From Achromobacter ruhlandii (GTDB lineage Bacteria; Pseudomonadota; Gammaproteobacteria; Burkholderiales; Burkholderiaceae_B): a DNA stretch of 64,000 nucleotides. The notes beneath the pieces were generated by a model. The model made no database searches and was not told the DNA's origin. It saw only the letters and a program-made list of their open reading frames with translations. The position numbers and the translations under genes were made by a program. Below, in pieces: positions 1-64,000 of this stretch; position 1 is the stretch's first letter; every line of letters starts with the position of its first letter. The stretch spans positions 1-64,000 of the forward strand of contig NZ_CADIJL010000024.1 of NCBI RefSeq assembly GCF_902859695.1. Direction: 5' to 3'.

Positions 1-398
1 CTTGCCAATCCGGTATTTGGACTAGATATGTGCGCGCATCGGGCGACACGATGACCGGACGTCTTCAGATACAGCAGAACGATTGGTCTCTTGTTGCCCT
101 GAATGCCAGCGGAGCCGGCAACGCAGTTGGCCAATCAAGCGCCGGCAGCATCAACATCAACGACGCCTATATCCGATCCGTAGGACTCTGGCTTTCGCAG
201 ATTAACTTCAATGGGTACCAGGGACCGCAAGGACCACAGGGGCCGCAAGGACCGCAAGGACCGCAAGGACCAGGCTACCCAAACGTGGGCCCCCACGGGC
301 CCGTGGTATCTGTTCAGCGCGTCCGTTGCGGCACTATTCAACTGGTCTACGCGGACGGCACTACAGAATACATTGACATCGCCGCATGTTCCGATTGA
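1..398 (+). CDS. pilV: PilV alternative C-terminus A (partial, probably the expressed one)
   Basis: This is the 3' part of a type IVb pilus tip adhesin (PilV); the 5' constant part would lie left of the window. The frame is open from base 3, passes through the sfx repeat as CQSGIW and ends at the stop at 396-398. The cassette has an Asn/Ser/Gly-rich stretch, then at about 217-273 a run of five to six Gly-Pro-Gln triplets typical of collagen-like proteins, then a short domain with two cysteines. In R64-type pili the C-terminus of PilV chooses the recipient cell by binding its lipopolysaccharide. Because sfx1 faces outward to the left edge, this cassette is probably the one currently joined to the constant region. 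That it belongs to pilV is inferred from the repeats and the nearby rci and pil genes. Confidence 0.65.
   Translation, partial: CQSGIWTRYVRASGDTMTGRLQIQQNDWSLVALNASGAGNAVGQSSAGSININDAYIRSVGLWLSQINFNGYQGPQGPQGPQGPQGPQGPGYPNVGPHGPVVSVQRVRCGTIQLVYADGTTEYIDIAACSD
2..20 (+). repeat. Shufflon crossover repeat sfx1
   Basis: The 19-mer TTGCCAATCCGGTATTTGG closely resembles the sfx recombination sites of the R64 shufflon. It is the only one of the five copies here that points rightward, so it is inverted relative to the other four. It reads in frame as Cys-Gln-Ser-Gly-Ile-Trp into the first cassette. The window begins one base before it. Confidence 0.85.
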
Positions 399-413
399 AG
401 AATGAGGCTGCTG

Positions 414-675
414 TCAGTCAAAACAAGTAGCTTGGCATGAGACCCCCGTCCCTGCTGAAACAGATGGGTCGCCCTGAGCCCTGAGGAAATAGGTGAGGCC
501 CGACTGAAACACATAGCAGCCCCCCGCCTGTTCTTTCCACGCGTACCAGGAATAGTTCAGGGCACAATATTTGCGATTGCCCATGCTTACAGTAGTCCCG
601 GTTCCCGACGAATCGGCGGAATACCAAGTTTTGACGGGCGTGGGGGCTTGTGGGCGCCAAATACCGGATTGGCAA
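414..675 (-). CDS. Silent PilV C-terminal cassette B
   Basis: An open frame on the minus strand begins in the sfx2 repeat as CQSGIW and runs about 86 codons to a stop at 414-416. It contains a Trp-Tyr-Ser motif near the start, an Asn-Arg-Lys-Tyr-Cys motif and several further cysteines. It faces cassette A tail to tail, the arrangement seen in the two-ended invertible segments of R64. It has no start codon or ribosome-binding site of its own, so it should be expressed only when recombination between sfx1 and sfx2 joins it to the pilV constant part. Confidence 0.65.
657..675 (-). repeat. Shufflon crossover repeat sfx2
   Basis: On the minus strand the 19 bases are identical to sfx1 (TTGCCAATCCGGTATTTGG). 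The inverted orientation relative to sfx1 is the arrangement that Rci-type recombinases invert. Confidence 0.85.
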
Positions 676-697
676 GGTGGTGCCGCGCCTGCTGCAG

Positions 698-1112
698 CTA
701 TCGAATGACGCTCACGGAATAGCTTGCGGTCCATCCGCTGACCGCACGGGCGGCAGCACAAATCCGTAATTGATGGCTTCCAGCCGAGAGAGTGTCGGAG
801 GCGGAGGACGATACGCTAAAGCCCCCATTGTCCGACTGAGCAATGTCGTAGTTTGACGCCAGCACGCGTCCGTCGATTGCAACTAACGCGGCGAGTTGAG
901 ACACACGAGATTGCTCTGAAATTCCAGCGGTTTGAATGTTGAACATCACTATGCCCGTCGCTTCAAGCACCTCCTGATAGTCTTTGCAGAAATAGCGTAA
1001 CCCGTCACCAGGATTTGGCCCAAAGTCGAGCAATACGGAGGAGACTGGGCCAGCCTGCGAATCCTTACCAGTCACCGCAAGGCTGACTTTTCTCCAGACA
1101 CCGGATTGGCAA
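698..1112 (-). CDS. Silent PilV C-terminal cassette C
   Basis: The minus-strand frame starts within sfx3 as CQSGVW and stays open for about 137 codons to 698-700. It encodes a beta-rich-looking domain with the local motifs RYFCKDY near the middle and LRICAAAR near the end. Cassette E shows a related pattern (GRYFCQE near its start and FTVC near its end), which suggests a shared fold with divergent surface. There is no own start codon. It would be displayed after inversion between sfx1 and sfx3. Confidence 0.65.
1094..1112 (-). repeat. Shufflon crossover repeat sfx3
   Basis: Minus-strand 19-mer TTGCCAATCCGGTGTCTGG. It matches sfx1 except in the three bases GTC versus ATT before TGG, which is where R64 repeats also vary. 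It heads cassette C in frame. Confidence 0.85.
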
Positions 1113-1148
1113 GGCGATGAGACGCTCCACGCCGTCAGGCAGGTCCTT

Positions 1149-1371
1149 TCAGGGTCGTTCGCAAACGAATGTCACGTATGAGGATGGATCCGGTTGTCGA
1201 TCCCACCCATACCCATTGAACCTTGCGTGATAGCCCTCCGGGCAGCTACACGCACCTGTGCTTGGATTAGGCGTGCAGTGCTGCGCGGAAGGATCTGACT
1301 GAGCCGCGACGAGGACGTACCCCCCTCCATATGCCACCACGCTGTTGGCACGCCAACGACTGGATTGGCAA
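1149..1371 (-). CDS. Silent PilV C-terminal cassette D
   Basis: The minus-strand frame enters from sfx4 as CQSSRW and runs about 73 codons to a stop at 1149-1151. The product is cysteine-rich, with an HCTPN segment followed by a CSCPEGY motif and a final VCERP. The Cys-x-Cys-Pro-x-Gly-Tyr pattern is common in PilV tip variants, though no database check was possible. It lacks its own start codon and is predicted to be silent until inversion. Confidence 0.6.
1353..1371 (-). repeat. Shufflon crossover repeat sfx4 (divergent)
   Basis: Minus-strand 19-mer TTGCCAATCCAGTCGTTGG. It differs from the other copies in the core (CCAGT rather than CCGGT) and in the following bases, so it may be the least active site. 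It still preserves the reading frame, giving CQSSRW. Confidence 0.7.
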
Positions 1372-1410
1372 GGCGCGGTTCTATCGCTGCCAGCATCAAT
1401 CGGAACTGCC

Positions 1411-1735
1411 CTACGTCAGAAGGCATACAGTGAAGCGATTGTCATACTCCGGCTTCGAATTTGAGCGGACGGACCAGTGCGAACCAACCGGCACGACGAT
1501 AGAGGCAGAGTCGATTGTGCCTCCGGGGCTGTCGTTACCGGAATTCGCCGAACGGCTAATCAGGCTCCCGTCCACGTAGAGGTAGAGGCCTGAGTTGGAG
1601 TAGCCGTTTCGATTGGCAGTGAGAAACAAGGGGCCGAGGCCATGATTGCTGCCGTCAGCGCTCCCCGTGGCTACTTCCTGGCAGAAGTAGCGTCCTTTGA
1701 ACGGCAGGCTGCTTAGCCAGACACCGGATTGGCAA
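1411..1735 (-). CDS. Silent PilV C-terminal cassette E
   Basis: The minus-strand frame passes through sfx5 as CQSGVW and continues about 107 codons to a stop at 1411-1413. It carries a GRYFCQE motif near the start, a central Asn/Gly/Ser-rich part and a terminal FTVCLLT. Upstream of sfx5 the same frame closes after about 25 codons with no pilin-like signal. sfx5 is therefore the right end of the shufflon and not the junction with the pilV constant region. Confidence 0.6.
1717..1735 (-). repeat. Shufflon crossover repeat sfx5 (right boundary)
   Basis: Minus-strand 19-mer identical to sfx3 (TTGCCAATCCGGTGTCTGG). It is the last copy found going right. Confidence 0.85.
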
Positions 1736-2247
1736 GCAGCACACAGGGGCGACCACCGCCAACTTGATTTGCTTCGTTTGGTTCTACCGCGCAGCAGTAT
1801 GCATGCCAAGTAGCATCGCTAATGCTATCAGTGTCGGAGTCATTGAAGTCACGCACCAGGAGGTCGTGCACCTCGCGTGCCTCTTGAATCGAAGCGAATC
1901 GGCCAGCTTCGCTGGCATGCGTCTGGCGCTGGCGGCCAAGTCGACGCGCACCAGAACGAGGCCGGCGCCGGCGCGGCCGCGGGCACACGCGGCGCGCGGC
2001 CTGGCCCGGTGGCCACCGCGGACCTCAGCCGCAGGATCTTGGCCAGCGACGCTGACCGCCGCCTGGCGCTGTCGGCCAGGTCTCGGGCCAGCGTAGTCGA
2101 CCAGGCGGCGCGCGGGCGGCATCACCGAACTATTTAAGGCTGATAGCAAAGGCGATGAAGCACCAGTAGCCACAAATGGCACCCGCCGGCGTGCGCGCGG
2201 CTGCCGGCCCAGCCTTCGTGCGAGCGATCATGGCCCAACCATTGCCC
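1736..2247. other. No convincing gene between shufflon and the Lar-like gene
   Basis: Several overlapping open frames exist on both strands but none has good start signals or a recognisable product. The minus-strand frame ending at 1713 has a protein-like stretch (about 1790-1900) and may be a remnant. The part from about 1920 to 2120 is very GC-rich with many GCC/GGC blocks, and it resembles the sequence at about 2870-2960 loosely. Confidence 0.4.
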
Positions 2248-2529
2248 TTAGCTTGCAGATCCTCGTGAAACTGGCACGCCAGTGGGCGCCAATTTGGCGG
2301 CCGATGCCAAGGCCGCCTGCTCGGCATTCCAGGCGTCAATCACTTCCTGAAGCAGCCTGCGTCTGCGTTGTTGGGACATGTTGCGCGGAGGGATCAATGC
2401 CGGCCCACGATGGTTACACTTTTCGCAAAGGATGAAAGCGATGCCCGGATGCAAATCGCTCACTAGCTTACCGCGCCCAATCTCGTGTTCACCGCATTTA
2501 TGGCACGGTGCAATGGTCGTGTCACTCAT
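2248..2529 (-). CDS. Small zinc-ribbon protein, Lar-like
   Basis: A 93-residue protein with two CxxC pairs (residues about 9-12 and 35-38) followed by a GP motif and an AWN motif. This order is seen in Lar-type restriction-alleviation proteins and related phage or plasmid zinc ribbons. Lar proteins modulate type I restriction, which would suit a plasmid entering new hosts. The start at 2529 is preceded by a GGAAA element. It stands alone between the shufflon and rci and is transcribed in the same direction as rci. The family assignment rests only on the cysteine pattern. Confidence 0.5.
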   Translation of the reverse strand: MSDTTIAPCHKCGEHEIGRGKLVSDLHPGIAFILCEKCNHRGPALIPPRNMSQQRRRRLLQEVIDAWNAEQAALASAAKLAPTGVPVSRGSAS

Positions 2530-3042
2530 TTAATTTCCGAAAGTCGTGGGTTGAGCCGATGATAGTCGTTCCCCCCGGATCTCGCAGCAAGCCAACTGCG
2601 GAACGGGAACAGCTTACGCCTGACACTGCCGGGCCTGAACCACCCGGTCTCGCAGACGTGCGCGGGATGCGCCTGGCCTGATGGCCAGAATCCAAATCAG
2701 CTGCAAGGCTGAGGCCGCGGCGAGGTCAGGCTGGCCGGTGCGAACAGCGCTTCTGCGCAAGCCGACATGCGTTCGTTCGAGGCCGACGCTGGGGCGCCTG
2801 CCAGCATGCGCCGCGCTCGGCGCGGTGTCGTAACGCCACGGACATCAGATCCAGGATCTCCCGCAGCGGCGCTGGACAGCGCTTGGCGCCTCCCGCCAGG
2901 TCGACGTGCGACGGCTCGCGGCTGGCGCCGGCGCGGTTGCCGCGCATACCCCGCGCTCGGCCTTGCGGGTGCCGCTTACCCAACATTCCACCTGATCGAC
3001 GCATGTTCCGCGCTTGCGCTGCGATCTACGCTAAAAAAAGTA
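2530..3042. other. Intergenic region downstream of rci, nothing clear
   Basis: Open frames here are GC-driven, overlap each other on both strands and lack ribosome-binding sites. No repeats matching sfx were found. A GC-rich block at about 2870-2960 loosely resembles the one at 1920-2120. Confidence 0.35.
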
Positions 3043-4272
3043 TCAGTGGACTTCGCTCACGAGCGCAGTGTCCTCCATCAGCGGCGTCAGGGGATCAATC
3101 ATTACCAGCGAACTCCTGTCGACGTGCTGCAAATACTGATCCGGCTCTGGAACGCGCACCCCATCACGCATTAGCGTGCATAGCGTTCGAAGCAGTGCAC
3201 TCTGCGCCAGCTGCAGCGCGTGAAGCCGGCTTTGGCCGGAGACCGCTAGTGGCGGGCAGAAATCGGGGAATGAAACCGAGACTTCGGACTTCCCTCGGAA
3301 CTCCAAGAGAGCGGGGTATGGGAGCAGCAAATTTAGGACGGCCTGCTTGGAGCGATTGCGCTGGCCATCGAGCTTCCGTACCAAGCGGGTAGCGCGCAGA
3401 TGGGTATAACGCTTCAACATGCTCAATGACTTGTGGCCAGAAATTGCGGCGATTTCCAGCATGTCGAGCGTGCCGCGCTCAAACAACCTGGATATTGCCT
3501 CATGTCGTAGATCGTGGAAATGCAGATCCTCAATCCCCAACCGGCGTAGCATGTAGCGCCACGTCGACTTTATACCCGCGGGCGTATAGTGAAACACACG
3601 CCCCGACTGCTTTACGCCAAGACGGGCAAACGCCTCTACCGCATCAGTCGTCAGAGGCACATCGCGAGGGCTACCGTTCTTGGTTTCCGGCAAGTGCACG
3701 ATCCGGCTGCGTAGGTTGACATGTTGCCACTCAAGATTGAGGATCTCCCCCTGACGCATGCTGGTCTCAAGCGCGAGCACGATGATCGAGAACAGCTCCG
3801 CGTTTGCACTGGAATAGGCATATCGCTGAATCTGTCGGTCCTCTCGAGGCGTGAGCCGTCGCACGCGGCCTGGCGGGACCTTTGGCTTGCGCACATCGCG
3901 GCAAGGATTCGTCCCCGAGCAAAACCCCCATTCGATCCGGGCCACCTCGAAGATGTTCGACAGAAGCGAAAGCTCTAAACGAACGGTGGCTGGCGAAATC
4001 AGCGTTAGCGTCTTGGGGTTGAGCTGTGCCAGGCGAGCATCCCGGTAGGTGGCGATGTCCACGCTCGTAACCTCGTTCAGCACCAAGGCACCGAGATCCG
4101 AACGCTGCAGTTGTTGGAGACGAAAGGCCTCCTGAGCAAACCCCTTTTTTAGGATGCTTACACGTACTCGGTAGACGTCGATCACGCGCGCCAGAGTAGG
4201 GCGAGAGTTGGGGCGGGGAAGTGCCGGCGGTCCGACGAAGTCGGCCTTGAATTCAGTTTGTGCTTCAAGCAC
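3043..4272 (-). CDS. rci: Shufflon-specific tyrosine recombinase (Rci-like)
   Basis: A 409-residue tyrosine recombinase. The catalytic set is visible: Arg173 in MRQGE, Lys198 in ETKNG, His253-x-x-Arg256 in HDLRH, His280 in GHKS and Tyr289 in KRYTHL. About 120 residues follow the catalytic tyrosine, longer than a minimal integrase; Rci of R64 is known to need a C-terminal extension for sfx binding. In R64 the enzyme inverts DNA between inverted sfx repeats and so switches PilV tips. Its place beside five sfx repeats and in the same region as a pil operon makes this role very likely here. It lies 26 bp after an XRE-type gene with which it is probably cotranscribed. Confidence 0.88.
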   Translation of the reverse strand: MLEAQTEFKADFVGPPALPRPNSRPTLARVIDVYRVRVSILKKGFAQEAFRLQQLQRSDLGALVLNEVTSVDIATYRDARLAQLNPKTLTLISPATVRLELSLLSNIFEVARIEWGFCSGTNPCRDVRKPKVPPGRVRRLTPREDRQIQRYAYSSANAELFSIIVLALETSMRQGEILNLEWQHVNLRSRIVHLPETKNGSPRDVPLTTDAVEAFARLGVKQSGRVFHYTPAGIKSTWRYMLRRLGIEDLHFHDLRHEAISRLFERGTLDMLEIAAISGHKSLSMLKRYTHLRATRLVRKLDGQRNRSKQAVLNLLLPYPALLEFRGKSEVSVSFPDFCPPLAVSGQSRLHALQLAQSALLRTLCTLMRDGVRVPEPDQYLQHVDRSSLVMIDPLTPLMEDTALVSEVH

Positions 4273-4298
4273 GCGAAATCCTTTCTCGCGCGGTCACG

Positions 4299-4535
4299 CT
4301 ATTCCGACTGGTTCAACTCATCCTCAATCAGGTGGGCAAGTTCCACAATGCCCACATTCATGGTCCGCAAGAGCGCAGCGATAGTGTTAAAAGTCGGCGA
4401 ACGACGGCCGACCTCGATCAGCGAAATGCCGTTACGGTCTAGCCCGGCCTGGTAGGCAAGGGTTTCGATCGTAAGGTTTCGCTCCTCTCTAAGTCGGCGT
4501 AATGCCTTTCCGAGTGCCGCGTTGTGGTTGGTCAA
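4299..4535 (-). CDS. XRE-family transcriptional regulator
   Basis: A 78-residue protein that is almost entirely one helix-turn-helix domain of the Cro/C1 (XRE) type. It has the sequence ALRRLREERNLTIETLAY, then a recognition-helix region with NGISLIEVGRRSP. It immediately precedes rci on the minus strand and may repress its own promoter and so set the switching rate of the shufflon. That role is inferred from position only. It starts downstream of the pil-operon terminator, so it must have its own promoter in 4540-4730. Confidence 0.75.
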   Translation of the reverse strand: MTNHNAALGKALRRLREERNLTIETLAYQAGLDRNGISLIEVGRRSPTFNTIAALLRTMNVGIVELAHLIEDELNQSE

Positions 4536-4643
4536 TGGGCTGATGCCGTGAAAAAGCTCCCATTTTGTGTGTCTTGCGCACGCACTTCATCCGCTAATTA
4601 GCAGCACAGAGCGTTAAGCCAAGACCTATAAACTATGAATAAT

Positions 4644-4655
4644 GTGATTTGTCAC
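4644..4655. promoter_or_regulatory. Dyad in the xre-rci promoter region
   Basis: GTGATTTGTCAC is an inverted repeat (GTGA-4-TCAC) in an AT-rich stretch upstream of the XRE gene. It is a possible operator for that regulator. No well-spaced -35/-10 pair could be fixed with confidence. Confidence 0.4.
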
Positions 4656-4734
4656 TTAAAGGCGCTGCAAGCGCGCAGAGAGGCGCGTGTCCACGCTGCC
4701 GGCCTCGCGAGCATTTGCACTGCTGGACGGAGGG

Positions 4735-4766
4735 GACAAAAAGAAGGGCCCGCGATGTGCGGGCCC
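4735..4766 (-). terminator. Intrinsic terminator of the pil operon
   Basis: On the minus strand the stem GGGCCCGC / GCGGGCCC (4746-4766, five-base loop) is followed by TTCTTTTTG. It lies about 30 bp after the stop of the last pil gene, so it closes that operon and separates it from xre-rci. Confidence 0.88.
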
Positions 4767-4797
4767 ACTGCAAACTGCTCAAGACGTCATGCTGAGA

Positions 4798-5373
4798 CTA
4801 CTGCGCAATAGTGACCACGATGCTGCGGCTACCATTCGGCTCTCGGATCGTGATGCCGGCCGGTGCGACAGTCGTCAAGCGCGGCACCACCATTTTTTTC
4901 TGCTCCGCATCTGCGGGATACTCTAAGCTCGGGATTGGATCTCCGACGGCGATGAAGATCCCATTTATCACTGCGCCGACACCTGGTGCCAGGCCGTCAA
5001 GCCGCACGTTTTTGGCCTTCGACTGGTTCAGCGCTGCAAAATAGTCGACCGGCTCTTGCGCCTTGGGCTTCCCGTCGGCTTTGGCGGCGCGCGCAGCTCG
5101 GCCAAACAGCTGGTCCAGTGTTTGCGGAACCGGCGGGGTGTCTCCTGTGCCATCAGCTTGCGCCTGCTCCTGGATCTGGGGTGTTGCAAGAAGGGGGTAC
5201 AGCTGCTGCAAGCTGTCGAGCTGGGCAGGGCGCGCGGCGGGAGTTCCCCCTGACACGGTCATGCTCGTAGCGGCAGCCGTACGCAGAAGTTGATCCGCCT
5301 GATAGGCGCCAAGGCAACACAACACGCCAAGCATCGCAGCTGCGTTTCGTGGGGATATAGCAGTTCGCTTCAT
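4798..5373 (-). CDS. pilP: PilP-like pilus assembly protein
   Basis: A 191-residue protein with a single N-terminal hydrophobic segment (about residues 12-27), then a Pro/Gln-rich linker. Its small C-terminal domain contains LDGLAPGVGAVINGIF, VGDPI and a final GITIRE...SIVVTI. This pattern resembles the C-terminal homology region of PilP/GspC proteins, which link the inner-membrane platform to the secretin. It is the last gene of the pil operon, 10 bp after the preceding gene and just before a terminator. The PilP assignment rests on position and on the domain pattern. Confidence 0.6.
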   Translation of the reverse strand: MKRTAISPRNAAAMLGVLCCLGAYQADQLLRTAAATSMTVSGGTPAARPAQLDSLQQLYPLLATPQIQEQAQADGTGDTPPVPQTLDQLFGRAARAAKADGKPKAQEPVDYFAALNQSKAKNVRLDGLAPGVGAVINGIFIAVGDPIPSLEYPADAEQKKMVVPRLTTVAPAGITIREPNGSRSIVVTIAQ

Positions 5374-5383
5374 GGTGACGCCT

Positions 5384-5914
5384 TCAATTGGGCTTGAGTA
5401 GAAGACAAGTGTTGGCCAACGTCATACTGGGCACGGCGCCGTTCTGAATGTTGACCTGCGTAAAGCTCAAGTCCTTGCGGACCGCCAGCGATTCAAGCGC
5501 CATGAAAAGCGTTGGGTAATCGATCGCAGTGGCAGTCAGCCCTGAGTTTCCTCCCCCGTTCTGCACACACAAGCTATAAATGCCCAGCTTCTGACCCTCA
5601 TACTCGACTGGATTGATGGTGCCGGTGGTCGAGAACAATTGCGCCGGCACATCCAAGCCCAACCCCTCCGTTCCCAGAAGCTGCAGCACCGCGTGCAGGT
5701 CCTTGGGCGTCTGCATCGGATATGCGATTTCCCAAGCCGCCTCTACGGGCTGCAGAGCCTTGTACTGGTCTGTCCATGCTTGCAACGCATCAGTCGCCGC
5801 GCGCTGCGCACTCGCCCGCGACTGAACCAGCGCCAACGTCTCGGCGCCGCCAGAATAAGTAATGAGACAAAAGACGCCGGTGCAGAGCCATCGCCAAGTC
5901 TTGCTTTGCATCAT
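5384..5914 (-). CDS. Inner-membrane pilus accessory protein, PilO/GspM-fold-like
   Basis: A 176-residue protein with one N-terminal membrane segment (residues about 8-25), a short predicted coiled coil (LVQSRASAQRAATDALQAW) and a C-terminal alpha/beta part with DYPTLFMALESLAVRKDL. That architecture fits the ferredoxin-like assembly proteins of the T4P/T2SS platform. It sits between the larger pilO-like gene and pilP-like gene with about 10-bp gaps, so it is cotranscribed. R64 has no obvious counterpart at this place. The function is inferred from topology and neighbours. Confidence 0.5.
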   Translation of the reverse strand: MMQSKTWRWLCTGVFCLITYSGGAETLALVQSRASAQRAATDALQAWTDQYKALQPVEAAWEIAYPMQTPKDLHAVLQLLGTEGLGLDVPAQLFSTTGTINPVEYEGQKLGIYSLCVQNGGGNSGLTATAIDYPTLFMALESLAVRKDLSFTQVNIQNGAVPSMTLANTCLLLKPN

Positions 5915-5924
5915 CGGATGCCCC

Positions 5925-7259
5925 CTATTGGTTAATGTGCCGCGCCGGGCGGTCAGCTGACGTTTCGATAGTGATCAACAACACCTTTCCGCCACCGGAC
6001 GCTTGTTCTACCAGGCCGACCGGCGATGCTGCGACGCGCAGCGGCAGACCGGTCGCGTTCGCCAACTCTCGCAACGGACCTTGTGCCTGGTCGAGCGGAT
6101 TGCGAACATCCTCCCGCGGGACGCTGATGGTGACCTGCAGATCCGGCGGCTGCTGCCCAGCGGCCGCCGAGTAGACAGCGGTGCTACCCGACGCTTTACC
6201 TTTGGTTGGCGCGTTGATCTGGAGGCGTTGAATCTGCCATGTGGGGTGAGAGGCAATAGTGCTGAAAAGGCCCGCAAGTGGCGCAATCCTTGCCTGCATG
6301 GGTGCCTCGGAGGCCAGCCAATCCTGACGGGCCCGCAAGACCTCCAGAGACTCCGCGGACCGTGGCCCTGCACTGGCCAACTCGTCGAATCGAGTGCGCG
6401 CGTGCAAGTACTGGGCCCATTCGATACCCATCGGGACTAGGTATGCCGTCAAAGCCAATGCGGCCACAAGCCACGGGCCGAAGCGATGCCAAACGGGTTC
6501 CCGTCGAGCGAGCGGCACTCTTGCTATGCGTTGGAAGGGCGCCGAGCCGATATGGATCAGCCTCTCAGACCGCGGCGCGGGCAGGGGATCCGTCCAGTAG
6601 AGCTTCGTGTCACCTTCCACCGCGATGTTGCTGAGGAGCGCATTGATTTCAGTCTGATACCTAGATTCGTCAACCCGCAGCACCCGTTCTTGAATATCAA
6701 CCAGCTCACCATTCGTGAAGCGGTACCAGTGCAAATAAGTGCAATTTGTCCCCCGATATCCATTGAACACGATGGCGCGGCCTTTCGTCCGCTTCCCATA
6801 GCGAAGAACGCCGTCGACCGCGAAAGCGACCCGGGCATCACGCCCCTTCACCACGAGTTCGTTATGCACCCACAGGTGCATCAACCGGGGGTTACGCAGC
6901 TTGAACCAAGGTGTCACCACGCGCGGCACCAGCGCTGTAAATCCTGGCCCTGGCGAGGACTTCTGAAGTGAAGAAAACACCAGTTCGCCCGTTATCACCG
7001 CGCGCTCAGGTTTGATGGCGCCAGGCTGTTGGAGCCCCGTAAGATCTCCTATGAAATCTGGAGCGCGCACGGTACGTTGCGGTGCGGCGTTTCGAGGCGC
7101 CGGGCGCAGATCACGGCCGCCGCCGGTTGTCGGCACATCTGCCGCCGCGGCACCGCGCCGAGGTGACACATCACGCTTGGACCGCCACGAAACCAGAGAA
7201 ACTCTGCGGACCAGAGGCAAAGCGCGGAGGAGGGCTTCTTTCATATCAACGAATCGCAT
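5925..7259 (-). CDS. pilO: PilO-like type IVb pilus protein
   Basis: About 444 residues. A basic, Pro-rich N-terminal tail is followed by a cytoplasmic domain, one membrane segment near residue 268 (PWLVAALALTAYLVPMG), and a periplasmic part with a coiled coil and a domain resembling PilN/PilO-type folds. The size and topology match the R64 PilO / pilin accessory family. The start at 7259 overlaps the end of pilR by 14 bp. A second ATG five codons later (7244) is an equally possible start. It belongs to the minus-strand pil operon. In R64 pilO lies upstream of pilQ, whereas here it follows pilR. Confidence 0.6.
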   Translation of the reverse strand: MRFVDMKEALLRALPLVRRVSLVSWRSKRDVSPRRGAAAADVPTTGGGRDLRPAPRNAAPQRTVRAPDFIGDLTGLQQPGAIKPERAVITGELVFSSLQKSSPGPGFTALVPRVVTPWFKLRNPRLMHLWVHNELVVKGRDARVAFAVDGVLRYGKRTKGRAIVFNGYRGTNCTYLHWYRFTNGELVDIQERVLRVDESRYQTEINALLSNIAVEGDTKLYWTDPLPAPRSERLIHIGSAPFQRIARVPLARREPVWHRFGPWLVAALALTAYLVPMGIEWAQYLHARTRFDELASAGPRSAESLEVLRARQDWLASEAPMQARIAPLAGLFSTIASHPTWQIQRLQINAPTKGKASGSTAVYSAAAGQQPPDLQVTISVPREDVRNPLDQAQGPLRELANATGLPLRVAASPVGLVEQASGGGKVLLITIETSADRPARHINQ

Positions 7260-8301
7260 TGGAAATGAGGTCGGACATTTGCGTGAAGTAGAGGGCCATC
7301 GGGGACACTGCGATCACAGCGGCGGCGATGCTGGCAACGTTGTTGCCATAGCTAAGGAAACGCTTAATCTGATCCATACCTAACTTGATGAGCGGTTTGG
7401 CAGCGTGCTCGAAGTGACGGCTCCCATTACCCGTGCTTTCTGTGAGCCGAAAGGCGTTGCATACCAGTATCGGCAACCGTTGCCGCGGATCCGCTTCGTC
7501 GATTCGGTCCAGATCCAATGCATGCCTGTAGCCCATCCGCGAGTTCTCGCGCACGGAAGCAATCGAGGGAACCATATACGGCAACAGCAACGGTTCAGAC
7601 AGATGTAATGCATCCTGCAGCGGAATGCCGCAGTCTTGCATCAGGCTGATGTACCTGGACCAAAGACCGAAGTAGAGTGACCTAACAGCGACAGCCAGGG
7701 TGGGAATGTCATCAAGTTTGGACAACATCGACGACGTCACGTCAGGCCGCCTCGCGAAGCGGAAGGCTGCAACACCGGCCAAGCAAAGGCCCACAAGTAG
7801 GACCAGCGAGTTGCCGGTGAGGAAGTCATGCACGGACTTCGAGAGCTGCATCATCGAGCTCGGCTTGCGAAACCCGTCGCCGAGGGTGAGGGCGGGAATT
7901 ACGGCCAACAACATGAAGAGGTTGACACCCAGCCCCGCGACTATCATCGCGATCGGATACAACAGCTTGCGCATCAGATTGCGAATCTCAAGTTGCAACT
8001 CGGCGGTTTGGGCCAGTCCCTCGAGTACCTGAGGTAGCTTCCCCGCGTGTTCTGCGATAGCCACTGGAGCGGCGTACATGGCCGGCCAGTAAGTAGAGAG
8101 AAAGCTAGAGAGCTTCTTGCCCTCCCTCACATGTGTGCTTGCCGTCAGCCAGAAGGTCGCACGGCTGCGCTGGAGCCTCGCTAGCTCCGATAGGGCCTGA
8201 TCCAGGCTCAGGGTATCCGCGAGAGCCGCGAGTGACATGGCCGCCAGGTTAATTTCCAGCAAGCTGAACGGCTTGTCGAGTTGTTCGTCCGTCTTAGTCA
8301 T
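7246..8301 (-). CDS. pilR: Type IV pilus inner-membrane platform protein PilR
   Basis: A 351-residue T2SF/GspF-family membrane protein. It has a conserved motif IAEHAGKLPQVLEGLAQ in its first cytoplasmic domain, membrane segments around residues 115-135 and 165-180, and a second T2SF domain. A final hydrophobic segment lies near the C-terminus. PilR forms the platform in the inner membrane on which the ATPase PilQ acts during pilus assembly. It directly follows pilQ, the order found in R64 and related clusters. Confidence 0.82.
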   Translation of the reverse strand: MTKTDEQLDKPFSLLEINLAAMSLAALADTLSLDQALSELARLQRSRATFWLTASTHVREGKKLSSFLSTYWPAMYAAPVAIAEHAGKLPQVLEGLAQTAELQLEIRNLMRKLLYPIAMIVAGLGVNLFMLLAVIPALTLGDGFRKPSSMMQLSKSVHDFLTGNSLVLLVGLCLAGVAAFRFARRPDVTSSMLSKLDDIPTLAVAVRSLYFGLWSRYISLMQDCGIPLQDALHLSEPLLLPYMVPSIASVRENSRMGYRHALDLDRIDEADPRQRLPILVCNAFRLTESTGNGSRHFEHAAKPLIKLGMDQIKRFLSYGNNVASIAAAVIAVSPMALYFTQMSDLISNAIR

Positions 8302-8360
8302 TAACGATGCGATGCTCGGTGAAATGGATTGCGAATTGACGCAGCTATCGACGCCACGCC

Positions 8361-10292
8361 TTAAATGAACAGATCCGATATCTGCGACTCGCCGAGCAAA
8401 ATTCGCTCCAGTGCGGCGTCGAAAAGACTGCGATCACGGAACCTAACCAGCTCGCTGTACCTGAACGTCCGACGCTCGAACATCTCATGCAGAAGATCCT
8501 TAACTTCGCGGGTCATCGAAAGGACCTCATTGATCGGCACCACGCCCACATAGCCGGTGTGATCACACTCCTTGCATCCCTCCGGATCGGCAAGGAAGCT
8601 GTTGCCCTGGAGCGCGGCATACTGTGCGTCGGTTGGTTGTGCAAGCCCATGCTTGCGGCAATAGTCTTCGATCTGCGCGTGTTGCGTGCGGAAGGCCTTC
8701 CGGTCTAGCGGCTTCCGGCAAGCGGGGCAGATGTGAGAGATCAATCGTTGAGCAGCGACAAGGTTGAGGGCCTCGATCATGTCGTGTTCGTTCACAACTG
8801 CTGCTTCAGCGTTATCGATCACCGGATTGTTGATGTAGGCCCGCAGGGTTGGGACCGCCATAATTGAATCACCGGCGTGTATCGTCGAGAGCATGAGTGA
8901 GCCTGTGCCACTGCCCCGGACCGCAGCAGCAGCCGAAGACCGACTTCGAATTTCACCGACATACACCGTGTCAGGATCCTGCCGCAGAATGGCCGCTGTC
9001 ATCAGGTCATAGCCATTGCGCGCGGTCACGGCATGCTGGAGCACATCAGGAATGTTCCGCTCCTTCGGGTGTTCGATGGATAGACGATTGCGGCTCTTCC
9101 CGAACAGGTCATATTCAAGCGTCAGCGCGCCGGCGATCGTCGTGCTCTTGCCGGAGTTGGTCGGTCCCGCCAACAGGATGAGTCCTTTGGTCTCACGAAG
9201 CGCGCTCTCGATTGCCTTGATGACGCTGGTCTTGATCTTCATCTGGTCCAGCTGCACACGCGTTGTCTTTCGAGGGATAAGTCGGATTGAGATCGACTCG
9301 GGCGCAATGTCCAGGCCAGCCGAATCCATCGGAGTGAAGGCCAGTCTCAGGAAGACCTCGGCCTCTTGGGAGCGATAGATCAAGTTGCCATCGGCTGGCG
9401 CCAGCAGGCGCCCCTCAGCCGTCGCCTGGTCGTCCGTGTACTTGGCTTGGCTTATACGGTGCAGAAACTGGGCAAGCTCGTTGCCTTGGTCAGGCGAGAA
9501 CGGCCGAACGACCGGGATATCGAACATGTGGGCAGCCCGCCGATAGCGCGCAATCACAATACCGTCCGCCTGAGGCTGCAAGGCAATATTGCTGGACTGC
9601 TTTTCATGTGCGAAATCCAGCATGCGCACGAACATGCGCTGCAGGTCGGTCGTCGCTTTCTCTGGAGTGAAGACATTGGTCTGGCTGTTGAGGTCGTTTG
9701 CAACGATCTCGCCGCCGTCCAGATTCGCCAGTCGATATATCTCTGCACGCTGACCTAGAGCCAGAATCGGGCCCGCGTGGTGGAGCCCATATAAAGCGTT
9801 GTTGGCTCGCATATCGCGGGCCATCTGCTCGAATTCCTTCAGGCGCCCGTTGTCGGTGAAGACCAAGCACGGGCGCCCGCTCGGCGTGTCAATGAGAACC
9901 GACTCGTGCCCGCACGCATCACGGACTGCAGGATCGGCCATCATGGCACTAGGCGATTCGGGCAGTGTCGTGTAGTAGGGACGTTGTTCCGTCAGTGCAA
10001 CTATCCGTTGGATACTGGGACGTAGATTGCTGATTTTGTCTGACAGGTACTCGAGAGTAAGCACATTCGCGGGCTTGCTATCCATCAGCACGTCCACCTG
10101 TCTCTGGGTCGCGAATTCCAGCTGAACGACGTAGTCGCCAGCGCGCAGCCCGGGGTTGGCAACGATCTGCGACGCTACGTCTGCGAGGTCTCGCGGCGCT
10201 GTCGCAGCGTCCGGGTAGCCCCATCCATCAAGAAGCGCCGCTAACGGTGAATGGACATCTTGGATGCGCGAGGCAGCGTCTTGCTGAGTCAT
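8361..10292 (-). CDS. pilQ: Type IV pilus assembly ATPase PilQ
   Basis: A 643-residue GspE/PilB-family secretion ATPase. The Walker A motif AGPTNSGKSTT lies near residue 375, followed by an Asp box, a Walker B region with LRQDPDTVYVGEIR, and a His box (STIHAGD). A CPAC ... CKEC pair forms the zinc-binding C-terminal element of the family. It powers pilus extension in the cytoplasm. The start at 10292 is chosen because an AGGA element lies about 9 bases upstream and it falls just after the preceding gene's stop at 10303. A longer reading back to 10370 would overlap that gene by 68 bp. Confidence 0.88.
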   Translation of the reverse strand: MTQQDAASRIQDVHSPLAALLDGWGYPDAATAPRDLADVASQIVANPGLRAGDYVVQLEFATQRQVDVLMDSKPANVLTLEYLSDKISNLRPSIQRIVALTEQRPYYTTLPESPSAMMADPAVRDACGHESVLIDTPSGRPCLVFTDNGRLKEFEQMARDMRANNALYGLHHAGPILALGQRAEIYRLANLDGGEIVANDLNSQTNVFTPEKATTDLQRMFVRMLDFAHEKQSSNIALQPQADGIVIARYRRAAHMFDIPVVRPFSPDQGNELAQFLHRISQAKYTDDQATAEGRLLAPADGNLIYRSQEAEVFLRLAFTPMDSAGLDIAPESISIRLIPRKTTRVQLDQMKIKTSVIKAIESALRETKGLILLAGPTNSGKSTTIAGALTLEYDLFGKSRNRLSIEHPKERNIPDVLQHAVTARNGYDLMTAAILRQDPDTVYVGEIRSRSSAAAAVRGSGTGSLMLSTIHAGDSIMAVPTLRAYINNPVIDNAEAAVVNEHDMIEALNLVAAQRLISHICPACRKPLDRKAFRTQHAQIEDYCRKHGLAQPTDAQYAALQGNSFLADPEGCKECDHTGYVGVVPINEVLSMTREVKDLLHEMFERRTFRYSELVRFRDRSLFDAALERILLGESQISDLFI

Positions 10293-10302
10293 GATTCGAA
10301 TC

Positions 10303-11112
10303 CTATTGAGCAAAAAGACGCGCTCGCGCGTCGAGCTGGCTTGCCACGGGCACCTCTTTGCCTGTGGCATCCTTTATGGTCGAGGTCGTCAATATTGCGA
10401 CGTAGTCCTCAGTCAAATAGTTGTAGACACGTGGCGTTCCCCAAACCGAAAACAGGTCAGTGCAGTCCAACGGCACACCGGCCCAGATGTAGGAGCCAGA
10501 GCAGGTGCCAGCAGTGCCACCGAAACCGGCAAGTGCGGCCAACGTGGCAGACGAGCCCGCCGGCTTGGGGAATACCTGCCGGTTGTCTATTACTTGTGAA
10601 TAGGCGCGTGCGAACTTCTGCAGGATTCGCCGCTGCGCAAGCTTTTCGAGAGAGATCTCGTTCGCGTAATCGTTGCGGCTGTCGTAGAGCCACCAGTGGC
10701 TGCGCTTTCTGCCACACCAAGGGCCGGGGGAAGAGAAAGGCAAGGTGCCACATTCGTTATCTGCGAGGTACGCCGCGGAGTCGGTGGCATCACGGGGCAA
10801 CTGCGAAAACACCACCGCGCGGCGGAACTGCCAGACACCATCCGTCATGATCGGGCTGACCTCATACCCCTGCCAAGCCCTGCCAGCTTCCACGCGCAGC
10901 TCTTGATAGCCGGCGCGACCTGCGGCCTCCTCCAACGAGGCTGGCGGCACCCCGAAATCCATGATCTGGTTCTGGATTGCGCCAGCCACGAATCGCGTGG
11001 CCATGGCACGGGCTTGGCCGTCGATCGCTTGGGCTTGCCCGGCCGACGTGGCGAATCCCGTAAGCATAAAAGTCAGGAAGGCGAATCCCACGCCAAGGAG
11101 GAGCAGCGGCAT
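10303..11112 (-). CDS. Membrane-anchored pilus operon protein of unknown family
   Basis: A 269-residue protein that begins almost directly with a hydrophobic segment (PLLLLGVGFAFLTFML). A short region with AMATRFVAGAIQNQIMDFG follows, then a large periplasmic domain with four to five cysteines. An in-frame stop lies two codons upstream of the ATG, so the start is fixed. It sits between the pilin gene pilS and pilQ with gaps of 6 and 10 bp. Its shape recalls the small R64 PilM but it is nearly twice as long. It could also be a minor pilin-like or pilus-tip accessory protein. No firm family could be recognised. Confidence 0.55.
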   Translation of the reverse strand: MPLLLLGVGFAFLTFMLTGFATSAGQAQAIDGQARAMATRFVAGAIQNQIMDFGVPPASLEEAAGRAGYQELRVEAGRAWQGYEVSPIMTDGVWQFRRAVVFSQLPRDATDSAAYLADNECGTLPFSSPGPWCGRKRSHWWLYDSRNDYANEISLEKLAQRRILQKFARAYSQVIDNRQVFPKPAGSSATLAALAGFGGTAGTCSGSYIWAGVPLDCTDLFSVWGTPRVYNYLTEDYVAILTTSTIKDATGKEVPVASQLDARARLFAQ

Positions 11113-11118
11113 GATCGG

Positions 11119-11787
11119 TCAATAGAAGATGGTCATGGTGCGATTACCGCTTCCACCTGCCGAGAACTGGATCTTCGGGTCCGTGGTATCCGCACCCGCA
11201 GGCAGAGCTGTCGCGTTCATCGCACCAGGCGTGCTCGACAAGCGCTGATAGTTCGCCAACACCACCGCGTCCGTGACGGGCGCGAATTGGACGGCGATGA
11301 CGTTTCGATTGTTGATAAAAGCATCGCTCAAAGACACGGTCGAGCCGCCCAGGCGATAGTTGCCGGGCGAGCCCTGAATGGACTCGTGCATGGGTAGCGC
11401 GTTCGTGTTCGCGTAGCAGGCTGCATACAGCGGGTTCACGTTGCTGCCGTCGACCAGCAATTGCAGCGCGCCGTTGGCCCCCGGCGTCGTCGGTACTGCT
11501 GACGTGGCCACCATGTTGGCGGTCCCGCACGATTGATTGATGATTCGGAAATTATTGGCAAGCCCCTGCGCGATATCTTGGTACGCGAGGCTTTTGACGT
11601 TGTCCGTGGAACCCAACAACTTCGGGGCGAAGATCCAGGCGAGGATCCCAAGGATTCCAACAACAACCAGGATCTCGAGCAGAGTGAAGCCGGCCTGTTT
11701 GCGTCGGTACGCTCGCGCGCCCACAGCGCTGGGCAGGTAGCGGGGAAAGGGGGAGAGAGTACGATTACTGCGGTGAAGTTGTTTCAT
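11119..11787 (-). CDS. pilS: Type IVb prepilin PilS (major pilin candidate)
   Basis: A 222-residue prepilin. A long basic leader of about 32 residues ends in KQAG, followed by the processed N-terminus FTLLEILVVVGILGILAW with the conserved Glu at +5. The mature globular domain has two cysteines (about residues 88 and 124) that could form the typical pilin disulfide. Long leaders are usual for type IVb pilins. After cleavage by a prepilin peptidase it would polymerise into the thin pilus used for mating in liquid. No peptidase gene (pilU type) was found in this window, so processing may depend on a gene elsewhere. Confidence 0.75.
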   Translation of the reverse strand: MKQLHRSNRTLSPFPRYLPSAVGARAYRRKQAGFTLLEILVVVGILGILAWIFAPKLLGSTDNVKSLAYQDIAQGLANNFRIINQSCGTANMVATSAVPTTPGANGALQLLVDGSNVNPLYAACYANTNALPMHESIQGSPGNYRLGGSTVSLSDAFINNRNVIAVQFAPVTDAVVLANYQRLSSTPGAMNATALPAGADTTDPKIQFSAGGSGNRTMTIFY

Positions 11788-11803
11788 AGTTATCTCGGTG
11801 CTT

Positions 11804-12847
11804 TTAGAAGGTCAAGACGACGTTGTTGGTGGGGTTTGAAGAATCCGGTGCGACCCCAGCTGACACGTTGGCGTTGAGGCGGATAGCACCGTAGTGAGGA
11901 ACTTTGTTGGGCCCGACGGCGGTTGGCTTGTAGTCGCGGCAATACTGCAGGGGCCCGCCCCACTGGGTCTTCCCGTACCGGGCCTGATCCATACCGATTT
12001 GGGCTAGCACGTTGACCGAAGAACTGGAGAGGTCATACCAGCCGTCGTAGCAACCTTGGTTTGTGGCGGGATTCTGGCCAGCAAGACTTGTGGTGGCTGC
12101 GGGATACCAATTCGTCGTGTCCGTGGCGGACGCCAGACGCTGGCTTTCGCGGTAGTAGTTCTGGAAGTTGTCGCGCATGAGGTCGACGTTTGTCACGGTC
12201 GTCTGCATCATGGAGCGTTGGAGTTGCAGCGTGCTGAAGATCTGCACGCCGTAGTCAGGTTGCGTAGGCGCCCAAGTTGCCACATTCGCGACGGTGAGGG
12301 CGGCACTCGCGCCCGGAATCCCCGCCACGCCAGCGCATGCACCTGACGAGATCGGGCACCGGGTGCTGTACACCGCGCCAATTTGATAAGCGAGGGTCAC
12401 GAGCGGCCCACTGCGGAAGTACAAGGGAACCTGCATCGAGATGTCCGGCGTCCGCTGATAGACGCGCGCGTTCTGCGCTGCAGTGCCGTCGCTATTGATA
12501 TCACGCGGCAGCAGCCCAGATTGTGAGAACAGGCTCACCAGGTCAGAATCCAAGGGATCCAGAACAGCGTTGCGCAAGCCCCCGCCGCTGTACGGCTCGG
12601 GCAACTTTCCAAGCACCGACCGGGTCCGCGCCGCGTCAAGAAGCACCGCGGCAACGTTCTGGTTGCTCAGCGCTTGACGTCCATCGGCGGCGCGTACTAG
12701 AGCGCTGTATCCGTCTCGAACCATGGGCGCCAGTAGGTACAGCAGCCCTCCCAGCAACGCGACGCACGACAGGATTTCGATCAGCGTAAAGCCGTCCTGG
12801 CGTGAGGCCTGTCGTTCGCTCGCGCGATATTGTTGACGTCGATTCAT
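11804..12847 (-). CDS. Prepilin-like minor pilin of the thin pilus
   Basis: A 347-residue protein with a prepilin N-terminus: basic leader ending in RQDG, then FTLIEILSCVALLGGLLYLL with Glu at +5. The mature domain is large, with several cysteines (for example TRCPISSGAC and GCYDGW). It precedes pilS by 16 bp in the same operon. It is not the shufflon pilV, because its C-terminus has no sfx-encoded CQSG motif. It could be a second structural or priming pilin that has no clear counterpart in R64. The prepilin class is clear; its specific role is unknown. Confidence 0.65.
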   Translation of the reverse strand: MNRRQQYRASERQASRQDGFTLIEILSCVALLGGLLYLLAPMVRDGYSALVRAADGRQALSNQNVAAVLLDAARTRSVLGKLPEPYSGGGLRNAVLDPLDSDLVSLFSQSGLLPRDINSDGTAAQNARVYQRTPDISMQVPLYFRSGPLVTLAYQIGAVYSTRCPISSGACAGVAGIPGASAALTVANVATWAPTQPDYGVQIFSTLQLQRSMMQTTVTNVDLMRDNFQNYYRESQRLASATDTTNWYPAATTSLAGQNPATNQGCYDGWYDLSSSSVNVLAQIGMDQARYGKTQWGGPLQYCRDYKPTAVGPNKVPHYGAIRLNANVSAGVAPDSSNPTNNVVLTF

Positions 12848-12855
12848 GTCGCGAC

Positions 12856-14715
12856 CTAATTGCGTTTTGTAATGCCTACGCGCAAGACCAGGTACATCGA
12901 GGTCTTGGATCCGCTGTTGTTTTCGTTGCCAAACACAGCGCTCAGCACCGGCACATCTTTAAGGCCGGGAATGCCACTGCCAAGGTCGTTGGTGTTCTCC
13001 TGGCTCAAGCCACCCAGCAAGATCAAATCGCCATCGCGCAAGACCACTTCGGCATTGTTCGTTTGCTTGTTGATGATTGGGATGCGCTGGGGGATCTGTA
13101 CGACCTTCTCGCCGGCGGTGATGACCTGGTTGGAGGAGTCCCATCCCACGACCTTTTTCAGCAACATGGAAACCTGGGCGCGCACGATTCCAGATGTGGA
13201 GTCGTAGCGCGGGTTAATGCGCAACCGCATACCGGTGCTGTAGGGCACGAGAATGTTCTGCGTTGCGGTGGCGGCCGCTCCCGTGTTCGTGCCGTAGGCG
13301 GCTTGCTGACTGTTGATCGTGTAGTGACCGGTGGTCCGGTAGTCGAACTCAGCGGGCGAGCCGCTCGTCGTGGAAACCGTCGGCTTCTGAATGGTGCGAG
13401 TATTTTCTTGCGTGTCCATGTAAGCGTTGAAGATCTGCAGCCCATCTGCGGCAGACGAGACGCCCAGCAGCGTTGTGGGCGTCGCCGCCAGCGACGTCGA
13501 CGGAACATTGACGCTGGGAATTTGGCTTCCCCCGCCCGGGAAGCTGATCGTGGCGCCACCAAGGATGTTGTTGGTGACGACGGCGCCATAGCGGCCTTTC
13601 GCGAAGCGCGCGAAGCTCGCAATATCAAGACCGCGAGTTGACCTCTTGCTAGTCGTGACCTCAACGACCTCCACGTCGAAGGTGATCTGGGTGTTGTACT
13701 TGGCCTGAATGCTGTCCATGTAGGGGCTGATCTGCTTCATCAGCCAGCCGGGGGCCTGGATAGTGATTGCGCCCGTCTCCGGGTTCATCGAAGGCAAGCC
13801 AATGCGCGTTGCGGTGTAGAGCGAGTTGCCTCCAGCGCTCTGGCCACCACAAGTGGCGGCCCCCCCGCCGCCCGCGTCGGCGCCAACGCGCCCGCCGATT
13901 GCCATTCCGGGATTGATTCCCGGGACAATTGGCGAGCCGCCTTGGATCTGCGGCGCGGCATTCAAACTGACACCGTTATTGTTGGCCGCCGTCGGGATAA
14001 GGGTGGCGAGCCGGCTGCACAACTCGTTGGAGAGGCTTTTCCAGAAATTGTCCGTACTGGTGACGGTGTTCATGTTTTTGTTGCCACCGTCGCCGTCGGA
14101 ACTATTGCGCCGGTTCGCCGCGCCCGTATTTCCGACTCCGCCCATGCCTGCGCCTGTAGGCGATCCATCCTCGTCATCGATGTCCGTAGTTGCCGAGCTG
14201 TAGCTGCTTGTGCGGTTCCCGATGTTGATCGTCCACGTTTGCGAGCGCATGGGAATGATCTCTACGACCTTGGCCTGGTTGTCCAGCTGGTAGTCGAGGC
14301 CCATAGGAAGTAGGAGTGTCTTGAGGGCGGTCTCGCCATCCAGCTGGGTCACACCCAGCCCGCTGTAGAGATAGTTATCCAACGGCAGTGAGGTGGCGAT
14401 GTTGATGCCGTGGGCGCGCAGCACCTTGAGGATCTCCATGGCGCTGACCGCATTTTTGGGCACGTAAGTGACTTTCTTGGCGCGCAGCCAAGCGTGTTGC
14501 TTGGCCTCTTGCTCGGCCTCAGACAACCGCTTGAATTCCAAAGGGACTTCTCCCGCGCGGACAATCTCCTCTTGTTTGCGCTGCTGTTCCTTCACGTCGT
14601 CCAGGCCTTTAGTGGCTCCTTCATGGAACTCCCGCGCCTCCTTGTCGTAGTTTGTGGCGCACGCGACAAGCAAAGAGGAGGCCGCGGCGGCGATGAAAAT
14701 GCGGTGAATGATCAT
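12856..14715 (-). CDS. pilN: Outer-membrane secretin PilN (lipoprotein)
   Basis: A 619-residue secretin. A lipoprotein signal ends in the lipobox LVAC, giving an acylated N-terminal Cys at about residue 19. The N-terminal half holds ring-forming N domains and a long Gly/Asn/Asp-rich linker (about residues 180-300). The C-terminal half is the secretin core, with the motifs FDVEVVEV and VQIPQRIPIINKQT and the end GIPGLKDVPVLSAVFG. PilN forms the outer-membrane channel through which the thin pilus passes. It lies 8 bp before the prepilin gene in the operon. Confidence 0.85.
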   Translation of the reverse strand: MIIHRIFIAAAASSLLVACATNYDKEAREFHEGATKGLDDVKEQQRKQEEIVRAGEVPLEFKRLSEAEQEAKQHAWLRAKKVTYVPKNAVSAMEILKVLRAHGINIATSLPLDNYLYSGLGVTQLDGETALKTLLLPMGLDYQLDNQAKVVEIIPMRSQTWTINIGNRTSSYSSATTDIDDEDGSPTGAGMGGVGNTGAANRRNSSDGDGGNKNMNTVTSTDNFWKSLSNELCSRLATLIPTAANNNGVSLNAAPQIQGGSPIVPGINPGMAIGGRVGADAGGGGAATCGGQSAGGNSLYTATRIGLPSMNPETGAITIQAPGWLMKQISPYMDSIQAKYNTQITFDVEVVEVTTSKRSTRGLDIASFARFAKGRYGAVVTNNILGGATISFPGGGSQIPSVNVPSTSLAATPTTLLGVSSAADGLQIFNAYMDTQENTRTIQKPTVSTTSGSPAEFDYRTTGHYTINSQQAAYGTNTGAAATATQNILVPYSTGMRLRINPRYDSTSGIVRAQVSMLLKKVVGWDSSNQVITAGEKVVQIPQRIPIINKQTNNAEVVLRDGDLILLGGLSQENTNDLGSGIPGLKDVPVLSAVFGNENNSGSKTSMYLVLRVGITKRN

Positions 14716-14750
14716 TGGGTTGGTCCGTTGTTTAGATGGCGTAGAGCGTT

Positions 14751-16604
14751 CTATTGCGTGGCGTCGGAAACGCGGATCTCCGGAGGATTTGCGTCTGGAT
14801 AGACCTCGATATGCACGAGCGAAGCGACAGCCTGACCAACCGACTTCACGACGCTAAGAAATTCGGTGGAGTAGGTTCGCGGCGTGACGACTTGGATGTA
14901 GTTGGAAGCGTCCCACTTCAACCTGTAGCCTGCTGTGGTCGCCCATTCTTCAAGGTTGTCGCGAAGCGTCTTTTGCGCATCCAGATGCCACGTTGGCAGT
15001 GCGGGGGTGGCCGCCTGCTCAGCAACGTCGCTGATGGCGGCGCTGGTACCGTCAGGATCAACACCTACATGCGCGCCGTCCGCGTCTGGCGCAGCGGGGC
15101 TGGGGGACGCAGTGCGTTTGGCCGCGCCCGAGGCGATCGCTTCCGCCGCGCCGCTGGGATAGTCCGCCAATGCCACCTCGCCTGCCAGACGCACGCTAGC
15201 GTGCACTGTCAGTGTGGGCATTCTTGCGCCGGCTGGGGTTTCATCGCCGGCGCGTGGCGGGGAATCCCTCGACACCTGTGGACCGGTTTTCTCGTTGGTC
15301 GCCAATGGGACGTTGGGTATCGCCATGGATGCAACGGCGATCGGCAGAGCGGTTGCAGGTGCCGGTGCCGGTGCAATTCCCTCCGGGGCCGTGGCTAATC
15401 CCCTTCCGCTCGATTGATCGACGCTGGCCGGGAACGAGAACGCCGGCCCCACCGCGACGTATCGCGCTGCGCTGAATCCCTCGTGGCGTTTGGGTGCAGT
15501 GGTAACTCCAAAAAACTTCTCTATCGACTCGAAAGATGTTGCGGACGCGCTAGCAGCCGCAATCGCTTGGGCGGGTGGCGCCGGCGGCGTCTCCACTCGC
15601 GGTGCCACAGAGGGCGCTGTGGCCCGCGCAAATGCCGCGGTGACATCGGTTTCGCTGGTCGGAGCAAGTCTGAATGCCGATGCCATCGTGGGTTGTGGCC
15701 GAGCCACCTCGGGCCTCGCGATCGGTGTGCGGGGAGAAGATGCGACCGCGCTATCAGATTCCCTCACAATAGGTAGTGCAGCCGGCAATGATTGGCCGCC
15801 CTGGCTTATGCGCTGAGATTGCGATTGCGCCTGCTGCTGTTGTGCCCGCGCAATCGGCGCTGCGGCAGGGAAACCATCGGCATTCCGCCAATGCGGAGCT
15901 ACTTCCGCTGGCCGCGAGCCTACGGTCGCCGACTGAGCACGATCGGAACGGGCTTCGCCTGCTTGTTCGGGGCGTTGGCCTTGAGGTCCCAAAAAGTTCT
16001 GCATCAACATCAGAGCCGTTTGTGGCTCCAGCTTTCCAGACTGGCTGATGGCGATTAGTCGGCTGGCAATTTCGACCTGAACATCGGCACTGGACAGGGC
16101 GGATGCAGCCGACGTGTTGGCCCCCGTGCGCGTCGAGGTAGACAGTTGGACGGCTTGAGCAGGCGCAAGGAACACGCGGACGTAGGGCGCGGGGAGGTCA
16201 TCCTCGTAATCAGCAGTCACACCTAAGGAAAACCTGCTCGGGTCGACCCCGGCATCAATGAGTGCCTGCCTAGTCGCCGCAACTCGGGCGGACACAACCG
16301 ACGCTCCCATGGAACGATCGCCCTTCACCACAATCACGTAGCTGGCATTCGTTGCACCATGCCTGACAAACTCAAACAGGCCCGTCTGTGAGTCACCAGT
16401 CAATCGGTTGCTCCGCGCATGAAATGACAAGACCACATTCGGGATGGGAGAGTACCGAGGCTCCATCGTGCTAGCACGAGAAGGCCCCTGGGTCTTTCCA
16501 CTACCGTCCTCAAGCGCGCGAAAGCCGGCAGTTGCCATCGATGGGCAACAAGCAATAATTATTGACAGCGCTATTGGACTCAGGCGAGTTGGAGGAAACA
16601 GCAT
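14751..16604 (-). CDS. pilL: PilL-like pilus protein with C-terminal TcpQ-like domain
   Basis: A 617-residue exported protein, first gene of the pil operon. A signal peptide (to about SMATAG) is followed by an OmpA/PilL-like region with VVKGDRSMGASVVSARVAATRQAL. A very long Ala/Pro/Ser-rich linker occupies about residues 170-520. The last 80 residues (WHLDAQKTLRDNLEEWATTAGYRLKW onward, with VEVYPDANPPEIRV-like strands) match the TcpQ-type domain that binds the secretin. Such proteins help assemble and stabilise PilN. The promoter lies about 35-60 bp upstream and is interlocked with the trb promoter. The symbol follows its place as operon leader. Confidence 0.7.
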   Translation of the reverse strand: MLFPPTRLSPIALSIIIACCPSMATAGFRALEDGSGKTQGPSRASTMEPRYSPIPNVVLSFHARSNRLTGDSQTGLFEFVRHGATNASYVIVVKGDRSMGASVVSARVAATRQALIDAGVDPSRFSLGVTADYEDDLPAPYVRVFLAPAQAVQLSTSTRTGANTSAASALSSADVQVEIASRLIAISQSGKLEPQTALMLMQNFLGPQGQRPEQAGEARSDRAQSATVGSRPAEVAPHWRNADGFPAAAPIARAQQQQAQSQSQRISQGGQSLPAALPIVRESDSAVASSPRTPIARPEVARPQPTMASAFRLAPTSETDVTAAFARATAPSVAPRVETPPAPPAQAIAAASASATSFESIEKFFGVTTAPKRHEGFSAARYVAVGPAFSFPASVDQSSGRGLATAPEGIAPAPAPATALPIAVASMAIPNVPLATNEKTGPQVSRDSPPRAGDETPAGARMPTLTVHASVRLAGEVALADYPSGAAEAIASGAAKRTASPSPAAPDADGAHVGVDPDGTSAAISDVAEQAATPALPTWHLDAQKTLRDNLEEWATTAGYRLKWDASNYIQVVTPRTYSTEFLSVVKSVGQAVASLVHIEVYPDANPPEIRVSDATQ

Positions 16605-16636
16605 TGAACACCGGCAGAAAGGGTGATTTTGCGTAG

Positions 16637-16665
16637 ATTATGCAAGCTATATTGCACATTTGCAA
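16637..16665 (-). promoter_or_regulatory. Predicted sigma-70 promoter of the pil operon
   Basis: On the minus strand TTGCAA (16665-16660) and CATAAT (16642-16637) are spaced by exactly 17 bp, about 33 bp before the pilL start codon. The elements interlock with the divergent promoter at 16652-16680. Confidence 0.6.
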
Positions 16666-16680
16666 GGATGCATAGATAAT
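16652..16680 (+). promoter_or_regulatory. Predicted sigma-70 promoter of the trbB operon
   Basis: TTGCAC (16652-16657) and GATAAT (16675-16680) are spaced by 17 bp and read rightward into 16758. The predicted start is near 16687, upstream of the palindromic operator at 16705-16720, so a bound repressor would block elongation or escape. Confidence 0.6.
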
Positions 16681-16704
16681 TGTAAAAATAGTTCGCCGGG
16701 TCCT

Positions 16705-16720
16705 TTTTCACTGGTGAAAA
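16705..16720. promoter_or_regulatory. Palindromic operator copy 1
   Basis: TTTTCACTGGTGAAAA, a near-perfect 16-bp dyad found nine times in this window. This copy lies between the trb promoter and the first gene of the trb operon. Confidence 0.7.
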
Positions 16721-16757
16721 TCTTGCAAGGCGCGAATCTTCCTCTTCCGACACAGAT

Positions 16758-17108
16758 ATGACCATTTCCGTTGAACAATTCATTGAGCAAACGCCCGCGA
16801 AACGCGGGCGACGCCGTTCGTCGAAGGTGTGGATGCACATGGAGGAGGTCACGGAACTAAAGCAGCGCGGCTACTCCTATTACCAAATCAAAGACTTCCT
16901 CGCCAAGAATGGCGTCGAGGTGAAAAGGTCGACATTAATTTCCTTCGTCCGCCGGGCCGAACAGCGCGCGCAGCGAGAGGCGGAAGAAAAGGCAAGGTCG
17001 GGGACAGCGGTGGGAATTGCCACGGAAAGCGCTATCCCGGAGGCCAAGCCCGTTTCCAAGGCCTTGCCCCAGCAGGGCAAACGTGGCCCCACGCGGCGAC
17101 AATCATGA
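16758..17108 (+). CDS. Small helix-turn-helix-like protein at the head of the trb operon
   Basis: A 116-residue basic protein. Residues about 25-65 (KVWMHMEEVTELKQRGYSYY... to TLISFVRRAEQR) look like a resolvase-like or MerR-like helix-turn-helix in which a residue run of type GYSYYQIKDFLAKNGVEV leads to a recognition helix. The C-terminal third is Lys/Ala/Pro-rich and probably disordered. It overlaps trbB by ATGA, so the two are translationally coupled. It could be a regulator of the trb operon or an accessory DNA-binding protein. No specific family was recognised. Confidence 0.6.
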   Translation: MTISVEQFIEQTPAKRGRRRSSKVWMHMEEVTELKQRGYSYYQIKDFLAKNGVEVKRSTLISFVRRAEQRAQREAEEKARSGTAVGIATESAIPEAKPVSKALPQQGKRGPTRRQS

Positions 17109-18139
17109 ATGCCCCACTTAATGCAAGCGTCGCCGATGCGCTAGCTCTTGATGAAGGCTTGTCGCCAGAAGAACGCGCGAAGCGCGAGCGATTGCTCGAA
17201 TCGGTCAAGCGCAATCTCGGCAGTGAGGTACTTGCCGCTCTGCGCGACCCCATGGTGTTCGAAGTCATGCTCACGGTGAACGGCACTGTCCTTACAGATT
17301 CCGTGAATCACGGCTTGAAGATGCTCTGCCATGGTGGAGTTCCCGTGCGTATCCACGCAACGGCCGCCCGCAACATGATGTGGACTGTGGCGCAGCTCCT
17401 CGACACAACAGTCAGCGCCGAGAAGCCAATCTTGGAAGGCGAATTTCCGCTGGGAGGAGAGCGGTTCGAGGGGCTGCTACCGCCAGTCGTTGAGCGCCCA
17501 ATTTTCGCCATGCGCAAGCTCGCGGAGAAGATTTTTACCCTAGAGCACTATGTGCGCCAAGGAATCATCACCGTGGCGCAAATGGAAGTAATTCTTGATG
17601 CGGTTCGCCAGCGCAAGAACATACTGGTGGTGGGGGGCACCGCATCGGGCAAGACCACATTGGTCAATGCCATTCTGCAAGCCATGGCCGCACACACTCC
17701 CGAACATCGCATCATCATCATCGAGGACACTCGCGAGCTGCAGTGCAAGGCGCCATTTGTCGAGTTCCTCAGAACGTCGCGCCACACCTCGATTCAGGAT
17801 CTGTTGCGAGCCACCATGCGGCTTCGGCCGGACCGAATCATGGTCGGCGAAGTGCGAGGCGCCGAGGCGTTGTACCTTTTGAAGGCATGGAACACAGGAC
17901 ACCCAGGCGGGATGGGGACTATCCACGCAGATGGCGCGCTGGACGGCCTATACCGCCTGGATGAGCTAATCCAGGAAGCAGGTGTTCCGTCGAAGCTCTC
18001 GCTGATCGGGCGCGCGGTCGACATTGTGCTGTACCTGGAGAAAGACCCGACTACGCCGGGCCGGCGCGTATTGAAGGAGGTACTAGCTGTCGATGGATAT
18101 GACAGCCGCAACAACCAATTCATCGTAAAACCGCTCTGA
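17105..18139 (+). CDS. trbB: TrbB conjugal transfer ATPase (VirB11 family)
   Basis: A 344-residue hexameric traffic ATPase of the VirB11/TrbB family. The Walker A motif GGTASGKTTLVNA is near residue 177. It is followed by an Asp box (IIEDTRELQC), a Walker B region LRPDRIMVGEVRG and a His box (TIHADG). In conjugation it works at the cytoplasmic face with TrbE and TraG to assemble the pilus and move DNA. The start is the ATG at 17105 that overlaps the preceding stop. Reading back in frame to 16829 would run through most of the upstream gene in another frame and is rejected. Confidence 0.9.
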   Translation: MNAPLNASVADALALDEGLSPEERAKRERLLESVKRNLGSEVLAALRDPMVFEVMLTVNGTVLTDSVNHGLKMLCHGGVPVRIHATAARNMMWTVAQLLDTTVSAEKPILEGEFPLGGERFEGLLPPVVERPIFAMRKLAEKIFTLEHYVRQGIITVAQMEVILDAVRQRKNILVVGGTASGKTTLVNAILQAMAAHTPEHRIIIIEDTRELQCKAPFVEFLRTSRHTSIQDLLRATMRLRPDRIMVGEVRGAEALYLLKAWNTGHPGGMGTIHADGALDGLYRLDELIQEAGVPSKLSLIGRAVDIVLYLEKDPTTPGRRVLKEVLAVDGYDSRNNQFIVKPL

Positions 18140-18151
18140 TATGGAGTGCCC

Positions 18152-18319
18152 ATGCAAGATTTGATTTGTCATGCCAATGACTTTACCAACCTTCACCAGG
18201 CGCTTGCTGGTGGGGCATTGATCGCGGTGATCGTCACCGTGTGCTTTCTGAAAAACCTGGCCCGCATGCGAGCCCGCATCCACCGCTGGCGATCAGCCCC
18301 CGCCGCGGTCCGCGTCTAA
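18152..18319 (+). CDS. Small single-span membrane protein
   Basis: A 55-codon gene between trbB and trbC. The ATG at 18152 has a GGAG ribosome-binding site six bases upstream. The product has one hydrophobic segment (ALIAVIVTVCFLKNLA), flanked on the C-terminal side by a strongly basic tail (RMRARIHRWR), which predicts the C-terminus inside. It is cotranscribed with the trb genes and may be a small subunit or pilin-assembly helper. It resembles no family that could be named. Confidence 0.6.
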   Translation: MQDLICHANDFTNLHQALAGGALIAVIVTVCFLKNLARMRARIHRWRSAPAAVRV

Positions 18320-18371
18320 ATGGCGCAAACGTTTCCCCTTATTTTCAATATTTATTGAAGGATTTACGACC

Positions 18372-18695
18372 ATGCATAGCGATATCGTACTTGCGAAGAA
18401 GCAGGGAGGGTCCCGATTCCTGACGCTCCTCATCATGTGCGTGTACGCGGGCGCCGCGCAAGCGCAGTCTCTTCCCTGGGAAGGACCACTCTGCACGTTC
18501 GCCAACGCTCTTACGGGCAAAACTGCATTCGCCCTCGCAGTCATCGTCTTCTTCGCGACCTCCGTCGCGCTCCTGTGGGGTGAAGAAATCAAGGGCGTCA
18601 TGAAAGCCCTGGTCGTCGTCTTCATGCTCATCTCCGTCCTCATCGGCGGGTCTGCGATCATCCGCTGGCTCTGGCCTTCGGTAATTCCCTGCTGA
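18372..18695 (+). CDS. trbC: TrbC/VirB2-like conjugative pilin
   Basis: A 107-residue pilin precursor. A signal segment (FLTLLIMCVYAGAAQA) probably ends at AQA before QSLPWEGPLC, followed by two hydrophobic helices (residues about 55-70 and 77-97) separated by a short loop, as in VirB2/TrbC pilins. The mature product would be the subunit of the mating pilus. The stop overlaps the trbD start as TGATG. Cyclisation, known for RP4 TrbC, cannot be judged from sequence. Confidence 0.8.
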   Translation: MHSDIVLAKKQGGSRFLTLLIMCVYAGAAQAQSLPWEGPLCTFANALTGKTAFALAVIVFFATSVALLWGEEIKGVMKALVVVFMLISVLIGGSAIIRWLWPSVIPC

Positions 18696-19030
18696 TGGCT
18701 AGCGAAAGCGAAGACCTGCTGCCGCTTAGGCCGATTTACACCAGCCTCGCGCGACGCATCATGGTCAAAGGAGGAGAACGAGAACTGGTCTACATCGTGA
18801 TTCTGCTGGGCATCATGGTGGGCTTCGTGGACTCGGTTGGCTTTGGTCCGTTTGTGGGTGTGCCATTGGGGGCCGCCGTCGGTCTCGGTGGGTTGTGGGT
18901 CGCCCGTAGGATGGGCAAGGCTGATCCTTTCATGACCCTGGTGGCACGTCGCGCACTTACTTATCGCCGCAGCTATTCCGCGCGCGGCAGAGCCTCGGCG
19001 AAAGTGCCCAAAGCAAAGAGTTATCGCTGA
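18695..19030 (+). CDS. trbD: TrbD/VirB3-like membrane protein
   Basis: A 111-residue inner-membrane protein. After a short N-terminus with LRPIYTSLARRIMVKGGERE it has two adjacent hydrophobic segments (VYIVILLGIMVGFV and a Gly-rich second one), then a basic tail. The motif around RPxxxxGxxRxxxxxG-E and the position between the pilin and the large ATPase are typical for VirB3/TrbD. It is thought to dock the VirB4-type ATPase at the membrane. It overlaps trbC by one base. Confidence 0.8.
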   Translation: MASESEDLLPLRPIYTSLARRIMVKGGERELVYIVILLGIMVGFVDSVGFGPFVGVPLGAAVGLGGLWVARRMGKADPFMTLVARRALTYRRSYSARGRASAKVPKAKSYR

Positions 19031-19076
19031 TCAGAGGCCAGGCCGCGTGCCTGGCCAACGCGCTTGGATTGACGAC

Positions 19077-21626
19077 ATGATATTTGAACGAGAATTTCGC
19101 GACGAGCTCGAGGGCTACGCCGATCTACTTCAGTACGTCGCGGTTATCGACCGCCGGCGCGGGATTGTCATCGGAAAGGCTGGGCAGCTGATGGCGTCAT
19201 TCGCGGTTATGGGGCGCGACGCAGATTCGAGTTCGGGCCGCGACCTGGAGGCAATCTCGCAGCGCGTCAATGCTGGTTTGAAGCGGCTCGGCCACGGCTG
19301 GATGTTGCACTTCAACGCGTTTCGCTTCGAGAGCCGGGGATATCCAAAGGCCGGCTACTTTCCGGACGCTGCTACGCGCGTTGTGGACGAAGAACGCCGC
19401 CAAATGTATGAAGGGGAGGGCCGCCACTTTGAGAGTCAACGCGTGCTGACCTTAACCTGGCTACCGCCGCCTCCCTTGGAGAACAAGGTAAAGAGCCTCG
19501 TTCGCGAGGCCAGTGAGGACATGGTGCCCGAAAGCGTGCCCGCCGAGCAGAAGAAGCACTTCATCCAAACCATCGACGACATCGCCAGCGAATTGCGTCT
19601 AGAGTTCGTTACCGTCGAGCCGTTGGTTCCTCAGACCATTGAGTACCCGCATCTGGCTCAACGCACGGTAATCGACCCGCAGCTCGGCGTCTTCCATTGG
19701 TGCGCCACCGGCCTCCGGCAGCAGATTGCACTCCCGCCTCCCGACACGGCACCTTTTGCGATCGACTACCTGATTGGCAATCAGGATTTCGTTGGTGGCG
19801 ATCAGCCGCGGGTGGGAAAAAAGCACATCAAGGTCATCGCGGTCGATTCATTGCCTTCCGAAGGCACACATGCCGCTATCCTTGAAATTCTGAATCGCCT
19901 AGGAGTTGCATACAGATGGTCAACGCGGTTCATCTTCGTGGACGATGAGCACGCAGAAGCAGTGATGGATCGCCACTATGCGAAGTGGAACCAGCAGGTT
20001 CGTAAATTCCTCGACCAAGCTCTCAACAGGGTGGGCGGCAGGATAAACGAGGAAGCATTGCGGATGAGCAATGACGCTCAAGCCGCGAAGAACGAATTAC
20101 GAAGCAAAGAAGTGAAGTTTGGGTACTACACCGGGGTAATCGTTCTGTATTGCGAAGACCTCGGCGAGCTGGAAGCCGATGCACAGCAGGTCATTGACGC
20201 TCTACGCCAGAAGCACTTCGTGGCAAGAGAAGAAAACGTCAACGCCGTGGAGGCCTTCCTTGGAAGCCTGCCTGGCCATGGTTGGGAGAATGTTCGGCGG
20301 CCAATGATTCACACGCTGAACCTGGCCGACCTCATCCCTACCACTGCGCCGTGGCAGGGCCTCGAACAGAATCCGTGCGACAAAATTAAAAGCCAGTATC
20401 CCGACCAGCACGCGCTCCATGTTCCGCCGCACTTCTACGCGGTCAGTTCGGGGAGTACGCCGTTTCGGTGCTCGCTGCACGTGGGTGATGTCGGCCACAC
20501 GTTGATGGTTGGCAGGACCGGCGGCGGCAAGAGCACCATGTTGGGATTCTTGATGGCTCAGTGGTTTCGCTACCCGAACGCCAAGGTGTTTGCCTTCGAC
20601 AAGGGTTGGTCCGCATACGCATTGAACCAGGCGTGCGGAGGCACGCATTACAACATCATGGGCGAGGGCACTGACGTCGGCTTTTTCCCCTTGGGAGAAG
20701 TCCATAAGATCGGGGAACGCGCCTGGGCGGAGTCTTGGATAGAAGCCATGCTCGTGCTGAACAAGGTCGAAGTGACATCGTCGCGGCGCACCATGATTCG
20801 AACGACGCTAGCGGCCCTCGGGCGCGAAGATCGCGACCTCCGCACGCTTACTCATTTCGCAGGCATGCTGCAAGACACTGAAATGGCGCAAGCGCTGCGC
20901 TACTACACTACCGGCGTAGGGGCGGGAGGGATCTTGGACGGTACAGGAGACACCGTTGACCTGACGCGCTTCACAGTCTTTGAAATGGAAGCCCTGATGG
21001 AGCTAGACGACAAGCACGTCGCTCCCGTGCTGATGTACCTGTTCCGCGTCATCGAACGGCAGCTCGATGGATCGCCAGTCATGATCGTTTTGGACGAGGC
21101 GTGGCTGATGTTGAAGCACGCACTTTTTCAGGAAATCTTGCAGAAATGGCTCAAGGTTCTGCGCAAAGCGAATGCATTCGTTGTGTTTGCCACGCAGGAA
21201 CTTGCGGACCTGGACCAGTCCCCGATCCGCGACACGATTTACTCGGCGTGCATGACGCGGATCTTCCTGCCTGACCGTGACGCAGATACCGATGTTTCCG
21301 TACCTTATTACCAACGCCTCGGTTTGACGGCGCGGCAGATCAAGCTCGTGACGAAGGGTGTCCAGAAGCGCGACTACTACTACACATCCCCCTATGGCTC
21401 GCGGATGTTTCAGTTGGGGTTGGGGCGTGGTGCTCTGTCCCTTGTGGGGGTGGCAGGTATCGAGAATACAAGGCGCATCCAGGACCTGCAGCGCGAGTTC
21501 GGTGATACCTGGATTTCACACTGGATGCGTGAATACGACGTAGCGGAAGAAGTTGTCCAACAGTTGGAGCGCTACCAGAGAGACGCCGGCACCTTTCGTC
21601 ACGACCAGGTCAGGAGCATGGCGTGA
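19077..21626 (+). CDS. trbE: TrbE/VirB4-family conjugal transfer ATPase
   Basis: An 849-residue VirB4-family ATPase. The N-terminal half is the CagE/TrbE/VirB domain. The Walker A motif GRTGGGKSTM is near residue 478 and Walker B (MIVLDEAWLML) near 668, followed by an arginine-containing region FATQELADLDQ. These ATPases drive pilus biogenesis and substrate transfer at the inner membrane. The ATG at 19077 with a GGAT element just upstream is preferred over a GTG at 19047 that has no ribosome-binding site. It is the last gene before a new promoter/operator region at 21670. Confidence 0.9.
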   Translation: MIFEREFRDELEGYADLLQYVAVIDRRRGIVIGKAGQLMASFAVMGRDADSSSGRDLEAISQRVNAGLKRLGHGWMLHFNAFRFESRGYPKAGYFPDAATRVVDEERRQMYEGEGRHFESQRVLTLTWLPPPPLENKVKSLVREASEDMVPESVPAEQKKHFIQTIDDIASELRLEFVTVEPLVPQTIEYPHLAQRTVIDPQLGVFHWCATGLRQQIALPPPDTAPFAIDYLIGNQDFVGGDQPRVGKKHIKVIAVDSLPSEGTHAAILEILNRLGVAYRWSTRFIFVDDEHAEAVMDRHYAKWNQQVRKFLDQALNRVGGRINEEALRMSNDAQAAKNELRSKEVKFGYYTGVIVLYCEDLGELEADAQQVIDALRQKHFVAREENVNAVEAFLGSLPGHGWENVRRPMIHTLNLADLIPTTAPWQGLEQNPCDKIKSQYPDQHALHVPPHFYAVSSGSTPFRCSLHVGDVGHTLMVGRTGGGKSTMLGFLMAQWFRYPNAKVFAFDKGWSAYALNQACGGTHYNIMGEGTDVGFFPLGEVHKIGERAWAESWIEAMLVLNKVEVTSSRRTMIRTTLAALGREDRDLRTLTHFAGMLQDTEMAQALRYYTTGVGAGGILDGTGDTVDLTRFTVFEMEALMELDDKHVAPVLMYLFRVIERQLDGSPVMIVLDEAWLMLKHALFQEILQKWLKVLRKANAFVVFATQELADLDQSPIRDTIYSACMTRIFLPDRDADTDVSVPYYQRLGLTARQIKLVTKGVQKRDYYYTSPYGSRMFQLGLGRGALSLVGVAGIENTRRIQDLQREFGDTWISHWMREYDVAEEVVQQLERYQRDAGTFRHDQVRSMA

Positions 21627-21669
21627 GGCGGATAGTCCTTGTATAGCGCTTGACTATCCATCGTCAGAA

Positions 21670-21685
21670 TTTTCACTAGTGAAAA
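21670..21685. promoter_or_regulatory. Palindromic operator copy 2
   Basis: TTTTCACTAGTGAAAA, a perfect 16-bp palindrome, in the AT-rich gap between trbE and the next gene. It implies a second regulated promoter inside the trb cluster. A -10-like CATAAT lies at 21700-21705 but no good -35 at standard spacing was found. Confidence 0.7.
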
Positions 21686-21739
21686 TTCCATAAAGATTGC
21701 ATAATGCCATAACGTCAAAACTCAATTCTTGGAGCTGAG

Positions 21740-22483
21740 ATGTCCTTGTTCTACATGTTCCTGGTGGGTTGCTTCATCGCACCCAAATTGACCATCGGTC
21801 TTCTTCAAACCGCAGTCAATCTGACCGTTGCGGTGGTGCATTCGCTGAGAATCTCCGTATTGCTCGTCGTACTCGCCTATCGACGCTGGGGCGCACGGCG
21901 CACCCTCGGAGCGGGAGTGGCGCTTATCGCCACAACCGCTATGGGGGTCTTGTTCATGCAACCAGCCCACGCCGCGGAAATCAAGTGCATTGGTGAAGCG
22001 CCATACTTGGTGGAAAACTATCGTCTTCCTACTCAAGGGCAGCCTGGAGCGGTATTCGTCGGTGCGCACGATCCCGGCGAGCGAATTGCCTACTTCTTGA
22101 CCGGCAGTGGTTGGGAGCGCTACGACGGCGGTCTGTTCCCGATTTATCGTCGCTTTGACGGGGGCTTGCCTGCCGAGGTGCCCGTGCAGACGCTGCTCCC
22201 GTTAGCCAGCGACAATACCGCTCCTGTCGAAAACTGGTCGATCTACATCGGCTATGGCATTCTCACGCCGGCCGCTATGGACATGATCAAAACGCGACGA
22301 GAGGCCCTGAACGAACTACGGCCCCAACGAGTAGCCGAGGGAACTTGGAACCCGAGTTACGATAGCGATGACCAGTTCAAATGGGCGCTGGTTCACAAGA
22401 ACTTGGTGGACAACAGCCAGTACCTGAAGGCCATCCCCCAGATACCGCTGATGTTTTGCCGACAAGACAATGGCAATAATTAG
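21740..22483 (+). CDS. Conserved-looking membrane protein in the trb cluster
   Basis: A 247-residue protein of no recognised family. The first 80 residues contain two or three hydrophobic segments (MSLFYMFLVGCFIAPKL, SLRISVLLVVLAYRRW and GVALIATTAMGVLFM), the last ending in AHA like a signal-peptidase site. A periplasmic domain follows with motifs YDGGLFPIYRRFDGGLP and WSIYIGYGILT. It starts a new transcription unit behind operator 2 and is followed closely by two small genes and trbL. A role in the mating channel, or in entry exclusion, is inferred only from its place. Confidence 0.6.
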   Translation: MSLFYMFLVGCFIAPKLTIGLLQTAVNLTVAVVHSLRISVLLVVLAYRRWGARRTLGAGVALIATTAMGVLFMQPAHAAEIKCIGEAPYLVENYRLPTQGQPGAVFVGAHDPGERIAYFLTGSGWERYDGGLFPIYRRFDGGLPAEVPVQTLLPLASDNTAPVENWSIYIGYGILTPAAMDMIKTRREALNELRPQRVAEGTWNPSYDSDDQFKWALVHKNLVDNSQYLKAIPQIPLMFCRQDNGNN

Positions 22484-22494
22484 GAGTCGATGTA

Positions 22495-22653
22495 ATGGGC
22501 ATTTTCACGAAGGAAGAAGCCGACAGCATGGGGGCATTTGAGGAGACGGCGCTCGACACCGTCGACGCGCGTGCCGCAGAAGTAGCGTTGCCTGAGCACG
22601 GCGGCGCCACTGCCGTACCAACTGCGCCTGGTGGCCCTGGAGACGGTCAATGA
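22495..22653 (+). CDS. Small soluble hypothetical protein
   Basis: A 52-codon gene. The ATG at 22495 has a good GGAG element nine bases upstream. The product has an acidic helical N-terminal half (GIFTKEEADSMGAFEETALD) and a Gly/Pro/Ala-rich tail. Its stop overlaps the next start as ATGA, so translation is coupled to the lipoprotein gene. The function is unknown. Confidence 0.5.
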   Translation: MGIFTKEEADSMGAFEETALDTVDARAAEVALPEHGGATAVPTAPGGPGDGQ

Positions 22654-22793
22654 GATTCATCGGTAGCCTGATGCTTATCACGGCGGTCTTCCTGTCGGGA
22701 TGTCAACAGGACGAGCCCCCCGCCCCGAAGCCACAGCCAAAAGACGACGTGCAACAGTTCATTCCGAAACAGGAAATGCAGTTCAAGCGATAA
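22650..22793 (+). CDS. Small lipoprotein, VirB7/TrbK-like position
   Basis: A 47-residue lipoprotein. A short signal (GSLMLITAVFLSGC) ends in the lipobox LSGC, then comes a Pro/Lys/Gln-rich linker and the tail FIPKQEMQFKR. Very small lipoproteins at this place are either VirB7-type core-complex subunits or TrbK-type entry-exclusion proteins. The similar ending of TrbJ (TTEMTFKR) is noted as a finding. The start overlaps the preceding stop. The class as lipoprotein is clear; the choice between the two roles is open. Confidence 0.6.
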   Translation: MRFIGSLMLITAVFLSGCQQDEPPAPKPQPKDDVQQFIPKQEMQFKR

Positions 22794-23117
22794 CCCAATA
22801 AGTTAAGAGGGGCACGCTCTCGACTACGTTCCTCGAGAGCGGCATTCCAAATGTCGACAACGTAGGTCGACGATCGAACTGCAGACTTTTCGTACACGGC
22901 TACCCGCCAGAGAACGGCCGCGATTTTGTCCTGCCGATCCCAGGCGCCCGAGCGCCACGAACCAACCGCTGAGCGGTGGAATTCAAACCTAACGCCGTGC
23001 TTCATGAGCGTGTAGTACCACTTAAGTAGCGGACACCAGGTACGCATTTCCAACACGTCGTCGATCGAGTAGCCGGTACTATGATTTATCAGGCAATAAA
23101 TTATGCATGGTGAGCCA
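22794..23117. other. Gap between lipoprotein gene and trbL
   Basis: No plus-strand gene is present. On the minus strand a frame from about 23103 down to 22703 is open and reads like a protein (see findings), but it has no good start codon or ribosome-binding site except an internal ATG at 23047. The trbL start at 23118 has its own GGTGAG element. Confidence 0.4.
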
Positions 23118-24632
23118 ATGAAAAAGAATTTGCGCCGTTGTTTGTGCATTTCGGCCGCGCTAATAGGGCTGGGGGTATCGCACACAGCGTCAGCGGTGGA
23201 CGATGTATTCCCAGCGATGGCAGCGCAAATGCAACAGTCCGCGAGCAACGTCGCGAACCAGTTGGTGCCATATGCGCTCCGCCTTCTCGGAGTGCTGTTT
23301 CTCATTCAGTTCGCGTTGCGGAATTACAAGACAGCGTTCTCGGTGGACGATCCCAAGCAACTGCTAGCCAAGCTCGTATTTCCGATGCTGTGGCTAGGGT
23401 TCTTGATGTACCTGATCGGCAACAGCTACAGCCTATTGAACGCGATCTTCAGTTCCTTCCTAGCCCTCGGGCGGATAGCGTCCGGGGGTGTCGACCTGCA
23501 GCCTGGCAACATCATGTGGAACGGCATAGCACTGCAGAACAATATGGTGATCGCCTACAACGAGGCTACAGGCGCAAGCGATGGCTTGCTGAACGCCTTC
23601 AAGTATTTCTTCCCATCGATGATGTTGTCGGTCGCATGCTTGGCTATCCTCCTGTCGTTCTTCATGATTGCCCTCGCGGTCGCAATCGCAACGTTGGAGT
23701 TCTTTCTGATCCTCGCCGCGGCCCCTATAGCTTTCGCTATGGGCGGCCTGGAAGCGTTAAAGCAGAGCAGCATCGCGCCGCTGCAAACGATGTTGTCCAT
23801 CGGCTACCGTCTCATCATCCTTGGTGTGATCGTCGGCGTGATGAACGACCAGCTGGTGCCCTGGAGCAACAACTTCAAGACGGTCACAGCGTCCAACCTC
23901 GCACCTATCTGGATCGTCGTCTTTGGCTGCCTGCTCGGTGCAGTTGCCTCCTTCTCCGCCGGCAAGATTGCCGGGGCGTTGGCCAGTGGTCAGAGCAACA
24001 TCAGTGGCAACGAAGCAATGTTTGCCGGCCTCCAAATGATGCAAACGATCGCCACGACGATGACTGCAGCCGCCTCTGCCGGCCAACTCGCGGGCGGTGT
24101 TGCCGACGCGGCGTCCAAGGGTGCCGGCGGGGCTGGAGCTGCGGCGGGCCGCGGCTTCGCCAATCTATCTGATGCATTGGGTGGCGGCTCAGGTTCCATT
24201 TCGAGCGCTGGAAATGGCGCCAACAACAGCAGTGGGGCAGGGGGACAGGGTAGGGCAGCCGGCATGAACTCAGCCGATGCTGCGCAGTCTGTACTTGGCC
24301 CTATGGGCGGCGATCCCGTGGGTGCCTCCGACCAGGCCGGCGATGCATCCGATGCAGGCGTAAGTGGGGGCAGCGCTTCAAGCGAGGCCGGTGGTGGCGC
24401 CACACCTGGGAGTGCTGGCCAGGCCAGCACCTCTGGAGACTCACCGCCGGCCACTCCTCAAACCAGCGAGGATCGCATGTCACAGGCCCTGGACAATATG
24501 GCCGAAGCGATGCGCGGACAACGGCCTGGTACCGGCACGCAGCTGGGCAGGGCGGCGATGGGCAGCGTTCAAGGCATGCAACATGATAGCGGTCACGTGC
24601 AGGTGCACGTCGACACCCACAGTAGAGACTAG
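23118..24632 (+). CDS. trbL: TrbL/VirB6-like polytopic channel protein
   Basis: A 504-residue inner-membrane protein. A signal-like N-terminus ends near HTASA, followed by about six hydrophobic segments between residues 50 and 290. A long low-complexity C-terminal tail rich in Gly, Ala and Ser follows, the layout of TrbL of P-type systems. TrbL/VirB6 forms part of the inner-membrane conduit for the T-strand. The ATG at 23118 is preceded by GGTGAG and is preferred over one at 23103. trbJ follows after 11 bp, whereas in IncP plasmids trbJ and trbK precede trbL. Confidence 0.82.
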   Translation: MKKNLRRCLCISAALIGLGVSHTASAVDDVFPAMAAQMQQSASNVANQLVPYALRLLGVLFLIQFALRNYKTAFSVDDPKQLLAKLVFPMLWLGFLMYLIGNSYSLLNAIFSSFLALGRIASGGVDLQPGNIMWNGIALQNNMVIAYNEATGASDGLLNAFKYFFPSMMLSVACLAILLSFFMIALAVAIATLEFFLILAAAPIAFAMGGLEALKQSSIAPLQTMLSIGYRLIILGVIVGVMNDQLVPWSNNFKTVTASNLAPIWIVVFGCLLGAVASFSAGKIAGALASGQSNISGNEAMFAGLQMMQTIATTMTAAASAGQLAGGVADAASKGAGGAGAAAGRGFANLSDALGGGSGSISSAGNGANNSSGAGGQGRAAGMNSADAAQSVLGPMGGDPVGASDQAGDASDAGVSGGSASSEAGGGATPGSAGQASTSGDSPPATPQTSEDRMSQALDNMAEAMRGQRPGTGTQLGRAAMGSVQGMQHDSGHVQVHVDTHSRD

Positions 24633-24643
24633 GAGAGAGAGTA

Positions 24644-25309
24644 ATGAAGAAGACGATTTTCGCTGCGTTGCTGTCGGCGGCAGCCCCCGCATTGGCCGGC
24701 AGCGTTGCAGGCACCGGTGGGTCGACAGAAGTTACGCAGATCATGAACAACACAGAACTGCTATCGCAGACTGCCCAGCAGGCAAAGCTCGTTCAGATTG
24801 AGTTGCAGAACGCGCTGCGCGATCCGAACACGCCCTGGGCACAGACGATGAACGCACTGCAGGACCTGAGGAACGTTTACAACACCGCCCAGTCTATGGG
24901 CTATTCGCTGGCTAGTGTCCAAAGCCGGTTCAATAACACCTTCAAGGGATACGCGCAGGGCGGCAATATGCTGGACAAGTTGATCGCCTGGGGCAACCAA
25001 ACGAAGGGGTCGCTCGAAAGCCTGCTATCCACTTCCGGTTGGACAATGGACCAGGTCCAGAGCGAGGCGAGCCTAATCGAGAGCCTGCGGACCAAGGGAC
25101 AAACCGCTCAGGGTCAAATGCAGGCGATCCAGGCCGGCAACGCAATCTCAGTGCAGTTGGTCCAACAGGTGCAGCAATTGCGCCAATTGCAAGCCTCTCA
25201 GGCACAGGCCATGGGGTCATACCTTGCTCAACAGAATCAAAAGGCAGGAGACGATGAAGTCAACGCGCGCGCCCTGGTTCCCACGACCGAAATGACTTTC
25301 AAACGGTGA
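24644..25309 (+). CDS. trbJ: TrbJ/VirB5-like pilus-associated protein
   Basis: A 221-residue exported helical protein. The signal peptide ends near PALAGS. The rest is rich in Gln/Leu/Ala helices with characteristic segments (NALQDLRNVYNTAQSMGYS and IQAGNAISVQLVQQVQQL) seen in TrbJ/VirB5 proteins. It probably sits at the pilus tip or base. The ATG has a strong GGAGAGAG element. The tail ends in EMTFKR. Its stop is followed by an AT-rich intergenic region with a long inverted repeat. Confidence 0.8.
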   Translation: MKKTIFAALLSAAAPALAGSVAGTGGSTEVTQIMNNTELLSQTAQQAKLVQIELQNALRDPNTPWAQTMNALQDLRNVYNTAQSMGYSLASVQSRFNNTFKGYAQGGNMLDKLIAWGNQTKGSLESLLSTSGWTMDQVQSEASLIESLRTKGQTAQGQMQAIQAGNAISVQLVQQVQQLRQLQASQAQAMGSYLAQQNQKAGDDEVNARALVPTTEMTFKR

Positions 25310-25324
25310 AGACATCCATAGCCT

Positions 25325-25364
25325 GCAAAGTGCAATTTAATTTGCAATATTAGTTGCACTTTGC
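25325..25364. repeat. Inverted repeat between trbJ and trbF
   Basis: Perfect 11-bp arms GCAAAGTGCAA (25325-25335) and TTGCACTTTGC (25354-25364) enclose an 18-bp AT-rich spacer. There is no T-run, so it is more likely a regulatory dyad than a terminator. The predicted trbF promoter runs through it. Confidence 0.6.
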
Positions 25365-25371
25365 CTAAAAT
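25342..25371 (+). promoter_or_regulatory. Predicted promoter of the trbFGI group
   Basis: TTGCAA (25342-25347) and TAAAAT (25366-25371) are separated by 18 bp. The -35 lies inside the 25325-25364 inverted repeat, and operator 3 lies downstream at 25404. Confidence 0.5.
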
Positions 25372-25403
25372 GAATACGTTCGGCATTTTTGCATTAATTA
25401 TTG

Positions 25404-25419
25404 CTTTCACTGGTGAAAA
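25404..25419. promoter_or_regulatory. Palindromic operator copy 3, at the trbF ribosome-binding site
   Basis: CTTTCACTGGTGAAAA, one mismatch from consensus. It ends three bases before the trbF ATG, and its GGTGAAAA half is also the only candidate ribosome-binding site. Confidence 0.65.
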
Positions 25420-25422
25420 TCC

Positions 25423-26187
25423 ATGGGACTGAAATCCTTGTTGACCGGACGATTCGGTAGGCCGCGCGCCACTGACGAATCTCGTGTCACGGCGGCGAGC
25501 GACGCAGCCGGCCCAGCGGCGCGTCAACACGGAGACAGTGGCGACTGGCTCGACGGCCAACGGGCCTATGACGATCGCATGATGCGGCAAACCATTCGTG
25601 CGAGGAACTGGCAGCGAGCGTGGTTCTACCAGTTCCTGTTCAGCGTGGCATGTTTGGGGGTGGTGGTATACGCACTCAAGATCCCGAAATACATTCAAGT
25701 GCCGATCGCTACCAGCAGTTTGGGCAGGTCGGTGCTTGTGAGAGACACCGCCCCGGATGCCGCGCTGCTGGCACAGCAGGAATACACCGAGGTCGGAGAC
25801 TTCATTGAAAACTGCCGCACAGTCCTCGGGGACAAGATGGGCCTGCGCAAGCTGCAGGCAAGGTGTTATTCCAGGCTGCCGGACGAGTCAGCAGCGCGAC
25901 GCTGGTTCGTCGACCAGATGCGGGGTGAAAACGACCCCTTTGTCGTTGGCGAGACGCATTCTGCGGAAGTGACCGTGATATCTCGCCTGAAGCTCTCGGC
26001 ACAGACATGGGAAGTGGAGTGGCTTGAACAGTTCATCGACCTAAACGGTGGACGCGTCGGCCAACCGATCAAATATCGAGGCCATCTAGAAATCGAGTTC
26101 ATCCGCGGCTCCAATTCCATGACACAGCTCGAGACCAACCCCAACGGCTTCTACGTCCAGAAGCTGACTTGGGCCAAGAAGATGTAA
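25423..26187 (+). CDS. trbF: TrbF/VirB8-like mating channel protein
   Basis: A 254-residue bitopic protein. A basic cytoplasmic N-terminus of about 65 residues is followed by one membrane helix (YQFLFSVACLGVVVYAL), then a periplasmic VirB8/TrbF domain with VRDTAPDAALLAQQEYTEVGDF and a C-terminal strand region ending in FYVQKLTWAKKM. VirB8-type proteins nucleate assembly of the channel. The start follows operator 3 directly. trbG follows after 13 bp. Confidence 0.82.
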   Translation: MGLKSLLTGRFGRPRATDESRVTAASDAAGPAARQHGDSGDWLDGQRAYDDRMMRQTIRARNWQRAWFYQFLFSVACLGVVVYALKIPKYIQVPIATSSLGRSVLVRDTAPDAALLAQQEYTEVGDFIENCRTVLGDKMGLRKLQARCYSRLPDESAARRWFVDQMRGENDPFVVGETHSAEVTVISRLKLSAQTWEVEWLEQFIDLNGGRVGQPIKYRGHLEIEFIRGSNSMTQLETNPNGFYVQKLTWAKKM

Positions 26188-26200
26188 GGCGGATCAAAGC

Positions 26201-27097
26201 ATGCGACGAACCACACTTCGACTTCACGCAATCGGCGTGCTGCTGCTTGCCACGGCTTGCCTGGCGCAAGCTAGGCCAGGCGCCAACTACAAGACGCTCG
26301 ACGAAGCCGTTATGGCCCAGGTGCAGCAATGGCAGCAAACCAACACCATCAAACCGATCGTGTCGGATGAGGGGCGCGTACTGTACCCCTTCGGTCAATA
26401 CATGCCTACGTTGACCTGCGGCATCATGCGCGCATGCTCCGTCGACCTGCAGCCCGGTGAGATCCTCATGGATTCGACGCGAGGAGACACGATGCTGTGG
26501 AAGATGGACCGGGCAAAGTCCAAAGATCCCAAAACTGGTGCGCTCTGGACGCACGTAGTCTTCAAACCGACACTGCCGGATATCGAAACGAACGTCATCC
26601 TTTTTACCGATCGACGCGTGTATCACATCAAGCTTGTCTCAACCAAGTCTGACAAGGAGTACATGAACCAAATTGGCTTCTACTATCCCGATGAGATCGT
26701 CCAGTCCTGGGAGAACGAAGCGCAAGCAGATCAGGCGGCGCAAGACGAGGCTTCGCGCAAGGCCGACCTCCCCACGGTATCGCTCGACCAAATGGACTGG
26801 GGCTACACCGTCCGCGGCGGAGATAAGGATCAGCGTCCGGTTCGGGTCGGCAACGACGGCCGACGGGTTTGGATCCAAATGTCTCCCATGATGGACAGAA
26901 CCGAGGTCCCCACGCTCGTTCTTCTCGACGACGACGGCAAGCCGCAAGATGTGAACAGCCGGCGCATCGGCCGTGACGGCGAGTTCTTTCTTGTGGACAG
27001 ACTGTTCAAGAGGGCACAACTCCTGTACGGCGGGAGCGATGGGTCGGTTTCCAAAATCACAATTATCTGGGACAAGCACAAGCGGTGGAGTTGGTAA
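26201..27097 (+). CDS. trbG: TrbG/VirB9-like outer-complex protein
   Basis: A 298-residue exported protein. The signal peptide ends near CLAQA. The N-terminal part contains GQYMPTLTCGIMRACSVDLQPGE, the conserved VirB9/TrbG region, then VVFKPTLPDIETNVILFTDRRVYHI. The C-terminal beta domain has WIQMSPMMDRTEVPTLVL and ends in KHKRWSW. It forms the outer-membrane core complex with TrbI. trbI starts 2 bp after its stop, with its ribosome-binding site inside this gene. Confidence 0.85.
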   Translation: MRRTTLRLHAIGVLLLATACLAQARPGANYKTLDEAVMAQVQQWQQTNTIKPIVSDEGRVLYPFGQYMPTLTCGIMRACSVDLQPGEILMDSTRGDTMLWKMDRAKSKDPKTGALWTHVVFKPTLPDIETNVILFTDRRVYHIKLVSTKSDKEYMNQIGFYYPDEIVQSWENEAQADQAAQDEASRKADLPTVSLDQMDWGYTVRGGDKDQRPVRVGNDGRRVWIQMSPMMDRTEVPTLVLLDDDGKPQDVNSRRIGRDGEFFLVDRLFKRAQLLYGGSDGSVSKITIIWDKHKRWSW

Positions 27098-27099
27098 GC

Positions 27100-28497
27100 A
27101 TGGCTGACAACGAAGCCAACGAGGCACAACCCAGTTTCAGCGCGGCGCCGCAGTCGATACCGACGCGCGGGAAGATATCCGGCAATCTCAAAGGGAAGAC
27201 AAAAGGCTACTTGGGTTTGAGCAAGCGAGCGAAGCTCTTTGCCTCGCTCGCCGCCGGCGTCATCGTCGCGTGCATTGTCCTTGGCATAACGGCACTACCA
27301 GATCCAGCGGAGACTGCAGCGCTGCAGAAGGAGAAGGAAGAGGCGGCCAGATTGGCCGATAAGGCCAAACGTGACGGTCCCAAAAGCACTGTGCCCAACA
27401 GTGTCGCAAATGCTGGGGACGGTGTTTCCAAATCGGCGGATGTGGAAGCGGCCCTGGCGTCTACGCGCCCCACCCAGGGCACCGAGGGCCCAGTTGTCCC
27501 GGGGGTACGATCTAGCTCGGACCCGCTCGCAGCCGCCGCCAGCACAAACGCAGGTCACCAACCGGGAGCAAACGGTACGCTTTCACCGGAAGAGCAGGAG
27601 GCCCAGCAAGAGCGTAGAAACCGCCAGCAAATGCTGCGTGAGGCACGCAATGCCGACCTGCGTGACGGCTCGTCTCAGCAGGGGCAGCAAGCTGACGGCG
27701 CTCCGGCCGGAGGCCGCAGCGTTGTTCCCGCTATTGGAGGAGGGCAGCAGGGAGCAGGTCAGCCCAATCCTCAGGGCATGCCCAACGGCATGCAGGACGA
27801 TCAGAACAAGCAAGCACGCAAGGAGGCGTTCTTAGGCGGGTTGGCGGGCAACGCTGGGGCCGTCCCCGCTACCTACTTGCCCGCGAGCGTTCAGAAACCC
27901 CGGTCACCATATCAAATTGAAGCGGGGTGGCTAATCCCGGCCATGATGGATTCCCAGATGAACTCTGACCTGCCTGGCACCATCCGCGCGCATGTAAGCC
28001 AGAACGTCATGGATTCTGCGACTGGTCGTTTCGTCCTAATACCCAGCGGGGCCCGATTGGTTGGCCACTATGACTCGCAAATCGCCTTCGGGCAGCAGCG
28101 CGTGCTGGTGGTGTGGGACCTGTTGAAGTTCCCGGACGGTTCTGAATTGGCCCTATTGGGGATGCCGGCAGTCGACCAGGTCGGCGCCGCAGGCCTCACT
28201 GGGGAGGTCGACAATCACATGTGGACAGTGATTAAAGCGGCCACGTTCATGTCAGTGATCACTGCGGGGGCCCAACTCTCGCAGCCCCAATCCCGCAGGT
28301 CGAACGGCGATAACGAAGGCCCCTCAGTCAACCAGACGCTCTCGGCGCAGCTGGGCACACAGTTGGGCCAGGTCTCGGGAAACATGATCAACCGGTACTT
28401 GAACATTCAGCCGACCATCACCACGTCTCAAGGGACGCGCTTCAACATCCTGGTCAAACAGAACGTGGTGTTTGAACGCCCCTGGTCGTGGAAGTAG
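27100..28497 (+). CDS. trbI: TrbI/VirB10-like core-complex protein
   Basis: A 465-residue protein. A cytoplasmic N-terminus is followed by one membrane helix (LFASLAAGVIVACIVLGI, about residues 48-65) and a long Ala/Gln/Gly/Pro-rich periplasmic linker. The C-terminal VirB10 beta-barrel domain has the motifs IEAGWLIPAMM, GRFVLIPSGARLVGHYDS and VVWDLLKFPDG, and ends in NILVKQNVVFERPW. It spans the envelope as an energy sensor. The ATG at 27100 with GGAG upstream is preferred over a GTG at 27085. It is the last trb gene. Confidence 0.88.
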   Translation: MADNEANEAQPSFSAAPQSIPTRGKISGNLKGKTKGYLGLSKRAKLFASLAAGVIVACIVLGITALPDPAETAALQKEKEEAARLADKAKRDGPKSTVPNSVANAGDGVSKSADVEAALASTRPTQGTEGPVVPGVRSSSDPLAAAASTNAGHQPGANGTLSPEEQEAQQERRNRQQMLREARNADLRDGSSQQGQQADGAPAGGRSVVPAIGGGQQGAGQPNPQGMPNGMQDDQNKQARKEAFLGGLAGNAGAVPATYLPASVQKPRSPYQIEAGWLIPAMMDSQMNSDLPGTIRAHVSQNVMDSATGRFVLIPSGARLVGHYDSQIAFGQQRVLVVWDLLKFPDGSELALLGMPAVDQVGAAGLTGEVDNHMWTVIKAATFMSVITAGAQLSQPQSRRSNGDNEGPSVNQTLSAQLGTQLGQVSGNMINRYLNIQPTITTSQGTRFNILVKQNVVFERPWSWK

Positions 28498-28577
28498 CCG
28501 CCGCCTTCTAGTGCACGGCGCGCCACACCTGGTGGCGCAAGCCGCTCAATGACATTTCTACTAAGGAAACGACGCTC

Positions 28578-28928
28578 ATGGACAAGACAATCACGCGCCT
28601 CCGTTCGCAGATCAAGAAGCTGCAATCGCAGCTCGACCGTGCACTGGTGAAACACCGCGCGATCGAAGTTCAACGGATTGTGCAGGTCATGCGCGGGCAT
28701 TCGTTGACACCCGACGATATCCGGCAGGCCCTGGAGTCGGCTCCGAAGGCGAGACGCGCGCAAAAGATGCCGCGCGCCGACGATGCACGCAGGCGCGCGC
28801 CGGTTGCGCCGAAGTATCGCGATCAGGCCACCGGCGACACCTGGACGGGAAGGGGTAAGCCACCGCGCTGGTTGAGTGCAGCCGAGCGTGCCGGCACATC
28901 ACGCGAGGCATTCCTCATCGCTCCTTGA
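28578..28928 (+). CDS. H-NS-family nucleoid protein
   Basis: A 116-residue H-NS-like protein. The N-terminal third is a coiled-coil oligomerisation helix (TITRLRSQIKKLQSQLDRAL). A linker rich in Arg/Ala follows, then the C-terminal DNA-binding motif KYRDQATGDTWTGRGKPPRW that defines the family. Plasmid-borne H-NS proteins silence AT-rich plasmid genes and reduce the fitness cost in a new host. It lies after trbI, separated by a hairpin (GCGCCAC / GTGGCGC, 28520-28538), and is probably transcribed on its own or by read-through. Confidence 0.9.
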   Translation: MDKTITRLRSQIKKLQSQLDRALVKHRAIEVQRIVQVMRGHSLTPDDIRQALESAPKARRAQKMPRADDARRRAPVAPKYRDQATGDTWTGRGKPPRWLSAAERAGTSREAFLIAP

Positions 28929-29220
28929 GGTAATTGAACAAGCGCGTCACGTTCAAGCCGAACACGAACGGATTGTTGCGCAATCCGTTCGCTATGCATC
29001 TCGCTGCAGCCGCTTTCCGCTGCATACCTAGACCGGCCCAATCTGCTAGCCGGCACCGTCTCCCCAATAGGTCCAACTCAAGATAGCGTAGCTGCGCAGG
29101 GCGTTGGAATCCGAGTACCCACAGACCAGTCCCGGGCTCCTCATCGCTGCGGCGCGGCCGCGGAAATGCGGGGCGCACACCGATCGCAGCAGTGTGCAGA
29201 AAATTTTCTGCACAAGACAT
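28915..29220 (-). CDS. Doubtful minus-strand gene
   Basis: An open frame of about 101 codons from an ATG at 29220 to a stop at 28915, converging with and overlapping the H-NS gene end by 14 bp. The C-terminal half (FVFGLNVTRLFNYLKER at the end) looks protein-like. The start has only a weak AAGAAA element, and the 22-bp palindrome at 29193 would fall inside it. No family was recognised. It may be chance. Confidence 0.2.
   Translation of the reverse strand: MSCAENFLHTAAIGVRPAFPRPRRSDEEPGTGLWVLGFQRPAQLRYLELDLLGRRCRLADWAGLGMQRKAAAARCIANGLRNNPFVFGLNVTRLFNYLKER
29193..29214. repeat. Perfect 22-bp palindrome
   Basis: Arms TGTGCAGAAAA and TTTTCTGCACA abut with no spacer. It lies about 95 bp upstream of the perfect -10 element at 29306. 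Short T and A runs follow it. It could be an operator or a recombination/cruciform site. Confidence 0.6.
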
Positions 29221-29305
29221 TTTTCTTGTCACAATGCGGGCTTTTAGCGGTGGACAAAAGATGTTGTAGTGTTCTAATGTTGTCTGCAAACGACTATGGA
29301 CCTTT

Positions 29306-29311
29306 TATAAT
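29306..29311 (+). promoter_or_regulatory. Perfect TATAAT -10 element
   Basis: TATAAT reads rightward. The nearest -35-like TTGTCT (29280-29285) has a long 20-bp spacer. Transcription would begin near 29318, after the GTG at 29315, which favours the ATG at 29381 for the next gene. Confidence 0.4.
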
Positions 29312-29380
29312 GAAGTGGCGGCGTCCTACAAGTCCATTGTCCCGCCCGCAGCGCCGCCTTTCACCTCCACGTTAAAGCAT

Positions 29381-29740
29381 ATGCAACAATCGCTCGGCGA
29401 GAGTCCCCTGGTCATCATCCAAACACGTTGTCCAGTGGAGATCATTCGCTATCTGAAGGGGCTTGCCATGCTCAAGTATGGCAAGCTGATGGTGATGAAC
29501 GAAGAAATGCTGAGGCAGTTCATCATGTACCAACCGTGGGCGGCGAGCAGTCCACTTACCTGGCGGCGCCCCAAGCCGCGAACGGTGCTTGGTTGGAACA
29601 CCTTTAACCTCCAAGTGTCGAATGCGCTCAAGGACCAGGTTGAACGCCTATGCACAGAGTTGGATGTCTCCATGTCGGTGTTCTGTTACACCGCAATCTT
29701 TTGGTGGGTCAAATACATGTACCCGCCGACCAATGCCTAA
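29381..29740 (+). CDS. Small protein with C-terminal ribbon-helix-helix-like region
   Basis: A 119-residue protein. The N-terminal half has no recognised family. The last 50 residues (WNTFNLQVSNALKDQVERLCTELDVSMSVFCYTAIFWW) resemble a ribbon-helix-helix DNA-binding unit: a strand, a helix, a turn with an xSxS motif and a second helix. The ATG at 29381 was chosen because transcription probably begins near 29318. It ends at a strong terminator, so it is a monocistronic unit. A role as a small repressor is an inference. Confidence 0.5.
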   Translation: MQQSLGESPLVIIQTRCPVEIIRYLKGLAMLKYGKLMVMNEEMLRQFIMYQPWAASSPLTWRRPKPRTVLGWNTFNLQVSNALKDQVERLCTELDVSMSVFCYTAIFWWVKYMYPPTNA

Positions 29741-29755
29741 TCGCCGTTCCGACAC

Positions 29756-29783
29756 AAGCCTCGCACATGCGAGGCTTTTTTTT
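29756..29783 (+). terminator. Intrinsic terminator before the parAB region
   Basis: Stem AAGCCTCGCA / TGCGAGGCTT with a two-base loop is followed by a tract of eight T. The T-tract runs directly into operator 4. Confidence 0.9.
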
Positions 29784-29795
29784 CACCGGTGAAAA
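29780..29795. promoter_or_regulatory. Palindromic operator copy 4
   Basis: TTTTCACCGGTGAAAA, a perfect 16-bp palindrome. It overlaps the T-tract of the preceding terminator and ends 6 bp before the predicted -35 of the par operon. Confidence 0.7.
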
Positions 29796-29801
29796 TCGAT
29801 G

Positions 29802-29830
29802 TTGCATTATTTTATGCAATGCTCTAACAT
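29802..29830 (+). promoter_or_regulatory. Predicted promoter of the par operon
   Basis: TTGCAT (29802-29807) and TAACAT (29825-29830) are spaced by 17 bp. The -35 is part of an inverted repeat TTGCAT-n6-ATGCAA. Confidence 0.5.
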
Positions 29831-29860
29831 CACAGCATCACAACACTGTACGGTGATTTT

Positions 29861-30067
29861 ATGGCTAGGAGCAAGACCCCGGGTGAAACAGAAGCACTCA
29901 CCCTCCGCTTGAACGGTGACCTAATCGTGGCATATCGCTCGCTCGCCGCGCAAACCACACTCCAGCAGGGCAGTGGTAGTACGGTAACGGCTCAGGATCT
30001 AATGCGCGACTGGTTGGGACGCAACCCGGCGCTGAAGTTGCTGGCGGGTAAGGCGGAAACAAAATAG
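29861..30067 (+). CDS. Small DNA-binding protein, ribbon-helix-helix-like
   Basis: A 68-residue protein with the strand ALTLRLNGDLIVAYRSLA followed by a helix-turn-helix pair ending in TAQDLMRDWLGRNP, the size and pattern of small ribbon-helix-helix regulators. It is the first gene behind operator 4 and lies 71 bp before parA. In partition operons such a protein often represses the par promoter or helps bind the centromere. Assignment to the fold is tentative. Confidence 0.55.
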   Translation: MARSKTPGETEALTLRLNGDLIVAYRSLAAQTTLQQGSGSTVTAQDLMRDWLGRNPALKLLAGKAETK

Positions 30068-30138
30068 ATCCAGACCAACGTCGGCCATACATTAATGGGT
30101 GACGGGTGAACACTACGCGACAAGAAGGATGCCAACGG

Positions 30139-30891
30139 ATGTTTATTTACACGTTCATCAATCGCAAGGGCGGGGTCGGGAAGACTGCTACTGCCTTCAA
30201 CCTGGCGCGCTACACACAGGAACAAGGCCTGCGCACAGGCGTGATTGATCTTGATACGCAGGGCAGTCTCAGCCGCGCGCTGACCAACGAGTTCGACATA
30301 CAACACGACTATGTGGGCGGGGCCATGGAACTGCTGAAATCTGGCGGCACGGCGAAGCCCTCGCGGACAACCGCCAATGGAATCGAAGTGTGGCATGGCC
30401 ACGAGCAGTTGGAGGCCATCGACAGCGATTCGAAGGTCGAAGATCTTGCCTACTCCTCCAAGATGAAAGAGAAGCTGCGCGAACTACCGTACGACGTGCT
30501 GATCATCGACACGCCGCCGGCGATCGGCTTGCGGCATGTCGCACCGTTATATTGGTCGGATCGGGTAGTCATCCCTGTTGAACCCGATACCGAAGCAGTG
30601 ATCGGCCTCCAGAACGTCTACAAGACCTTGGAGTCGGTCAGGTTCGAGAATCCCGGGCTCGTTACGATGATCGCCATCAATAAGTTCAAGGCATCGTCAA
30701 AGTCGCATAAGACCATTTGCGCGGTCGTACAGCAAAGCTATGGCGACGAAGTGATCGCGGTGCTCAACGATCGCGTTGCGGTCGCCGACTGCCGCCAGGA
30801 GGACGTGCCCGTGCCTGTCTGGCGGTATCGGCGCGCGAACAAAGCTACCAAGGACCAATGGCTCGGCTTTGTCCGCGCCGTTGTTCAGTAA
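30139..30891 (+). CDS. parA: ParA-family partition ATPase (IncC-like)
   Basis: A 250-residue deviant-Walker ATPase. The motif INRKGGVGKTATAFNLA starts near residue 8, the Walker A' Asp lies in VIDLDTQGSLS, and the Walker B-like strand is DVLIIDTPPA. The short form without an N-terminal DNA-binding domain is typical for type Ib/IncC2-like ParA. The ATG at 30139 (AAGGA about 10 bases upstream) is preferred over a GTG at 30106. Together with parB downstream it segregates the plasmid along the nucleoid. Confidence 0.88.
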   Translation: MFIYTFINRKGGVGKTATAFNLARYTQEQGLRTGVIDLDTQGSLSRALTNEFDIQHDYVGGAMELLKSGGTAKPSRTTANGIEVWHGHEQLEAIDSDSKVEDLAYSSKMKEKLRELPYDVLIIDTPPAIGLRHVAPLYWSDRVVIPVEPDTEAVIGLQNVYKTLESVRFENPGLVTMIAINKFKASSKSHKTICAVVQQSYGDEVIAVLNDRVAVADCRQEDVPVPVWRYRRANKATKDQWLGFVRAVVQ

Positions 30892-30931
30892 GTCAAAGCA
30901 CAGAAAACACAGGTACAAGAGAGGTAATCGC

Positions 30932-32176
30932 ATGACGTCGTTGTCCACATTGCAAAAAATCGCAGCGAATGCGGAAAAGTCGAAGGCGTCGCAAGCCGTT
31001 TCCGGCGCCGGCGTGAGGGTCGTCCCGCTGCATCTCATCGACTTCGACTCGAGCCAGCCGCGGCAGGACTTTTACACGCCCGATGGCGTGATCGCGCCCG
31101 AGGTGCAGGAAAAGCTGCAGGAGCTTGCCTCGAGCATGAAGATCCACGGTCAGCAAGCCGAAGTGACACTGATCGAGCTCGACAATGGCAGGTTCAAGAT
31201 CGCGGTCGGAGAACGCCGTGTCCGAGCCGCCCATCTGCTCGAATGGAAAGAGATCCGGGCGAACATCCGCAACGACTTGAAGGGCGTAAGCCTGCGGCTG
31301 TATCGCCTGGCCGAAAACGTCGACCGTGCAGATCTGTCCGAACTGGACACGGCGCGCTACATCGCCGACATTGTGGCCGCGGGCGAAATGAAAAAGCATG
31401 AACTCGCTGCGCATTTCGGCAAGAAGCCTGCATGGGTCACTCGCTATCTGGCCTTCGCGGACGACGTTAACTACCAGAAGTGGGTGAAACCCGGCTACAT
31501 CCAGAAGGCCTGGATCCTCTACGCGGTCACCCAGCTGCCCGACGAGGTACAAGACCAGATCTACGCCATGTGCGCTGCGCGCGACTCCGGCGAGCTTACT
31601 TCGCAAGAACTGCGACGTTTCGAAGCCATGGTGAAGCGCGGGCTGCCCGTCACGCCGCCGGGCGACGGCGGTAGCACTGCTCCCGGCGCTACGTCGCAAT
31701 CGAACGTGCTTGACCCGGCCGCCGCCGCGCAGCGAATGATGATGAACGCCGACACTGCGGAGACCCCGGACGGCTACCGCCCTCCTGACGGCCTTTCGGC
31801 TGAAGGCTTGGAGCCGCACGACGGCAAGCTCAGGACGATGGATAACACTCCGGGTAACGGCATCAGCACCGCTCACCGTGAGGAACACGACTCGGCGCCG
31901 GCAGGGCAGACGTCAGGTGCGACGCATGCTCCTGGCAGCATCGTCACTTCGCAGCTCTCCGTCGGGCAGCTATCGGCCATTCTGGTGCAGCTCCAGAAAA
32001 AGAAGGCAAAGGCCAGCGGCACGCTTCAATCTTTGTCGGTCAGTTTCCGCTTGCCTGAGCTGGTAGTGCGTGAGGTTCTGAGCGCACTCGGTGAAGGCGA
32101 AGAAGTCGAAAGCTTGCCGCCGATGATGCTCGGGCTAAAACTGGCCGAGGCTGGACACAAGTTGGCCAGCAAATAG
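30932..32176 (+). CDS. parB: ParB/KorB-family partition and regulatory protein
   Basis: A 414-residue ParB-family protein. The N-terminal CTPase-type domain has VVPLHLIDFDSSQPR and GERRVRAAHLLEW. A helix-turn-helix follows (KKHELAAHFGKKPAWVTRYLAF), then a long Pro/Gly/Asp-rich linker and a C-terminal dimerisation part. The lay-out fits KorB of IncP plasmids, which both partitions and represses. A GAGGT ribbon-binding site for the ribosome lies seven bases before the ATG; the frame further upstream overlaps parA and is rejected. A strong terminator follows. No parS or O_B-like consensus was recognised nearby. Confidence 0.85.
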   Translation: MTSLSTLQKIAANAEKSKASQAVSGAGVRVVPLHLIDFDSSQPRQDFYTPDGVIAPEVQEKLQELASSMKIHGQQAEVTLIELDNGRFKIAVGERRVRAAHLLEWKEIRANIRNDLKGVSLRLYRLAENVDRADLSELDTARYIADIVAAGEMKKHELAAHFGKKPAWVTRYLAFADDVNYQKWVKPGYIQKAWILYAVTQLPDEVQDQIYAMCAARDSGELTSQELRRFEAMVKRGLPVTPPGDGGSTAPGATSQSNVLDPAAAAQRMMMNADTAETPDGYRPPDGLSAEGLEPHDGKLRTMDNTPGNGISTAHREEHDSAPAGQTSGATHAPGSIVTSQLSVGQLSAILVQLQKKKAKASGTLQSLSVSFRLPELVVREVLSALGEGEEVESLPPMMLGLKLAEAGHKLASK

Positions 32177-32197
32177 GCCAGCGGCTCGCCAGCTCGA

Positions 32198-32236
32198 GAA
32201 TGCCCAGGCTCCTAGGACCTGGGCATTCTCATTTTT
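32198..32236 (+). terminator. Intrinsic terminator after parB
   Basis: Stem GAATGCCCAGG / CCTGGGCATTC with a nine-base loop is followed by TCATTTTT, 22 bp after the parB stop. Confidence 0.9.
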
Positions 32237-32255
32237 CGGCGAAGGCGAAAGGGGA

Positions 32256-32308
32256 TATATGCCGATATATGGCATATTGTTCGCAATATGGCAATATTTG
32301 TGTTATCT
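32256..32308 (+). promoter_or_regulatory. AT-rich leader with repeated ATATGGCA motifs
   Basis: Copies of ATATGGCA at about 32267 and 32287, with GCC/GGC-centred dyads, precede the ATPase gene. TTCGCA (32280-32285) and TTATCT (32303-32308) at 17-bp spacing could be a weak promoter. The 16-bp operator is absent here. Confidence 0.35.
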
Positions 32309-32382
32309 TGAAATACTTGCACAAGCATTGCAAATGTTCGGGTTGCCTTCCCTCTCTAGAGGCGGCCTTTACGGGGAAGTAG

Positions 32383-33873
32383 ATGCGGTTTCCGGTTGGT
32401 GTGATTCAGGACAAGTGGGAGCGCGAAAAAGAGCAAATCAGCGTCTTCTGGGACGAGGCGCGGGTCGTTAACTCTCACATCATGTTCGCGGGCAAGTCCG
32501 GTGCAGGCAAGTCAGCTCAACTGCGCCGAGCGATACGACATGCTTCGGCCAGCGCCGAAGGGCGTGTGCGCTTCTATGTCTTCGATAGGCACAACGATCT
32601 AGACACGCCAGGAGAGAGCGTCGTCAAGTTCAGCGAATCAACCCCCTACGGATGTATCAATCCGCTTGCGATCAATCCCCATCCTCATTTTGGTGGAGTT
32701 CGCAAGCAAATCGCCAAATTCATCACTGGCATTACGCGTCGACACGCACTAGGGGCGAGGCAACAGGCGGCGCTGCGTCGCCTGCTTCAGGATCTCTACA
32801 AGAGCAGAGGATTCTCAGCCAAGGATCCCCGCAGCTGGTGCCCTCTTGATCCCGCGGAGGTCGCAGCGCGCATGAAGGGGCGCGAGAATCGCGTGTACCT
32901 GGACGTGCCGTTTGCACAGAAGGATCTCGCCAAGGCGGCTGGCGCTGCGTTCGATGTGGACATGAAGGGTTGGTGGGTTCCGCGCGAGCGCTATGAAGGT
33001 GAGTTGCTGCTATGGGCACCGAAAAGTCTCGCAAAGGCTAATCCCACGCTTGACGATGCTGTTGTGTTTGCACGACGACGACTCGAGGCGGCTTACCTTG
33101 GGACAAATACCGCCGCTGTGCACCACTTGCAAGACGTGAATAAATACGCCACGCGCTACCACAAGTTGTGCCTGGCACAACAGAAGAATGAAGCGCTTGG
33201 CGAGGAATTGGAGCGACTACTTAAAAGTCGCAATGACGCGCAGGACAAGGCAATCGAAGCGTTCCAGGCGTATCTGCAACAGGTGCAAACCGGCCGTGAG
33301 CTTGATGAAGTTTTGGAACTCAAAAGCGCTGAAGTGATGCACAGCGTTTACGACCGCTTGACCAACTTGAACGACGTCGGAATTTTCAGACCCGAGCCCC
33401 CGCCATTCGATCCGGAGGCGTCCGTGTGGCGGTACGACATCAGCGCGTTGCAACCCGCCGAAGCCGAAATGTTTGTCCATTTCGTCTTGGCCGATCGCTT
33501 TGACCAGGCGGTAGAAAGAGGCCAGCAGCAACAGGTGCAAGAGATCGTCTGTCTAGACGAGAGCGACATCTTTTTCTCCGATGACGAAGACAACATGCCC
33601 AACAAGATCGCCAAAGAGGCGCGAAAATTTGGCCTTTGCTTGTGGGCGGTAAGCCAGTCCCCCAGCAACTTCACCGAAGCATTCCTAGTCAACATCGGCG
33701 CCAAGTTCATCTTCCGTCTTGATGACACCTACTGGGAGAAGGCAGCGCGGTCGCTGAAGATTTCGAAGAATGAACTTGAGCGTCTGAGGCCCAAGTACAA
33801 CGGCCTGGTCCAGATCGACAATGCCAGCGATGAACGCACGCAATATCAGCGAGTCATCTTTACCGAAAGTTAG
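32383..33873 (+). CDS. HerA/VirB4-like ATPase with embedded DUF5710-like domain
   Basis: A 496-residue P-loop ATPase. Walker A (AGKSGAGKSAQ) is at about residues 36-46 and Walker B (EIVCLDESDIFF) near 387-398, followed by a sensor-like segment LWAVSQSP that fits HerA/FtsK/VirB4 ATPases. Between them, at about residues 170-210, lies a segment RVYLDVPFAQKDLAKAAGA through GWWVPRERY that matches DUF5710-type domains, also present in the TraC-like protein of this plasmid. A helical region (about 235-310) follows. The gene is a single unit between the par operon and a small gene. It could be a DNA pump or a defence-type ATPase; the function is not known. Confidence 0.6.
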   Translation: MRFPVGVIQDKWEREKEQISVFWDEARVVNSHIMFAGKSGAGKSAQLRRAIRHASASAEGRVRFYVFDRHNDLDTPGESVVKFSESTPYGCINPLAINPHPHFGGVRKQIAKFITGITRRHALGARQQAALRRLLQDLYKSRGFSAKDPRSWCPLDPAEVAARMKGRENRVYLDVPFAQKDLAKAAGAAFDVDMKGWWVPRERYEGELLLWAPKSLAKANPTLDDAVVFARRRLEAAYLGTNTAAVHHLQDVNKYATRYHKLCLAQQKNEALGEELERLLKSRNDAQDKAIEAFQAYLQQVQTGRELDEVLELKSAEVMHSVYDRLTNLNDVGIFRPEPPPFDPEASVWRYDISALQPAEAEMFVHFVLADRFDQAVERGQQQQVQEIVCLDESDIFFSDDEDNMPNKIAKEARKFGLCLWAVSQSPSNFTEAFLVNIGAKFIFRLDDTYWEKAARSLKISKNELERLRPKYNGLVQIDNASDERTQYQRVIFTES

Positions 33874-33899
33874 TCTGCAATATTTAATGTGATTTTATC

Positions 33900-33938
33900 T
33901 GTTAATTAACTGTTAAATTACTGTTGACTTAGTGTTAA
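33900..33938. repeat. Four 11-bp phased direct repeats
   Basis: TGTTAA-type hexamers begin at 33900, 33911, 33922 and 33933, exactly 11 bp apart (third copy TGTTGA). They lie in an AT-rich stretch just upstream of the next gene. The phasing on one DNA face suggests a multimeric binding site. Confidence 0.6.
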
Positions 33939-33982
33939 GCATCAACGACACTTTGTCGACGGCTGCACGCGAAGGAATGCGC

Positions 33983-34234
33983 ATGTTTGTGCCGGAGATT
34001 GCTGTTGGCGTCGCCAAAGGGCGGCTAGGAGTCAAGATGAGTGCCGTAATGAATGGTCGAGCCGTCGAGAACAAGGCGCAGGTACACTACACGCGCGATG
34101 ACCTTGAAAAGGCTGAACTGGAGCCCGCAGATGTGTCGCTCGCGATGCAACAGGCGTCATTTACGTCGGACGACGTTGAGAACTGGTTCGAGGGTGTTAG
34201 GTTGAAGGCGCAGCAAGCGCTTTCAGACATGTAG
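33983..34234 (+). CDS. Small hypothetical protein behind phased repeats
   Basis: An 83-residue acidic-ended protein (FVPEIAVGVAKGRLGVK at the start; helical C-terminal half with DDVENWFEGVRLKAQQAL). The ATG at 33983 has AAGGA six bases upstream; a GTG at 33932 falls inside the phased repeats and lacks a ribosome-binding site. No family was recognised. It sits between the repeats and operator 5, so it may be the protein that binds one of them. Confidence 0.45.
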   Translation: MFVPEIAVGVAKGRLGVKMSAVMNGRAVENKAQVHYTRDDLEKAELEPADVSLAMQQASFTSDDVENWFEGVRLKAQQALSDM

Positions 34235-34246
34235 AGTCCGGTTAGA

Positions 34247-34262
34247 TTTTCACCAGTGAAAA
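34247..34262. promoter_or_regulatory. Palindromic operator copy 5
   Basis: TTTTCACCAGTGAAAA lies 30 bp before the TrfB-KfrB gene, consistent with autoregulation. Confidence 0.7.
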
Positions 34263-34291
34263 GCCGGCTTGGCTGCTAAAGGAAATAAGGC

Positions 34292-34831
34292 ATGGGGATT
34301 GCTCCGGAGTTGTTCGAACGCTTGGCCCAGGAAAGGCCCCGACTTTCGGATAAGTCTCTCGCGGCCGCCCGCCTTGTAATGGTCGATGGGGTGCGGCCGG
34401 GCGATGCGGCCACCAGGGTCGGTGTCTTGCCCGCACAGGTCTCGCGGACCACTCGCGCACTATATGAAGCAGAAGCCGAGTTGCGTGAGACTGGCCAACT
34501 CGCCTCGATCAGCACTGACCTGGTAGAGCGAAATCTGGACGCGAGCTACACATTGGCAGTTTCGCAATTGCGCAACCAGATGGGCGACGAAGTCCTCGTC
34601 AGTACTGCTGAGGCCAACCGTACATATTCTGGCTCCGTAAAGGTCCGCACCGATCTGCACTTGGTGCAGGACGTTGGACGTGGCAAAGTCGTCGTCCACG
34701 AGTTGGCCAAGCTCGATCGCGTGCCGCAGCTGGGGCAATCGCTCGATATCGCCTATTCGAATGACTTGCGCCGCCCGGCCCATGTCTCGATACAAGGGTT
34801 AACCCAAAAGCGCGGGGGAATTTCCCGCTAA
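34292..34831 (+). CDS. TrfB(KorA)-like regulator fused to a KfrB-like domain
   Basis: A 179-residue protein. Residues about 5-62 contain LSDKSLAAARLVMVDGVRP followed by a helix-turn-helix (GDAATRVGVLPAQVSRTTRAL), which matches the TrfB/KorA DNA-binding domain of IncP plasmids. Residues about 112-170 (YSGSVKVRTDLHLVQDVGRGK and LDRVPQLGQSLDIAY) match the KfrB-type small beta domain. KorA coordinates replication, partition and transfer genes in IncP. This gene lies 30 bp after operator 5 and is the best candidate to bind the nine operators. Native KorA lacks the KfrB part, so the fusion is unusual. Confidence 0.7.
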   Translation: MGIAPELFERLAQERPRLSDKSLAAARLVMVDGVRPGDAATRVGVLPAQVSRTTRALYEAEAELRETGQLASISTDLVERNLDASYTLAVSQLRNQMGDEVLVSTAEANRTYSGSVKVRTDLHLVQDVGRGKVVVHELAKLDRVPQLGQSLDIAYSNDLRRPAHVSIQGLTQKRGGISR

Positions 34832-34910
34832 ATCCCGCGGCCGGATCCTGATGGCCGCACACGGTAGATCCGTGGAAGTGTTTCACCAATATTTATTGGA
34901 GATTGAAAAA

Positions 34911-36260
34911 ATGGCGACCAAGAAGCTGGGCAAAACGGATGTGGAGTTCGACCCGTCGGGTATTGGGTTCACCATCAAGGGCGCGGATCTGCAGGGGCAT
35001 TTTCAAATCCTCGAGGACTTTCGCATCGCCGCGGGGACCGCCGGCCTCGACGGCAAGAAGCAGGACGCGATCGTGGCAGCCGTACTGCAGCATTTCGAGG
35101 CGCAAGACGTCGCAAACCCTCTCGATTCCGATAGCCTGCCGCCGGTGTTTGTGAGCTTGAAGGACCGCGTGTCTGTCCAGTTCAACCGCGGCGCTATGAC
35201 CTACGAAGTGGGCCTCCCATTTCATCCAGACATCGTTCGCTCGATGCGCGGCCTGCCTGGCGCGCAGTTCCTCACCGAAGCGAAGGTTTGGTCGGTTCCG
35301 CTGGAAGCGCGAAACGCGCTTCTGCCGGCGCTGGAGTCCGCCGGACAGACACTGGCGGACCAGGAGCAAGCCCGCGAAGCGGTAATCGCTCAGCTGAGCC
35401 CCGCAGCGGGAAGATTCCCAGCCGGCGAAATAGTCAAAGTCTCGGACTTCCACCGCAAGGACTGGATCTACTCTGGGGAAATCGTCGCGGCCAATCGCCA
35501 CTACGCGGCACAACAAACTGGCCGCTCCGACGGCGAAACCTCAATTGTCATACACCAGCAATCGGCACTGGACCGCCAAGTGTTCGTTGGTGACAACATG
35601 GGTATCAAGTACAACGACAAAGGCCGCGCGTCCGTACTTACCCAGCAGCAGACCCATGCCGAATTCGCCGGCATGAGCTACGACAAACTGATCGCAACGA
35701 TGGGCGAGAAGATCGACGGCGTCACGGTGACGCGGCGCGAAAACGGCGACATGCTGGTCGCGTTTGACCACCACAATAGCCGGCCCGCGCAGGCGTTGCA
35801 TCGAATGGACAAGTTCCTCAACGGGGCAGGCAAAGTCTCCTTCGATGCCGCCCTGAAGTCCTTCGTGGTGCCCAACGGCGCCCTTGAACAACCTGGCGCG
35901 CCGGAAGTCTTCGGCCGCGCAGTGGCCGACGGCCGCCGCGAGATTCGTGAAGACACCTTCGCGCGCAAGGAAGTGCTGGCCGCCGCTCAGGACCGCCTGG
36001 CCGGCGCCAAGGTGAGCTTTCCGGTACCGAAGGCCCCCGAGTGGCAAGAGGGCACTATTCTCTACGCCAACGATCGCTACGCCCTGCAGGCAAGCGGACG
36101 TGAATTCATGAAAGCACATGAGTTGCGCAATCTGGCGGAGATTCCGAAGGTGGGGCAGATGGTCAAGATCTCATACCAACCGAGCGGCAAGGCTCTGGTG
36201 GAAGAACGACATCAGACGATCAACCAGAGCCAGCGCGTGGCCGGCCGGCGCCACGCTTAG
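34911..36260 (+). CDS. Multidomain protein with two KfrB-like domains
   Basis: A 449-residue cytoplasmic protein. The N-terminal part (FTIKGADLQGHFQILEDF) is unrecognised. Near residues 82-140 a segment with VGLPFHPDIVRSMRGLPGA and KVWSVPLE resembles HARP-like modules. KfrB-like domains follow at about 186-243 (YSGEIVAANRHYAAQQTG) and 376-435 (YANDRYALQASGRE ... VKISYQ). The ATG at 34911 has GGAG nine bases upstream; the earlier in-frame start at 34851 does not. It follows the TrfB-KfrB gene and precedes further KfrB proteins. The role is unknown; KfrB of IncP interacts with the nucleoid-like KfrA. Confidence 0.55.
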   Translation: MATKKLGKTDVEFDPSGIGFTIKGADLQGHFQILEDFRIAAGTAGLDGKKQDAIVAAVLQHFEAQDVANPLDSDSLPPVFVSLKDRVSVQFNRGAMTYEVGLPFHPDIVRSMRGLPGAQFLTEAKVWSVPLEARNALLPALESAGQTLADQEQAREAVIAQLSPAAGRFPAGEIVKVSDFHRKDWIYSGEIVAANRHYAAQQTGRSDGETSIVIHQQSALDRQVFVGDNMGIKYNDKGRASVLTQQQTHAEFAGMSYDKLIATMGEKIDGVTVTRRENGDMLVAFDHHNSRPAQALHRMDKFLNGAGKVSFDAALKSFVVPNGALEQPGAPEVFGRAVADGRREIREDTFARKEVLAAAQDRLAGAKVSFPVPKAPEWQEGTILYANDRYALQASGREFMKAHELRNLAEIPKVGQMVKISYQPSGKALVEERHQTINQSQRVAGRRHA

Positions 36261-36270
36261 CGAACGAATG

Positions 36271-36301
36271 GTCTGCTGGGGGAAAGATTGATCCAGCAGA
36301 C
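36271..36301 (+). terminator. Hairpin between KfrB-family genes, possible attenuator
   Basis: Perfect 9-bp arms GTCTGCTGG / CCAGCAGAC with a 13-base loop are followed by AATCTTTATTT. The T-rich tail is imperfect, so partial termination is more likely than a full stop. Confidence 0.5.
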
Positions 36302-36332
36302 AATCTTTATTTAGAAATTGGAGCGACAAATA

Positions 36333-37541
36333 ATGCCCCGTGTGGATCAATCTACAAAGCTGTTCGACGCCGTGAAGGCGGGGGACCAGGGACGAGTCGA
36401 GGAAATGCTTCGCGACAAAGCGACGCTCTCCATTCTGGACGAACGCGACGCCGAGGGCTTCACGGTGCTCCATCACGCCGGAATCCAGAACGGGCGGATT
36501 GCCGAGCTGCTGCTCGCGGCAGGCGCCGATGCAAGGGCTAAGACGCCGGCCGGCATGGCGCTCCAGGACTTGCGGGCTCTGGGTGGGTTAAGCAGCACGG
36601 ACCTATTGGGCCCCCAGGCTCTTGAGCTGCTTCGGTTGCAGAAGCACCATGAAGATTTCGTGAGATGGTGGCGACCAGCTACGCAGGTCGAAGCCGAAGT
36701 CGCTGAAGAATCATTTATCCGCCAGGGCAAGCCTGCGGCGGCGCAGCCGCGCGTTGGCCAGGCAACCGACATGCCTCCACCTGGCTTAGGCGCCCAAGCA
36801 AAGGAGATGGGCGCTGAGCGTATGTCGACTGGCGGCAAGGCGACCGAAGAAGAGGGCGAAGGGCTGATTCGCGCAGGCACCAGCCAGTCCAAAGCGCCAG
36901 TCAAGACGCCGCCCGACGTCCTTCTTGGCGGACTCTACATCCGTGATGGAACGGGCGCATACACGCGCGTTGGCCAAACCAAGCCAGCCCTAATCGACGG
37001 TGGCGCACAAATCACGTTGAAAAACCGCGACATCGACACCTTTCGAGCGGGTATCGAGCTTGCAAAGAGCAAGGGGTGGACGTCGATCGAGGTGGGCGGC
37101 ACGCCCCGCTATCGACAGGCTTCCTGGCTCGAAGGCCGTCTCCAAGGGCTGGAGGTGCAAGGGTACGAACCTACCGAGAAAGACCAAGCGATGCTGGACA
37201 GCCGGCTCGCAGAACGGGCCGCTCAGCAAAGCGTGGCAGAGGGCCGCCCGGATGTAGTGGCGAAATCCCTTTCTGACGCCAAAGAGCAGATCCTCAAGTT
37301 CAAGAAGGATATGGTCGCGCCCAATCTTCAAAGCGGGACCTATCACGGTCGAGTTTTGGCGGGCACGTCGCACCACATCATCGTAACCGTGGACGGCCGC
37401 GCCAATACCGCTACGGCGATCGAAAAGGCTGCAATCGACGGCGTCGACTACAAGATAGGCGAACTGCTCAACGTGCAGTTTTCAAATGGAAAGCTCGTTC
37501 CCGGGCGCGACCACGGCCTCGGGGTACGACCCAAAAGATAG
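36333..37541 (+). CDS. Ankyrin / LPD7-like / KfrB-like multidomain protein
   Basis: A 402-residue protein. Residues about 5-75 form one to two ankyrin-type repeats (GFTVLHHAGIQNGRIAELLL and AGADARAKTPAGMALQDL). Residues about 195-282 match the LPD7 module of large polyvalent proteins (ITLKNRDIDTFRAGIELAKS through WTSIEVGGTPRYRQASWLEG). A KfrB-like domain closes it at about 332-390 (YHGRVLAGTSHHIIVTVDGR). The ATG at 36333 has GGAG upstream. LPD7 domains occur in relaxases and polyvalent proteins carried with conjugating DNA, so delivery with the plasmid is possible but unproven. Confidence 0.6.
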   Translation: MPRVDQSTKLFDAVKAGDQGRVEEMLRDKATLSILDERDAEGFTVLHHAGIQNGRIAELLLAAGADARAKTPAGMALQDLRALGGLSSTDLLGPQALELLRLQKHHEDFVRWWRPATQVEAEVAEESFIRQGKPAAAQPRVGQATDMPPPGLGAQAKEMGAERMSTGGKATEEEGEGLIRAGTSQSKAPVKTPPDVLLGGLYIRDGTGAYTRVGQTKPALIDGGAQITLKNRDIDTFRAGIELAKSKGWTSIEVGGTPRYRQASWLEGRLQGLEVQGYEPTEKDQAMLDSRLAERAAQQSVAEGRPDVVAKSLSDAKEQILKFKKDMVAPNLQSGTYHGRVLAGTSHHIIVTVDGRANTATAIEKAAIDGVDYKIGELLNVQFSNGKLVPGRDHGLGVRPKR

Positions 37542-37550
37542 GAGTGTCAG

Positions 37551-37811
37551 ATGCATGCCGCGGTAATTTCTTATGCACTTCCTGACGTTGGCCGAGTCAT
37601 TCAACGACTAGACCAAGCATCAACCATGCTCGGCCAACTCAACCCCGAGTTGCGCCAAGCGGTGATTTACGCAGGATTCCTCACTGACGTTCAAGCCGGC
37701 AGGCTTGATGTTCGCGAGACCCCGGTCGCGAAAATGGTCCACCTCGTTGACCAGTTCTGCAATTTGGTGGAAAGCCAGTTTGCTGAACCTTCTTACCCAT
37801 CCTACCAATAA
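37551..37811 (+). CDS. Small helical hypothetical protein
   Basis: An 86-residue helical protein (IQRLDQASTMLGQLNPELRQ; MVHLVDQFCNLVESQF). It has a GAGTG element before the ATG and gaps of only 9 and 14 bp to its neighbours, so it belongs to the KfrB-family operon. No family was recognised. Confidence 0.55.
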   Translation: MHAAVISYALPDVGRVIQRLDQASTMLGQLNPELRQAVIYAGFLTDVQAGRLDVRETPVAKMVHLVDQFCNLVESQFAEPSYPSYQ

Positions 37812-37825
37812 CGTCGGGGCACACC

Positions 37826-38527
37826 ATGGATGATTTTTCGAAGCGTGCAAGCGATCTCTACGACCAATTCACACAAACGCTTAGCGGCGTCAATCTCTCT
37901 ACGGCTGTCTCCCTGCCGCACGCCATGACCAGCCTCCTGGCCATGACCAGCACAGTGGCTCATCACAATCAGCAGGGCTTGTTGCCTCCCTCAACCCAGA
38001 ATCAGGTCGCGCAAAGCCAAAGCACGAATCAAGCCAGCACTGTTGATCAGTTGACTTCTGCACTGTCGCGCGGCTTCGCCAACATGAAGGCGCTGCTAGC
38101 TTCAAAGGGGCAAGCGTTGCTGTCAGCGACGTCGCTCGTTGAAAGTCAAAACATGTCCACGCCAGCAGCGAAAGTTGGGCTTGCTCAAGGATCGGCTATC
38201 ACGCCCAGCCGCGCGCCGGCACCAGGCTTTGGATTGCACAACGCAATGGATGCGTTGTTCGCATTGCAACGGAACTACGTGGCGCCGGATCTGCAGAACG
38301 GCCGCTACAGCGGTCTGGTCTTGGGTGAAACGGAAAGCCATGTGCTGTTGTCTGTGAACGGTCGCGCTCAGACCGCGACGGCGATCGACAAGTCAGTCTT
38401 GGGCGGAGTGACCTTTGCCGTCAACAAGGTACTGGATCTGCAGTTCAAGAACGGGCAAGTAGTGGACAAGGGCAAATCTCAATCACAAACCGAACAGCAG
38501 GCTATTCGGCAATCCCATCGACGCTGA
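37826..38527 (+). CDS. KfrB-domain protein
   Basis: A 233-residue protein with a low-complexity Ser/Gln/Thr-rich N-terminal part and a C-terminal KfrB-like domain (about residues 156-212; YSGLVLGETESHVLLSVNGR and AVNKVLDLQFKNGQVV). That domain is clearly similar to the end of the ankyrin/LPD7 protein two genes upstream (the pattern GRxxTATAI-K is shared), which points to duplication. It ends the operon; operator 6 lies directly downstream. Confidence 0.55.
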   Translation: MDDFSKRASDLYDQFTQTLSGVNLSTAVSLPHAMTSLLAMTSTVAHHNQQGLLPPSTQNQVAQSQSTNQASTVDQLTSALSRGFANMKALLASKGQALLSATSLVESQNMSTPAAKVGLAQGSAITPSRAPAPGFGLHNAMDALFALQRNYVAPDLQNGRYSGLVLGETESHVLLSVNGRAQTATAIDKSVLGGVTFAVNKVLDLQFKNGQVVDKGKSQSQTEQQAIRQSHRR

Positions 38528-38542
38528 TCGGCTCTGACGGAT

Positions 38543-38558
38543 TTTTCACCAGTGAAAA
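38543..38558. promoter_or_regulatory. Palindromic operator copy 6
   Basis: TTTTCACCAGTGAAAA lies 15 bp before the ATG at 38573, so it covers the region between promoter and ribosome-binding site of the traC group. Confidence 0.7.
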
Positions 38559-38572
38559 AGGAAGATGCAGCA

Positions 38573-38833
38573 ATGATCTCGATTGAGGTATTTGTGTCCG
38601 CAGCCGGGGCCTTCATTGCTACCCGACACGACTGTCCATTCTTCGACGCGCCGTCGCTGCACCTCTCCAGGAAGTCTCGAACTCTTGGGGCGCCGGACGG
38701 TACATCAAGGACCGCGAAGCTGTCTCCGATCGCTCTGGACGCTCTGAGCGGAGTATCCCATGTGCCAATCGCCGCATTTGCGCTTGGCGGAGTAACGCGC
38801 GCCGCCGTGAAAAGCCTGGCCGTGGTCGACTAA
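38573..38833 (+). CDS. Small hypothetical protein before traC
   Basis: An 86-residue protein with two Gly/Ala-rich segments (VFVSAAGAFIATRHDCPFF and HVPIAAFALGGVTRAAVKSL). The ATG at 38573 has AAGGAAG about 9 bases upstream; an in-frame GTG at 38552 lies inside operator 6. It is the first gene behind the operator and 12 bp before the TraC-like gene. The function is unknown. Confidence 0.5.
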   Translation: MISIEVFVSAAGAFIATRHDCPFFDAPSLHLSRKSRTLGAPDGTSRTAKLSPIALDALSGVSHVPIAAFALGGVTRAAVKSLAVVD

Positions 38834-38845
38834 AGGCCGTCACCT

Positions 38846-41212
38846 GTGAGTAGCTACCCCGATTCCGAGAGGCTGTTCCGGCGTGACCTTGTCACCGAAA
38901 TGGTGAGCCTCATGCGAAAGCAGCGTGCCCCCTGGCAACGGTCGGACCGTGCAGACTTGCCTGCACCCGCGATGCCATACAACGGCATCGCCGGAGCGGA
39001 ACGCATTTTCAAGAGTTCTAATGCTCTGGTGTTGCTATCGGCGATGCAAGTTCACGGCTGGAACGACCCCCGCTTCATAACCGCGCGACAGGCCGAGAAT
39101 GCAGGCTGGCGCGTCCGTCCAGGCGGTGGAACAAACTTGATCTTCTGGCAAAGGGAGCCGGCGGGATCTGTGGGCAATGAGCGCGAGCAGTATCGCTCGT
39201 CCGTTATCAAGCTCTACAACGCTGCCGAGGTGATCGGCATGCCGGATCTTACGCCCGGCGCACGGCCGGCACCGATAGATATCAACGCCTTCGCAAACGC
39301 ATTGGGAGGGCGCATCGAGCGTGCACACTTGCTTAGCTCGAGCGCGCTCGCCAGACGCGCAGCCGGTCAATTGCTAGATTCTCCGCACAAGGGGGCAGAA
39401 TGGCAACACAGTCTGCGCGTCCAGCTGGCAAGCTATCTGTTTGTTCGCGAGGCCGGTGACTGGTATCGACCAAGCATCGAATCGGCCTCGTTGCTACCAC
39501 TCACCAGCAAACTCCTGGAAGACCCGGACGAGTTCTTTCGTGCCGCCCGAGATGCACAGGCGATCGCAGTAAATATTGCAAAACTTGCGAGAACTGCCAG
39601 TGTTCAAGTGGGAGCAAAGCCTGTCCGGGAAGCATCCCAATCGACCGCTGTTCCAGCGCCGCGCCGGACCTTGGATGGCTCGCCTGCCGCACCGAACGCT
39701 GGCCGACAAGGGCATATTTTCTTGGCGGTTCCGCCCAGCGAGATCTCGGCCGCGAAGGCAGCCGGTGTGAGGTGGCACCCCGAATTTCGGGGCTGGTATG
39801 TGCCACAAGGGACCGACCTTGGCAAAGTCGATAAATGGATGCCCCGTGGTGTAGCGGTTTCGCGAAACGACGTGCTTGACTCGTTTGCCGAGGCGATGCG
39901 TGCGCATGGCCTGGTTGAGCCTCTGGGAGGACCGGTGGATGACAACAAGTGGCACTATGTGCCCACATCCGATGCCAAGGGAAACAGCAAGAAGGGGTCC
40001 TATATCCTTTGTGTAGACGCCGTGGTGCCCTACGGATTCATCAAGAACTTTAAAGGAACATCCGGTCCGTGGAGATATGACGGGAGATCCATCAGTCCCG
40101 AGGCCCGCGCGGCTCATGAAGCCCAAGCACGTGAGCAGTCGGCGCTGCGAGATCGGGAGCTTGCGCACCAACAAGGTGAAATTGCGAAACAGACAAGATC
40201 GATCCTGCAGGAGCTCAAGGCAGTCCACGGGCAGGATCATCCATATCTGAAGCGGAAGGGCGTTGACGCGCATGGGCTGTTCCATTGTGGCGATGAGCGT
40301 CAATTGCGCGAGCTACTGAACCTGCCGGAGTTCAAGAGCTGGAATGATCAGTTCCTGGTCGTCCCTGGCCAAGACGTCGACGACAGGATAAGGACCGCCC
40401 AAGTTATATCCAGTCGGGAGAAGGGCGGTAAGGTCTTTGTCGCCGGTGCAGGTAAGAAGGCGGCCTTTCACCTTATCGGTGTGAACAGCGTGGCAGAATT
40501 GGCTGCTGCTCCAGCAGCAATCTTCTTAGAAGGCTATGCCACCGCGGCAAGTGTTTATGAGGATCTGGGCCGCGGTCTTCCTGTGGTCGTCACCTTTGAC
40601 GCTGGCAACCTGGTTGAGGTGGCCAAGGCTCTGTCCAAGCGACTTCCTTCCACGCAACCTAAGATCGTCTGCTGTGACAACGACCAATTCATAATCGAGC
40701 GGGCGTTAGACCAGGTGCGTGAGGTAATGCCCGACCTGCCGCATGTGAACACCACCGGTCGGGAGGTGCAAGTACAGGCTGGTGATGGTGCAGGCCTGCG
40801 CAGTGTGTTTCTCGGATCCGCAATCGCGGATGACCGTTGGCATGAAACCGACCATGGGAAGTACCGACTATTCATCGAGACGCGGGATGGCGCCGGCGTT
40901 CAAAAAGTCCGTGTCGATATGGCCCGCAAGGGATCAGACCGGCATGTTCAACTGGTCCTGGAGAATAAAGGCCGCACGTGCGGCGAAGAGGCCGCGAAGA
41001 TATTGGGTGGCATCGCTGTTGTGCCTGTCTTTGCATCCCTTGACGGTCGCCCGACGGATTTCAATGATCTGAAGTTGAGGGAAGGCGCTGCCCACACTCT
41101 CCAACAACTCGCTCCCAGGCTCAGAGCGCTAGGCCTAACCGCGCAGCAGATATCGCTAGCTGCGAACGAAGCGATTTCAGCGAAACACGGCCAAGGGCCG
41201 GTAAAGCGATAA
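38846..41212 (+). CDS. traC: TraC-like protein: ArdC-N, DUF5710-like and Toprim domains
   Basis: A 788-residue protein. Residues about 10-120 match the ArdC-type single-strand-binding domain (YNGIAGAERIFKSSNALVLL and RFITARQAENAGWRVRPGGG). Residues about 289-335 form a DUF5710-like module (IFLAVPPSEISAAKAAGVRW ... GWYVPQG). A Toprim-type domain lies near 550-640 (AIFLEGYATAASVYEDLGRG and KIVCCDNDQ). TraC of IncP is a primase carried into the recipient that primes the complementary strand. The start is a GTG at 38846. It follows the small gene by 12 bp and operator 6 controls both. Confidence 0.75.
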   Translation: MSSYPDSERLFRRDLVTEMVSLMRKQRAPWQRSDRADLPAPAMPYNGIAGAERIFKSSNALVLLSAMQVHGWNDPRFITARQAENAGWRVRPGGGTNLIFWQREPAGSVGNEREQYRSSVIKLYNAAEVIGMPDLTPGARPAPIDINAFANALGGRIERAHLLSSSALARRAAGQLLDSPHKGAEWQHSLRVQLASYLFVREAGDWYRPSIESASLLPLTSKLLEDPDEFFRAARDAQAIAVNIAKLARTASVQVGAKPVREASQSTAVPAPRRTLDGSPAAPNAGRQGHIFLAVPPSEISAAKAAGVRWHPEFRGWYVPQGTDLGKVDKWMPRGVAVSRNDVLDSFAEAMRAHGLVEPLGGPVDDNKWHYVPTSDAKGNSKKGSYILCVDAVVPYGFIKNFKGTSGPWRYDGRSISPEARAAHEAQAREQSALRDRELAHQQGEIAKQTRSILQELKAVHGQDHPYLKRKGVDAHGLFHCGDERQLRELLNLPEFKSWNDQFLVVPGQDVDDRIRTAQVISSREKGGKVFVAGAGKKAAFHLIGVNSVAELAAAPAAIFLEGYATAASVYEDLGRGLPVVVTFDAGNLVEVAKALSKRLPSTQPKIVCCDNDQFIIERALDQVREVMPDLPHVNTTGREVQVQAGDGAGLRSVFLGSAIADDRWHETDHGKYRLFIETRDGAGVQKVRVDMARKGSDRHVQLVLENKGRTCGEEAAKILGGIAVVPVFASLDGRPTDFNDLKLREGAAHTLQQLAPRLRALGLTAQQISLAANEAISAKHGQGPVKR

Positions 41213-41224
41213 GAGCATGCACCT

Positions 41225-41695
41225 ATGAATAAATTGATCGACTCCATCGCTTTGAGCGCTGTCCAACAAGTGCTCACTGCGGATACCGTATGGGTTTATA
41301 CGACCGGAAGAACACCGCTGGCCGATCGGGCCAGCCTACAATTCGTCGCTGACCAGGCAATGGCCCACCAACGGCCGGGATTTGAGGTGGATCAGCCCGA
41401 AAAATTCCAGTTGCCAGGTGGCGTTGCGCAGGGCGAGCTTGATGATTTGTTCAACGCTACAGCTGGAACTAGGGCTGATTTTGCGTTACGGCAGAGCGTC
41501 TTAGCGTGGGCGCGAGACGGCAAGACGCCTTCAGGTGATTCGCTCCCACCAGTCATGTCAAACGAGATGGCGAAACCGTTGAGCGTGGCCGGTCTACAGC
41601 GAGTTTGCGAAGCCCTCGACGCAGGCATGGCGCGCACCTTCGGTGAAACGGCGCCTCGACCGACGGCGACACCACATATTCCCCGCCGCGGTTGA
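41225..41695 (+). CDS. Hypothetical protein after traC
   Basis: A 156-residue soluble protein with helical parts (LIDSIALSAVQQVLTAD; GELDDLFNATAGTRADFALR) and a Pro/Arg-rich tail. It is 12 bp after the TraC-like gene, in the same unit. No family was recognised. A hairpin CCGCTcttgAGCGG at about 41733-41746 may end the transcript. Confidence 0.5.
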   Translation: MNKLIDSIALSAVQQVLTADTVWVYTTGRTPLADRASLQFVADQAMAHQRPGFEVDQPEKFQLPGGVAQGELDDLFNATAGTRADFALRQSVLAWARDGKTPSGDSLPPVMSNEMAKPLSVAGLQRVCEALDAGMARTFGETAPRPTATPHIPRRG

Positions 41696-41762
41696 ACAAG
41701 CGCAGCCCCGGCGGGCCGGGCGGCCTCCCAGCCGCTCTTGAGCGGAATTGGCATTCTTAGGC

Positions 41763-41790
41763 TTAACAAAGTACAACCGTATGCTATAAA
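41763..41790 (+). promoter_or_regulatory. Predicted promoter of the ATPase operon with adjoining dyad
   Basis: TTAACA (41763-41768) and TATAAA (41785-41790) are spaced by 16 bp. Immediately downstream TTGCACT (41793-41799) and AGTGCAA (41813-41819) form an inverted repeat ending at the ATG of the next gene. The 16-bp operator is absent. Confidence 0.5.
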
Positions 41791-41820
41791 TATTGCACTA
41801 TTCAATTTACGGAGTGCAAA

Positions 41821-42633
41821 ATGGCTAAAAACGGTTCTGCTTCTGTGGACGGCGGCGCGACAGCATCGGAGGCACCGGCTGCGTCCGCCAAGCCCTTCCA
41901 ACAACGCGTGTTTCTCTTCCATGGCGATAAGGGTGGCGTAGGCAAGTCGTTCGCCTTCCACGTGTTCGTTGACCGCGCGCTGCAGCGCGGGCACAAAATG
42001 GCCGTAATCGAAGCAGACACTCGAAACCCTGACGTCATCCGGATCTTCTCCGGACAAACCGTCTGCCAGATGATCAACCTGCGCCGCGACGACGGCTGGA
42101 TGGACGTAATTGACTTCGTTCGCGCGCACCCGGATCACCACATCGCTATCTCGTTGCCGGCCGGCATAGGCGAAGCCATGCAGAAGGACTTCGAAGACTT
42201 CTGCGGTTACCTCAAATCGAAGGTACAGGGAAAGCCCGAAGTCGTGATGTTCTGGCTGATCAACCTGTTCGCAGACTCAGTGAATCTGCTGCACACGACA
42301 TACGAAAACGTGGGCTCCTTGATCGACAAGATCATCATCGTGCGCAATCTGGTTTTCGGGGCGCCTGACCAGTTCTTCATCTGGGACGAGTCACCGTTCC
42401 GCGTCGAACTTGAGCGGAAGGGAAAGGCAATTACCGTATCCCTGCCTGGCCTGCATATGCGGGTCACGACGAAACTCGCAGCCGATCCGGACGGCATGAT
42501 GCCGTTCTCGCAGGCAGTCCAAAACGCCGCGGCATTCAAGTTGCTGGAAAGCGAGCAGTGGAAACTGGAGAACTATCTCAGTAAGGACCTCGCTGTTCCG
42601 ATGGAGCAAGTCTGGTCCTACGTGGATCTTTAG
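41821..42633 (+). CDS. Deviant-Walker ATPase, TraL/StbB-like (first of two)
   Basis: A 270-residue ParA/MinD-superfamily ATPase with HGDKGGVGKSFAFHVFVD near residue 35 and VIEADTRNPDVIRIF after it. It lacks the usual NAxD-type partition residues of the plasmid's own ParA and has a C-terminal part like transfer ATPases such as TraL of IncP and StbB of IncW. Those proteins help place the plasmid for conjugation or segregation. It is followed after 9 bp by a second such ATPase and then a TraM-like gene, the order expected for a small transfer module. Confidence 0.65.
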   Translation: MAKNGSASVDGGATASEAPAASAKPFQQRVFLFHGDKGGVGKSFAFHVFVDRALQRGHKMAVIEADTRNPDVIRIFSGQTVCQMINLRRDDGWMDVIDFVRAHPDHHIAISLPAGIGEAMQKDFEDFCGYLKSKVQGKPEVVMFWLINLFADSVNLLHTTYENVGSLIDKIIIVRNLVFGAPDQFFIWDESPFRVELERKGKAITVSLPGLHMRVTTKLAADPDGMMPFSQAVQNAAAFKLLESEQWKLENYLSKDLAVPMEQVWSYVDL

Positions 42634-42642
42634 GCCGTAGCC

Positions 42643-43410
42643 GTGCCTACAGTGTGGATGGTATCTGGCAACAAGGGTGGTGCGGGCAAATCGGCAGTTG
42701 CGATTGGCCTTGCACAAGCCCTGATGCAGGAATTTGGCACGCACGAGGTATCCGTGATCGACGGAGACGGGCGCACTCCTGACGTGCACAGGATCTATGA
42801 CCGTAAGCTTCCTGCACGGCAACTCGACTTTCGGCGCCTGCGGCCCGACTCACATTCGAGCATGACGGAAGATGAATACTTCCGCATCGTGATGAGCTAC
42901 GTCAAGGTATCGGAGCACGTCGTCATCAATACGCCCGACGGAGCGGACGACCAGCTGATGGGGTGGTTCGACTCGACCCTCCAATGCACCGAGAGCATGT
43001 CGGAGGAGGTCGACGTCCTATTCAAATTTCTTTTCGTGATGAGCCCAGCGGAGGACGGCTTGCGCTACCTCGAAACGCTCTCCATGCGCTTCCAGCGGCT
43101 CTATCCGATTCGCAACCTCCATTTCGGGGATGCACTGCGCTTCCGCACATTCAACGAAACATACGCTCCAGGTTTCGAGCATGTCATCGATTTCCCGCGG
43201 CTCATGGCCGGCGAACTTGATCGAGTCAAGCGCCTGCGCCTGCCGCCCTGGGAATATGCAGAACTACGGTGCGACCGCGAGTCGCCTGAGGTGGTTACGC
43301 CGCGAGCACTCTCCCGCAAGCGTGTGCGGGACTGGATGTGTGACGTTACGGAAGCTCTGGCCCCGGCCATAGCGAATGACGCATCGAACCTCAAGCAAGG
43401 AATCATCTGA
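42643..43410 (+). CDS. Deviant-Walker ATPase, TraL-like (second of two)
   Basis: A 255-residue ATPase with VSGNKGGAGKSAVAIGLAQ at its N-terminus and VIDGDGRTPDVHRIYDRKLP after it. The lay-out parallels the preceding protein but the pairs differ widely, so this is an old duplication or two independent members. The start is GTG at 42643. Two stacked members could form a heterodimer. It ends 2 bp before the TraM-like gene. Confidence 0.65.
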   Translation: MPTVWMVSGNKGGAGKSAVAIGLAQALMQEFGTHEVSVIDGDGRTPDVHRIYDRKLPARQLDFRRLRPDSHSSMTEDEYFRIVMSYVKVSEHVVINTPDGADDQLMGWFDSTLQCTESMSEEVDVLFKFLFVMSPAEDGLRYLETLSMRFQRLYPIRNLHFGDALRFRTFNETYAPGFEHVIDFPRLMAGELDRVKRLRLPPWEYAELRCDRESPEVVTPRALSRKRVRDWMCDVTEALAPAIANDASNLKQGII

Positions 43411-43412
43411 CA

Positions 43413-43862
43413 ATGGCCAATCAACAGGCTTCCGCCGGCCAGGGCACCGCGCTGCATACCAGCAAGAGCGGCCTGGTCACCAGCGTCGAGCGCATCCTCC
43501 AACGCCCGCTCACCGCCGAAGACGCGCAGCATTGGAATGCCATTCAAGATCAATACGGCATAGCCGATGACGATCCGATCGTCATTATTCTCGTCATATT
43601 GGGTCTTCACCAGCACCTGGTCAACGAACTGCCCGAAAAAATCAAAGAGGCAACCGCGAGCGCAATCGCCACGCACCGCACAACACTCGAAGACCAGGCA
43701 ACCATCGTGTCAAAGGGCCTTATCGCCAAGCTGGCCCCGATGTTCCTCGATGCCTCGGCCAAGCCCCCCTCCGGGATGAAGGTGCCTGCATGGCTAGTGG
43801 TGGGCTTCGGCCTGTGCTGCGGGCTGGCTGGCGCGCTCTTGTCGCATTTTATCGGCCGCTAA
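43413..43862 (+). CDS. traM: TraM-like tail-anchored transfer protein
   Basis: A 149-residue protein. Its middle has YGIADDDPIVIILVILGLHQ, close to the segment GIAxxxDDPIxIL of TraM in IncP plasmids; the rest is helical, and a C-terminal membrane helix (WLVVGFGLCCGLAGALLSHF) anchors it. It follows the two TraL-like ATPases directly. In RP4 traM and traL are also neighbours. A membrane anchor for the ATPases is a reasonable inference. Confidence 0.6.
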   Translation: MANQQASAGQGTALHTSKSGLVTSVERILQRPLTAEDAQHWNAIQDQYGIADDDPIVIILVILGLHQHLVNELPEKIKEATASAIATHRTTLEDQATIVSKGLIAKLAPMFLDASAKPPSGMKVPAWLVVGFGLCCGLAGALLSHFIGR

Positions 43863-43889
43863 CAGGCCTCAGTTTATGTGGAGAAAGAA

Positions 43890-45194
43890 ATGACCCACCA
43901 GTTTGTGGAAAGCTATAACGAATACGCTGCGGTCCTACTGCGTACTGACAATCAACTGGCGAAGGAAGATCGTTGGATCTCGAGATGCTTCCTGACATGC
44001 GGCTTCGCCGATGTTGAGAGCACTGACGAGCTGGTGTTCGCCCACGCGGAAAGCGGCGTGCAGATCACTTGCGACTCTGACGCCTTGGCGATCAACGCTG
44101 GGGCTTCATCGCAGGCCCTCCGTCAGTGCTACAGCGACCTTTTCACGGTGCTGAAGAACATGGGGTGGGTGAAGGTGGAAGTGCACACTGACGCCGATGT
44201 CGAAGAGGTCATCGCGGACATGGCTGCATACATCCCGGCCTCCTACGATCTCACGATGGAGGCCGGGGCCGGGGCAGACCGCAAAGCCTTGGTCGACGAC
44301 CTCCGCGCCGAGATCGTGACCCGCCAGGTCGCGCAAGACCACGACCTGGCACGATCGAGCGAAGCAGCTATACCCATCGCCGCCTTGCACGGCACGCGCG
44401 CGGTGGAGGAGCGCCCCTCGTCGCCGGCGGGCAAGCAAACATCCCCCCAAACCGCTGCGGTACCAGGCGATCGACTCCTGACGTTGCAGGGGCCGGGCAA
44501 TGCCGCGGCGGGAAGTCTGGAAGAAGCAGTGCGGCTGTTGGCTCATGGCCAGCAGCAAGTTCAACAGCAGTTCGCGGGATTGATGGCACTACTCGCAAGT
44601 AGTCAGTTGGGCGGGAACCGTTTGGCACAGTCCGAAGGGATCATGGAGGCCGCTTCGAACGCTCAGGCCGCCACACACCGCCCTGTGGAGGCCTCCGCAG
44701 AGGAACAGGGTCTGTTGGACGCCGAGCAGGCTCAAGAGAGCGTGCAGGCCCGTGGCGCTGGCCAGGTGACCGTGGCGCCGACTTCCACCCCAACGAGCGA
44801 CGTCGGGCTTATTCCCGCATCTCCCGACGTGGAGAGCGATGCTCGCACGTCGGCGGATGCGATCGGCAGAGTCCCTCCGCATCCGGACGATGTCCCCGTT
44901 GCAGCAGTTGCGCCTGCAATCGCGGCTCCGAAGGAGGAGGGCCTGCAGGCCGGGGAGGCACGCGCGCTGCAGCAGCCGAACGGCTCGGAGACCACCAACG
45001 CCAAGTCCATGTCGGCCGGCGCCGCGCAACTCGACTGGGGAAGCACAAATGCGCTGCACCAGCCGCTCACCGATCAGCAGCAGCAGTTGATCTCGGCGGT
45101 GACCATGGTCGTACAAACGGCACTGTCCGAAGTCTTCATGTTGCGCAACGCTGTAGACAGGCTGGGCGGAGCACATACGTCCACTGGCGCTTGA
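43890..45194 (+). CDS. Large acidic hypothetical protein of the transfer module
   Basis: A 434-residue protein. The first 135 residues look globular (EDRWISRCFLTCGFADVEST; SDLFTVLKNMGWVKVEVHTD), and the remainder to about residue 390 is a low-complexity Ala/Gln/Pro/Ser-rich linker. A final helical region (LTDQQQQLISAVTMVVQTAL) closes it. GGAGAAAG precedes the ATG at 43890; an earlier GTG at 43878 is less likely. It is cotranscribed after the TraM-like gene. No family was recognised; the long linker suggests a scaffold or adaptor. Confidence 0.5.
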   Translation: MTHQFVESYNEYAAVLLRTDNQLAKEDRWISRCFLTCGFADVESTDELVFAHAESGVQITCDSDALAINAGASSQALRQCYSDLFTVLKNMGWVKVEVHTDADVEEVIADMAAYIPASYDLTMEAGAGADRKALVDDLRAEIVTRQVAQDHDLARSSEAAIPIAALHGTRAVEERPSSPAGKQTSPQTAAVPGDRLLTLQGPGNAAAGSLEEAVRLLAHGQQQVQQQFAGLMALLASSQLGGNRLAQSEGIMEAASNAQAATHRPVEASAEEQGLLDAEQAQESVQARGAGQVTVAPTSTPTSDVGLIPASPDVESDARTSADAIGRVPPHPDDVPVAAVAPAIAAPKEEGLQAGEARALQQPNGSETTNAKSMSAGAAQLDWGSTNALHQPLTDQQQQLISAVTMVVQTALSEVFMLRNAVDRLGGAHTSTGA

Positions 45195-45223
45195 CGCAGT
45201 TAGACACGCCAAAGGAGCGCCTC

Positions 45224-45487
45224 ATGTCCGAAGACCAACAGGTTGTGAGAATCGCGGCGCTTGAAGCGGCGATTAACCGGTGCAACGCTTCTCAAGGACG
45301 CGGCTCAATCCGTAAACAAGGAAGCTCGGCAGAAGGCGATCGCAATCGGGTCGTCCTCTGCCGCGATTCAAGCCTCATGGCGGAAGTCTACGGCGTGATG
45401 ATTTACACGCGTAGCGAAACTTGGCCGCTCGACCAATTCACGTCGAACCAGCGCGCAGCCTATTTGCGGTGGCATACCACTTCATAG
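45224..45487 (+). CDS. Small hypothetical protein
   Basis: An 87-residue protein (EDQQVVRIAALEAAINRCNA; YGVMIYTRSETWPLDQFT). The ATG at 45224 has GGAG eight bases upstream and is preferred to the GTG at 45191, which overlaps the preceding gene. It belongs to the same run of transfer genes. No family was recognised. Confidence 0.5.
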   Translation: MSEDQQVVRIAALEAAINRCNASQGRGSIRKQGSSAEGDRNRVVLCRDSSLMAEVYGVMIYTRSETWPLDQFTSNQRAAYLRWHTTS

Positions 45488-45502
45488 GGCTGCTCTTTGC
45501 AT

Positions 45503-45832
45503 ATGCCGCCGACCGTCAATAAGCGAGCAGACGAAGAACTCGACCAGCTGCTCGTGCAGGTGACCGAGGCGGAATTCCAGCTTGGGCAGCGGGAGCTTTC
45601 AGCGTCGAAGAAGACCGAAGTGGAGTTGGTCTTGTTAAACCTCGCTGCCTGCAAAGCGGATCTGATGGAGCTACTGGACCAGCCAGAGCGAGGCAGCCTA
45701 TTACCCGAAGATACAGAAATGCTTGTGAATCATCTCCGAAGCGAGATACAGATGTTGAGCGCCCGCGTGCAGGTTCTTACCACATCACGACGTGCGGCGC
45801 AGCACCGTCGCCTATTGGAGCCGCGGCAATGA
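45503..45832 (+). CDS. Small coiled-coil hypothetical protein
   Basis: A 109-residue helical protein with heptad-like Leu spacing (EELDQLLVQVTEAEFQLGQR and LVNHLRSEIQMLSARVQVL). It overlaps the TraB-like gene by the last four bases, so translation is coupled. An upstream TTG at 45497 is the only longer alternative. No family was recognised. Confidence 0.5.
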   Translation: MPPTVNKRADEELDQLLVQVTEAEFQLGQRELSASKKTEVELVLLNLAACKADLMELLDQPERGSLLPEDTEMLVNHLRSEIQMLSARVQVLTTSRRAAQHRRLLEPRQ

Positions 45833-47061
45833 ATCGGCGTTCTACATACCTCGCCTTCTCGCTAGCCCTAACAGCGGGCCTCGTTGGATACAGCGGCATC
45901 TGGTGGGCACTGCCGGTAGCCATGCTCGCGGTGGCAGGATGGGGCATGGCTGGAAGCCGTCGCGCCGCGTTTGCGGTCATGCTCGTCTACTACTTGGCGG
46001 CCAGTCGTGGCCTTCTACACGGAGGGGCCGTTTTTTTCGCGAACGGATCTTCTCCAGACTCCCTCTCTTGGCAGTGGGGCTTGGTTGTCTGGACTGTACC
46101 CGCTCTCGTACTCGCCGGCGCCTGGAGCCTTTGTTGGGGCCTCCGTTGGATCATGGTGCGAGCGCTCTTTGCGATCCTGGTTGTGAGCGCGCCACCAGTA
46201 GGCTTTATCGGTTGGACCAACCCTGCAAGTGGCATCGGGGTATGGCTGCCTGGCCTGGGGTGGTGGGGTGGGGCGATCGGCCTAGCTGTCGCTGCCTCGG
46301 CATCACGCCTGGGCCAGTTGTTGGCGCAACGCATGCAAGGCCGACAGAAAATTTTGACCAGCTTGGAAACCAGATTTCTCGCCGCGTGCGGACTGCTGGC
46401 CGCTGGCGCGATGATCCTTGCGGCGTTCCGCCCAGCGCCTTCAGCGCCAGAAGGGTGGGTAGGGTTGAATACTAGGTTGGGGCAGGCCGATGACTACCAG
46501 GTCATCCGAGGCCTTCAAGAAGCAACTGAAGCGGCAGCTAGGGCCGGAGCGGCGCTTATTGTGCTGCCGGAAGCAGTAGGCGGTAACTGGGAGATAAACA
46601 AGCTGTATTGGACTGACGTTAGCCGCGCGCTGCGCGCGCGCGATGTAGCGTTGCTGGTGGGAGCGGAAAGCCCCTCTGGCGGTGGCGGTGTCGAGCGAAT
46701 CAATGGCCTGTTCGGACTGGGGCAAGTCGACGGCACGCAAATTGCTCAGCGTATCCCCGTCCCTTTGGGGATGTGGGCCCCATGGTCTTCCATTCGACAC
46801 GTCGTCGCGGACTGGACCGCCTCAGGCGTTGTAGATGTCGCAGGACATCGCGCGATGATCCTTATTTGCTATGAACAACTGCTTGTCTGGCCGGTCCTGC
46901 AAAGCGCAGCTACATCGAATCGTCCGGATGTGGTGATCGCCACCGCAAACGTCTGGTGGGCAAGCCAAACGTCCATCCCAGCTATCCAGAAGGCCACGGT
47001 CCGCTCTTGGGCTAGGCTCTTCGGTCTCGGCGTCGTGCAAGCGACGAACTCAGATCGATGA
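45829..47061 (+). CDS. traB: TraB-like membrane protein with nitrilase-type domain
   Basis: A 410-residue protein. The N-terminal half has about six hydrophobic segments. The C-terminal half is a carbon-nitrogen hydrolase domain related to apolipoprotein N-acyltransferase, with Glu247 in VLPEAVGG and Cys347 in LICYEQ. The basic residue of the triad would be the Arg in QRIPVPLG, where Lnt has Lys/His-rich HLVPFGE, so activity is uncertain. TraB proteins of IncP and Ti plasmids have this build and act in conjugation by an unknown mechanism. The start is coupled to the preceding gene. Confidence 0.65.
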   Translation: MNRRSTYLAFSLALTAGLVGYSGIWWALPVAMLAVAGWGMAGSRRAAFAVMLVYYLAASRGLLHGGAVFFANGSSPDSLSWQWGLVVWTVPALVLAGAWSLCWGLRWIMVRALFAILVVSAPPVGFIGWTNPASGIGVWLPGLGWWGGAIGLAVAASASRLGQLLAQRMQGRQKILTSLETRFLAACGLLAAGAMILAAFRPAPSAPEGWVGLNTRLGQADDYQVIRGLQEATEAAARAGAALIVLPEAVGGNWEINKLYWTDVSRALRARDVALLVGAESPSGGGGVERINGLFGLGQVDGTQIAQRIPVPLGMWAPWSSIRHVVADWTASGVVDVAGHRAMILICYEQLLVWPVLQSAATSNRPDVVIATANVWWASQTSIPAIQKATVRSWARLFGLGVVQATNSDR

Positions 47062-47094
47062 GCCTTCACCGCGTGATTGTGGCGCCAATTGCCT

Positions 47095-47112
47095 GAGTGA
47101 AATCACCCCCCT
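47095..47112 (-). repeat. Isolated iteron copy upstream of traG
   Basis: On the minus strand GGGGGGTGATTTCACTC matches the CTC-type origin iterons exactly. It is about 7 kb from the origin and lies in the traG promoter region. Confidence 0.65.
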
Positions 47113-47138
47113 TTATCAAAATTGCCCGCCGGCCAGTT

Positions 47139-47154
47139 CTTTCACTAGTGAAAA
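47139..47154. promoter_or_regulatory. Palindromic operator copy 7
   Basis: CTTTCACTAGTGAAAA, one mismatch from consensus. TTTCAC inside it and TAATAT (47162-47167) at 16-bp spacing could be a promoter for traG that the repressor would cover. Confidence 0.65.
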
Positions 47155-47244
47155 AAACGCCTAATATCACAATAAAATATGCTTTATGTATTTCACATGG
47201 CTACACTTGTGGTTTGCACTTGATTCTTGAATTTCACCGCGACT

Positions 47245-49377
47245 ATGGCAGATAAAAAACCCCGTTTGCAGACGTTTAAGGCAGCTCGCACGCCGCTGCA
47301 AAATGTCATGTTGGGCATTCTCGCGATGATGTTCATTGTCATGGTCGCCTCAGTGTTTGCCACGCAGTTCTTCGCGGCCAAGATGAACTACTCGCGCCAT
47401 TTAGGAGCGCCCCTTTTTTCATTGGGCGCATGGGCCGTCTATCTTCCGTTCGACTGGATAAGTTGGGGTTGGCGATTTGCTGACCTAGTCGCCGTAAAGC
47501 CCACTGTGTACCAAATGGCCGTCATCGCACTATCTGGCTCCGCAATGGGTTTGGTCACGGGGCTGCTAGTGACGTTCTTTGCGTTTAAGCGCACCGAGGG
47601 CATGGAGTCGCTACACGGCGATGCCCACTGGGCAACTGCGGAGGAGGTTGATAGGACTGGTTTGCTCGGCCATCCCGGCGCTGAACTGAAGGGCATCTGT
47701 GTCGGGTCGATCATGTTGGACAAAGAAGGGGAGACGGTAACTCCCGCGCACGCCGACTACAGATCGAGGCACGTGACCCGCAAGAATGGTGGTGTCGTAA
47801 TGCGGGATAGCGAGGGCCGTCCGCTCTATGACGTGAATCCCAGCGTAGTGCTGGCTTTGCAGTACCTGCGAGACAACGCACCTACCCATGTTCTAGTTTT
47901 TGCGCCGACGCGTTCTGGTAAAGGTCGAGGGTTGATCATTCCCACGTTGTTCGCATGGAACGCATCAGTTGTGGTTGCGGACCAAAAAGGCGAGAACTAC
48001 GCCCTTACGGCAGGAATGCGCAAACGAGCGGGGCAGCGTGTTGGAAAGTTCGCTCCCACCAGCAACGATGGCTCCACGTGGAAGTGGAATCCCCTGGATG
48101 AGATCCGTAAAGGCACCGACCGGGAGGTTGGGGATGCCATGAACATATGTCAGATGATCGTGGATCCCGAGAATAAGGGGATGGAAGACCACTTTATATC
48201 GACGGCGTGGATGCTGCTTACCGCCGTGGCGCTACACCACGTGTATGCCGAGTCCGACGCCTCTATCGGTGGAATGGTGATGTATCTGTCGGATCCGCGG
48301 TTCGAGACCGACACGCAGATGTGGCAGAGAATGCTAACTGCAGAGCATGACCCGACCTTGAAGATGGGATGGGTCGACACTGCCGGCGCACCCACGAAGA
48401 CTCACCCCTTGGTGGCAGCACAAGCGGCATCGATGATGAAAATCGCGGAGGAAGAACGGGGCTCCATCTTGTCGACCGCCCGCCGCGTGCTTGGCCTCTG
48501 GTACGACCCGCTAGTTGCCGCCAATACCCGGACAAGCGACTTCCTGTGTAGAGACCTGATGACGGCAGATGACCCCGTCAGCCTCTACTACATCCCTACT
48601 GAAGAAGACAAAGACCGGCTGTTGCCACTCTCAAGGCTCTTTTTCTCCATGATCATTCGGCGCAATACCGTCCCAATGGCGGCTGAGAACGGCCGCCTTG
48701 TTGGAGGGTACAAACACCGCTTGTTGATGTTGATCGACGAGTTTCCCGCGCTTGGACAGCTCGAGATTATTGAAGATGCGCTGTCTTACGTCGCAGGGTA
48801 TGGGATCAAGCTGATGCTGATCTGCCAAGATCTGAGACAGCTTCAAGATAAGTATGGCGACAACGAGACCATTGTGGCGGGATGCCATATTCGCATTGCC
48901 TATGGCCCCTCGGACGAGCGGACAGCGCAACGACTGGAAGACATGGTGGGCGAGACTACGGTTGCGGAAGAAGAAGAAAACGTATCAGCGAATCGAATGG
49001 GTATTTCGGGTGGCAACGTGTCCGTCTCCCGTAAAAAAACAGGACGGCCGCTGATGACTGTAGGCGAATGGATGACGCTGTCGAATGAAGATCTGGTGGT
49101 GCTGGTGGCAAACAATCCGCCAATTTATGGACGAAAGATCAAATACGACGAAGTCCCCGATTTTGCTGCCTGGTCAAAACTGCCAGCACCGCATTCGAAT
49201 ACACCTCTTCGGGAACGCTTAGCTCGGACAGCGCCAGCGGCAACTCCAGCTACTGTCGCCATGTCAGAGGCAATGGCCGGCGGTCCTGCGCTTACCGCTG
49301 CTGACCAACGAATTGTCGACCAGTTATTGGCGAATCACATTGCTGTCCAAGAGATCCAACAAGTGAGGGCGTTCTGA
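47245..49377 (+). CDS. traG: TraG/VirD4 coupling protein
   Basis: A 710-residue type IV coupling protein. Two N-terminal membrane segments (about residues 12-40 and 80-105) are followed by Walker A (VFAPTRSGKGRG, near residue 220) and Walker B (LLMLIDEFPALG, near 495). The RP4 TraG-like C-terminal part ends in QEIQQVRAF. It links the relaxosome to the Trb channel and pumps DNA. The ATG at 47245 is preferred to TTG at 47227. The stop overlaps the next start (TGATG). It lies behind operator 7 and an iteron copy. Confidence 0.9.
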   Translation: MADKKPRLQTFKAARTPLQNVMLGILAMMFIVMVASVFATQFFAAKMNYSRHLGAPLFSLGAWAVYLPFDWISWGWRFADLVAVKPTVYQMAVIALSGSAMGLVTGLLVTFFAFKRTEGMESLHGDAHWATAEEVDRTGLLGHPGAELKGICVGSIMLDKEGETVTPAHADYRSRHVTRKNGGVVMRDSEGRPLYDVNPSVVLALQYLRDNAPTHVLVFAPTRSGKGRGLIIPTLFAWNASVVVADQKGENYALTAGMRKRAGQRVGKFAPTSNDGSTWKWNPLDEIRKGTDREVGDAMNICQMIVDPENKGMEDHFISTAWMLLTAVALHHVYAESDASIGGMVMYLSDPRFETDTQMWQRMLTAEHDPTLKMGWVDTAGAPTKTHPLVAAQAASMMKIAEEERGSILSTARRVLGLWYDPLVAANTRTSDFLCRDLMTADDPVSLYYIPTEEDKDRLLPLSRLFFSMIIRRNTVPMAAENGRLVGGYKHRLLMLIDEFPALGQLEIIEDALSYVAGYGIKLMLICQDLRQLQDKYGDNETIVAGCHIRIAYGPSDERTAQRLEDMVGETTVAEEEENVSANRMGISGGNVSVSRKKTGRPLMTVGEWMTLSNEDLVVLVANNPPIYGRKIKYDEVPDFAAWSKLPAPHSNTPLRERLARTAPAATPATVAMSEAMAGGPALTAADQRIVDQLLANHIAVQEIQQVRAF

Positions 49378-50096
49378 TGATTTTTACCAGTGAAAATTTT
49401 TTCGCAAGGCTTACATTATTTATTGCCATTGCGGCGATTAGCGCCCGGGCGATAGCAGCATCCGAAATGCCTATGGCGGAACTACTAGCCAAATGTGCGC
49501 CTACCGTCGCCGTGAGCACGATGGCGTCCATTGTGAAAGTCGAGTCGTCCGGTCACGTGTACGCGGTGGCAGACGCAGGGCCTGTGCACCTTCCTTGGAG
49601 CGTTCGCAAAGACATGGTGCGCTCTCATTTTCCGACATCGAAAGATGAGGCTGTTGAACTGGTCAAGTCGTTGCTGAAGAAAGGGCACACCGTCAGCATC
49701 GGCCTGTCGCAAGTGAACGATCGCAATCTCAAAGGCTTGGGATTAAGCGTGGAAGAGGTCTTTGATCCCTGCACGAACGTGTCTGCCGGCGGCAAGATCC
49801 TCACCAACTTCTATCAACGGGCGGCCAAAGAATTTGGCCCCGGCGAGAAGGCGCTGCAAGCGGCCATCTCGGCATATCAATCCGGCAACTGGGAACGCGG
49901 CGTAGCCAACGGCTACGTCGGCCTCGTCTACAAGGCCGCCGGGGTTGTGCCGGACCTAAAAGTGGGAACGGGAAACCGCGCGATGAAGGTGGCTAGCGCT
50001 GATAGGCCGACTAAGTCGGCCGAGCAATGGTGGGAGTCCCGCGCGGAACTACTGCGCCAAGCGCGAGAGTCGGACCTCAAGGCCTCAAAGGAATAA
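49377..50096 (+). CDS. VirB1-like lytic transglycosylase
   Basis: A 239-residue exported lytic transglycosylase. A signal peptide ends near ARAIAA. The SLT domain follows with the catalytic Glu near residue 53 in IVKVESSG, then GLSQVNDRNLKGLGLS and SAYQSGNW. It locally opens peptidoglycan so that the mating channel can pass. The first codons (MIFTSENFF) are the near-operator palindrome (operator 8). It is coupled to traG. Confidence 0.85.
   Translation: MIFTSENFFARLTLFIAIAAISARAIAASEMPMAELLAKCAPTVAVSTMASIVKVESSGHVYAVADAGPVHLPWSVRKDMVRSHFPTSKDEAVELVKSLLKKGHTVSIGLSQVNDRNLKGLGLSVEEVFDPCTNVSAGGKILTNFYQRAAKEFGPGEKALQAAISAYQSGNWERGVANGYVGLVYKAAGVVPDLKVGTGNRAMKVASADRPTKSAEQWWESRAELLRQARESDLKASKE
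49381..49396. promoter_or_regulatory. Operator-like copy 8 inside a coding start
   Basis: TTTTTACCAGTGAAAA, one mismatch from consensus, begins four bases after the A of the virB1-like ATG. It codes for residues 2-7 of that protein, so selection for the site and for the protein overlap. Confidence 0.5.
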
Positions 50097-50126
50097 CCCT
50101 CCAGTAGGGAACAAAAAGGACATGTC

Positions 50127-52202
50127 ATGAAGCGGAAAATCTCAGTACTTGTGGTCGATTCGAATCAGGCTGAACTGGGCACCTTGACGGCTGCGCTAGG
50201 TAGCTGGGGCTTCGAAGTGCAGGCCTGCAGCTGCCTTGACGCGGGTGTAGACGCATTCGTTGCGCACAAGCACGACATTGTGCTGTTGAGCTATGGTCTA
50301 TCGGCGCTCTCGACCGAAAGTGTGTTGGCGTGCTTGCGCTCGTCCGTGGCGCCGCGGTGGACGCCCATCGTCTTCATCATGGACGACATCGAGCTGGATG
50401 AAGCCCATGATCTTGCTGAGTACGACGGCGCCGACCTCGTCGTTCGACCAATTGCTTTGCCGCTGCTCAAAGCCAAGATGAAGTCGCTGTCTCGTCTGAT
50501 GGATGAAAACCGTTCAGACCCTGCAGAACAGTTCCGTGCAGTGCTGGAAGGCTCTACGGACGCAGTCGCAGTGGTCAACCAGGCGGGCCACCTCGTTGAG
50601 TTCAATTCGCCCGCAGCGCAACTGTTCGGCTGGGAACGAAACGAGGTGCTCGGCTGGCATATCCGCGATTTCATGCCAGCGCAAATCGTGGAGGTTCATG
50701 GCGACGTCTTCAAGGATGACAAGGTCGCGGCGCTTTGGAACTCGAGGCGGCTAAAGGTGAGAGGGAAAGACAGCCGGGAAATGGTGATGGAGATCCGCTT
50801 TGGCTTCATCAACCTGCCGACGCGTCGTCTTTGTTCGATCACCATGCGTGACGTCTCGGACCGGGAACGCGAAGAAGATGAAATGCTGAGGGCCTCTCTA
50901 TATGACGGCCTGACCGGCTTGCCAAACCGGAACCAGTTCCAGGAGCGCCTTTCCCAGCTGATTGCGATATCCAATCGCTACAGCAAGCTTTTGGGCGTGC
51001 TGTTCATCGACCTGGACAAGTTCAAGGAAATCAACGACACACACGGCCATGATGTTGGCGATCGGGTTCTGATGGAGATTGCCCGCCGCTTGCAGGGCAG
51101 CATTCGTGACTCCGACACGATCGCTCGCCTTGGCGGCGACGAATTCGTCGCACTCCTTTACGATCTGCGAAGCTCGGAAGACGCCAGGCTCGTCGCCGAG
51201 CGCTTTATCTCAGCGTGCGAAAGGCCCGTGATCGTCAACGATCGCAGCCTGGAGTTGTCCGCCAGCATCGGTATTGCTATCTATCCGGACGGCGCCAAGG
51301 ACAAAGAAGTCCTCCTGCGGCAGGCAGACGATGCGATGTACCACGCCAAGCGCGCCGGAGGCTGCCGCTACTCATTCTTCAGTCACGAGATCAACAAAGC
51401 GGTACAACAGCGACAAGAGTTGGAGCAAGGCCTGGAGTTGGCCTTGCGCCGCAATCATTTCTTTCTCGTGTACCAGCCGCAAGTCGACCTGCGTACTAGC
51501 CAGATCGAGGGCGCTGAAGCACTGATCCGTTGGGAGAAAGACGGCAGCGTAGTTCCACCGAACCTGTTCGTCCCGATCGCAGAAGAATCTGGTCTTATCG
51601 TTGAAATCGGTCAATGGGTATTGCGTGAGGCGTGCCGGGAAGCAAAAAGTTGGTACGACACGGGCTTGCGAGGTCCCAATGGTCACGGACTGGCAATCGG
51701 CGTGAATCTATCAGTACGCCAGTTCAACTTGCGGCTGCCAGGCGTAGTCTTCGACATACTGCATGAGACGGGTCTACCCCCGCATCTGCTAAATCTTGAG
51801 ATCACCGAGAGCTTCCTGGTCCAGGACGTCGACCAGGCACGCGTCATCCTAGACAAGCTGGTCTCCGCCGGCGTCCAGCTCTCCGTCGATGACTTCGGTA
51901 CGGGGTATTCCTGCCTGGCCTACCTCAAGGAATTGCCTGTGACAACCATCAAGGTCGACAAGAAGTTCGTGGACCGAATCCACACCGGCGGCAAGGATCT
52001 GAAGATGGCTTCCGGCATTGTGACTCTGGCCAAATCGCTGGAAATGAAGACGCTCGCCGAAGGGGTGGAAAAGGCGGAGCAGGTCCAAGCACTCATTGAC
52101 CTCGAATGCGACTCGTGTCAGGGATACTACTTCTCCAGACCCATCCGAGCAGCAGAATTCCGAAAGATGCTCGTCGAATCTTCGCTCCCGGTGATCGCCT
52201 GA
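50127..52202 (+). CDS. REC-PAS-GGDEF-EAL protein (cyclic-di-GMP turnover)
   Basis: A 691-residue cytoplasmic signalling protein. The N-terminal receiver-like domain (ISVLVVDSNQAELGTL) has DIVLLSYG where the phospho-acceptor Asp is normally found, so a Ser replaces it. A PAS domain follows (about residues 130-250), then GGDEF with intact RLGGDEF near 334, and EAL with intact GAEALIRW near 462 and downstream EITES and VDDFGTGYS motifs. Both catalytic domains look complete, so it could make or break c-di-GMP. It lies 30 bp after the virB1-like gene. Regulating pili or mating from the plasmid is an inference. Confidence 0.82.
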   Translation: MKRKISVLVVDSNQAELGTLTAALGSWGFEVQACSCLDAGVDAFVAHKHDIVLLSYGLSALSTESVLACLRSSVAPRWTPIVFIMDDIELDEAHDLAEYDGADLVVRPIALPLLKAKMKSLSRLMDENRSDPAEQFRAVLEGSTDAVAVVNQAGHLVEFNSPAAQLFGWERNEVLGWHIRDFMPAQIVEVHGDVFKDDKVAALWNSRRLKVRGKDSREMVMEIRFGFINLPTRRLCSITMRDVSDREREEDEMLRASLYDGLTGLPNRNQFQERLSQLIAISNRYSKLLGVLFIDLDKFKEINDTHGHDVGDRVLMEIARRLQGSIRDSDTIARLGGDEFVALLYDLRSSEDARLVAERFISACERPVIVNDRSLELSASIGIAIYPDGAKDKEVLLRQADDAMYHAKRAGGCRYSFFSHEINKAVQQRQELEQGLELALRRNHFFLVYQPQVDLRTSQIEGAEALIRWEKDGSVVPPNLFVPIAEESGLIVEIGQWVLREACREAKSWYDTGLRGPNGHGLAIGVNLSVRQFNLRLPGVVFDILHETGLPPHLLNLEITESFLVQDVDQARVILDKLVSAGVQLSVDDFGTGYSCLAYLKELPVTTIKVDKKFVDRIHTGGKDLKMASGIVTLAKSLEMKTLAEGVEKAEQVQALIDLECDSCQGYYFSRPIRAAEFRKMLVESSLPVIA

Positions 52203-52213
52203 CGGTGGGACTC

Positions 52214-52573
52214 ATGTCTAACAATGAAAAGCTCCAGGCACTACTTGCGTGGCATCCCAAAATGAACCTGGTGGCGCTGCTCGACCAGCTCTACTTCAAC
52301 GACGTTCATGGAGTTCCGGTACTCAGCAGGGACTCCTGCTTGGCGCAACTCCTGCTCGTGGCCGTCACCGAGCGATTGTTTGACGAACAAGCTTTCCACG
52401 CCGCGGCGCTACGGGGCGCTCTGCTGAATCTCGACGACAAGACCTTCCTTGCGGCGTTCGCCAGTCCGCGACTCGCGTCGAATGTCGTCCAGCAGGTCAC
52501 ACCGGAAGAACGCATGGGGGCCAGGCTACAGGCCGCGCGCAAACTGTTCGGTGAGCATATCTATCATGCTTAG
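52214..52573 (+). CDS. Small helical hypothetical protein
   Basis: A 119-residue helical protein (NEKLQALLAWHPKMNLVALL; RMGARLQAARKLFGEHIY). The ATG at 52214 has GGTGGG eight bases upstream and follows the GGDEF-EAL stop by 11 bp. The end overlaps the Mrr-like gene by 8 bp. No family was recognised. Confidence 0.5.
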   Translation: MSNNEKLQALLAWHPKMNLVALLDQLYFNDVHGVPVLSRDSCLAQLLLVAVTERLFDEQAFHAAALRGALLNLDDKTFLAAFASPRLASNVVQQVTPEERMGARLQAARKLFGEHIYHA

Positions 52574-53186
52574 GCGGCGGTCGACCGGCCGCGGAAGGCT
52601 AGCCCGCCCGTGGCGCCTCTGGTTTTGGTCGGGCCTTGCGCTGTTTGCAGCGCTGCGGGCCGCAGCGTGGTGGTTGGCCATACATAGCACCGCACCATAC
52701 CCTGTAGTCGAGATTGTCGCCGGCGCCGCGTGGATTGCGCTGACCGCTACAGCAATCAAATCCCTTGCCGCGGGGCGCGCGTCGCATCGACGTGCGGCTT
52801 GGGTCAAATCGCAAAGCAACCTCGAAGCGCTACGTAAACTGTCTTGGGATCAGTTTGAGCGCTTAATTGCGGAGTTTTACTCAAGCCTGGGCTATACCGT
52901 CGACCTGGTCGGCCAGGGAGGCGCTGATGGGGGAGTGGACATCCGGCTCCGTGGTGCCGGCGGCGAACTAGTCCTCGTTCAATGCAAACACTGGAAGTCC
53001 ACCCGCGTAGGGGTCGCAGTTGTTCGTGAGATGCTCGGCCTGGCCATGCATCACGGTGCCTCCGGGATTGTGATCGTGGCATCAGCGGGCTTCACAAAAG
53101 ACGCGACACAGTTCGCGCGAGGCAAGTCAGTCAATTTGGTCGACGGCCCGCTATTAGTGGAAATGATGCGCGCCCATCGCGCCTAG
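52566..53186 (+). CDS. Membrane-tethered Mrr-like restriction nuclease
   Basis: A 206-residue protein. Two N-terminal hydrophobic segments (RLWFWSGLALFAALRAAAWW and PVVEIVAGAAWIALTATAI) are followed by an Mrr-catalytic domain: DQFERLIAEFYSSLGYTVDL, then GGADGGVDIRL near residue 123 and VLVQCKHW near 138. The Asp and the Gln-x-Lys are the PD-(D/E)xK active-site pattern of this family. Similar membrane-bound proteins are thought to degrade foreign or damaged DNA. Start ATG at 52566 overlaps the preceding stop. Confidence 0.75.
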   Translation: MLRRRSTGRGRLARPWRLWFWSGLALFAALRAAAWWLAIHSTAPYPVVEIVAGAAWIALTATAIKSLAAGRASHRRAAWVKSQSNLEALRKLSWDQFERLIAEFYSSLGYTVDLVGQGGADGGVDIRLRGAGGELVLVQCKHWKSTRVGVAVVREMLGLAMHHGASGIVIVASAGFTKDATQFARGKSVNLVDGPLLVEMMRAHRA

Positions 53187-53205
53187 CGAGGACTGGGGAG
53201 GGTTC

Positions 53206-53976
53206 ATGGCGAAAATACCAACTACAAAGCGGTCGGGAATCGCGGCACCAACCCATCGCGAACTGTGCTCAGCCGCCGTGGAATGGTTGATGCGCCCCAA
53301 CAGTAAGAATGGGGCAGGCTGCACAGTCGCCTTTTCAGAGGTGCAATCCCCTTGCGGGCGAGAGGTTATGGATGCCTTTGGCGTACGCTCCGTCGGTTGG
53401 GAGACATATTCAATCCTGATCGAGGTGAAGACGTCCCGGGCAGATTTCCGAGCCGATTTGGCGAAGCCCCATCGACAAGATCCCGCTCAGAGTGGCGGCA
53501 CCTACCGGTACTATCTTGCGCCGGCAGGCCTCGTCTCGGTCGACGAACTTCCACCTCGATGGGGACTGATTGAGTACGGCCGCCCGCGATTTCGCGTGTT
53601 GGCCGGGCACCTAACTGTGCGACCGGGCCCAGGCCTGCCCCATGACCTGGTCACCGATCGGAGGTTGGCCAACTGGGCCCACGTCGTCAACCACGGTCGA
53701 GAGCTTGGCACAATCGCCAGACTGCTCGGGCGCCTGGGGGACGTGGAAACGCTGCAAACCGAACTCAAGCGAGTTCGAGGGAAGCATTCGCGTCAGCAGT
53801 ACCTTCTACAGCAGCTCCATGAACGTGAACGCCATGCCAGAGTAGAGGTGCAGACCCTGCGCTGGGTATTGGGGGAGAAGGGTATCGATTACGAGAAGGT
53901 GGTGGCCGAGCTGCAGGAGTGCGAATCCGCGAGAGTCCGTCAGATCTTGCGCCAGCGGAGTGCACAGCGTGACTAG
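53206..53976 (+). CDS. PD-(D/E)xK nuclease-like protein (MmcB-like)
   Basis: A 256-residue protein. The N-terminal 130 residues contain a possible nuclease core: GREVMDAFGVRSVG followed by ILIEVKTSRADFRADL (E-x-K) and YRYYLAPAGLVSVDELPPRW, a pattern of MmcB-type and related plasmid nucleases. The C-terminal 90 residues are helical with coiled-coil features. It follows the Mrr-like gene by 19 bp, so the two nuclease-like proteins are one unit. Function in repair, defence or plasmid processing cannot be told from sequence. Confidence 0.6.
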   Translation: MAKIPTTKRSGIAAPTHRELCSAAVEWLMRPNSKNGAGCTVAFSEVQSPCGREVMDAFGVRSVGWETYSILIEVKTSRADFRADLAKPHRQDPAQSGGTYRYYLAPAGLVSVDELPPRWGLIEYGRPRFRVLAGHLTVRPGPGLPHDLVTDRRLANWAHVVNHGRELGTIARLLGRLGDVETLQTELKRVRGKHSRQQYLLQQLHERERHARVEVQTLRWVLGEKGIDYEKVVAELQECESARVRQILRQRSAQRD

Positions 53977-54031
53977 GATGTTTAAAGCTGATCGCCAAGG
54001 ACATCATTCACAGCAAGGCGTCAACGCGAAA

Positions 54032-54048
54032 GGGGGGTGATTTCACGC
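54032..54048 (+). repeat. Isolated iteron copy downstream of repA
   Basis: GGGGGGTGATTTCACGC matches the CGC-type origin iterons. It sits between the convergent ends of the nuclease-like gene and repA, about 2.3 kb from the origin. Confidence 0.65.
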
Positions 54049-54081
54049 ACCCCCGTTACCTTCGAATGTACCGCGGCGGCC

Positions 54082-55374
54082 CTACGCCCGAAGACGCCGG
54101 GGCGCGATCGGCGGGGGTGATGCATCGAACTGCAGGCCGCCGCGGATCTTCTTAATCTTCGCCGCGGGGTAGGCCTGCATCACGTCCTTGAGCGCCAAGA
54201 GGAAAGTCTTCTTGAAATTCTTGTCAGCATCCGGTCCTTGGTATTCGTGACCGAACTGCTCGCGCAACTTCGACCATCGCATGAACAGGCCATCGGTGGT
54301 GTCAATACGATGCAGCCGGTGCGCCATCCAGGTGTAGATGTCGAGCTTCAAGCTACTTCCCTTGAGCAGCAACATGGCCCGGTTATCAAGTGGGACCGCG
54401 CTTTCGATCAAAGACTTGTAATAGGTCTCAGAGAGGCGCAATACTCCAGGCCACAAAGGCCGCTGGTTGGAATCCCGGTTGTTGATCCAAGCGTCGAATT
54501 GCTCGACAGGCTGGCCGTTGTAGGTACGACCGTTTACCCCTAGCTGGATTCGGCATGCGGCCAACGCATGCATTTGCGTGCGCAGTGTCCGGTAGCGCCT
54601 GCCCTCACGCTCCATCCCCATGTTGGCCAAAAATTCCGCCGCACTCGAACCGATAGGGACCTCGCGATCTCGGTTCATCACGGCATAAGACGAAATCCAG
54701 ACAAGAGCCAAGCGGGGAATAGGGCCATACGGAATCGGCTGGGGGACGGGACCTGACCCTTCGTCGATCATCCCGGCCTGAACGTTAATCCAGTTGGGCC
54801 CGGATTTGCGCATGAACTCTTTGCCATCGAAACGTGAGTGCGGCAGCGCGACCTGGCAGAAGATGGCGTGGGTGAACGCAAAATCCTCGCTAGAGGGAAG
54901 GTTCTCACGGATCTGATGGCCGATATCGAGCACGCGCGAAGTCTGTTTTGTCTGCAATAACGGGTAGTCGACCTGGCCGGTCGACTGGATGTATTCGACT
55001 GGCGTATCCTTTCGCTCCTTCGACTTCGGCGCGGCTCTAGCCGGCAGCTGTGTTGCACTTGCCAGAACTGAGGGATCACCGAACGCGTACCAGCGCGAGA
55101 TCGTTTTGCCCACCTTTTGAGGTGTGGCCAAGCACGCATGAAATGCCTGCGCCTGGTGGTGAGCTACGTCTTCTGCGATGCCTGCTTTGACCAGGTTGAC
55201 TTCAAACTCTTCAGCGCTTTTCGATTGCGAAAACGCCATGTCAACAACCCGGGCTTGAACAGCTGCGCGCTTCGCGGGAAAACCCAAGAGCTGCAGTTGT
55301 TCATTGTAGGCTTCAACATCAAAGCGAATCTTGTGGCTCTGGTCTACCAATTCGAGGGGGGCCTGCCGGTTCAT
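54082..55374 (-). CDS. repA: Plasmid replication initiator RepA
   Basis: A 430-residue initiator of the plasmid RepA_C family. The conserved part near residues 190-290 contains IPRLALVWISSYAVMNRDRE, then an SAAEFLANMGM and RRYRTLRTQMHALAACRIQL region, followed by LRLSETYYKSLIESAVPLD and AMLLLKGSSLKLDIYTWMAH. Such proteins bind iterons and open the origin. The ATG at 55374 has AGGAG about 8 bases upstream; reading back to 55524 would add 50 residues overlapping the upstream gene. It is downstream of a small gene on the same strand and faces away from the iterons. Confidence 0.85.
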   Translation of the reverse strand: MNRQAPLELVDQSHKIRFDVEAYNEQLQLLGFPAKRAAVQARVVDMAFSQSKSAEEFEVNLVKAGIAEDVAHHQAQAFHACLATPQKVGKTISRWYAFGDPSVLASATQLPARAAPKSKERKDTPVEYIQSTGQVDYPLLQTKQTSRVLDIGHQIRENLPSSEDFAFTHAIFCQVALPHSRFDGKEFMRKSGPNWINVQAGMIDEGSGPVPQPIPYGPIPRLALVWISSYAVMNRDREVPIGSSAAEFLANMGMEREGRRYRTLRTQMHALAACRIQLGVNGRTYNGQPVEQFDAWINNRDSNQRPLWPGVLRLSETYYKSLIESAVPLDNRAMLLLKGSSLKLDIYTWMAHRLHRIDTTDGLFMRWSKLREQFGHEYQGPDADKNFKKTFLLALKDVMQAYPAAKIKKIRGGLQFDASPPPIAPRRLRA

Positions 55375-55387
55375 GTGTGCTCCTCGG

Positions 55388-55732
55388 TTACGCAGCGCGC
55401 TTGTGGGCTGCTGCGGCCTCGTGCGTAGCGCGCAGTGCGGCAGCACGGCCAGGATTGCCGCGCTCGTGCTTGCGCTCAGTGGGGTGCCAATCGCTGATAT
55501 CGACGTCGACAGCCGTGATGCCAATCCGCCGCAATGCGGTCAAGGCGGCATCAGTGCTCGAAAAGCGTCGCGGCTTGTCATTGCTCCGGAGAGTAACGAG
55601 AAAGCCTCGAGCTTTCTCTTGCTGCAATTGGATATTGACGACGAAGGCGCCGCCTTGCCCCGCAAGTTGCACTGTGCGAACGCCGCCGTTCGTGTGGAGA
55701 AGCTTCAATTGGTCGAGCGTTAACGGTTGCAT
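55388..55732 (-). CDS. ParC-like partition/replication-associated small protein
   Basis: A 114-residue protein starting MQPLTLDQLKLLHTNGGVRT, with FLVTLRSNDKPRRFSSTDAA and an Ala/Arg/His-rich tail. It resembles the small proteins named ParC that occur next to replication genes on broad-host-range plasmids. The ATG at 55732 is chosen; the frame extends to 55807. It is cotranscribed with repA (13-bp gap). The family link is from memory of this pattern only. Confidence 0.5.
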   Translation of the reverse strand: MQPLTLDQLKLLHTNGGVRTVQLAGQGGAFVVNIQLQQEKARGFLVTLRSNDKPRRFSSTDAALTALRRIGITAVDVDISDWHPTERKHERGNPGRAAALRATHEAAAAHKRAA

Positions 55733-56034
55733 CGAGGGCTCTCGAGGTATTGAACGTTGACCAGTATGCAGATGACCGGGCTTTTGCGCAAGCAAATGAT
55801 AAGACATGCGGCAACGAATGCGTGGAGTTGCTTGGGCGAAGACTAGAAGCGAATGAAACGGCCGCTGAGCGATTTGAACTAGCAGCAGTACCTACCCCCG
55901 CAGGACACTGACGTTATGCGCTCTGAGGCCCTGTGCGAGCTCTTGGAGCGCCATGCGTTTGGTGGAAGGCCTTACTGTTGGTTACTTGGGTTGGGACATT
56001 GTGTTTTGGGATCGGGTTGAAGCAAAGGTGCTTG
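55733..56034. other. Leader region of the repA operon
   Basis: No gene could be supported; the plus-strand frame beginning at 55953 runs into G/C-run hairpins and lacks a ribosome-binding site. The repA operon promoter should lie here, but no clear -35/-10 pair was found. Confidence 0.35.
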
Positions 56035-56270
56035 CCTGGGCGTCCGGGGGACGCCCAGGTCTGCCGGTAGGAGCCGGCCCGGAGGGCTTGGCGCCGCTTA
56101 AGCGGTGCCAACTCCGTATCCCGGCAGACAGTTTGCTGATGAAAGGTGGTGGTGTGAAGGGGGTTGGGGGCCCGTTCACCCCCCTTAGGGGGGCTCGATT
56201 TTCTTGTGGGGGGCTTCGATTCGGCCCCCCCTCTGGGGGGCTCTAGTTATGGGTGTCGGCGCGAAGCGCC
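56035..56270. other. Highly structured non-coding stretch beside the origin
   Basis: Several perfect stems stack here: CCTGGGCGTCC/GGACGCCCAGG (56035-56059), TCTGCCGG/CCGGCAGA (56060-56128) enclosing a second dyad GGCgCCGCTT/AAGCGGtGCC (56090-56109), and runs of CCCCCC/GGGGGG hairpins (56179-56240). It could be a single-strand origin, a structured RNA or a replication-control element. Confidence 0.55.
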
Positions 56271-56363
56271 GGGATAAGTTGGCAAGTTGTCCCCAGGTAC
56301 TGGGGGCTCATACAGGGAGTAGTAGAGGAAAAACTAAAGGAAAAATACAGGATATATATGAGA

Positions 56364-56957
56364 GGGGGTGATTTCACGCAAAAAAGGGGGCAGATATCAC
56401 GCGCTAAAAGTGGGCGATTTCACTCATCAAGGGGGGGTGATTTCACGTGGATAACTTTTGGAAAATGCAGACTTATCCACTTATCCACAACCGGTTGAGG
56501 CTCTCTGCCCAATAGGGGGTGATTTCACGCACGCAACTCCAAAAATAGGCCGTCAACTAGGGGGGGTGATTTCACGCACGGAGCTAGCTGCAACCCACGC
56601 CCCTGAAGGGGGGAGATTTCACGCATAGATTGCGCGCGCAAATGCGGGATCAAATAGCTGTCGAGAGATCATAAGGTATCAATTTTAAAGGCTTTTTATT
56701 GATAGTGGGCACTAACTAGCCATCATGACAAGAGGACGAAAGGGGGGTGATTTCACTCGGAAACCGGGCAAGATCCGTGGACAGAAAAAGGGGGGGTGAT
56801 TTCACTCCAACCATGTCGATCATGCTGAATCTCATTGCGGGAGACAGGCCTGCTGGTGATCGGCGCCATCGCATCGAGAGACTCTTTGTCCAAAGGGGGG
56901 TGATTTCACTCACATGGCTCAACCGATGCTCGCCAGAAGAGGGGGGTGATTTCACTC
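56364..56957 (+). repeat. Origin iterons
   Basis: Good copies of GGGGGTGATTTCAC start near 56364, 56432, 56515, 56561, 56608 (GAG variant), 56742, 56791, 56895 and 56941; two degenerate copies lie at about 56386 and 56410. The left group mostly continues with CGC and the right group with CTC, so there are two subtypes. Confidence 0.88.
56447..56489. promoter_or_regulatory. Three DnaA boxes in oriV
   Basis: GTGGATAA (56447-56454) is a reverse box; TTATCCAC (56473-56480) and TTATCCACA (56481-56489) are tandem forward boxes. The last is the strict DnaA consensus. Confidence 0.75.
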
Positions 56958-56993
56958 AGCGACCTTTACCTTCAAGCAATATCTCTTGTAAAA

Positions 56994-57009
56994 TTTTCAC
57001 TAGTGAAAA
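56994..57009. promoter_or_regulatory. Palindromic operator copy 9
   Basis: TTTTCACTAGTGAAAA, perfect palindrome, directly after a -10-like TAAAAT (56989-56994) and 42 bp before the next gene. Confidence 0.7.
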
Positions 57010-57051
57010 TCCACCGTATTCCTTTTCGGGATGCGAACCAGGAGTGCTTCG

Positions 57052-57321
57052 GTGCAAGACAATCGGGCCGACTCGGCAGACCTTCCATCCCTCGAGGTGG
57101 TGCTTCAGACGCTTTTACAAGCGCAGCAAGACCTCACGAGCGCGCAGGAGCTGCTTGATGGACTGGTAGACCGGCTGTATTTTCACGGCGAACTCAAATG
57201 GCGCGACGCCGCTGGGGAACTAGCAGGTCAGATAGCTGGCCGCGCGGAGCGCAGGTTGGAAGCTGTTGCCGTCTTGCTCGAGCTCCAACGTAAAGGCGCA
57301 TTTGAGAAGGGCATTGACTGA
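57052..57321 (+). CDS. Small helical protein under operator 9
   Basis: An 89-residue helical protein (SLEVVLQTLLQAQQDLTSAQ; AERRLEAVAVLLELQRKG). The GTG at 57052 with AGGAG seven bases upstream is a better start than the ATG at 57031. It is the only gene behind operator 9 and next to the origin, so a role in copy control or stability is possible. No family was recognised. It converges with the next gene, 3 bp apart. Confidence 0.5.
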   Translation: MQDNRADSADLPSLEVVLQTLLQAQQDLTSAQELLDGLVDRLYFHGELKWRDAAGELAGQIAGRAERRLEAVAVLLELQRKGAFEKGID

Positions 57322-57324
57322 CTC

Positions 57325-57975
57325 CTAACGCCGGACGATGGGCCGGCGAGCGCCGCGGCCCCCCTCCAGAAACTCGCTTTCCATCTCGTCATGGGCACCC
57401 GGCCTGCGCACTGCGTCCTCCTTCGGATTCAACGTCCGCTCAGAAGCGCAAAGTAGCAGTTCACTATGCCACCGACGTTGCCACATGACCGCAGGCTCTC
57501 GGTCCAACATGTCGGACAGTTCCTGAATGGCGGGCCCGGCTTCGTCGAGTTGCACACTACACATCGATCGAACCAACTGATCGCAGCGACAAGCAAATCG
57601 TTGTAGCCGCCATATCTCCCACAACAATTTGCGCACCAAGCCATCGCCCCGCCAGGTGTCACGTGTTTGCCTCAGCTGCTCAAGAGAGAGAGCGCATGGA
57701 AAGGCCTTCTGTGCCTCTCCCTGCCACGGCCTCCGGACGGCCGGCTCCGCCGCGAGCGATTCCCGAACAGTGCCGAGGATGACATCGATGCCGTTCCCAA
57801 GCGATCGGCGTATCCCTTCCTGTGCTTCGTTAGCAACCAATGCCAATGCTTGCAGGCGGCTGATTTCGCAAAGCAAAGAACGGACGGTTGGATGCCGCGA
57901 ATACTCCTCGGCAATTTGCGCCAGTTCTTCGAGGGGGAGGGGAGGAGGGCAAGGCCTCTCCGAAATGCTGTTCAT
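57325..57975 (-). CDS. Hypothetical protein with internal duplication
   Basis: A 216-residue protein made of two similar halves of about 85 residues: PLEELAQIAEEYSRHPTVRS and SLEQLRQTRDTWRGDGLVRK, each followed by LLxEIxRLQxxA. The C-terminal 25 residues are Arg/Gly-rich. The ATG at 57975 is preferred (MNSISERP); the frame continues to 58065. A TATACT element close to the start makes a leaderless transcript possible. No family was recognised. Confidence 0.5.
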   Translation of the reverse strand: MNSISERPCPPPLPLEELAQIAEEYSRHPTVRSLLCEISRLQALALVANEAQEGIRRSLGNGIDVILGTVRESLAAEPAVRRPWQGEAQKAFPCALSLEQLRQTRDTWRGDGLVRKLLWEIWRLQRFACRCDQLVRSMCSVQLDEAGPAIQELSDMLDREPAVMWQRRWHSELLLCASERTLNPKEDAVRRPGAHDEMESEFLEGGRGARRPIVRR

Positions 57976-58115
57976 TTGTCCAGTATATAAGCACAGCACC
58001 AGCTTTGCGCCTGCTTCTAACTCACACCGCGTTACCGATGTCGCAGCGGTATTCAGGCCAAGCACGTCCTCTAAGGACCTGCAGGCCCATAAATGATAGT
58101 GGCCAACTTGTCAAA

Positions 58116-58147
58116 TGATGCATGATTGGTGCATACTTAGTGCATCA
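58116..58147. promoter_or_regulatory. Operator region of the RES/Xre module
   Basis: TGATGCA and TGCATCA form an inverted repeat over 32 bp, and TGCAT occurs at 58119, 58130 and 58141, exactly 11 bp apart. It lies 25 bp before the antitoxin start, as expected for an autoregulated toxin-antitoxin operon. Confidence 0.6.
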
Positions 58148-58171
58148 CCAACCGGATGACAAGGAGCCACC

Positions 58172-58534
58172 ATGACGGTTCTATCTTTCTCGGAACAATT
58201 CCGTGACGGCAACACAAGCTTCGTGTCCCCAAAGAAGCTGGGTAGCCTGTTCGGGTTCCAACTCCAGGATCTTGCTGATCGCGCCCACATCCACCGTAAT
58301 ACGGTCACGCGCAACCCAAGATCTCCTGAGCTTCAGAGCTATCTGAGCCAGATGCTGCGCGTTCTATATGTCGCCACGTCGCTGACTGGTAGCGTGGAGC
58401 GAGCTGCGTATTTGGTTCGCAATGAGCCCCTTCCCGCATTTGAAGGAAAGACTGCAGACCAGCTGATCCAAGAGGGTAGGGCGCAGTCAGTCATCGACTA
58501 TCTCATCTCGTTCGAGGGCGGAGCAGCCGGATGA
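58172..58534 (+). CDS. Xre/MbcA/ParS-type antitoxin
   Basis: A 120-residue protein. The first half contains a helix-turn-helix-like region (LQDLADRAHIHRNTVTRNPR), and the second half the conserved C-terminal antitoxin part of RES-Xre pairs (AAYLVRNEPLPAFEGKTADQ and LISFEGG). It blocks the toxin and represses the operon. It overlaps the toxin by ATGA. Confidence 0.82.
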   Translation: MTVLSFSEQFRDGNTSFVSPKKLGSLFGFQLQDLADRAHIHRNTVTRNPRSPELQSYLSQMLRVLYVATSLTGSVERAAYLVRNEPLPAFEGKTADQLIQEGRAQSVIDYLISFEGGAAG

Positions 58535-59052
58535 TTGTCAATCAGCTATCTGGCAACCTGGCCTATTTCCGGCTCCTCTCGCCGGCATACGCCCATATGC
58601 CTCTTTCCGGAATGGGGGCTGCGGCCAAAGGTGGGCGCTTCAATCGCCCGGGCCAAGAAGCGCTATATCTCGCGAGCGACGTTCAAACGGCCGCAGCAGA
58701 GTACCAGCAAGACAACCCCTGGCTCTCGCCAGGGGTCCTATGTTCGTATGCCGTCGACGGCTTACGTGTGGCGGACCTTAGCGCAGGCTATAACTCTCAA
58801 CATTGGACACCACTCTGGGCGCAACACGCGGTCGACTGGAGAGCGATCGTCTTCAATCTCGGCAAGACCCCACCCACTTGGCTAATGGCTGACCTGGTCG
58901 TGACGGCCGGATTGGATGGCCTTCTGTTCCCGTCGAAGGCTCATCCCGGCGGCATCAACCTGGTCATCTACGGCAGCTCGTCCCGGTCGCCAACGCAGCT
59001 TACTGTTCACGATCCAAAGAACATTCTGCCCAAGGTTAGGGTGCAACCGTGA
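58531..59052 (+). CDS. RES-domain toxin (NAD+ phosphorylase type)
   Basis: A 173-residue RES-domain toxin. The motif AYFRLL near residue 10, GGRFNRPGQEALYLASD near 35-50 and AAAEYQQ near 55 match the Arg-Glu-Ser signature of the family; known members degrade NAD+. It helps keep the plasmid by killing plasmid-free cells. The start overlaps the antitoxin stop. Confidence 0.85.
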   Translation: MIVNQLSGNLAYFRLLSPAYAHMPLSGMGAAAKGGRFNRPGQEALYLASDVQTAAAEYQQDNPWLSPGVLCSYAVDGLRVADLSAGYNSQHWTPLWAQHAVDWRAIVFNLGKTPPTWLMADLVVTAGLDGLLFPSKAHPGGINLVIYGSSSRSPTQLTVHDPKNILPKVRVQP

Positions 59053-59149
59053 AACAGATCAGCCTTGTCGCCATAGATCCGCACAGCTGAATATCCGTGC
59101 ACCGAGACCGCGCGCTTAATCCGGCGCCACGGCCCATGCGCCGGCGGAG

Positions 59150-59440
59150 TTACTTATAGAACCCACCTTTTTCTTTCCAGACAAGGGGGTAGACTTGTAC
59201 ATAGTTCGCCCCGGTATTGACGGTCTTCGTGGGCCCGCGGTCGCTACGCCCGCAGACCATTTCGTTCAATCGGAAGCCTTCGGAATAGGCGCGATTCTCG
59301 ATGTAGCAGAACGAATAGATGTCCATCGGCTGCTGGGCCGCAGCCTGTTCTCGCTGTTGTTGCTGTTGCTGCGCCGGTTGAGGTTGGGCAACGGCGCCGG
59401 CGCTGGCCAAGCTAAGGATTGCCAAGAAGAGTCTCTTCAT
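59150..59440 (-). CDS. Small secreted Gln-rich protein
   Basis: A 96-residue exported protein. A signal peptide (KRLFLAILSLASAGAVAQ) is followed by a Gln/Ala run and a C-terminal part with two Cys (FCYIENRAYSEG; VCGRSDR). AAGGAAA precedes the ATG at 59440. It may be a small periplasmic protein related to a type of pilus or conjugation accessory; no family was recognised. A hairpin CCGGCGC/GCGCCGG at about 59122-59144 lies just downstream. Confidence 0.55.
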   Translation of the reverse strand: MKRLFLAILSLASAGAVAQPQPAQQQQQQREQAAAQQPMDIYSFCYIENRAYSEGFRLNEMVCGRSDRGPTKTVNTGANYVQVYPLVWKEKGGFYK

Positions 59441-59600
59441 GCTTCTTTTCCTTGCGATACAGGGTGGTTGACGCACGCGAAACAAAGTTCGCGGCAATGG
59501 CTACATTGACACAGTTTGTAATTAAATTGCAAGCAGCCACTTCATAACCGCCCAGCAGCGGCGATAAGCCCCGGACTGCGTTTTGTCATGCTGGGCATTG

Positions 59601-59993
59601 TTATGTCTCCTTGATGGGACGCAGCTGCGGATCAATGCCCGCGGCATTCTCGAATGCCGCGCGCTCTTGGCGGATCGCCTCCAGGCATAGGCGCCCTGGC
59701 TCTGAGGCCAGATACTCGATAGCGACGGTCAGGCCGTCCATGGACCTAACCAGTTCGTCCTCGTCGGCGGCCACCAACAGGGTGTGGACCAGGTCGCTGT
59801 TTTCCCAGGGCGCCGACACGCCTTCGGGCATGACTGCACAGCGCGCGCCAGCCAGCTCTAGCGCGGCCTGGCAGGCGTCAAGAGTCTTGGCTACGGTATT
59901 GCGCAGCTGCGCCTGCTTCAGCTCGCCGGCCGGCCGGCCCGCCTGGCTCCAATAGAAATGCAATTCTCTAGGGAGCCCGGCCGGTGTAGCCAA
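59601..59993 (-). CDS. 3' part of a probable frameshifted gene
   Basis: An open frame of about 130 codons reading LPRELHFYWSQAGRPAGELK to a stop at 59601. The only start candidate at its 5' end is TTG at 59993, with no ribosome-binding site. The 5' end overlaps the preceding minus-strand frame by 76 bp. The products read as one continuous protein if the frame is shifted within about 59993-60010. No family was recognised. Confidence 0.4.
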   Translation of the reverse strand: MATPAGLPRELHFYWSQAGRPAGELKQAQLRNTVAKTLDACQAALELAGARCAVMPEGVSAPWENSDLVHTLLVAADEDELVRSMDGLTVAIEYLASEPGRLCLEAIRQERAAFENAAGIDPQLRPIKET

Positions 59994-60301
59994 CGGCCAG
60001 CGGCCGCAAGCAATGCCGCGCTCGTCGCCGCGCTGACGCGCCGCTCATGCAAAGCAGGCCCCAGGTCGTTGCGATCAATGGCCAACGAGGTCAGCACCAG
60101 GCCATCGTCGGCCATGGCCAGGATGTGCAGGAAATGTCTCCTGGCCAGCGCATCGACCACGCTATCGTCCGTCTCGCCATAGACTACTACGAGGTCGACC
60201 CCATCCAGCTCCGGCGCCATCTGCAGCGCCGCGGCCATGGGCCGGGTGAGGGGCGTGCCAGCGGCTCGCAGCCAGCGACACCCGGGGTGTGATAAGTGCA
60301 C
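59918..60301 (-). CDS. 5' part of a probable frameshifted gene
   Basis: An open frame from GTG at 60301 (AGGAAATT upstream) to a stop at 59918. The sequence has VDLVVVYGETDDSVVDAL and RHFLHILAMADDGLVLTSLA, protein-like up to about ALLAAAGRW (near 60000), then it becomes low-grade. It probably continues in the next frame of 59601-59993. It may be a decayed gene or need a frameshift. Confidence 0.4.
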   Translation of the reverse strand: MHLSHPGCRWLRAAGTPLTRPMAAALQMAPELDGVDLVVVYGETDDSVVDALARRHFLHILAMADDGLVLTSLAIDRNDLGPALHERRVSAATSAALLAAAGRWLHRPGSLENCISIGARRAGRPAS

Positions 60302-60369
60302 AAACAATTTCCTGCCATGCCAAGCTGGGGTATTCTCGCTTTCTCCTTGTCGAAACGATCAGAAACACC

Positions 60370-60792
60370 ATGCCTTATTCAGCTACGCAATTGAATCGCA
60401 TTCTTCATGAGGTCGAAACTCGCAGGCCCGGCGACAGCACCCATGTGGCGGAAAAGCTATCTGAAGATGAGCACGGGATTGTCTTGCGCATCGCCGTTGG
60501 TGAAAAACAGAGTGTTCTCTTTCGCCGCCACCAGAGCGGCGTCTGGGAGATCGTGCAAAACACCCCCCCTAATCCCCTCGATTACTTTGCTGCGGAAGGC
60601 ACGAGAGAGGCGTTGATAAAATTTCTTCGCGACACGAACGCAGCAATTCAACTCGAATACCCGACTGACGATATCAACAGAATCGCACATCTCGTATTTC
60701 GAGCATATGAGGATCTCAAAACTGGCTCAGCACAAGTCACCGAGGTAGCGGTGGTGCAACGCTATCGTGTACTGCGCACCCAGCGCGCCTGA
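60370..60792 (+). CDS. Hypothetical protein before the HEPN gene
   Basis: A 140-residue soluble protein (YSATQLNRILHEVETRRPGD; DYFAAEGTREALIKFLRDTN). The ATG at 60370 is the best start; the frame reaches to 60289. The DNA is less GC-rich than its surroundings. It lies 51 bp before the HEPN-motif gene on the same strand, so they may be an operon. No family was recognised. Confidence 0.5.
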   Translation: MPYSATQLNRILHEVETRRPGDSTHVAEKLSEDEHGIVLRIAVGEKQSVLFRRHQSGVWEIVQNTPPNPLDYFAAEGTREALIKFLRDTNAAIQLEYPTDDINRIAHLVFRAYEDLKTGSAQVTEVAVVQRYRVLRTQRA

Positions 60793-60843
60793 GGAAGGCT
60801 TGCCCGAAAAATGAGCCGTAGCAACAGCAACGGGGACGAGTAG

Positions 60844-61839
60844 ATGAGTGCCAACACTACCTCATGGACCGATCTCAATTTTATCGAACGGCAGATGATT
60901 CCGATCATGGACGTTGGCACTGTGCAGGGGGGCCAATTCCAGCCAAAGTGGCTCGAGTACCAGGACGGTGGCATAGAGCACAAGTGGGCCCAAGAAGCCA
61001 ACACGATCACGATGGATTTCGGCGGTGTATTTCACAGCATATTTCTTCGATGGGCCGTTTCCGTAAACGGCCTACAAATCGCGTCCGAAAAATATAGCTC
61101 CCCGGAATGGCTCGAAAGTGGCAAAGCCTTCGCTATCATCGGAATTAGAAATCGGCCTGACGGATCCGGCCCAGCTCAGACCTATGTTAGAACGTGGGAA
61201 GGCGCTTTCGCGTCCAAGGTCCATGAAAGCTCAATGCCGATGCTTGCGGCTTGGGGCTTCTGCAATCTATACGCGTGCCTCGAGGAATTTATTTTCAAGC
61301 TCTTCAGAACGTATCTCGAACACAACCCACTCAATATATGCAAAGGGGACGAATTTAGCGATTTGAGAAAAGCCTACAAGGCGCGCGATCAAAGCGAACA
61401 ACATCTCGAAAATTGGAACGTGCTCTGGAAAGAGAGGTTGGACGCCTGGCATCGGAAAAAACTCTACGATGGCATCGAGCGAGTGTTCAACAACTTCATT
61501 CAGCAATCGGGCCTGTCAATACCCGTCGCCTATGAAGGTGACCACGACTATTGCACATACGCGAAGACTCTTGGCGGGATCGCGATGATACGCAATTGCT
61601 TTATACACGGGGCAACTGGCGTCTCTCAGGAGCTTGCTGATTTTTGTAGCTCCAACGCCCGCATGTTCTTCCACTACGAGAAGGGACAGAACTTCGCGAT
61701 CACCCTGCATGAACTCGCCACCTTTGAGTACTTCACCGACGTGTTCACCCAAACGCTAAACCTCAGCTTTTACGAATTGATGGTGCCTGGCGGCCGAGAA
61801 GCCCATAGGAGAATGCTCAAGGACTCTGAGCGGACTTAG
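60844..61839 (+). CDS. HEPN-motif protein of unknown function
   Basis: A 331-residue protein. A helical core near residues 135-255 has IRNCFIHGATGVSQELADF, which carries the R-N-x3-H (Rx4H) motif of HEPN RNases. The first 100 residues form a separate beta-rich part. HEPN proteins are RNases in abortive defence and toxin systems. The DNA here is less GC-rich than the backbone, which suggests recent acquisition. The stop overlaps the convergent next gene by 4 bp. The HEPN call rests on one short motif. Confidence 0.45.
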   Translation: MSANTTSWTDLNFIERQMIPIMDVGTVQGGQFQPKWLEYQDGGIEHKWAQEANTITMDFGGVFHSIFLRWAVSVNGLQIASEKYSSPEWLESGKAFAIIGIRNRPDGSGPAQTYVRTWEGAFASKVHESSMPMLAAWGFCNLYACLEEFIFKLFRTYLEHNPLNICKGDEFSDLRKAYKARDQSEQHLENWNVLWKERLDAWHRKKLYDGIERVFNNFIQQSGLSIPVAYEGDHDYCTYAKTLGGIAMIRNCFIHGATGVSQELADFCSSNARMFFHYEKGQNFAITLHELATFEYFTDVFTQTLNLSFYELMVPGGREAHRRMLKDSERT

Positions 61840-62507
61840 TCGATCGCCACAATGTTCCGCACGAAAACACGGCGGGCCTCGTCATCGGCAAAGGGGAAAA
61901 TGCGTAGCCGCTCGACCAGGTCGCTTTCGGACGGGCCGCCGGCGGCGGACCGCATGAAGCGCACGCCGTTCTTACGGCCAGTTCGGGCCAGGCCCACCAG
62001 GACGCCGCACCAGTCGTTGGTCAGATCCAGATCCAGGATCTGACGCAGCACCGGCTCGCCTTGAACCTGCACGCCGGCCCGCTGCAACTCTGCCAGTAGG
62101 TCATCGAGATTCAAGGCGCGGGGATGAATGATCCGCGTCCCGGACGGCATGGTCGGGTCGATGGTGATGGCCACGCCGCCGCCGGCACGAAAGTTCGGAT
62201 CGAAGCGCAGGGCGATCTCACGGGTGCCTGCCACGAATTCGACGCCGCGGTGCTCAAAATAGCTTTGCACCTTGGCGCACTTCTGCAGGTCGACAGGATT
62301 GCCCTTGTCCATCTTGGACAAGGTGCTGTGGTGGATGTTGGTGTCGGCCGCCACCTGGACCAAGGTGACGGGCACCAGCGCGCGCGCGGCCAACATGAGT
62401 TTGCCGAAGATCTCAGCGTTGAAGGTCTTGCCATCGGCCGAATGCACGCCGGCCGGCAAACGGGTCAGGGCTCGGCCGGGCGCGTCGGGATCGAATTCAT
62501 TGGACAT
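61836..62507 (-). CDS. XRE-type DNA-binding regulator
   Basis: A 223-residue protein. Residues about 28-95 contain a helix-turn-helix (LVQVAADTNIHHSTLSKMDK) with a GNPVDLQKCAKVQSYFE continuation typical of XRE domains. The C-terminal two thirds have motifs LNLDDLLAELQRAGV and a final FVRNIVAID, unassigned. The ATG at 62507 is chosen (AAAGG about 8 bases upstream); the frame continues to 62576. It reads toward the HEPN gene. It may regulate the plus-strand operon beginning at 63436. Confidence 0.6.
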   Translation of the reverse strand: MSNEFDPDAPGRALTRLPAGVHSADGKTFNAEIFGKLMLAARALVPVTLVQVAADTNIHHSTLSKMDKGNPVDLQKCAKVQSYFEHRGVEFVAGTREIALRFDPNFRAGGGVAITIDPTMPSGTRIIHPRALNLDDLLAELQRAGVQVQGEPVLRQILDLDLTNDWCGVLVGLARTGRKNGVRFMRSAAGGPSESDLVERLRIFPFADDEARRVFVRNIVAID

Positions 62508-62602
62508 CGGGGACACCTTTGCGGATCGTTTGCAGCATTGGACACCAGCGGCTGGCGCCGGCGCCAGTAGGCCCACGCGCGGCGCGCGGGCCCCGCTTCG
62601 GA

Positions 62603-62932
62603 TTAGAAATCAAGTTCTTCGAAGATCACGCGGCTGGGCTGGCCATCCATCCGCGGGCGATGCGGATACACCTTGACGTCGTGCAGGTTGGCGGACCACG
62701 CAACGTTGCGCTCGCGCCAGCTGTAGCCGTTGGCCAGGACCAGCCAGATCTCGTCGGACTTCTTCTTGTAGAGCACCTTCTCCAGGGGCGCGTCGGGCGA
62801 CGCGCGGCCAGCGGTGGCGCTGGAGACGGCCAGGCGGTTGTCCTGGACGGCCAGGACGACCAGGTCGGGATGGTCGGCTTCGTATTCCTCGATGCGGCGT
62901 TTCAGGGCCGCGTATTCGCTTGCTTTGGACAT
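62603..62932 (-). CDS. Hypothetical protein
   Basis: A 109-residue protein starting SKASEYAALKRRIEEYEADH with an N-terminal helix, then mixed alpha/beta (WLVLANGYSWRERNVAWSAN) and a terminal VIFEELDF. It lies upstream of the XRE gene on the same strand, about 95 bp away. No family was recognised. Confidence 0.5.
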   Translation of the reverse strand: MSKASEYAALKRRIEEYEADHPDLVVLAVQDNRLAVSSATAGRASPDAPLEKVLYKKKSDEIWLVLANGYSWRERNVAWSANLHDVKVYPHRPRMDGQPSRVIFEELDF

Positions 62933-63435
62933 GCTGGATACCTCATGGTGGTTTCTAGGAGCTGGGCGGGCAGGGGCTCAACTGCGCCCCGGCCGATGGG
63001 GCTGCTGGTGGCTGCGCGAACTGCCTAGCTGCGGGGATTACGTCGGCTGGCCCGGCGCTGTCCCCGCACTTCATCCGCTGTGGACCACGGCGCCGGCCAC
63101 AGGGCCAGCGTTTGCAGGCGGTTCAGACGTCTGCGTGCAGGATCCGAACCCAGTCCAAGTATACCCACATTTGATAGCACTATGTGCTACCCGCGTAGCA
63201 CTACGCGGCCACCGATCGAGCAAACGACCCTCGCCAAACTCTTTGACATATGCCCGGATATGTCTAAGAGATTTTGTTGACCCGGGTTAAATAACCCTGG
63301 TAGAGTGGCCTCCATGCGCTAAAAAAAGCGCCGCGCCACCCGTAATATCCTCTGATAACGCGCGCCTGCAGGGCGCCAGCCCCCGCAGGGCCCCCACAAT
63401 GGCGCTCAGGCGCTTGAAGATGAAGGAGTAGGGCG
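62933..63435. promoter_or_regulatory. Intergenic region with several dyads
   Basis: No gene was supported in this gap. Dyads include TAGCAC-3-GTGCTA (63175-63189), CCGCGTA-4-TACGCGG (63191-63208), GACATAT-6-ATATGTC (63245-63264) and GGGTTA/TAACCC near 63283-63296. Between the divergent 62932 and 63436 genes, these are likely operators and promoters. Confidence 0.45.
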
Positions 63436-63657
63436 ATGGAACACACGCACAAGAACGCAGCGCCACAGGCCCTTCCGGGCCTCTGGCGGGAAGAGGGCGG
63501 CCTGGCCGGCCTGGTGCGCCTGGATGTGCCGGCGACCACGCCCGGCATGGTGGTGGTGGCCAAGCAGGGCGAGCCCTGGCGCGAGCAGCCCGAGCTGCGC
63601 TGGCAGGTCTGGCCGGATCTGCTGGTGCCGTGCACCGCGTCGGAGCCGCAGCAATGA
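63436..63657 (+). CDS. Small hypothetical protein, first of a plus-strand operon
   Basis: A 73-residue protein (LVRLDVPATTPGMVVVAKQG; LRWQVWPDLLVPCTASEPQQ). AGGAG lies nine bases before the ATG. The stop overlaps the start of the next gene (ATGA), so they are coupled. No family was recognised. Confidence 0.55.
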   Translation: MEHTHKNAAPQALPGLWREEGGLAGLVRLDVPATTPGMVVVAKQGEPWREQPELRWQVWPDLLVPCTASEPQQ

Positions 63658-64000
63658 CCGTGCAACTGCCCCCGCCTGCCCTCCCCGCCGCGAGCCCCCC
63701 CGGGGCAGGGCGCCAAGGCAAGCCGAATTCTGACTCGGCCGGCCGGTGGCTCGACGGGGCAGGGTATGCCGTGTTTCTTGCCCTGCTTTACCCGGCCTAT
63801 CTGCTTGTCGATGCGGATCCGCAGCGCGCCCTGAAGGTGTCTGTCGTCGTGGCCGTGCTCACGCTTGTCGCCGGCATGCTCGCCACCCGCGACAAGACTG
63901 CCATGTCTGAGGTCGTCAGGGGCGTGAGCGCCTCAGCCTGCTTGTGGTTCATCTACGTCTGGTTTCACTGGTTTCCGCTAGGCCTGGAATATTGGGCGCC
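63654..64000 (+). CDS. Membrane protein, 3' end outside the window
   Basis: The frame from ATG at 63654 is open to the last base (about 115 codons). A Pro/Gly-rich N-terminal tail is followed by three hydrophobic segments (GYAVFLALLYPAYLLV, ALKVSVVVAVLTLVAGMLA, ACLWFIYVWFHWF). It is partial. No family can be named; the context suggests a conjugation-linked membrane protein. Confidence 0.55.
   Translation, partial: MTVQLPPPALPAASPPGAGRQGKPNSDSAGRWLDGAGYAVFLALLYPAYLLVDADPQRALKVSVVVAVLTLVAGMLATRDKTAMSEVVRGVSASACLWFIYVWFHWFPLGLEYWA

Follow-up and report, generated by a model that had tools for sequence, protein, structure and literature searches.

The window analysed here, a 64-kb stretch of DNA, lies within a contig of 96,929 bases (C24), whose identical ends of 111 bases indicate a closed circle of 96,818 bp; the genome scanned comprises 6.86 Mb in 86 contigs. 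About 19% of the replicon is non-coding according to our own gene calling. A Pfam scan of 30 of the 89 gene calls recovered a trb-type secretion system with an adjoining TcpQ protein, ParA, a ParB protein with a KorB domain, a TrfB-KfrB fusion, an ArdC-N/DUF5710 protein, a traG-type coupling protein, a lytic transglycosylase and a RepA_C gene beside an iteron array (table below). A megablast search of a plasmid collection with a 9.1 kb query returned no match.

Dispersed through this replicon is a 16-bp dyad, TTTTCACYRGTGAAAA, hereafter M1. With up to one mismatch allowed, the window contains nine copies, six perfect and three with one mismatch, at exactly the positions listed in a preliminary description of this DNA. 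The chance expectation for the window is 0.38 (up to three mismatches), nine sites were reached in none of 100 shuffles, and a scan to three mismatches found no M1 match in the window beyond the nine. The motif scan of the full replicon that the description had proposed gave 12 sites at up to one mismatch. Scattered chromosomal copies, which it had named as evidence against a plasmid regulon, were not found on the other contigs at up to one mismatch, where two matches with two mismatches occur, and the exact M1 pattern was not found in 42 other genomes of the genus. The placement of all sites but one in leaders also holds, as M1 is intergenic in 12 of 12 cases on the whole replicon by our gene calls; the exception, at 49381, depends on the start codon, and overlaps the first SLT codons if the start is the ATG at 49377. 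Dinucleotide shuffling inside each intergenic segment produced no M1 site in 100 rounds. Promoter scoring around 115 M1 sites revealed no constant promoter offset, and promoter-like sites were barely more frequent there than in shuffled flanks (79 vs 71).

Table. Positions of the two dispersed repeats (M1, M2) and of the genes and elements discussed in the text.
Feature	Position	Strand	Context
M1	16705..16720		divergent leader, tcpQ-like/trbB
M1	21670..21685		54 bp upstream of ORF 21740 (trbJ position by synteny; without Pfam match)
M1	25404..25419		immediately upstream of VirB8/trbF gene 25423
M1	29780..29795		leader of pre-parA ORF-parA-parB; 6 bp, then -35-like TTGCAT at 29802
M1	34247..34262		29 bp upstream of TrfB-KfrB gene
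M1	38543..38558		287 bp upstream of ArdC-N/DUF5710 gene 38846
M1	47139..47154		leader of traG-type coupling protein gene 47245
M1	49381..49396		extreme start of SLT (virB1-like) ORF
M1	56994..57009		adjoins iteron array, upstream of ORF 57031
M1	81555		between leftward-read gene and DNA methylase
M1	87886		upstream of type II/IV secretion ATPase
M1	95522		start of leftward-read topoisomerase
M2	25343..25358		trbF leader
M2	25390..25405		trbF leader; shares two bases with M1 at 25404
M2	29803..29818		parA operon leader; overlaps -35-like TTGCAT
M2, 2 mismatches	33876..33891		leader of gene preceding trfB
M2	41782..41797		leader of gene 41821
M2, 2 mismatches	47180..47195		traG leader
M2, 2 mismatches	49412..49427		start region of SLT gene
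Pre-trbB ORF, 116 aa	16758..17108	+	HTH-like by eye; without Pfam match
Pre-parA ORF, 68 aa	29861..30067	+	ribbon-helix-helix-like by eye only; no family match
ParA/IncC-like ATPase	30139..30891	+	Pfam
KorB-like ParB (ParB_N + KorB domain)	30932..32176	+	Pfam; proposed M1 reader
TrfB-KfrB (KorA-type HTH fused to KfrB domain)	34292..34831	+	proposed M2 reader
RepA_C gene	54082-55374		Pfam; adjoins iterons
Eight iterons (GTGAAATCACCCC)	56365-56943		

A tblastn search with TrfB-KfrB as query against 72,556 plasmid records yielded 12 records, of which seven were compared together with their flanks; C. metallidurans Ni-2 was added via its ParB, and two B. vietnamiensis records of near-pBVB_1 length were left out, as were two Mesorhizobium records and one Nitrosomonas record matching the KfrB part only. 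In the fetched stretches, gene order is common to pl3WSM5005, pMsip01, pRK1-3, pBVB_1, B. multivorans NML180963, pACP4.3 and Ni-2; it is different in the Nitrosomonas record that was compared. Five more loci, two of them on one contig, came from scanning genome contigs. We then searched for palindromes seeded by perfect 14-15-base palindromes with two mismatches allowed, and in all seven whole replicons one dispersed palindrome ranks first, with 12 copies here, 19 in pl3WSM5005, 14 in pMsip01, 15 in pACP4.3, 13 in pRK1-3, 18 in pBVB_1 and 17 in NML180963; a search using 12-base cores and allowing one mismatch placed it first in three of seven. The Ni-2 stretch of 40.6 kb has six copies. This plasmid and the seven relatives carry four mutually exclusive versions of M1, namely TTTTCACYRGTGAAAA, TTCYRACGTYRGAA, TTCCTAYRTAGGAA and CTTTTGCWGCAAAAG: in a cross-scan of 11 sequences each version has no match or one match outside its own class, and the version of this plasmid has a single match, with two mismatches, in the six other whole replicons. 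Perfect copies of the Burkholderiaceae version number 2, 6, 15 and 28 in four further genomes, and every copy except one lies on the contig with the trfB locus. The contig with most copies holds the trfB locus twice, so that its copies are partly duplicates; in that genome a reversed control pattern gave one match. Two other sequences, TTGATCNGATCAA of pACP4.3 and CCCCANTGGGG, which lies in the pACP4.3 and Ni-2 parA leaders, were considered and dropped because of too few copies.

Where the leaders are visible, M1 is present at trbB and at the parA operon in seven of seven plasmids, and in several plasmids also at the trbJ, trbF/trbG, trfB, DUF5710, traG and SLT leaders (for this comparison, the position of the small KorA-like ORF in pMsip01 is a manual estimate). 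Conservation of this layout among the four classes is not statistically proven: for 15 genes of our own choosing, leader sharing between pairs of classes has p values of 0.08-0.45, and the hits at trbB and parA in all four classes have p 0.05. The proposal that M1 has a different specificity within the logic of IncP is supported by the four versions and by the trbB and parA leaders. Likewise, M1 was said to differ from the IncP KorA and KorB sites, and neither the RK2 OB consensus, TTTAGCSGCTAAA, nor the OA consensus, GTTTAGCTAAAC, is found here at up to one mismatch; among the seven replicons OB has one such match, with one mismatch in pMsip01, and OA has none.

A second dispersed inverted repeat, M2, had been missed in the preliminary description. 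It was traced via k-mer enrichment around M1 sites, which was noisy, followed by a search for inverted repeats with spacers, and it reads TGCAWTA-NN-TWWTGCA in this plasmid and pMsip01 and TGATAT-N4-ATATCA in the Burkholderiaceae relatives. In the spaced-repeat search, TGCAATA-NN-TATTGCA has a log10 p of -9.3 in this plasmid and -5.8 in pMsip01, and TGATAT-N4-ATATCA has -15.8 in pl3WSM5005 and -8.5 in NML180963. Since unrelated repeat families also score -5 to -9 (the GTACCCA type -8.8 in pBVB_1 and -8.0 in NML180963), the pMsip01 value proves little alone; TGATAT is not among the top five spaced repeats of pBVB_1 and pRK1-3. We therefore rely on shuffles and on the 11-sequence cross-scan. When shuffling was confined to individual intergenic segments, M2 had 15 copies in this plasmid vs 0.7 expected, and 40-kb stretches of pl3WSM5005, pBVB_1 and NML180963 have 7, 9 and 5 vs about 0.2, counts that were reached in none of 100 rounds. 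Block shuffling of whole replicons at up to one mismatch gave 6 copies vs 0.12 here, 4 vs 0.32 in pMsip01, and 9, 2, 5 and 6 vs at most 0.04 in the four Burkholderiaceae plasmids. As both patterns derive from sequences that were themselves tested, the counts in pMsip01, pBVB_1 and pRK1-3 provide a more independent check. At up to one mismatch M2 occurs 0 times in pACP4.3 and once in the Ni-2 stretch, and leader alignments of these two revealed no dispersed M2, though their TrfB proteins have Q50/R53.

The two motifs are distributed differently in three Burkholderiaceae relatives, where M2 is intergenic in 21 of 22 cases (two pairs overlap mutually) and inside a gene in one, vs 12 of 28 M1 sites inside genes. 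In the same relatives, M1 is paired with a promoter-proximal M2 at trbB, at parA and behind trbE.

The protein encoded at 30932 scores 23.5 bits with PF08535 (cut-off 22.3) and 36.7 with ParB_N (cut-off 26.3). ParB and KorB proteins bind CTP through the motifs GERRxR and ENxxR. This protein carries GERRVR and ENVDR and is predicted to bind CTP; across a seven-row alignment, G, E, R, R of the first motif and E, N, R of the second do not vary. Its structure model is poor beyond the DNA-binding domain (mean pLDDT 48.9). In the TrfB-KfrB protein, residues 111-157 form the KfrB domain and the C-terminal domain of KorA, responsible for dimerisation and KorB contact, is not there; its structure model has the HTH followed by a long helix and then a beta domain. 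No relatives of this protein turned up in two scans of viral contigs.

The M1/M2 pair and its distribution are reminiscent of the OB and OA sites of the RK2 proteins KorB and KorA (PMC11790492). We propose, with a probability of roughly 0.6, that M1 is an OB-like site of the KorB-like ParB and M2 an OA-like site of TrfB-KfrB. Under this proposal ParB would load at the 12 M1 sites around the circle, which would serve as both partition and silencer sites, and, by analogy with RK2 KorB, would travel along the DNA to promoters in the vicinity as a CTP-dependent sliding clamp; TrfB-KfrB bound to M2 near the promoter would help to hold ParB and to shut the promoter. As a result, the genes for transfer, partition and anti-restriction and those on the replication side would be expressed at a low, self-limiting level. 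Of the four ORFs that the preliminary description offered as candidate readers, 30932 appears the best fit to M1 and 34292 is better assigned to M2, a distinction that arises from taking M2 into account. Our confidence in this assignment is lowered by the gene-internal M1 sites of the three relatives, as just five of 12 have an M2 within 1.8 kb. The lack of a clear M2 in pACP4.3 and Ni-2, and of a dispersed palindrome in three plasmids that have a similar ParB and no TrfB match, also count against it.

Alternatively, M1 could be the operator of TrfB-KfrB, acting near promoters as a classical KorA-type repressor, with M2 being the site of another protein or promoter architecture, which we regard as rather unlikely. 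M1 lies just 29 bp upstream of trfB-kfrB here, and three plasmids with a similar ParB but without a TrfB match show no dispersed palindrome of the M1 type in the 33-41 kb examined. The TrfB recognition helices are constant in the Burkholderiaceae class (QRx[SNT]QI) and different between classes, and the helix of that class resembles that of R388 ArdK, a reader of TTGACA (PMC9723621); TGAC is contained within TTCTGAC. On the other hand, it is M1 that is often gene-internal in the three relatives while M2 keeps to leaders, and this plasmid and Ni-2 have near-identical TrfB helices (PAQVSRTT and PAQISRAI) yet different M1 sequences. A draft Glomeribacter contig, in which the TrfB HTH is lost and parA is broken, retains an open parB and two perfect M1 sites, which slightly favours ParB as the probable reader.

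Some other plasmid protein, for example the product of the pre-parA ORF 29861 or of the pre-trbB ORF 16758, is an improbable reader of M1. Both are small, possibly DNA-binding and directly behind an M1, and both had been among the four candidates, but neither is likely as a universal reader, being unannotated in some relatives: within incomplete gene tables, the tcpQ-trbB gap has no annotated ORF like 16758 in three Burkholderiaceae relatives, and pACP4.3 has none like 29861 directly upstream of parA. By eye, the ORF preceding trbB in pMsip01 seems unrelated, and ORF 16758 itself has two weak matches to transposase models, far under cut-off.

The half-site TTTCAC of M1 is identical to that of the host chromosomal parS (three perfect and four one-mismatch sites on contig C3), which is suggestive, though noticed after the fact. 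Together with the CTP motifs, this would fit dispersed partition sites of ParB without any role in gene control, to which we give very little credence given the location of M1 in intergenic leaders in 12 of 12 cases here and its pairing with promoter-proximal M2 in the three relatives. No separate parS-like motif common to the palindromes of the seven parA leaders was found.

As in RK2/RP4 (IncP-1), a ParB-family protein with a KorB domain is encoded beside ParA along with a KorA-type HTH protein, and about a dozen dispersed palindromes are accompanied by a second, leader-located set, with targets in trb, tra and par. In the three Burkholderiaceae relatives, M1 sites appear to lie both near to and far from promoters, the spacing of RK2/RP4; here all 12 are in leaders. 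Unlike RK2/RP4, a KfrB domain replaces the C-terminal domain of KorA, and four operator versions exist inside one plasmid family. IncP-1 plasmids replicate with TrfA; among the 30 proteins scanned here, a RepA_C gene lies beside the iterons. R388 ArdK, of the KorA family, binds direct repeats at five promoters (PMC9723621), while M1 and M2 are both inverted repeats and the candidate reader here has a KfrB domain. Cluster A mycobacteriophages have dispersed operators (stoperators) whose sequence varies between relatives along with the repressor (PMC6550527); the many dispersed sites per genome and their differing sequences are alike, but those are oriented 13-bp elongation-stopping sites of a phage immunity repressor, in contrast to plasmid (pseudo)palindromes with a ParB-type candidate reader.

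Judged from sequence comparison, these plasmids recall a dual control network of the OB/OA kind whose recognition sequences are new and of which one family has at least four versions, each with putative readers. More tentatively, a two-operator network of KorB-like and KorA-like type may have been re-coded at least four times within the family, a dozen or more sites changing together with the reader while much of the layout was kept. If so, the versions would be mutually blind "immunity types", allowing plasmids of the family to evade one another's silencing and partition machinery, and their history would parallel in plasmids the evolution of stoperators in phages. To our knowledge, hardly any case other than RK2 is well studied in which a clamp of the ParB type silences at long range. 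The family would offer natural versions of this system with new site sequences, a similar layout and a KorA partner with a KfrB C-terminus, making testable a regulon-wide change of recognition sequence, the separation of incompatibility types and the general parts of the KorA-KorB mechanism. In the full text of 5.39 million open papers, a coverage outside which most subscription journals lie, no match was found to six operator sequences, of which three belong to this plasmid and one to each other version, and pMsip01 is not mentioned there. Among the matches listed for six other plasmid or strain names are two papers that, by title and abstract, are genome announcements for host strains, and the term "TrfB-related DNA-binding protein" occurs in one open paper, which concerns other plasmids.

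Among the perfect operators of four relatives (pl3WSM5005, pRK1-3, pBVB_1 and NML180963), 51 of 66 have the asymmetric form TTC-CA-ACGT-CA-GAA or its complement. Upstream of the pre-trfB gene there is a further inverted repeat, AGTAAATAG-N6-CTATTTACT, in the Burkholderiaceae sequences L021, L024, L025, L091, L092 and L093. When four whole plasmids and three fragments were scanned, allowing up to 4 mismatches, it was found as a single copy per sequence in six of the seven. This repeat overlaps a -35-like box, and 36-51 bp separate it from the operator. Both pBVB_1 and NML180963 also contain multiple copies of a different inverted repeat, GTACCCA-N-TGGGTAC.

In pMsip01 the helix of a second, small KorA-like ORF resembles that of the TrfB-KfrB protein from the same plasmid, and its leader holds an operator with one mismatch. 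On the Candidatus Glomeribacter contig parA is interrupted, and all that remains of trfB is the KfrB tail.

In the Achromobacter plasmid, three single copies of the iteron GTGAAATCACCCC occur outside the array, one of them 29 bp ahead of the traG-leader site of M1, the plasmid's own operator. The transfer region includes a cyclic-di-GMP enzyme, the Receiver-PAS-GGDEF-EAL protein, whose gene possibly shares control with the lytic transglycosylase gene. Large helicase or methylase genes are present in several relatives.

Coordinates of additional features in the Achromobacter plasmid (contig C24) and its relatives
Feature	Position	Remark
GTGAAATCACCCC iteron array	window 56365-56943	8 copies; lies beside RepA_C gene
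Lone GTGAAATCACCCC copies	window 47097, window 54034, C24 83191	
Receiver-PAS-GGDEF-EAL protein	window 50127-52202	directly 3' of lytic transglycosylase gene
H-NS/StpA-like protein	window 28578-28928	weak match under curated cut-offs; close to parAB
Eco57I-type methylase and helicase protein	C24 73962-80504 (L015 9962-16504)	2180 aa
Small KorA-like ORF, pMsip01	L022 about 14546-14791	directly 5' of parA; identified by eye
KfrB tail and interrupted parA, Candidatus Glomeribacter	L095 5952-6634	
GTACCCA-N-TGGGTAC, pBVB_1	5464, 8626, 12097, 12154	among others in the two plasmids
GTACCCA-N-TGGGTAC, NML180963	54111, 56212, 59373	among others in the two plasmids
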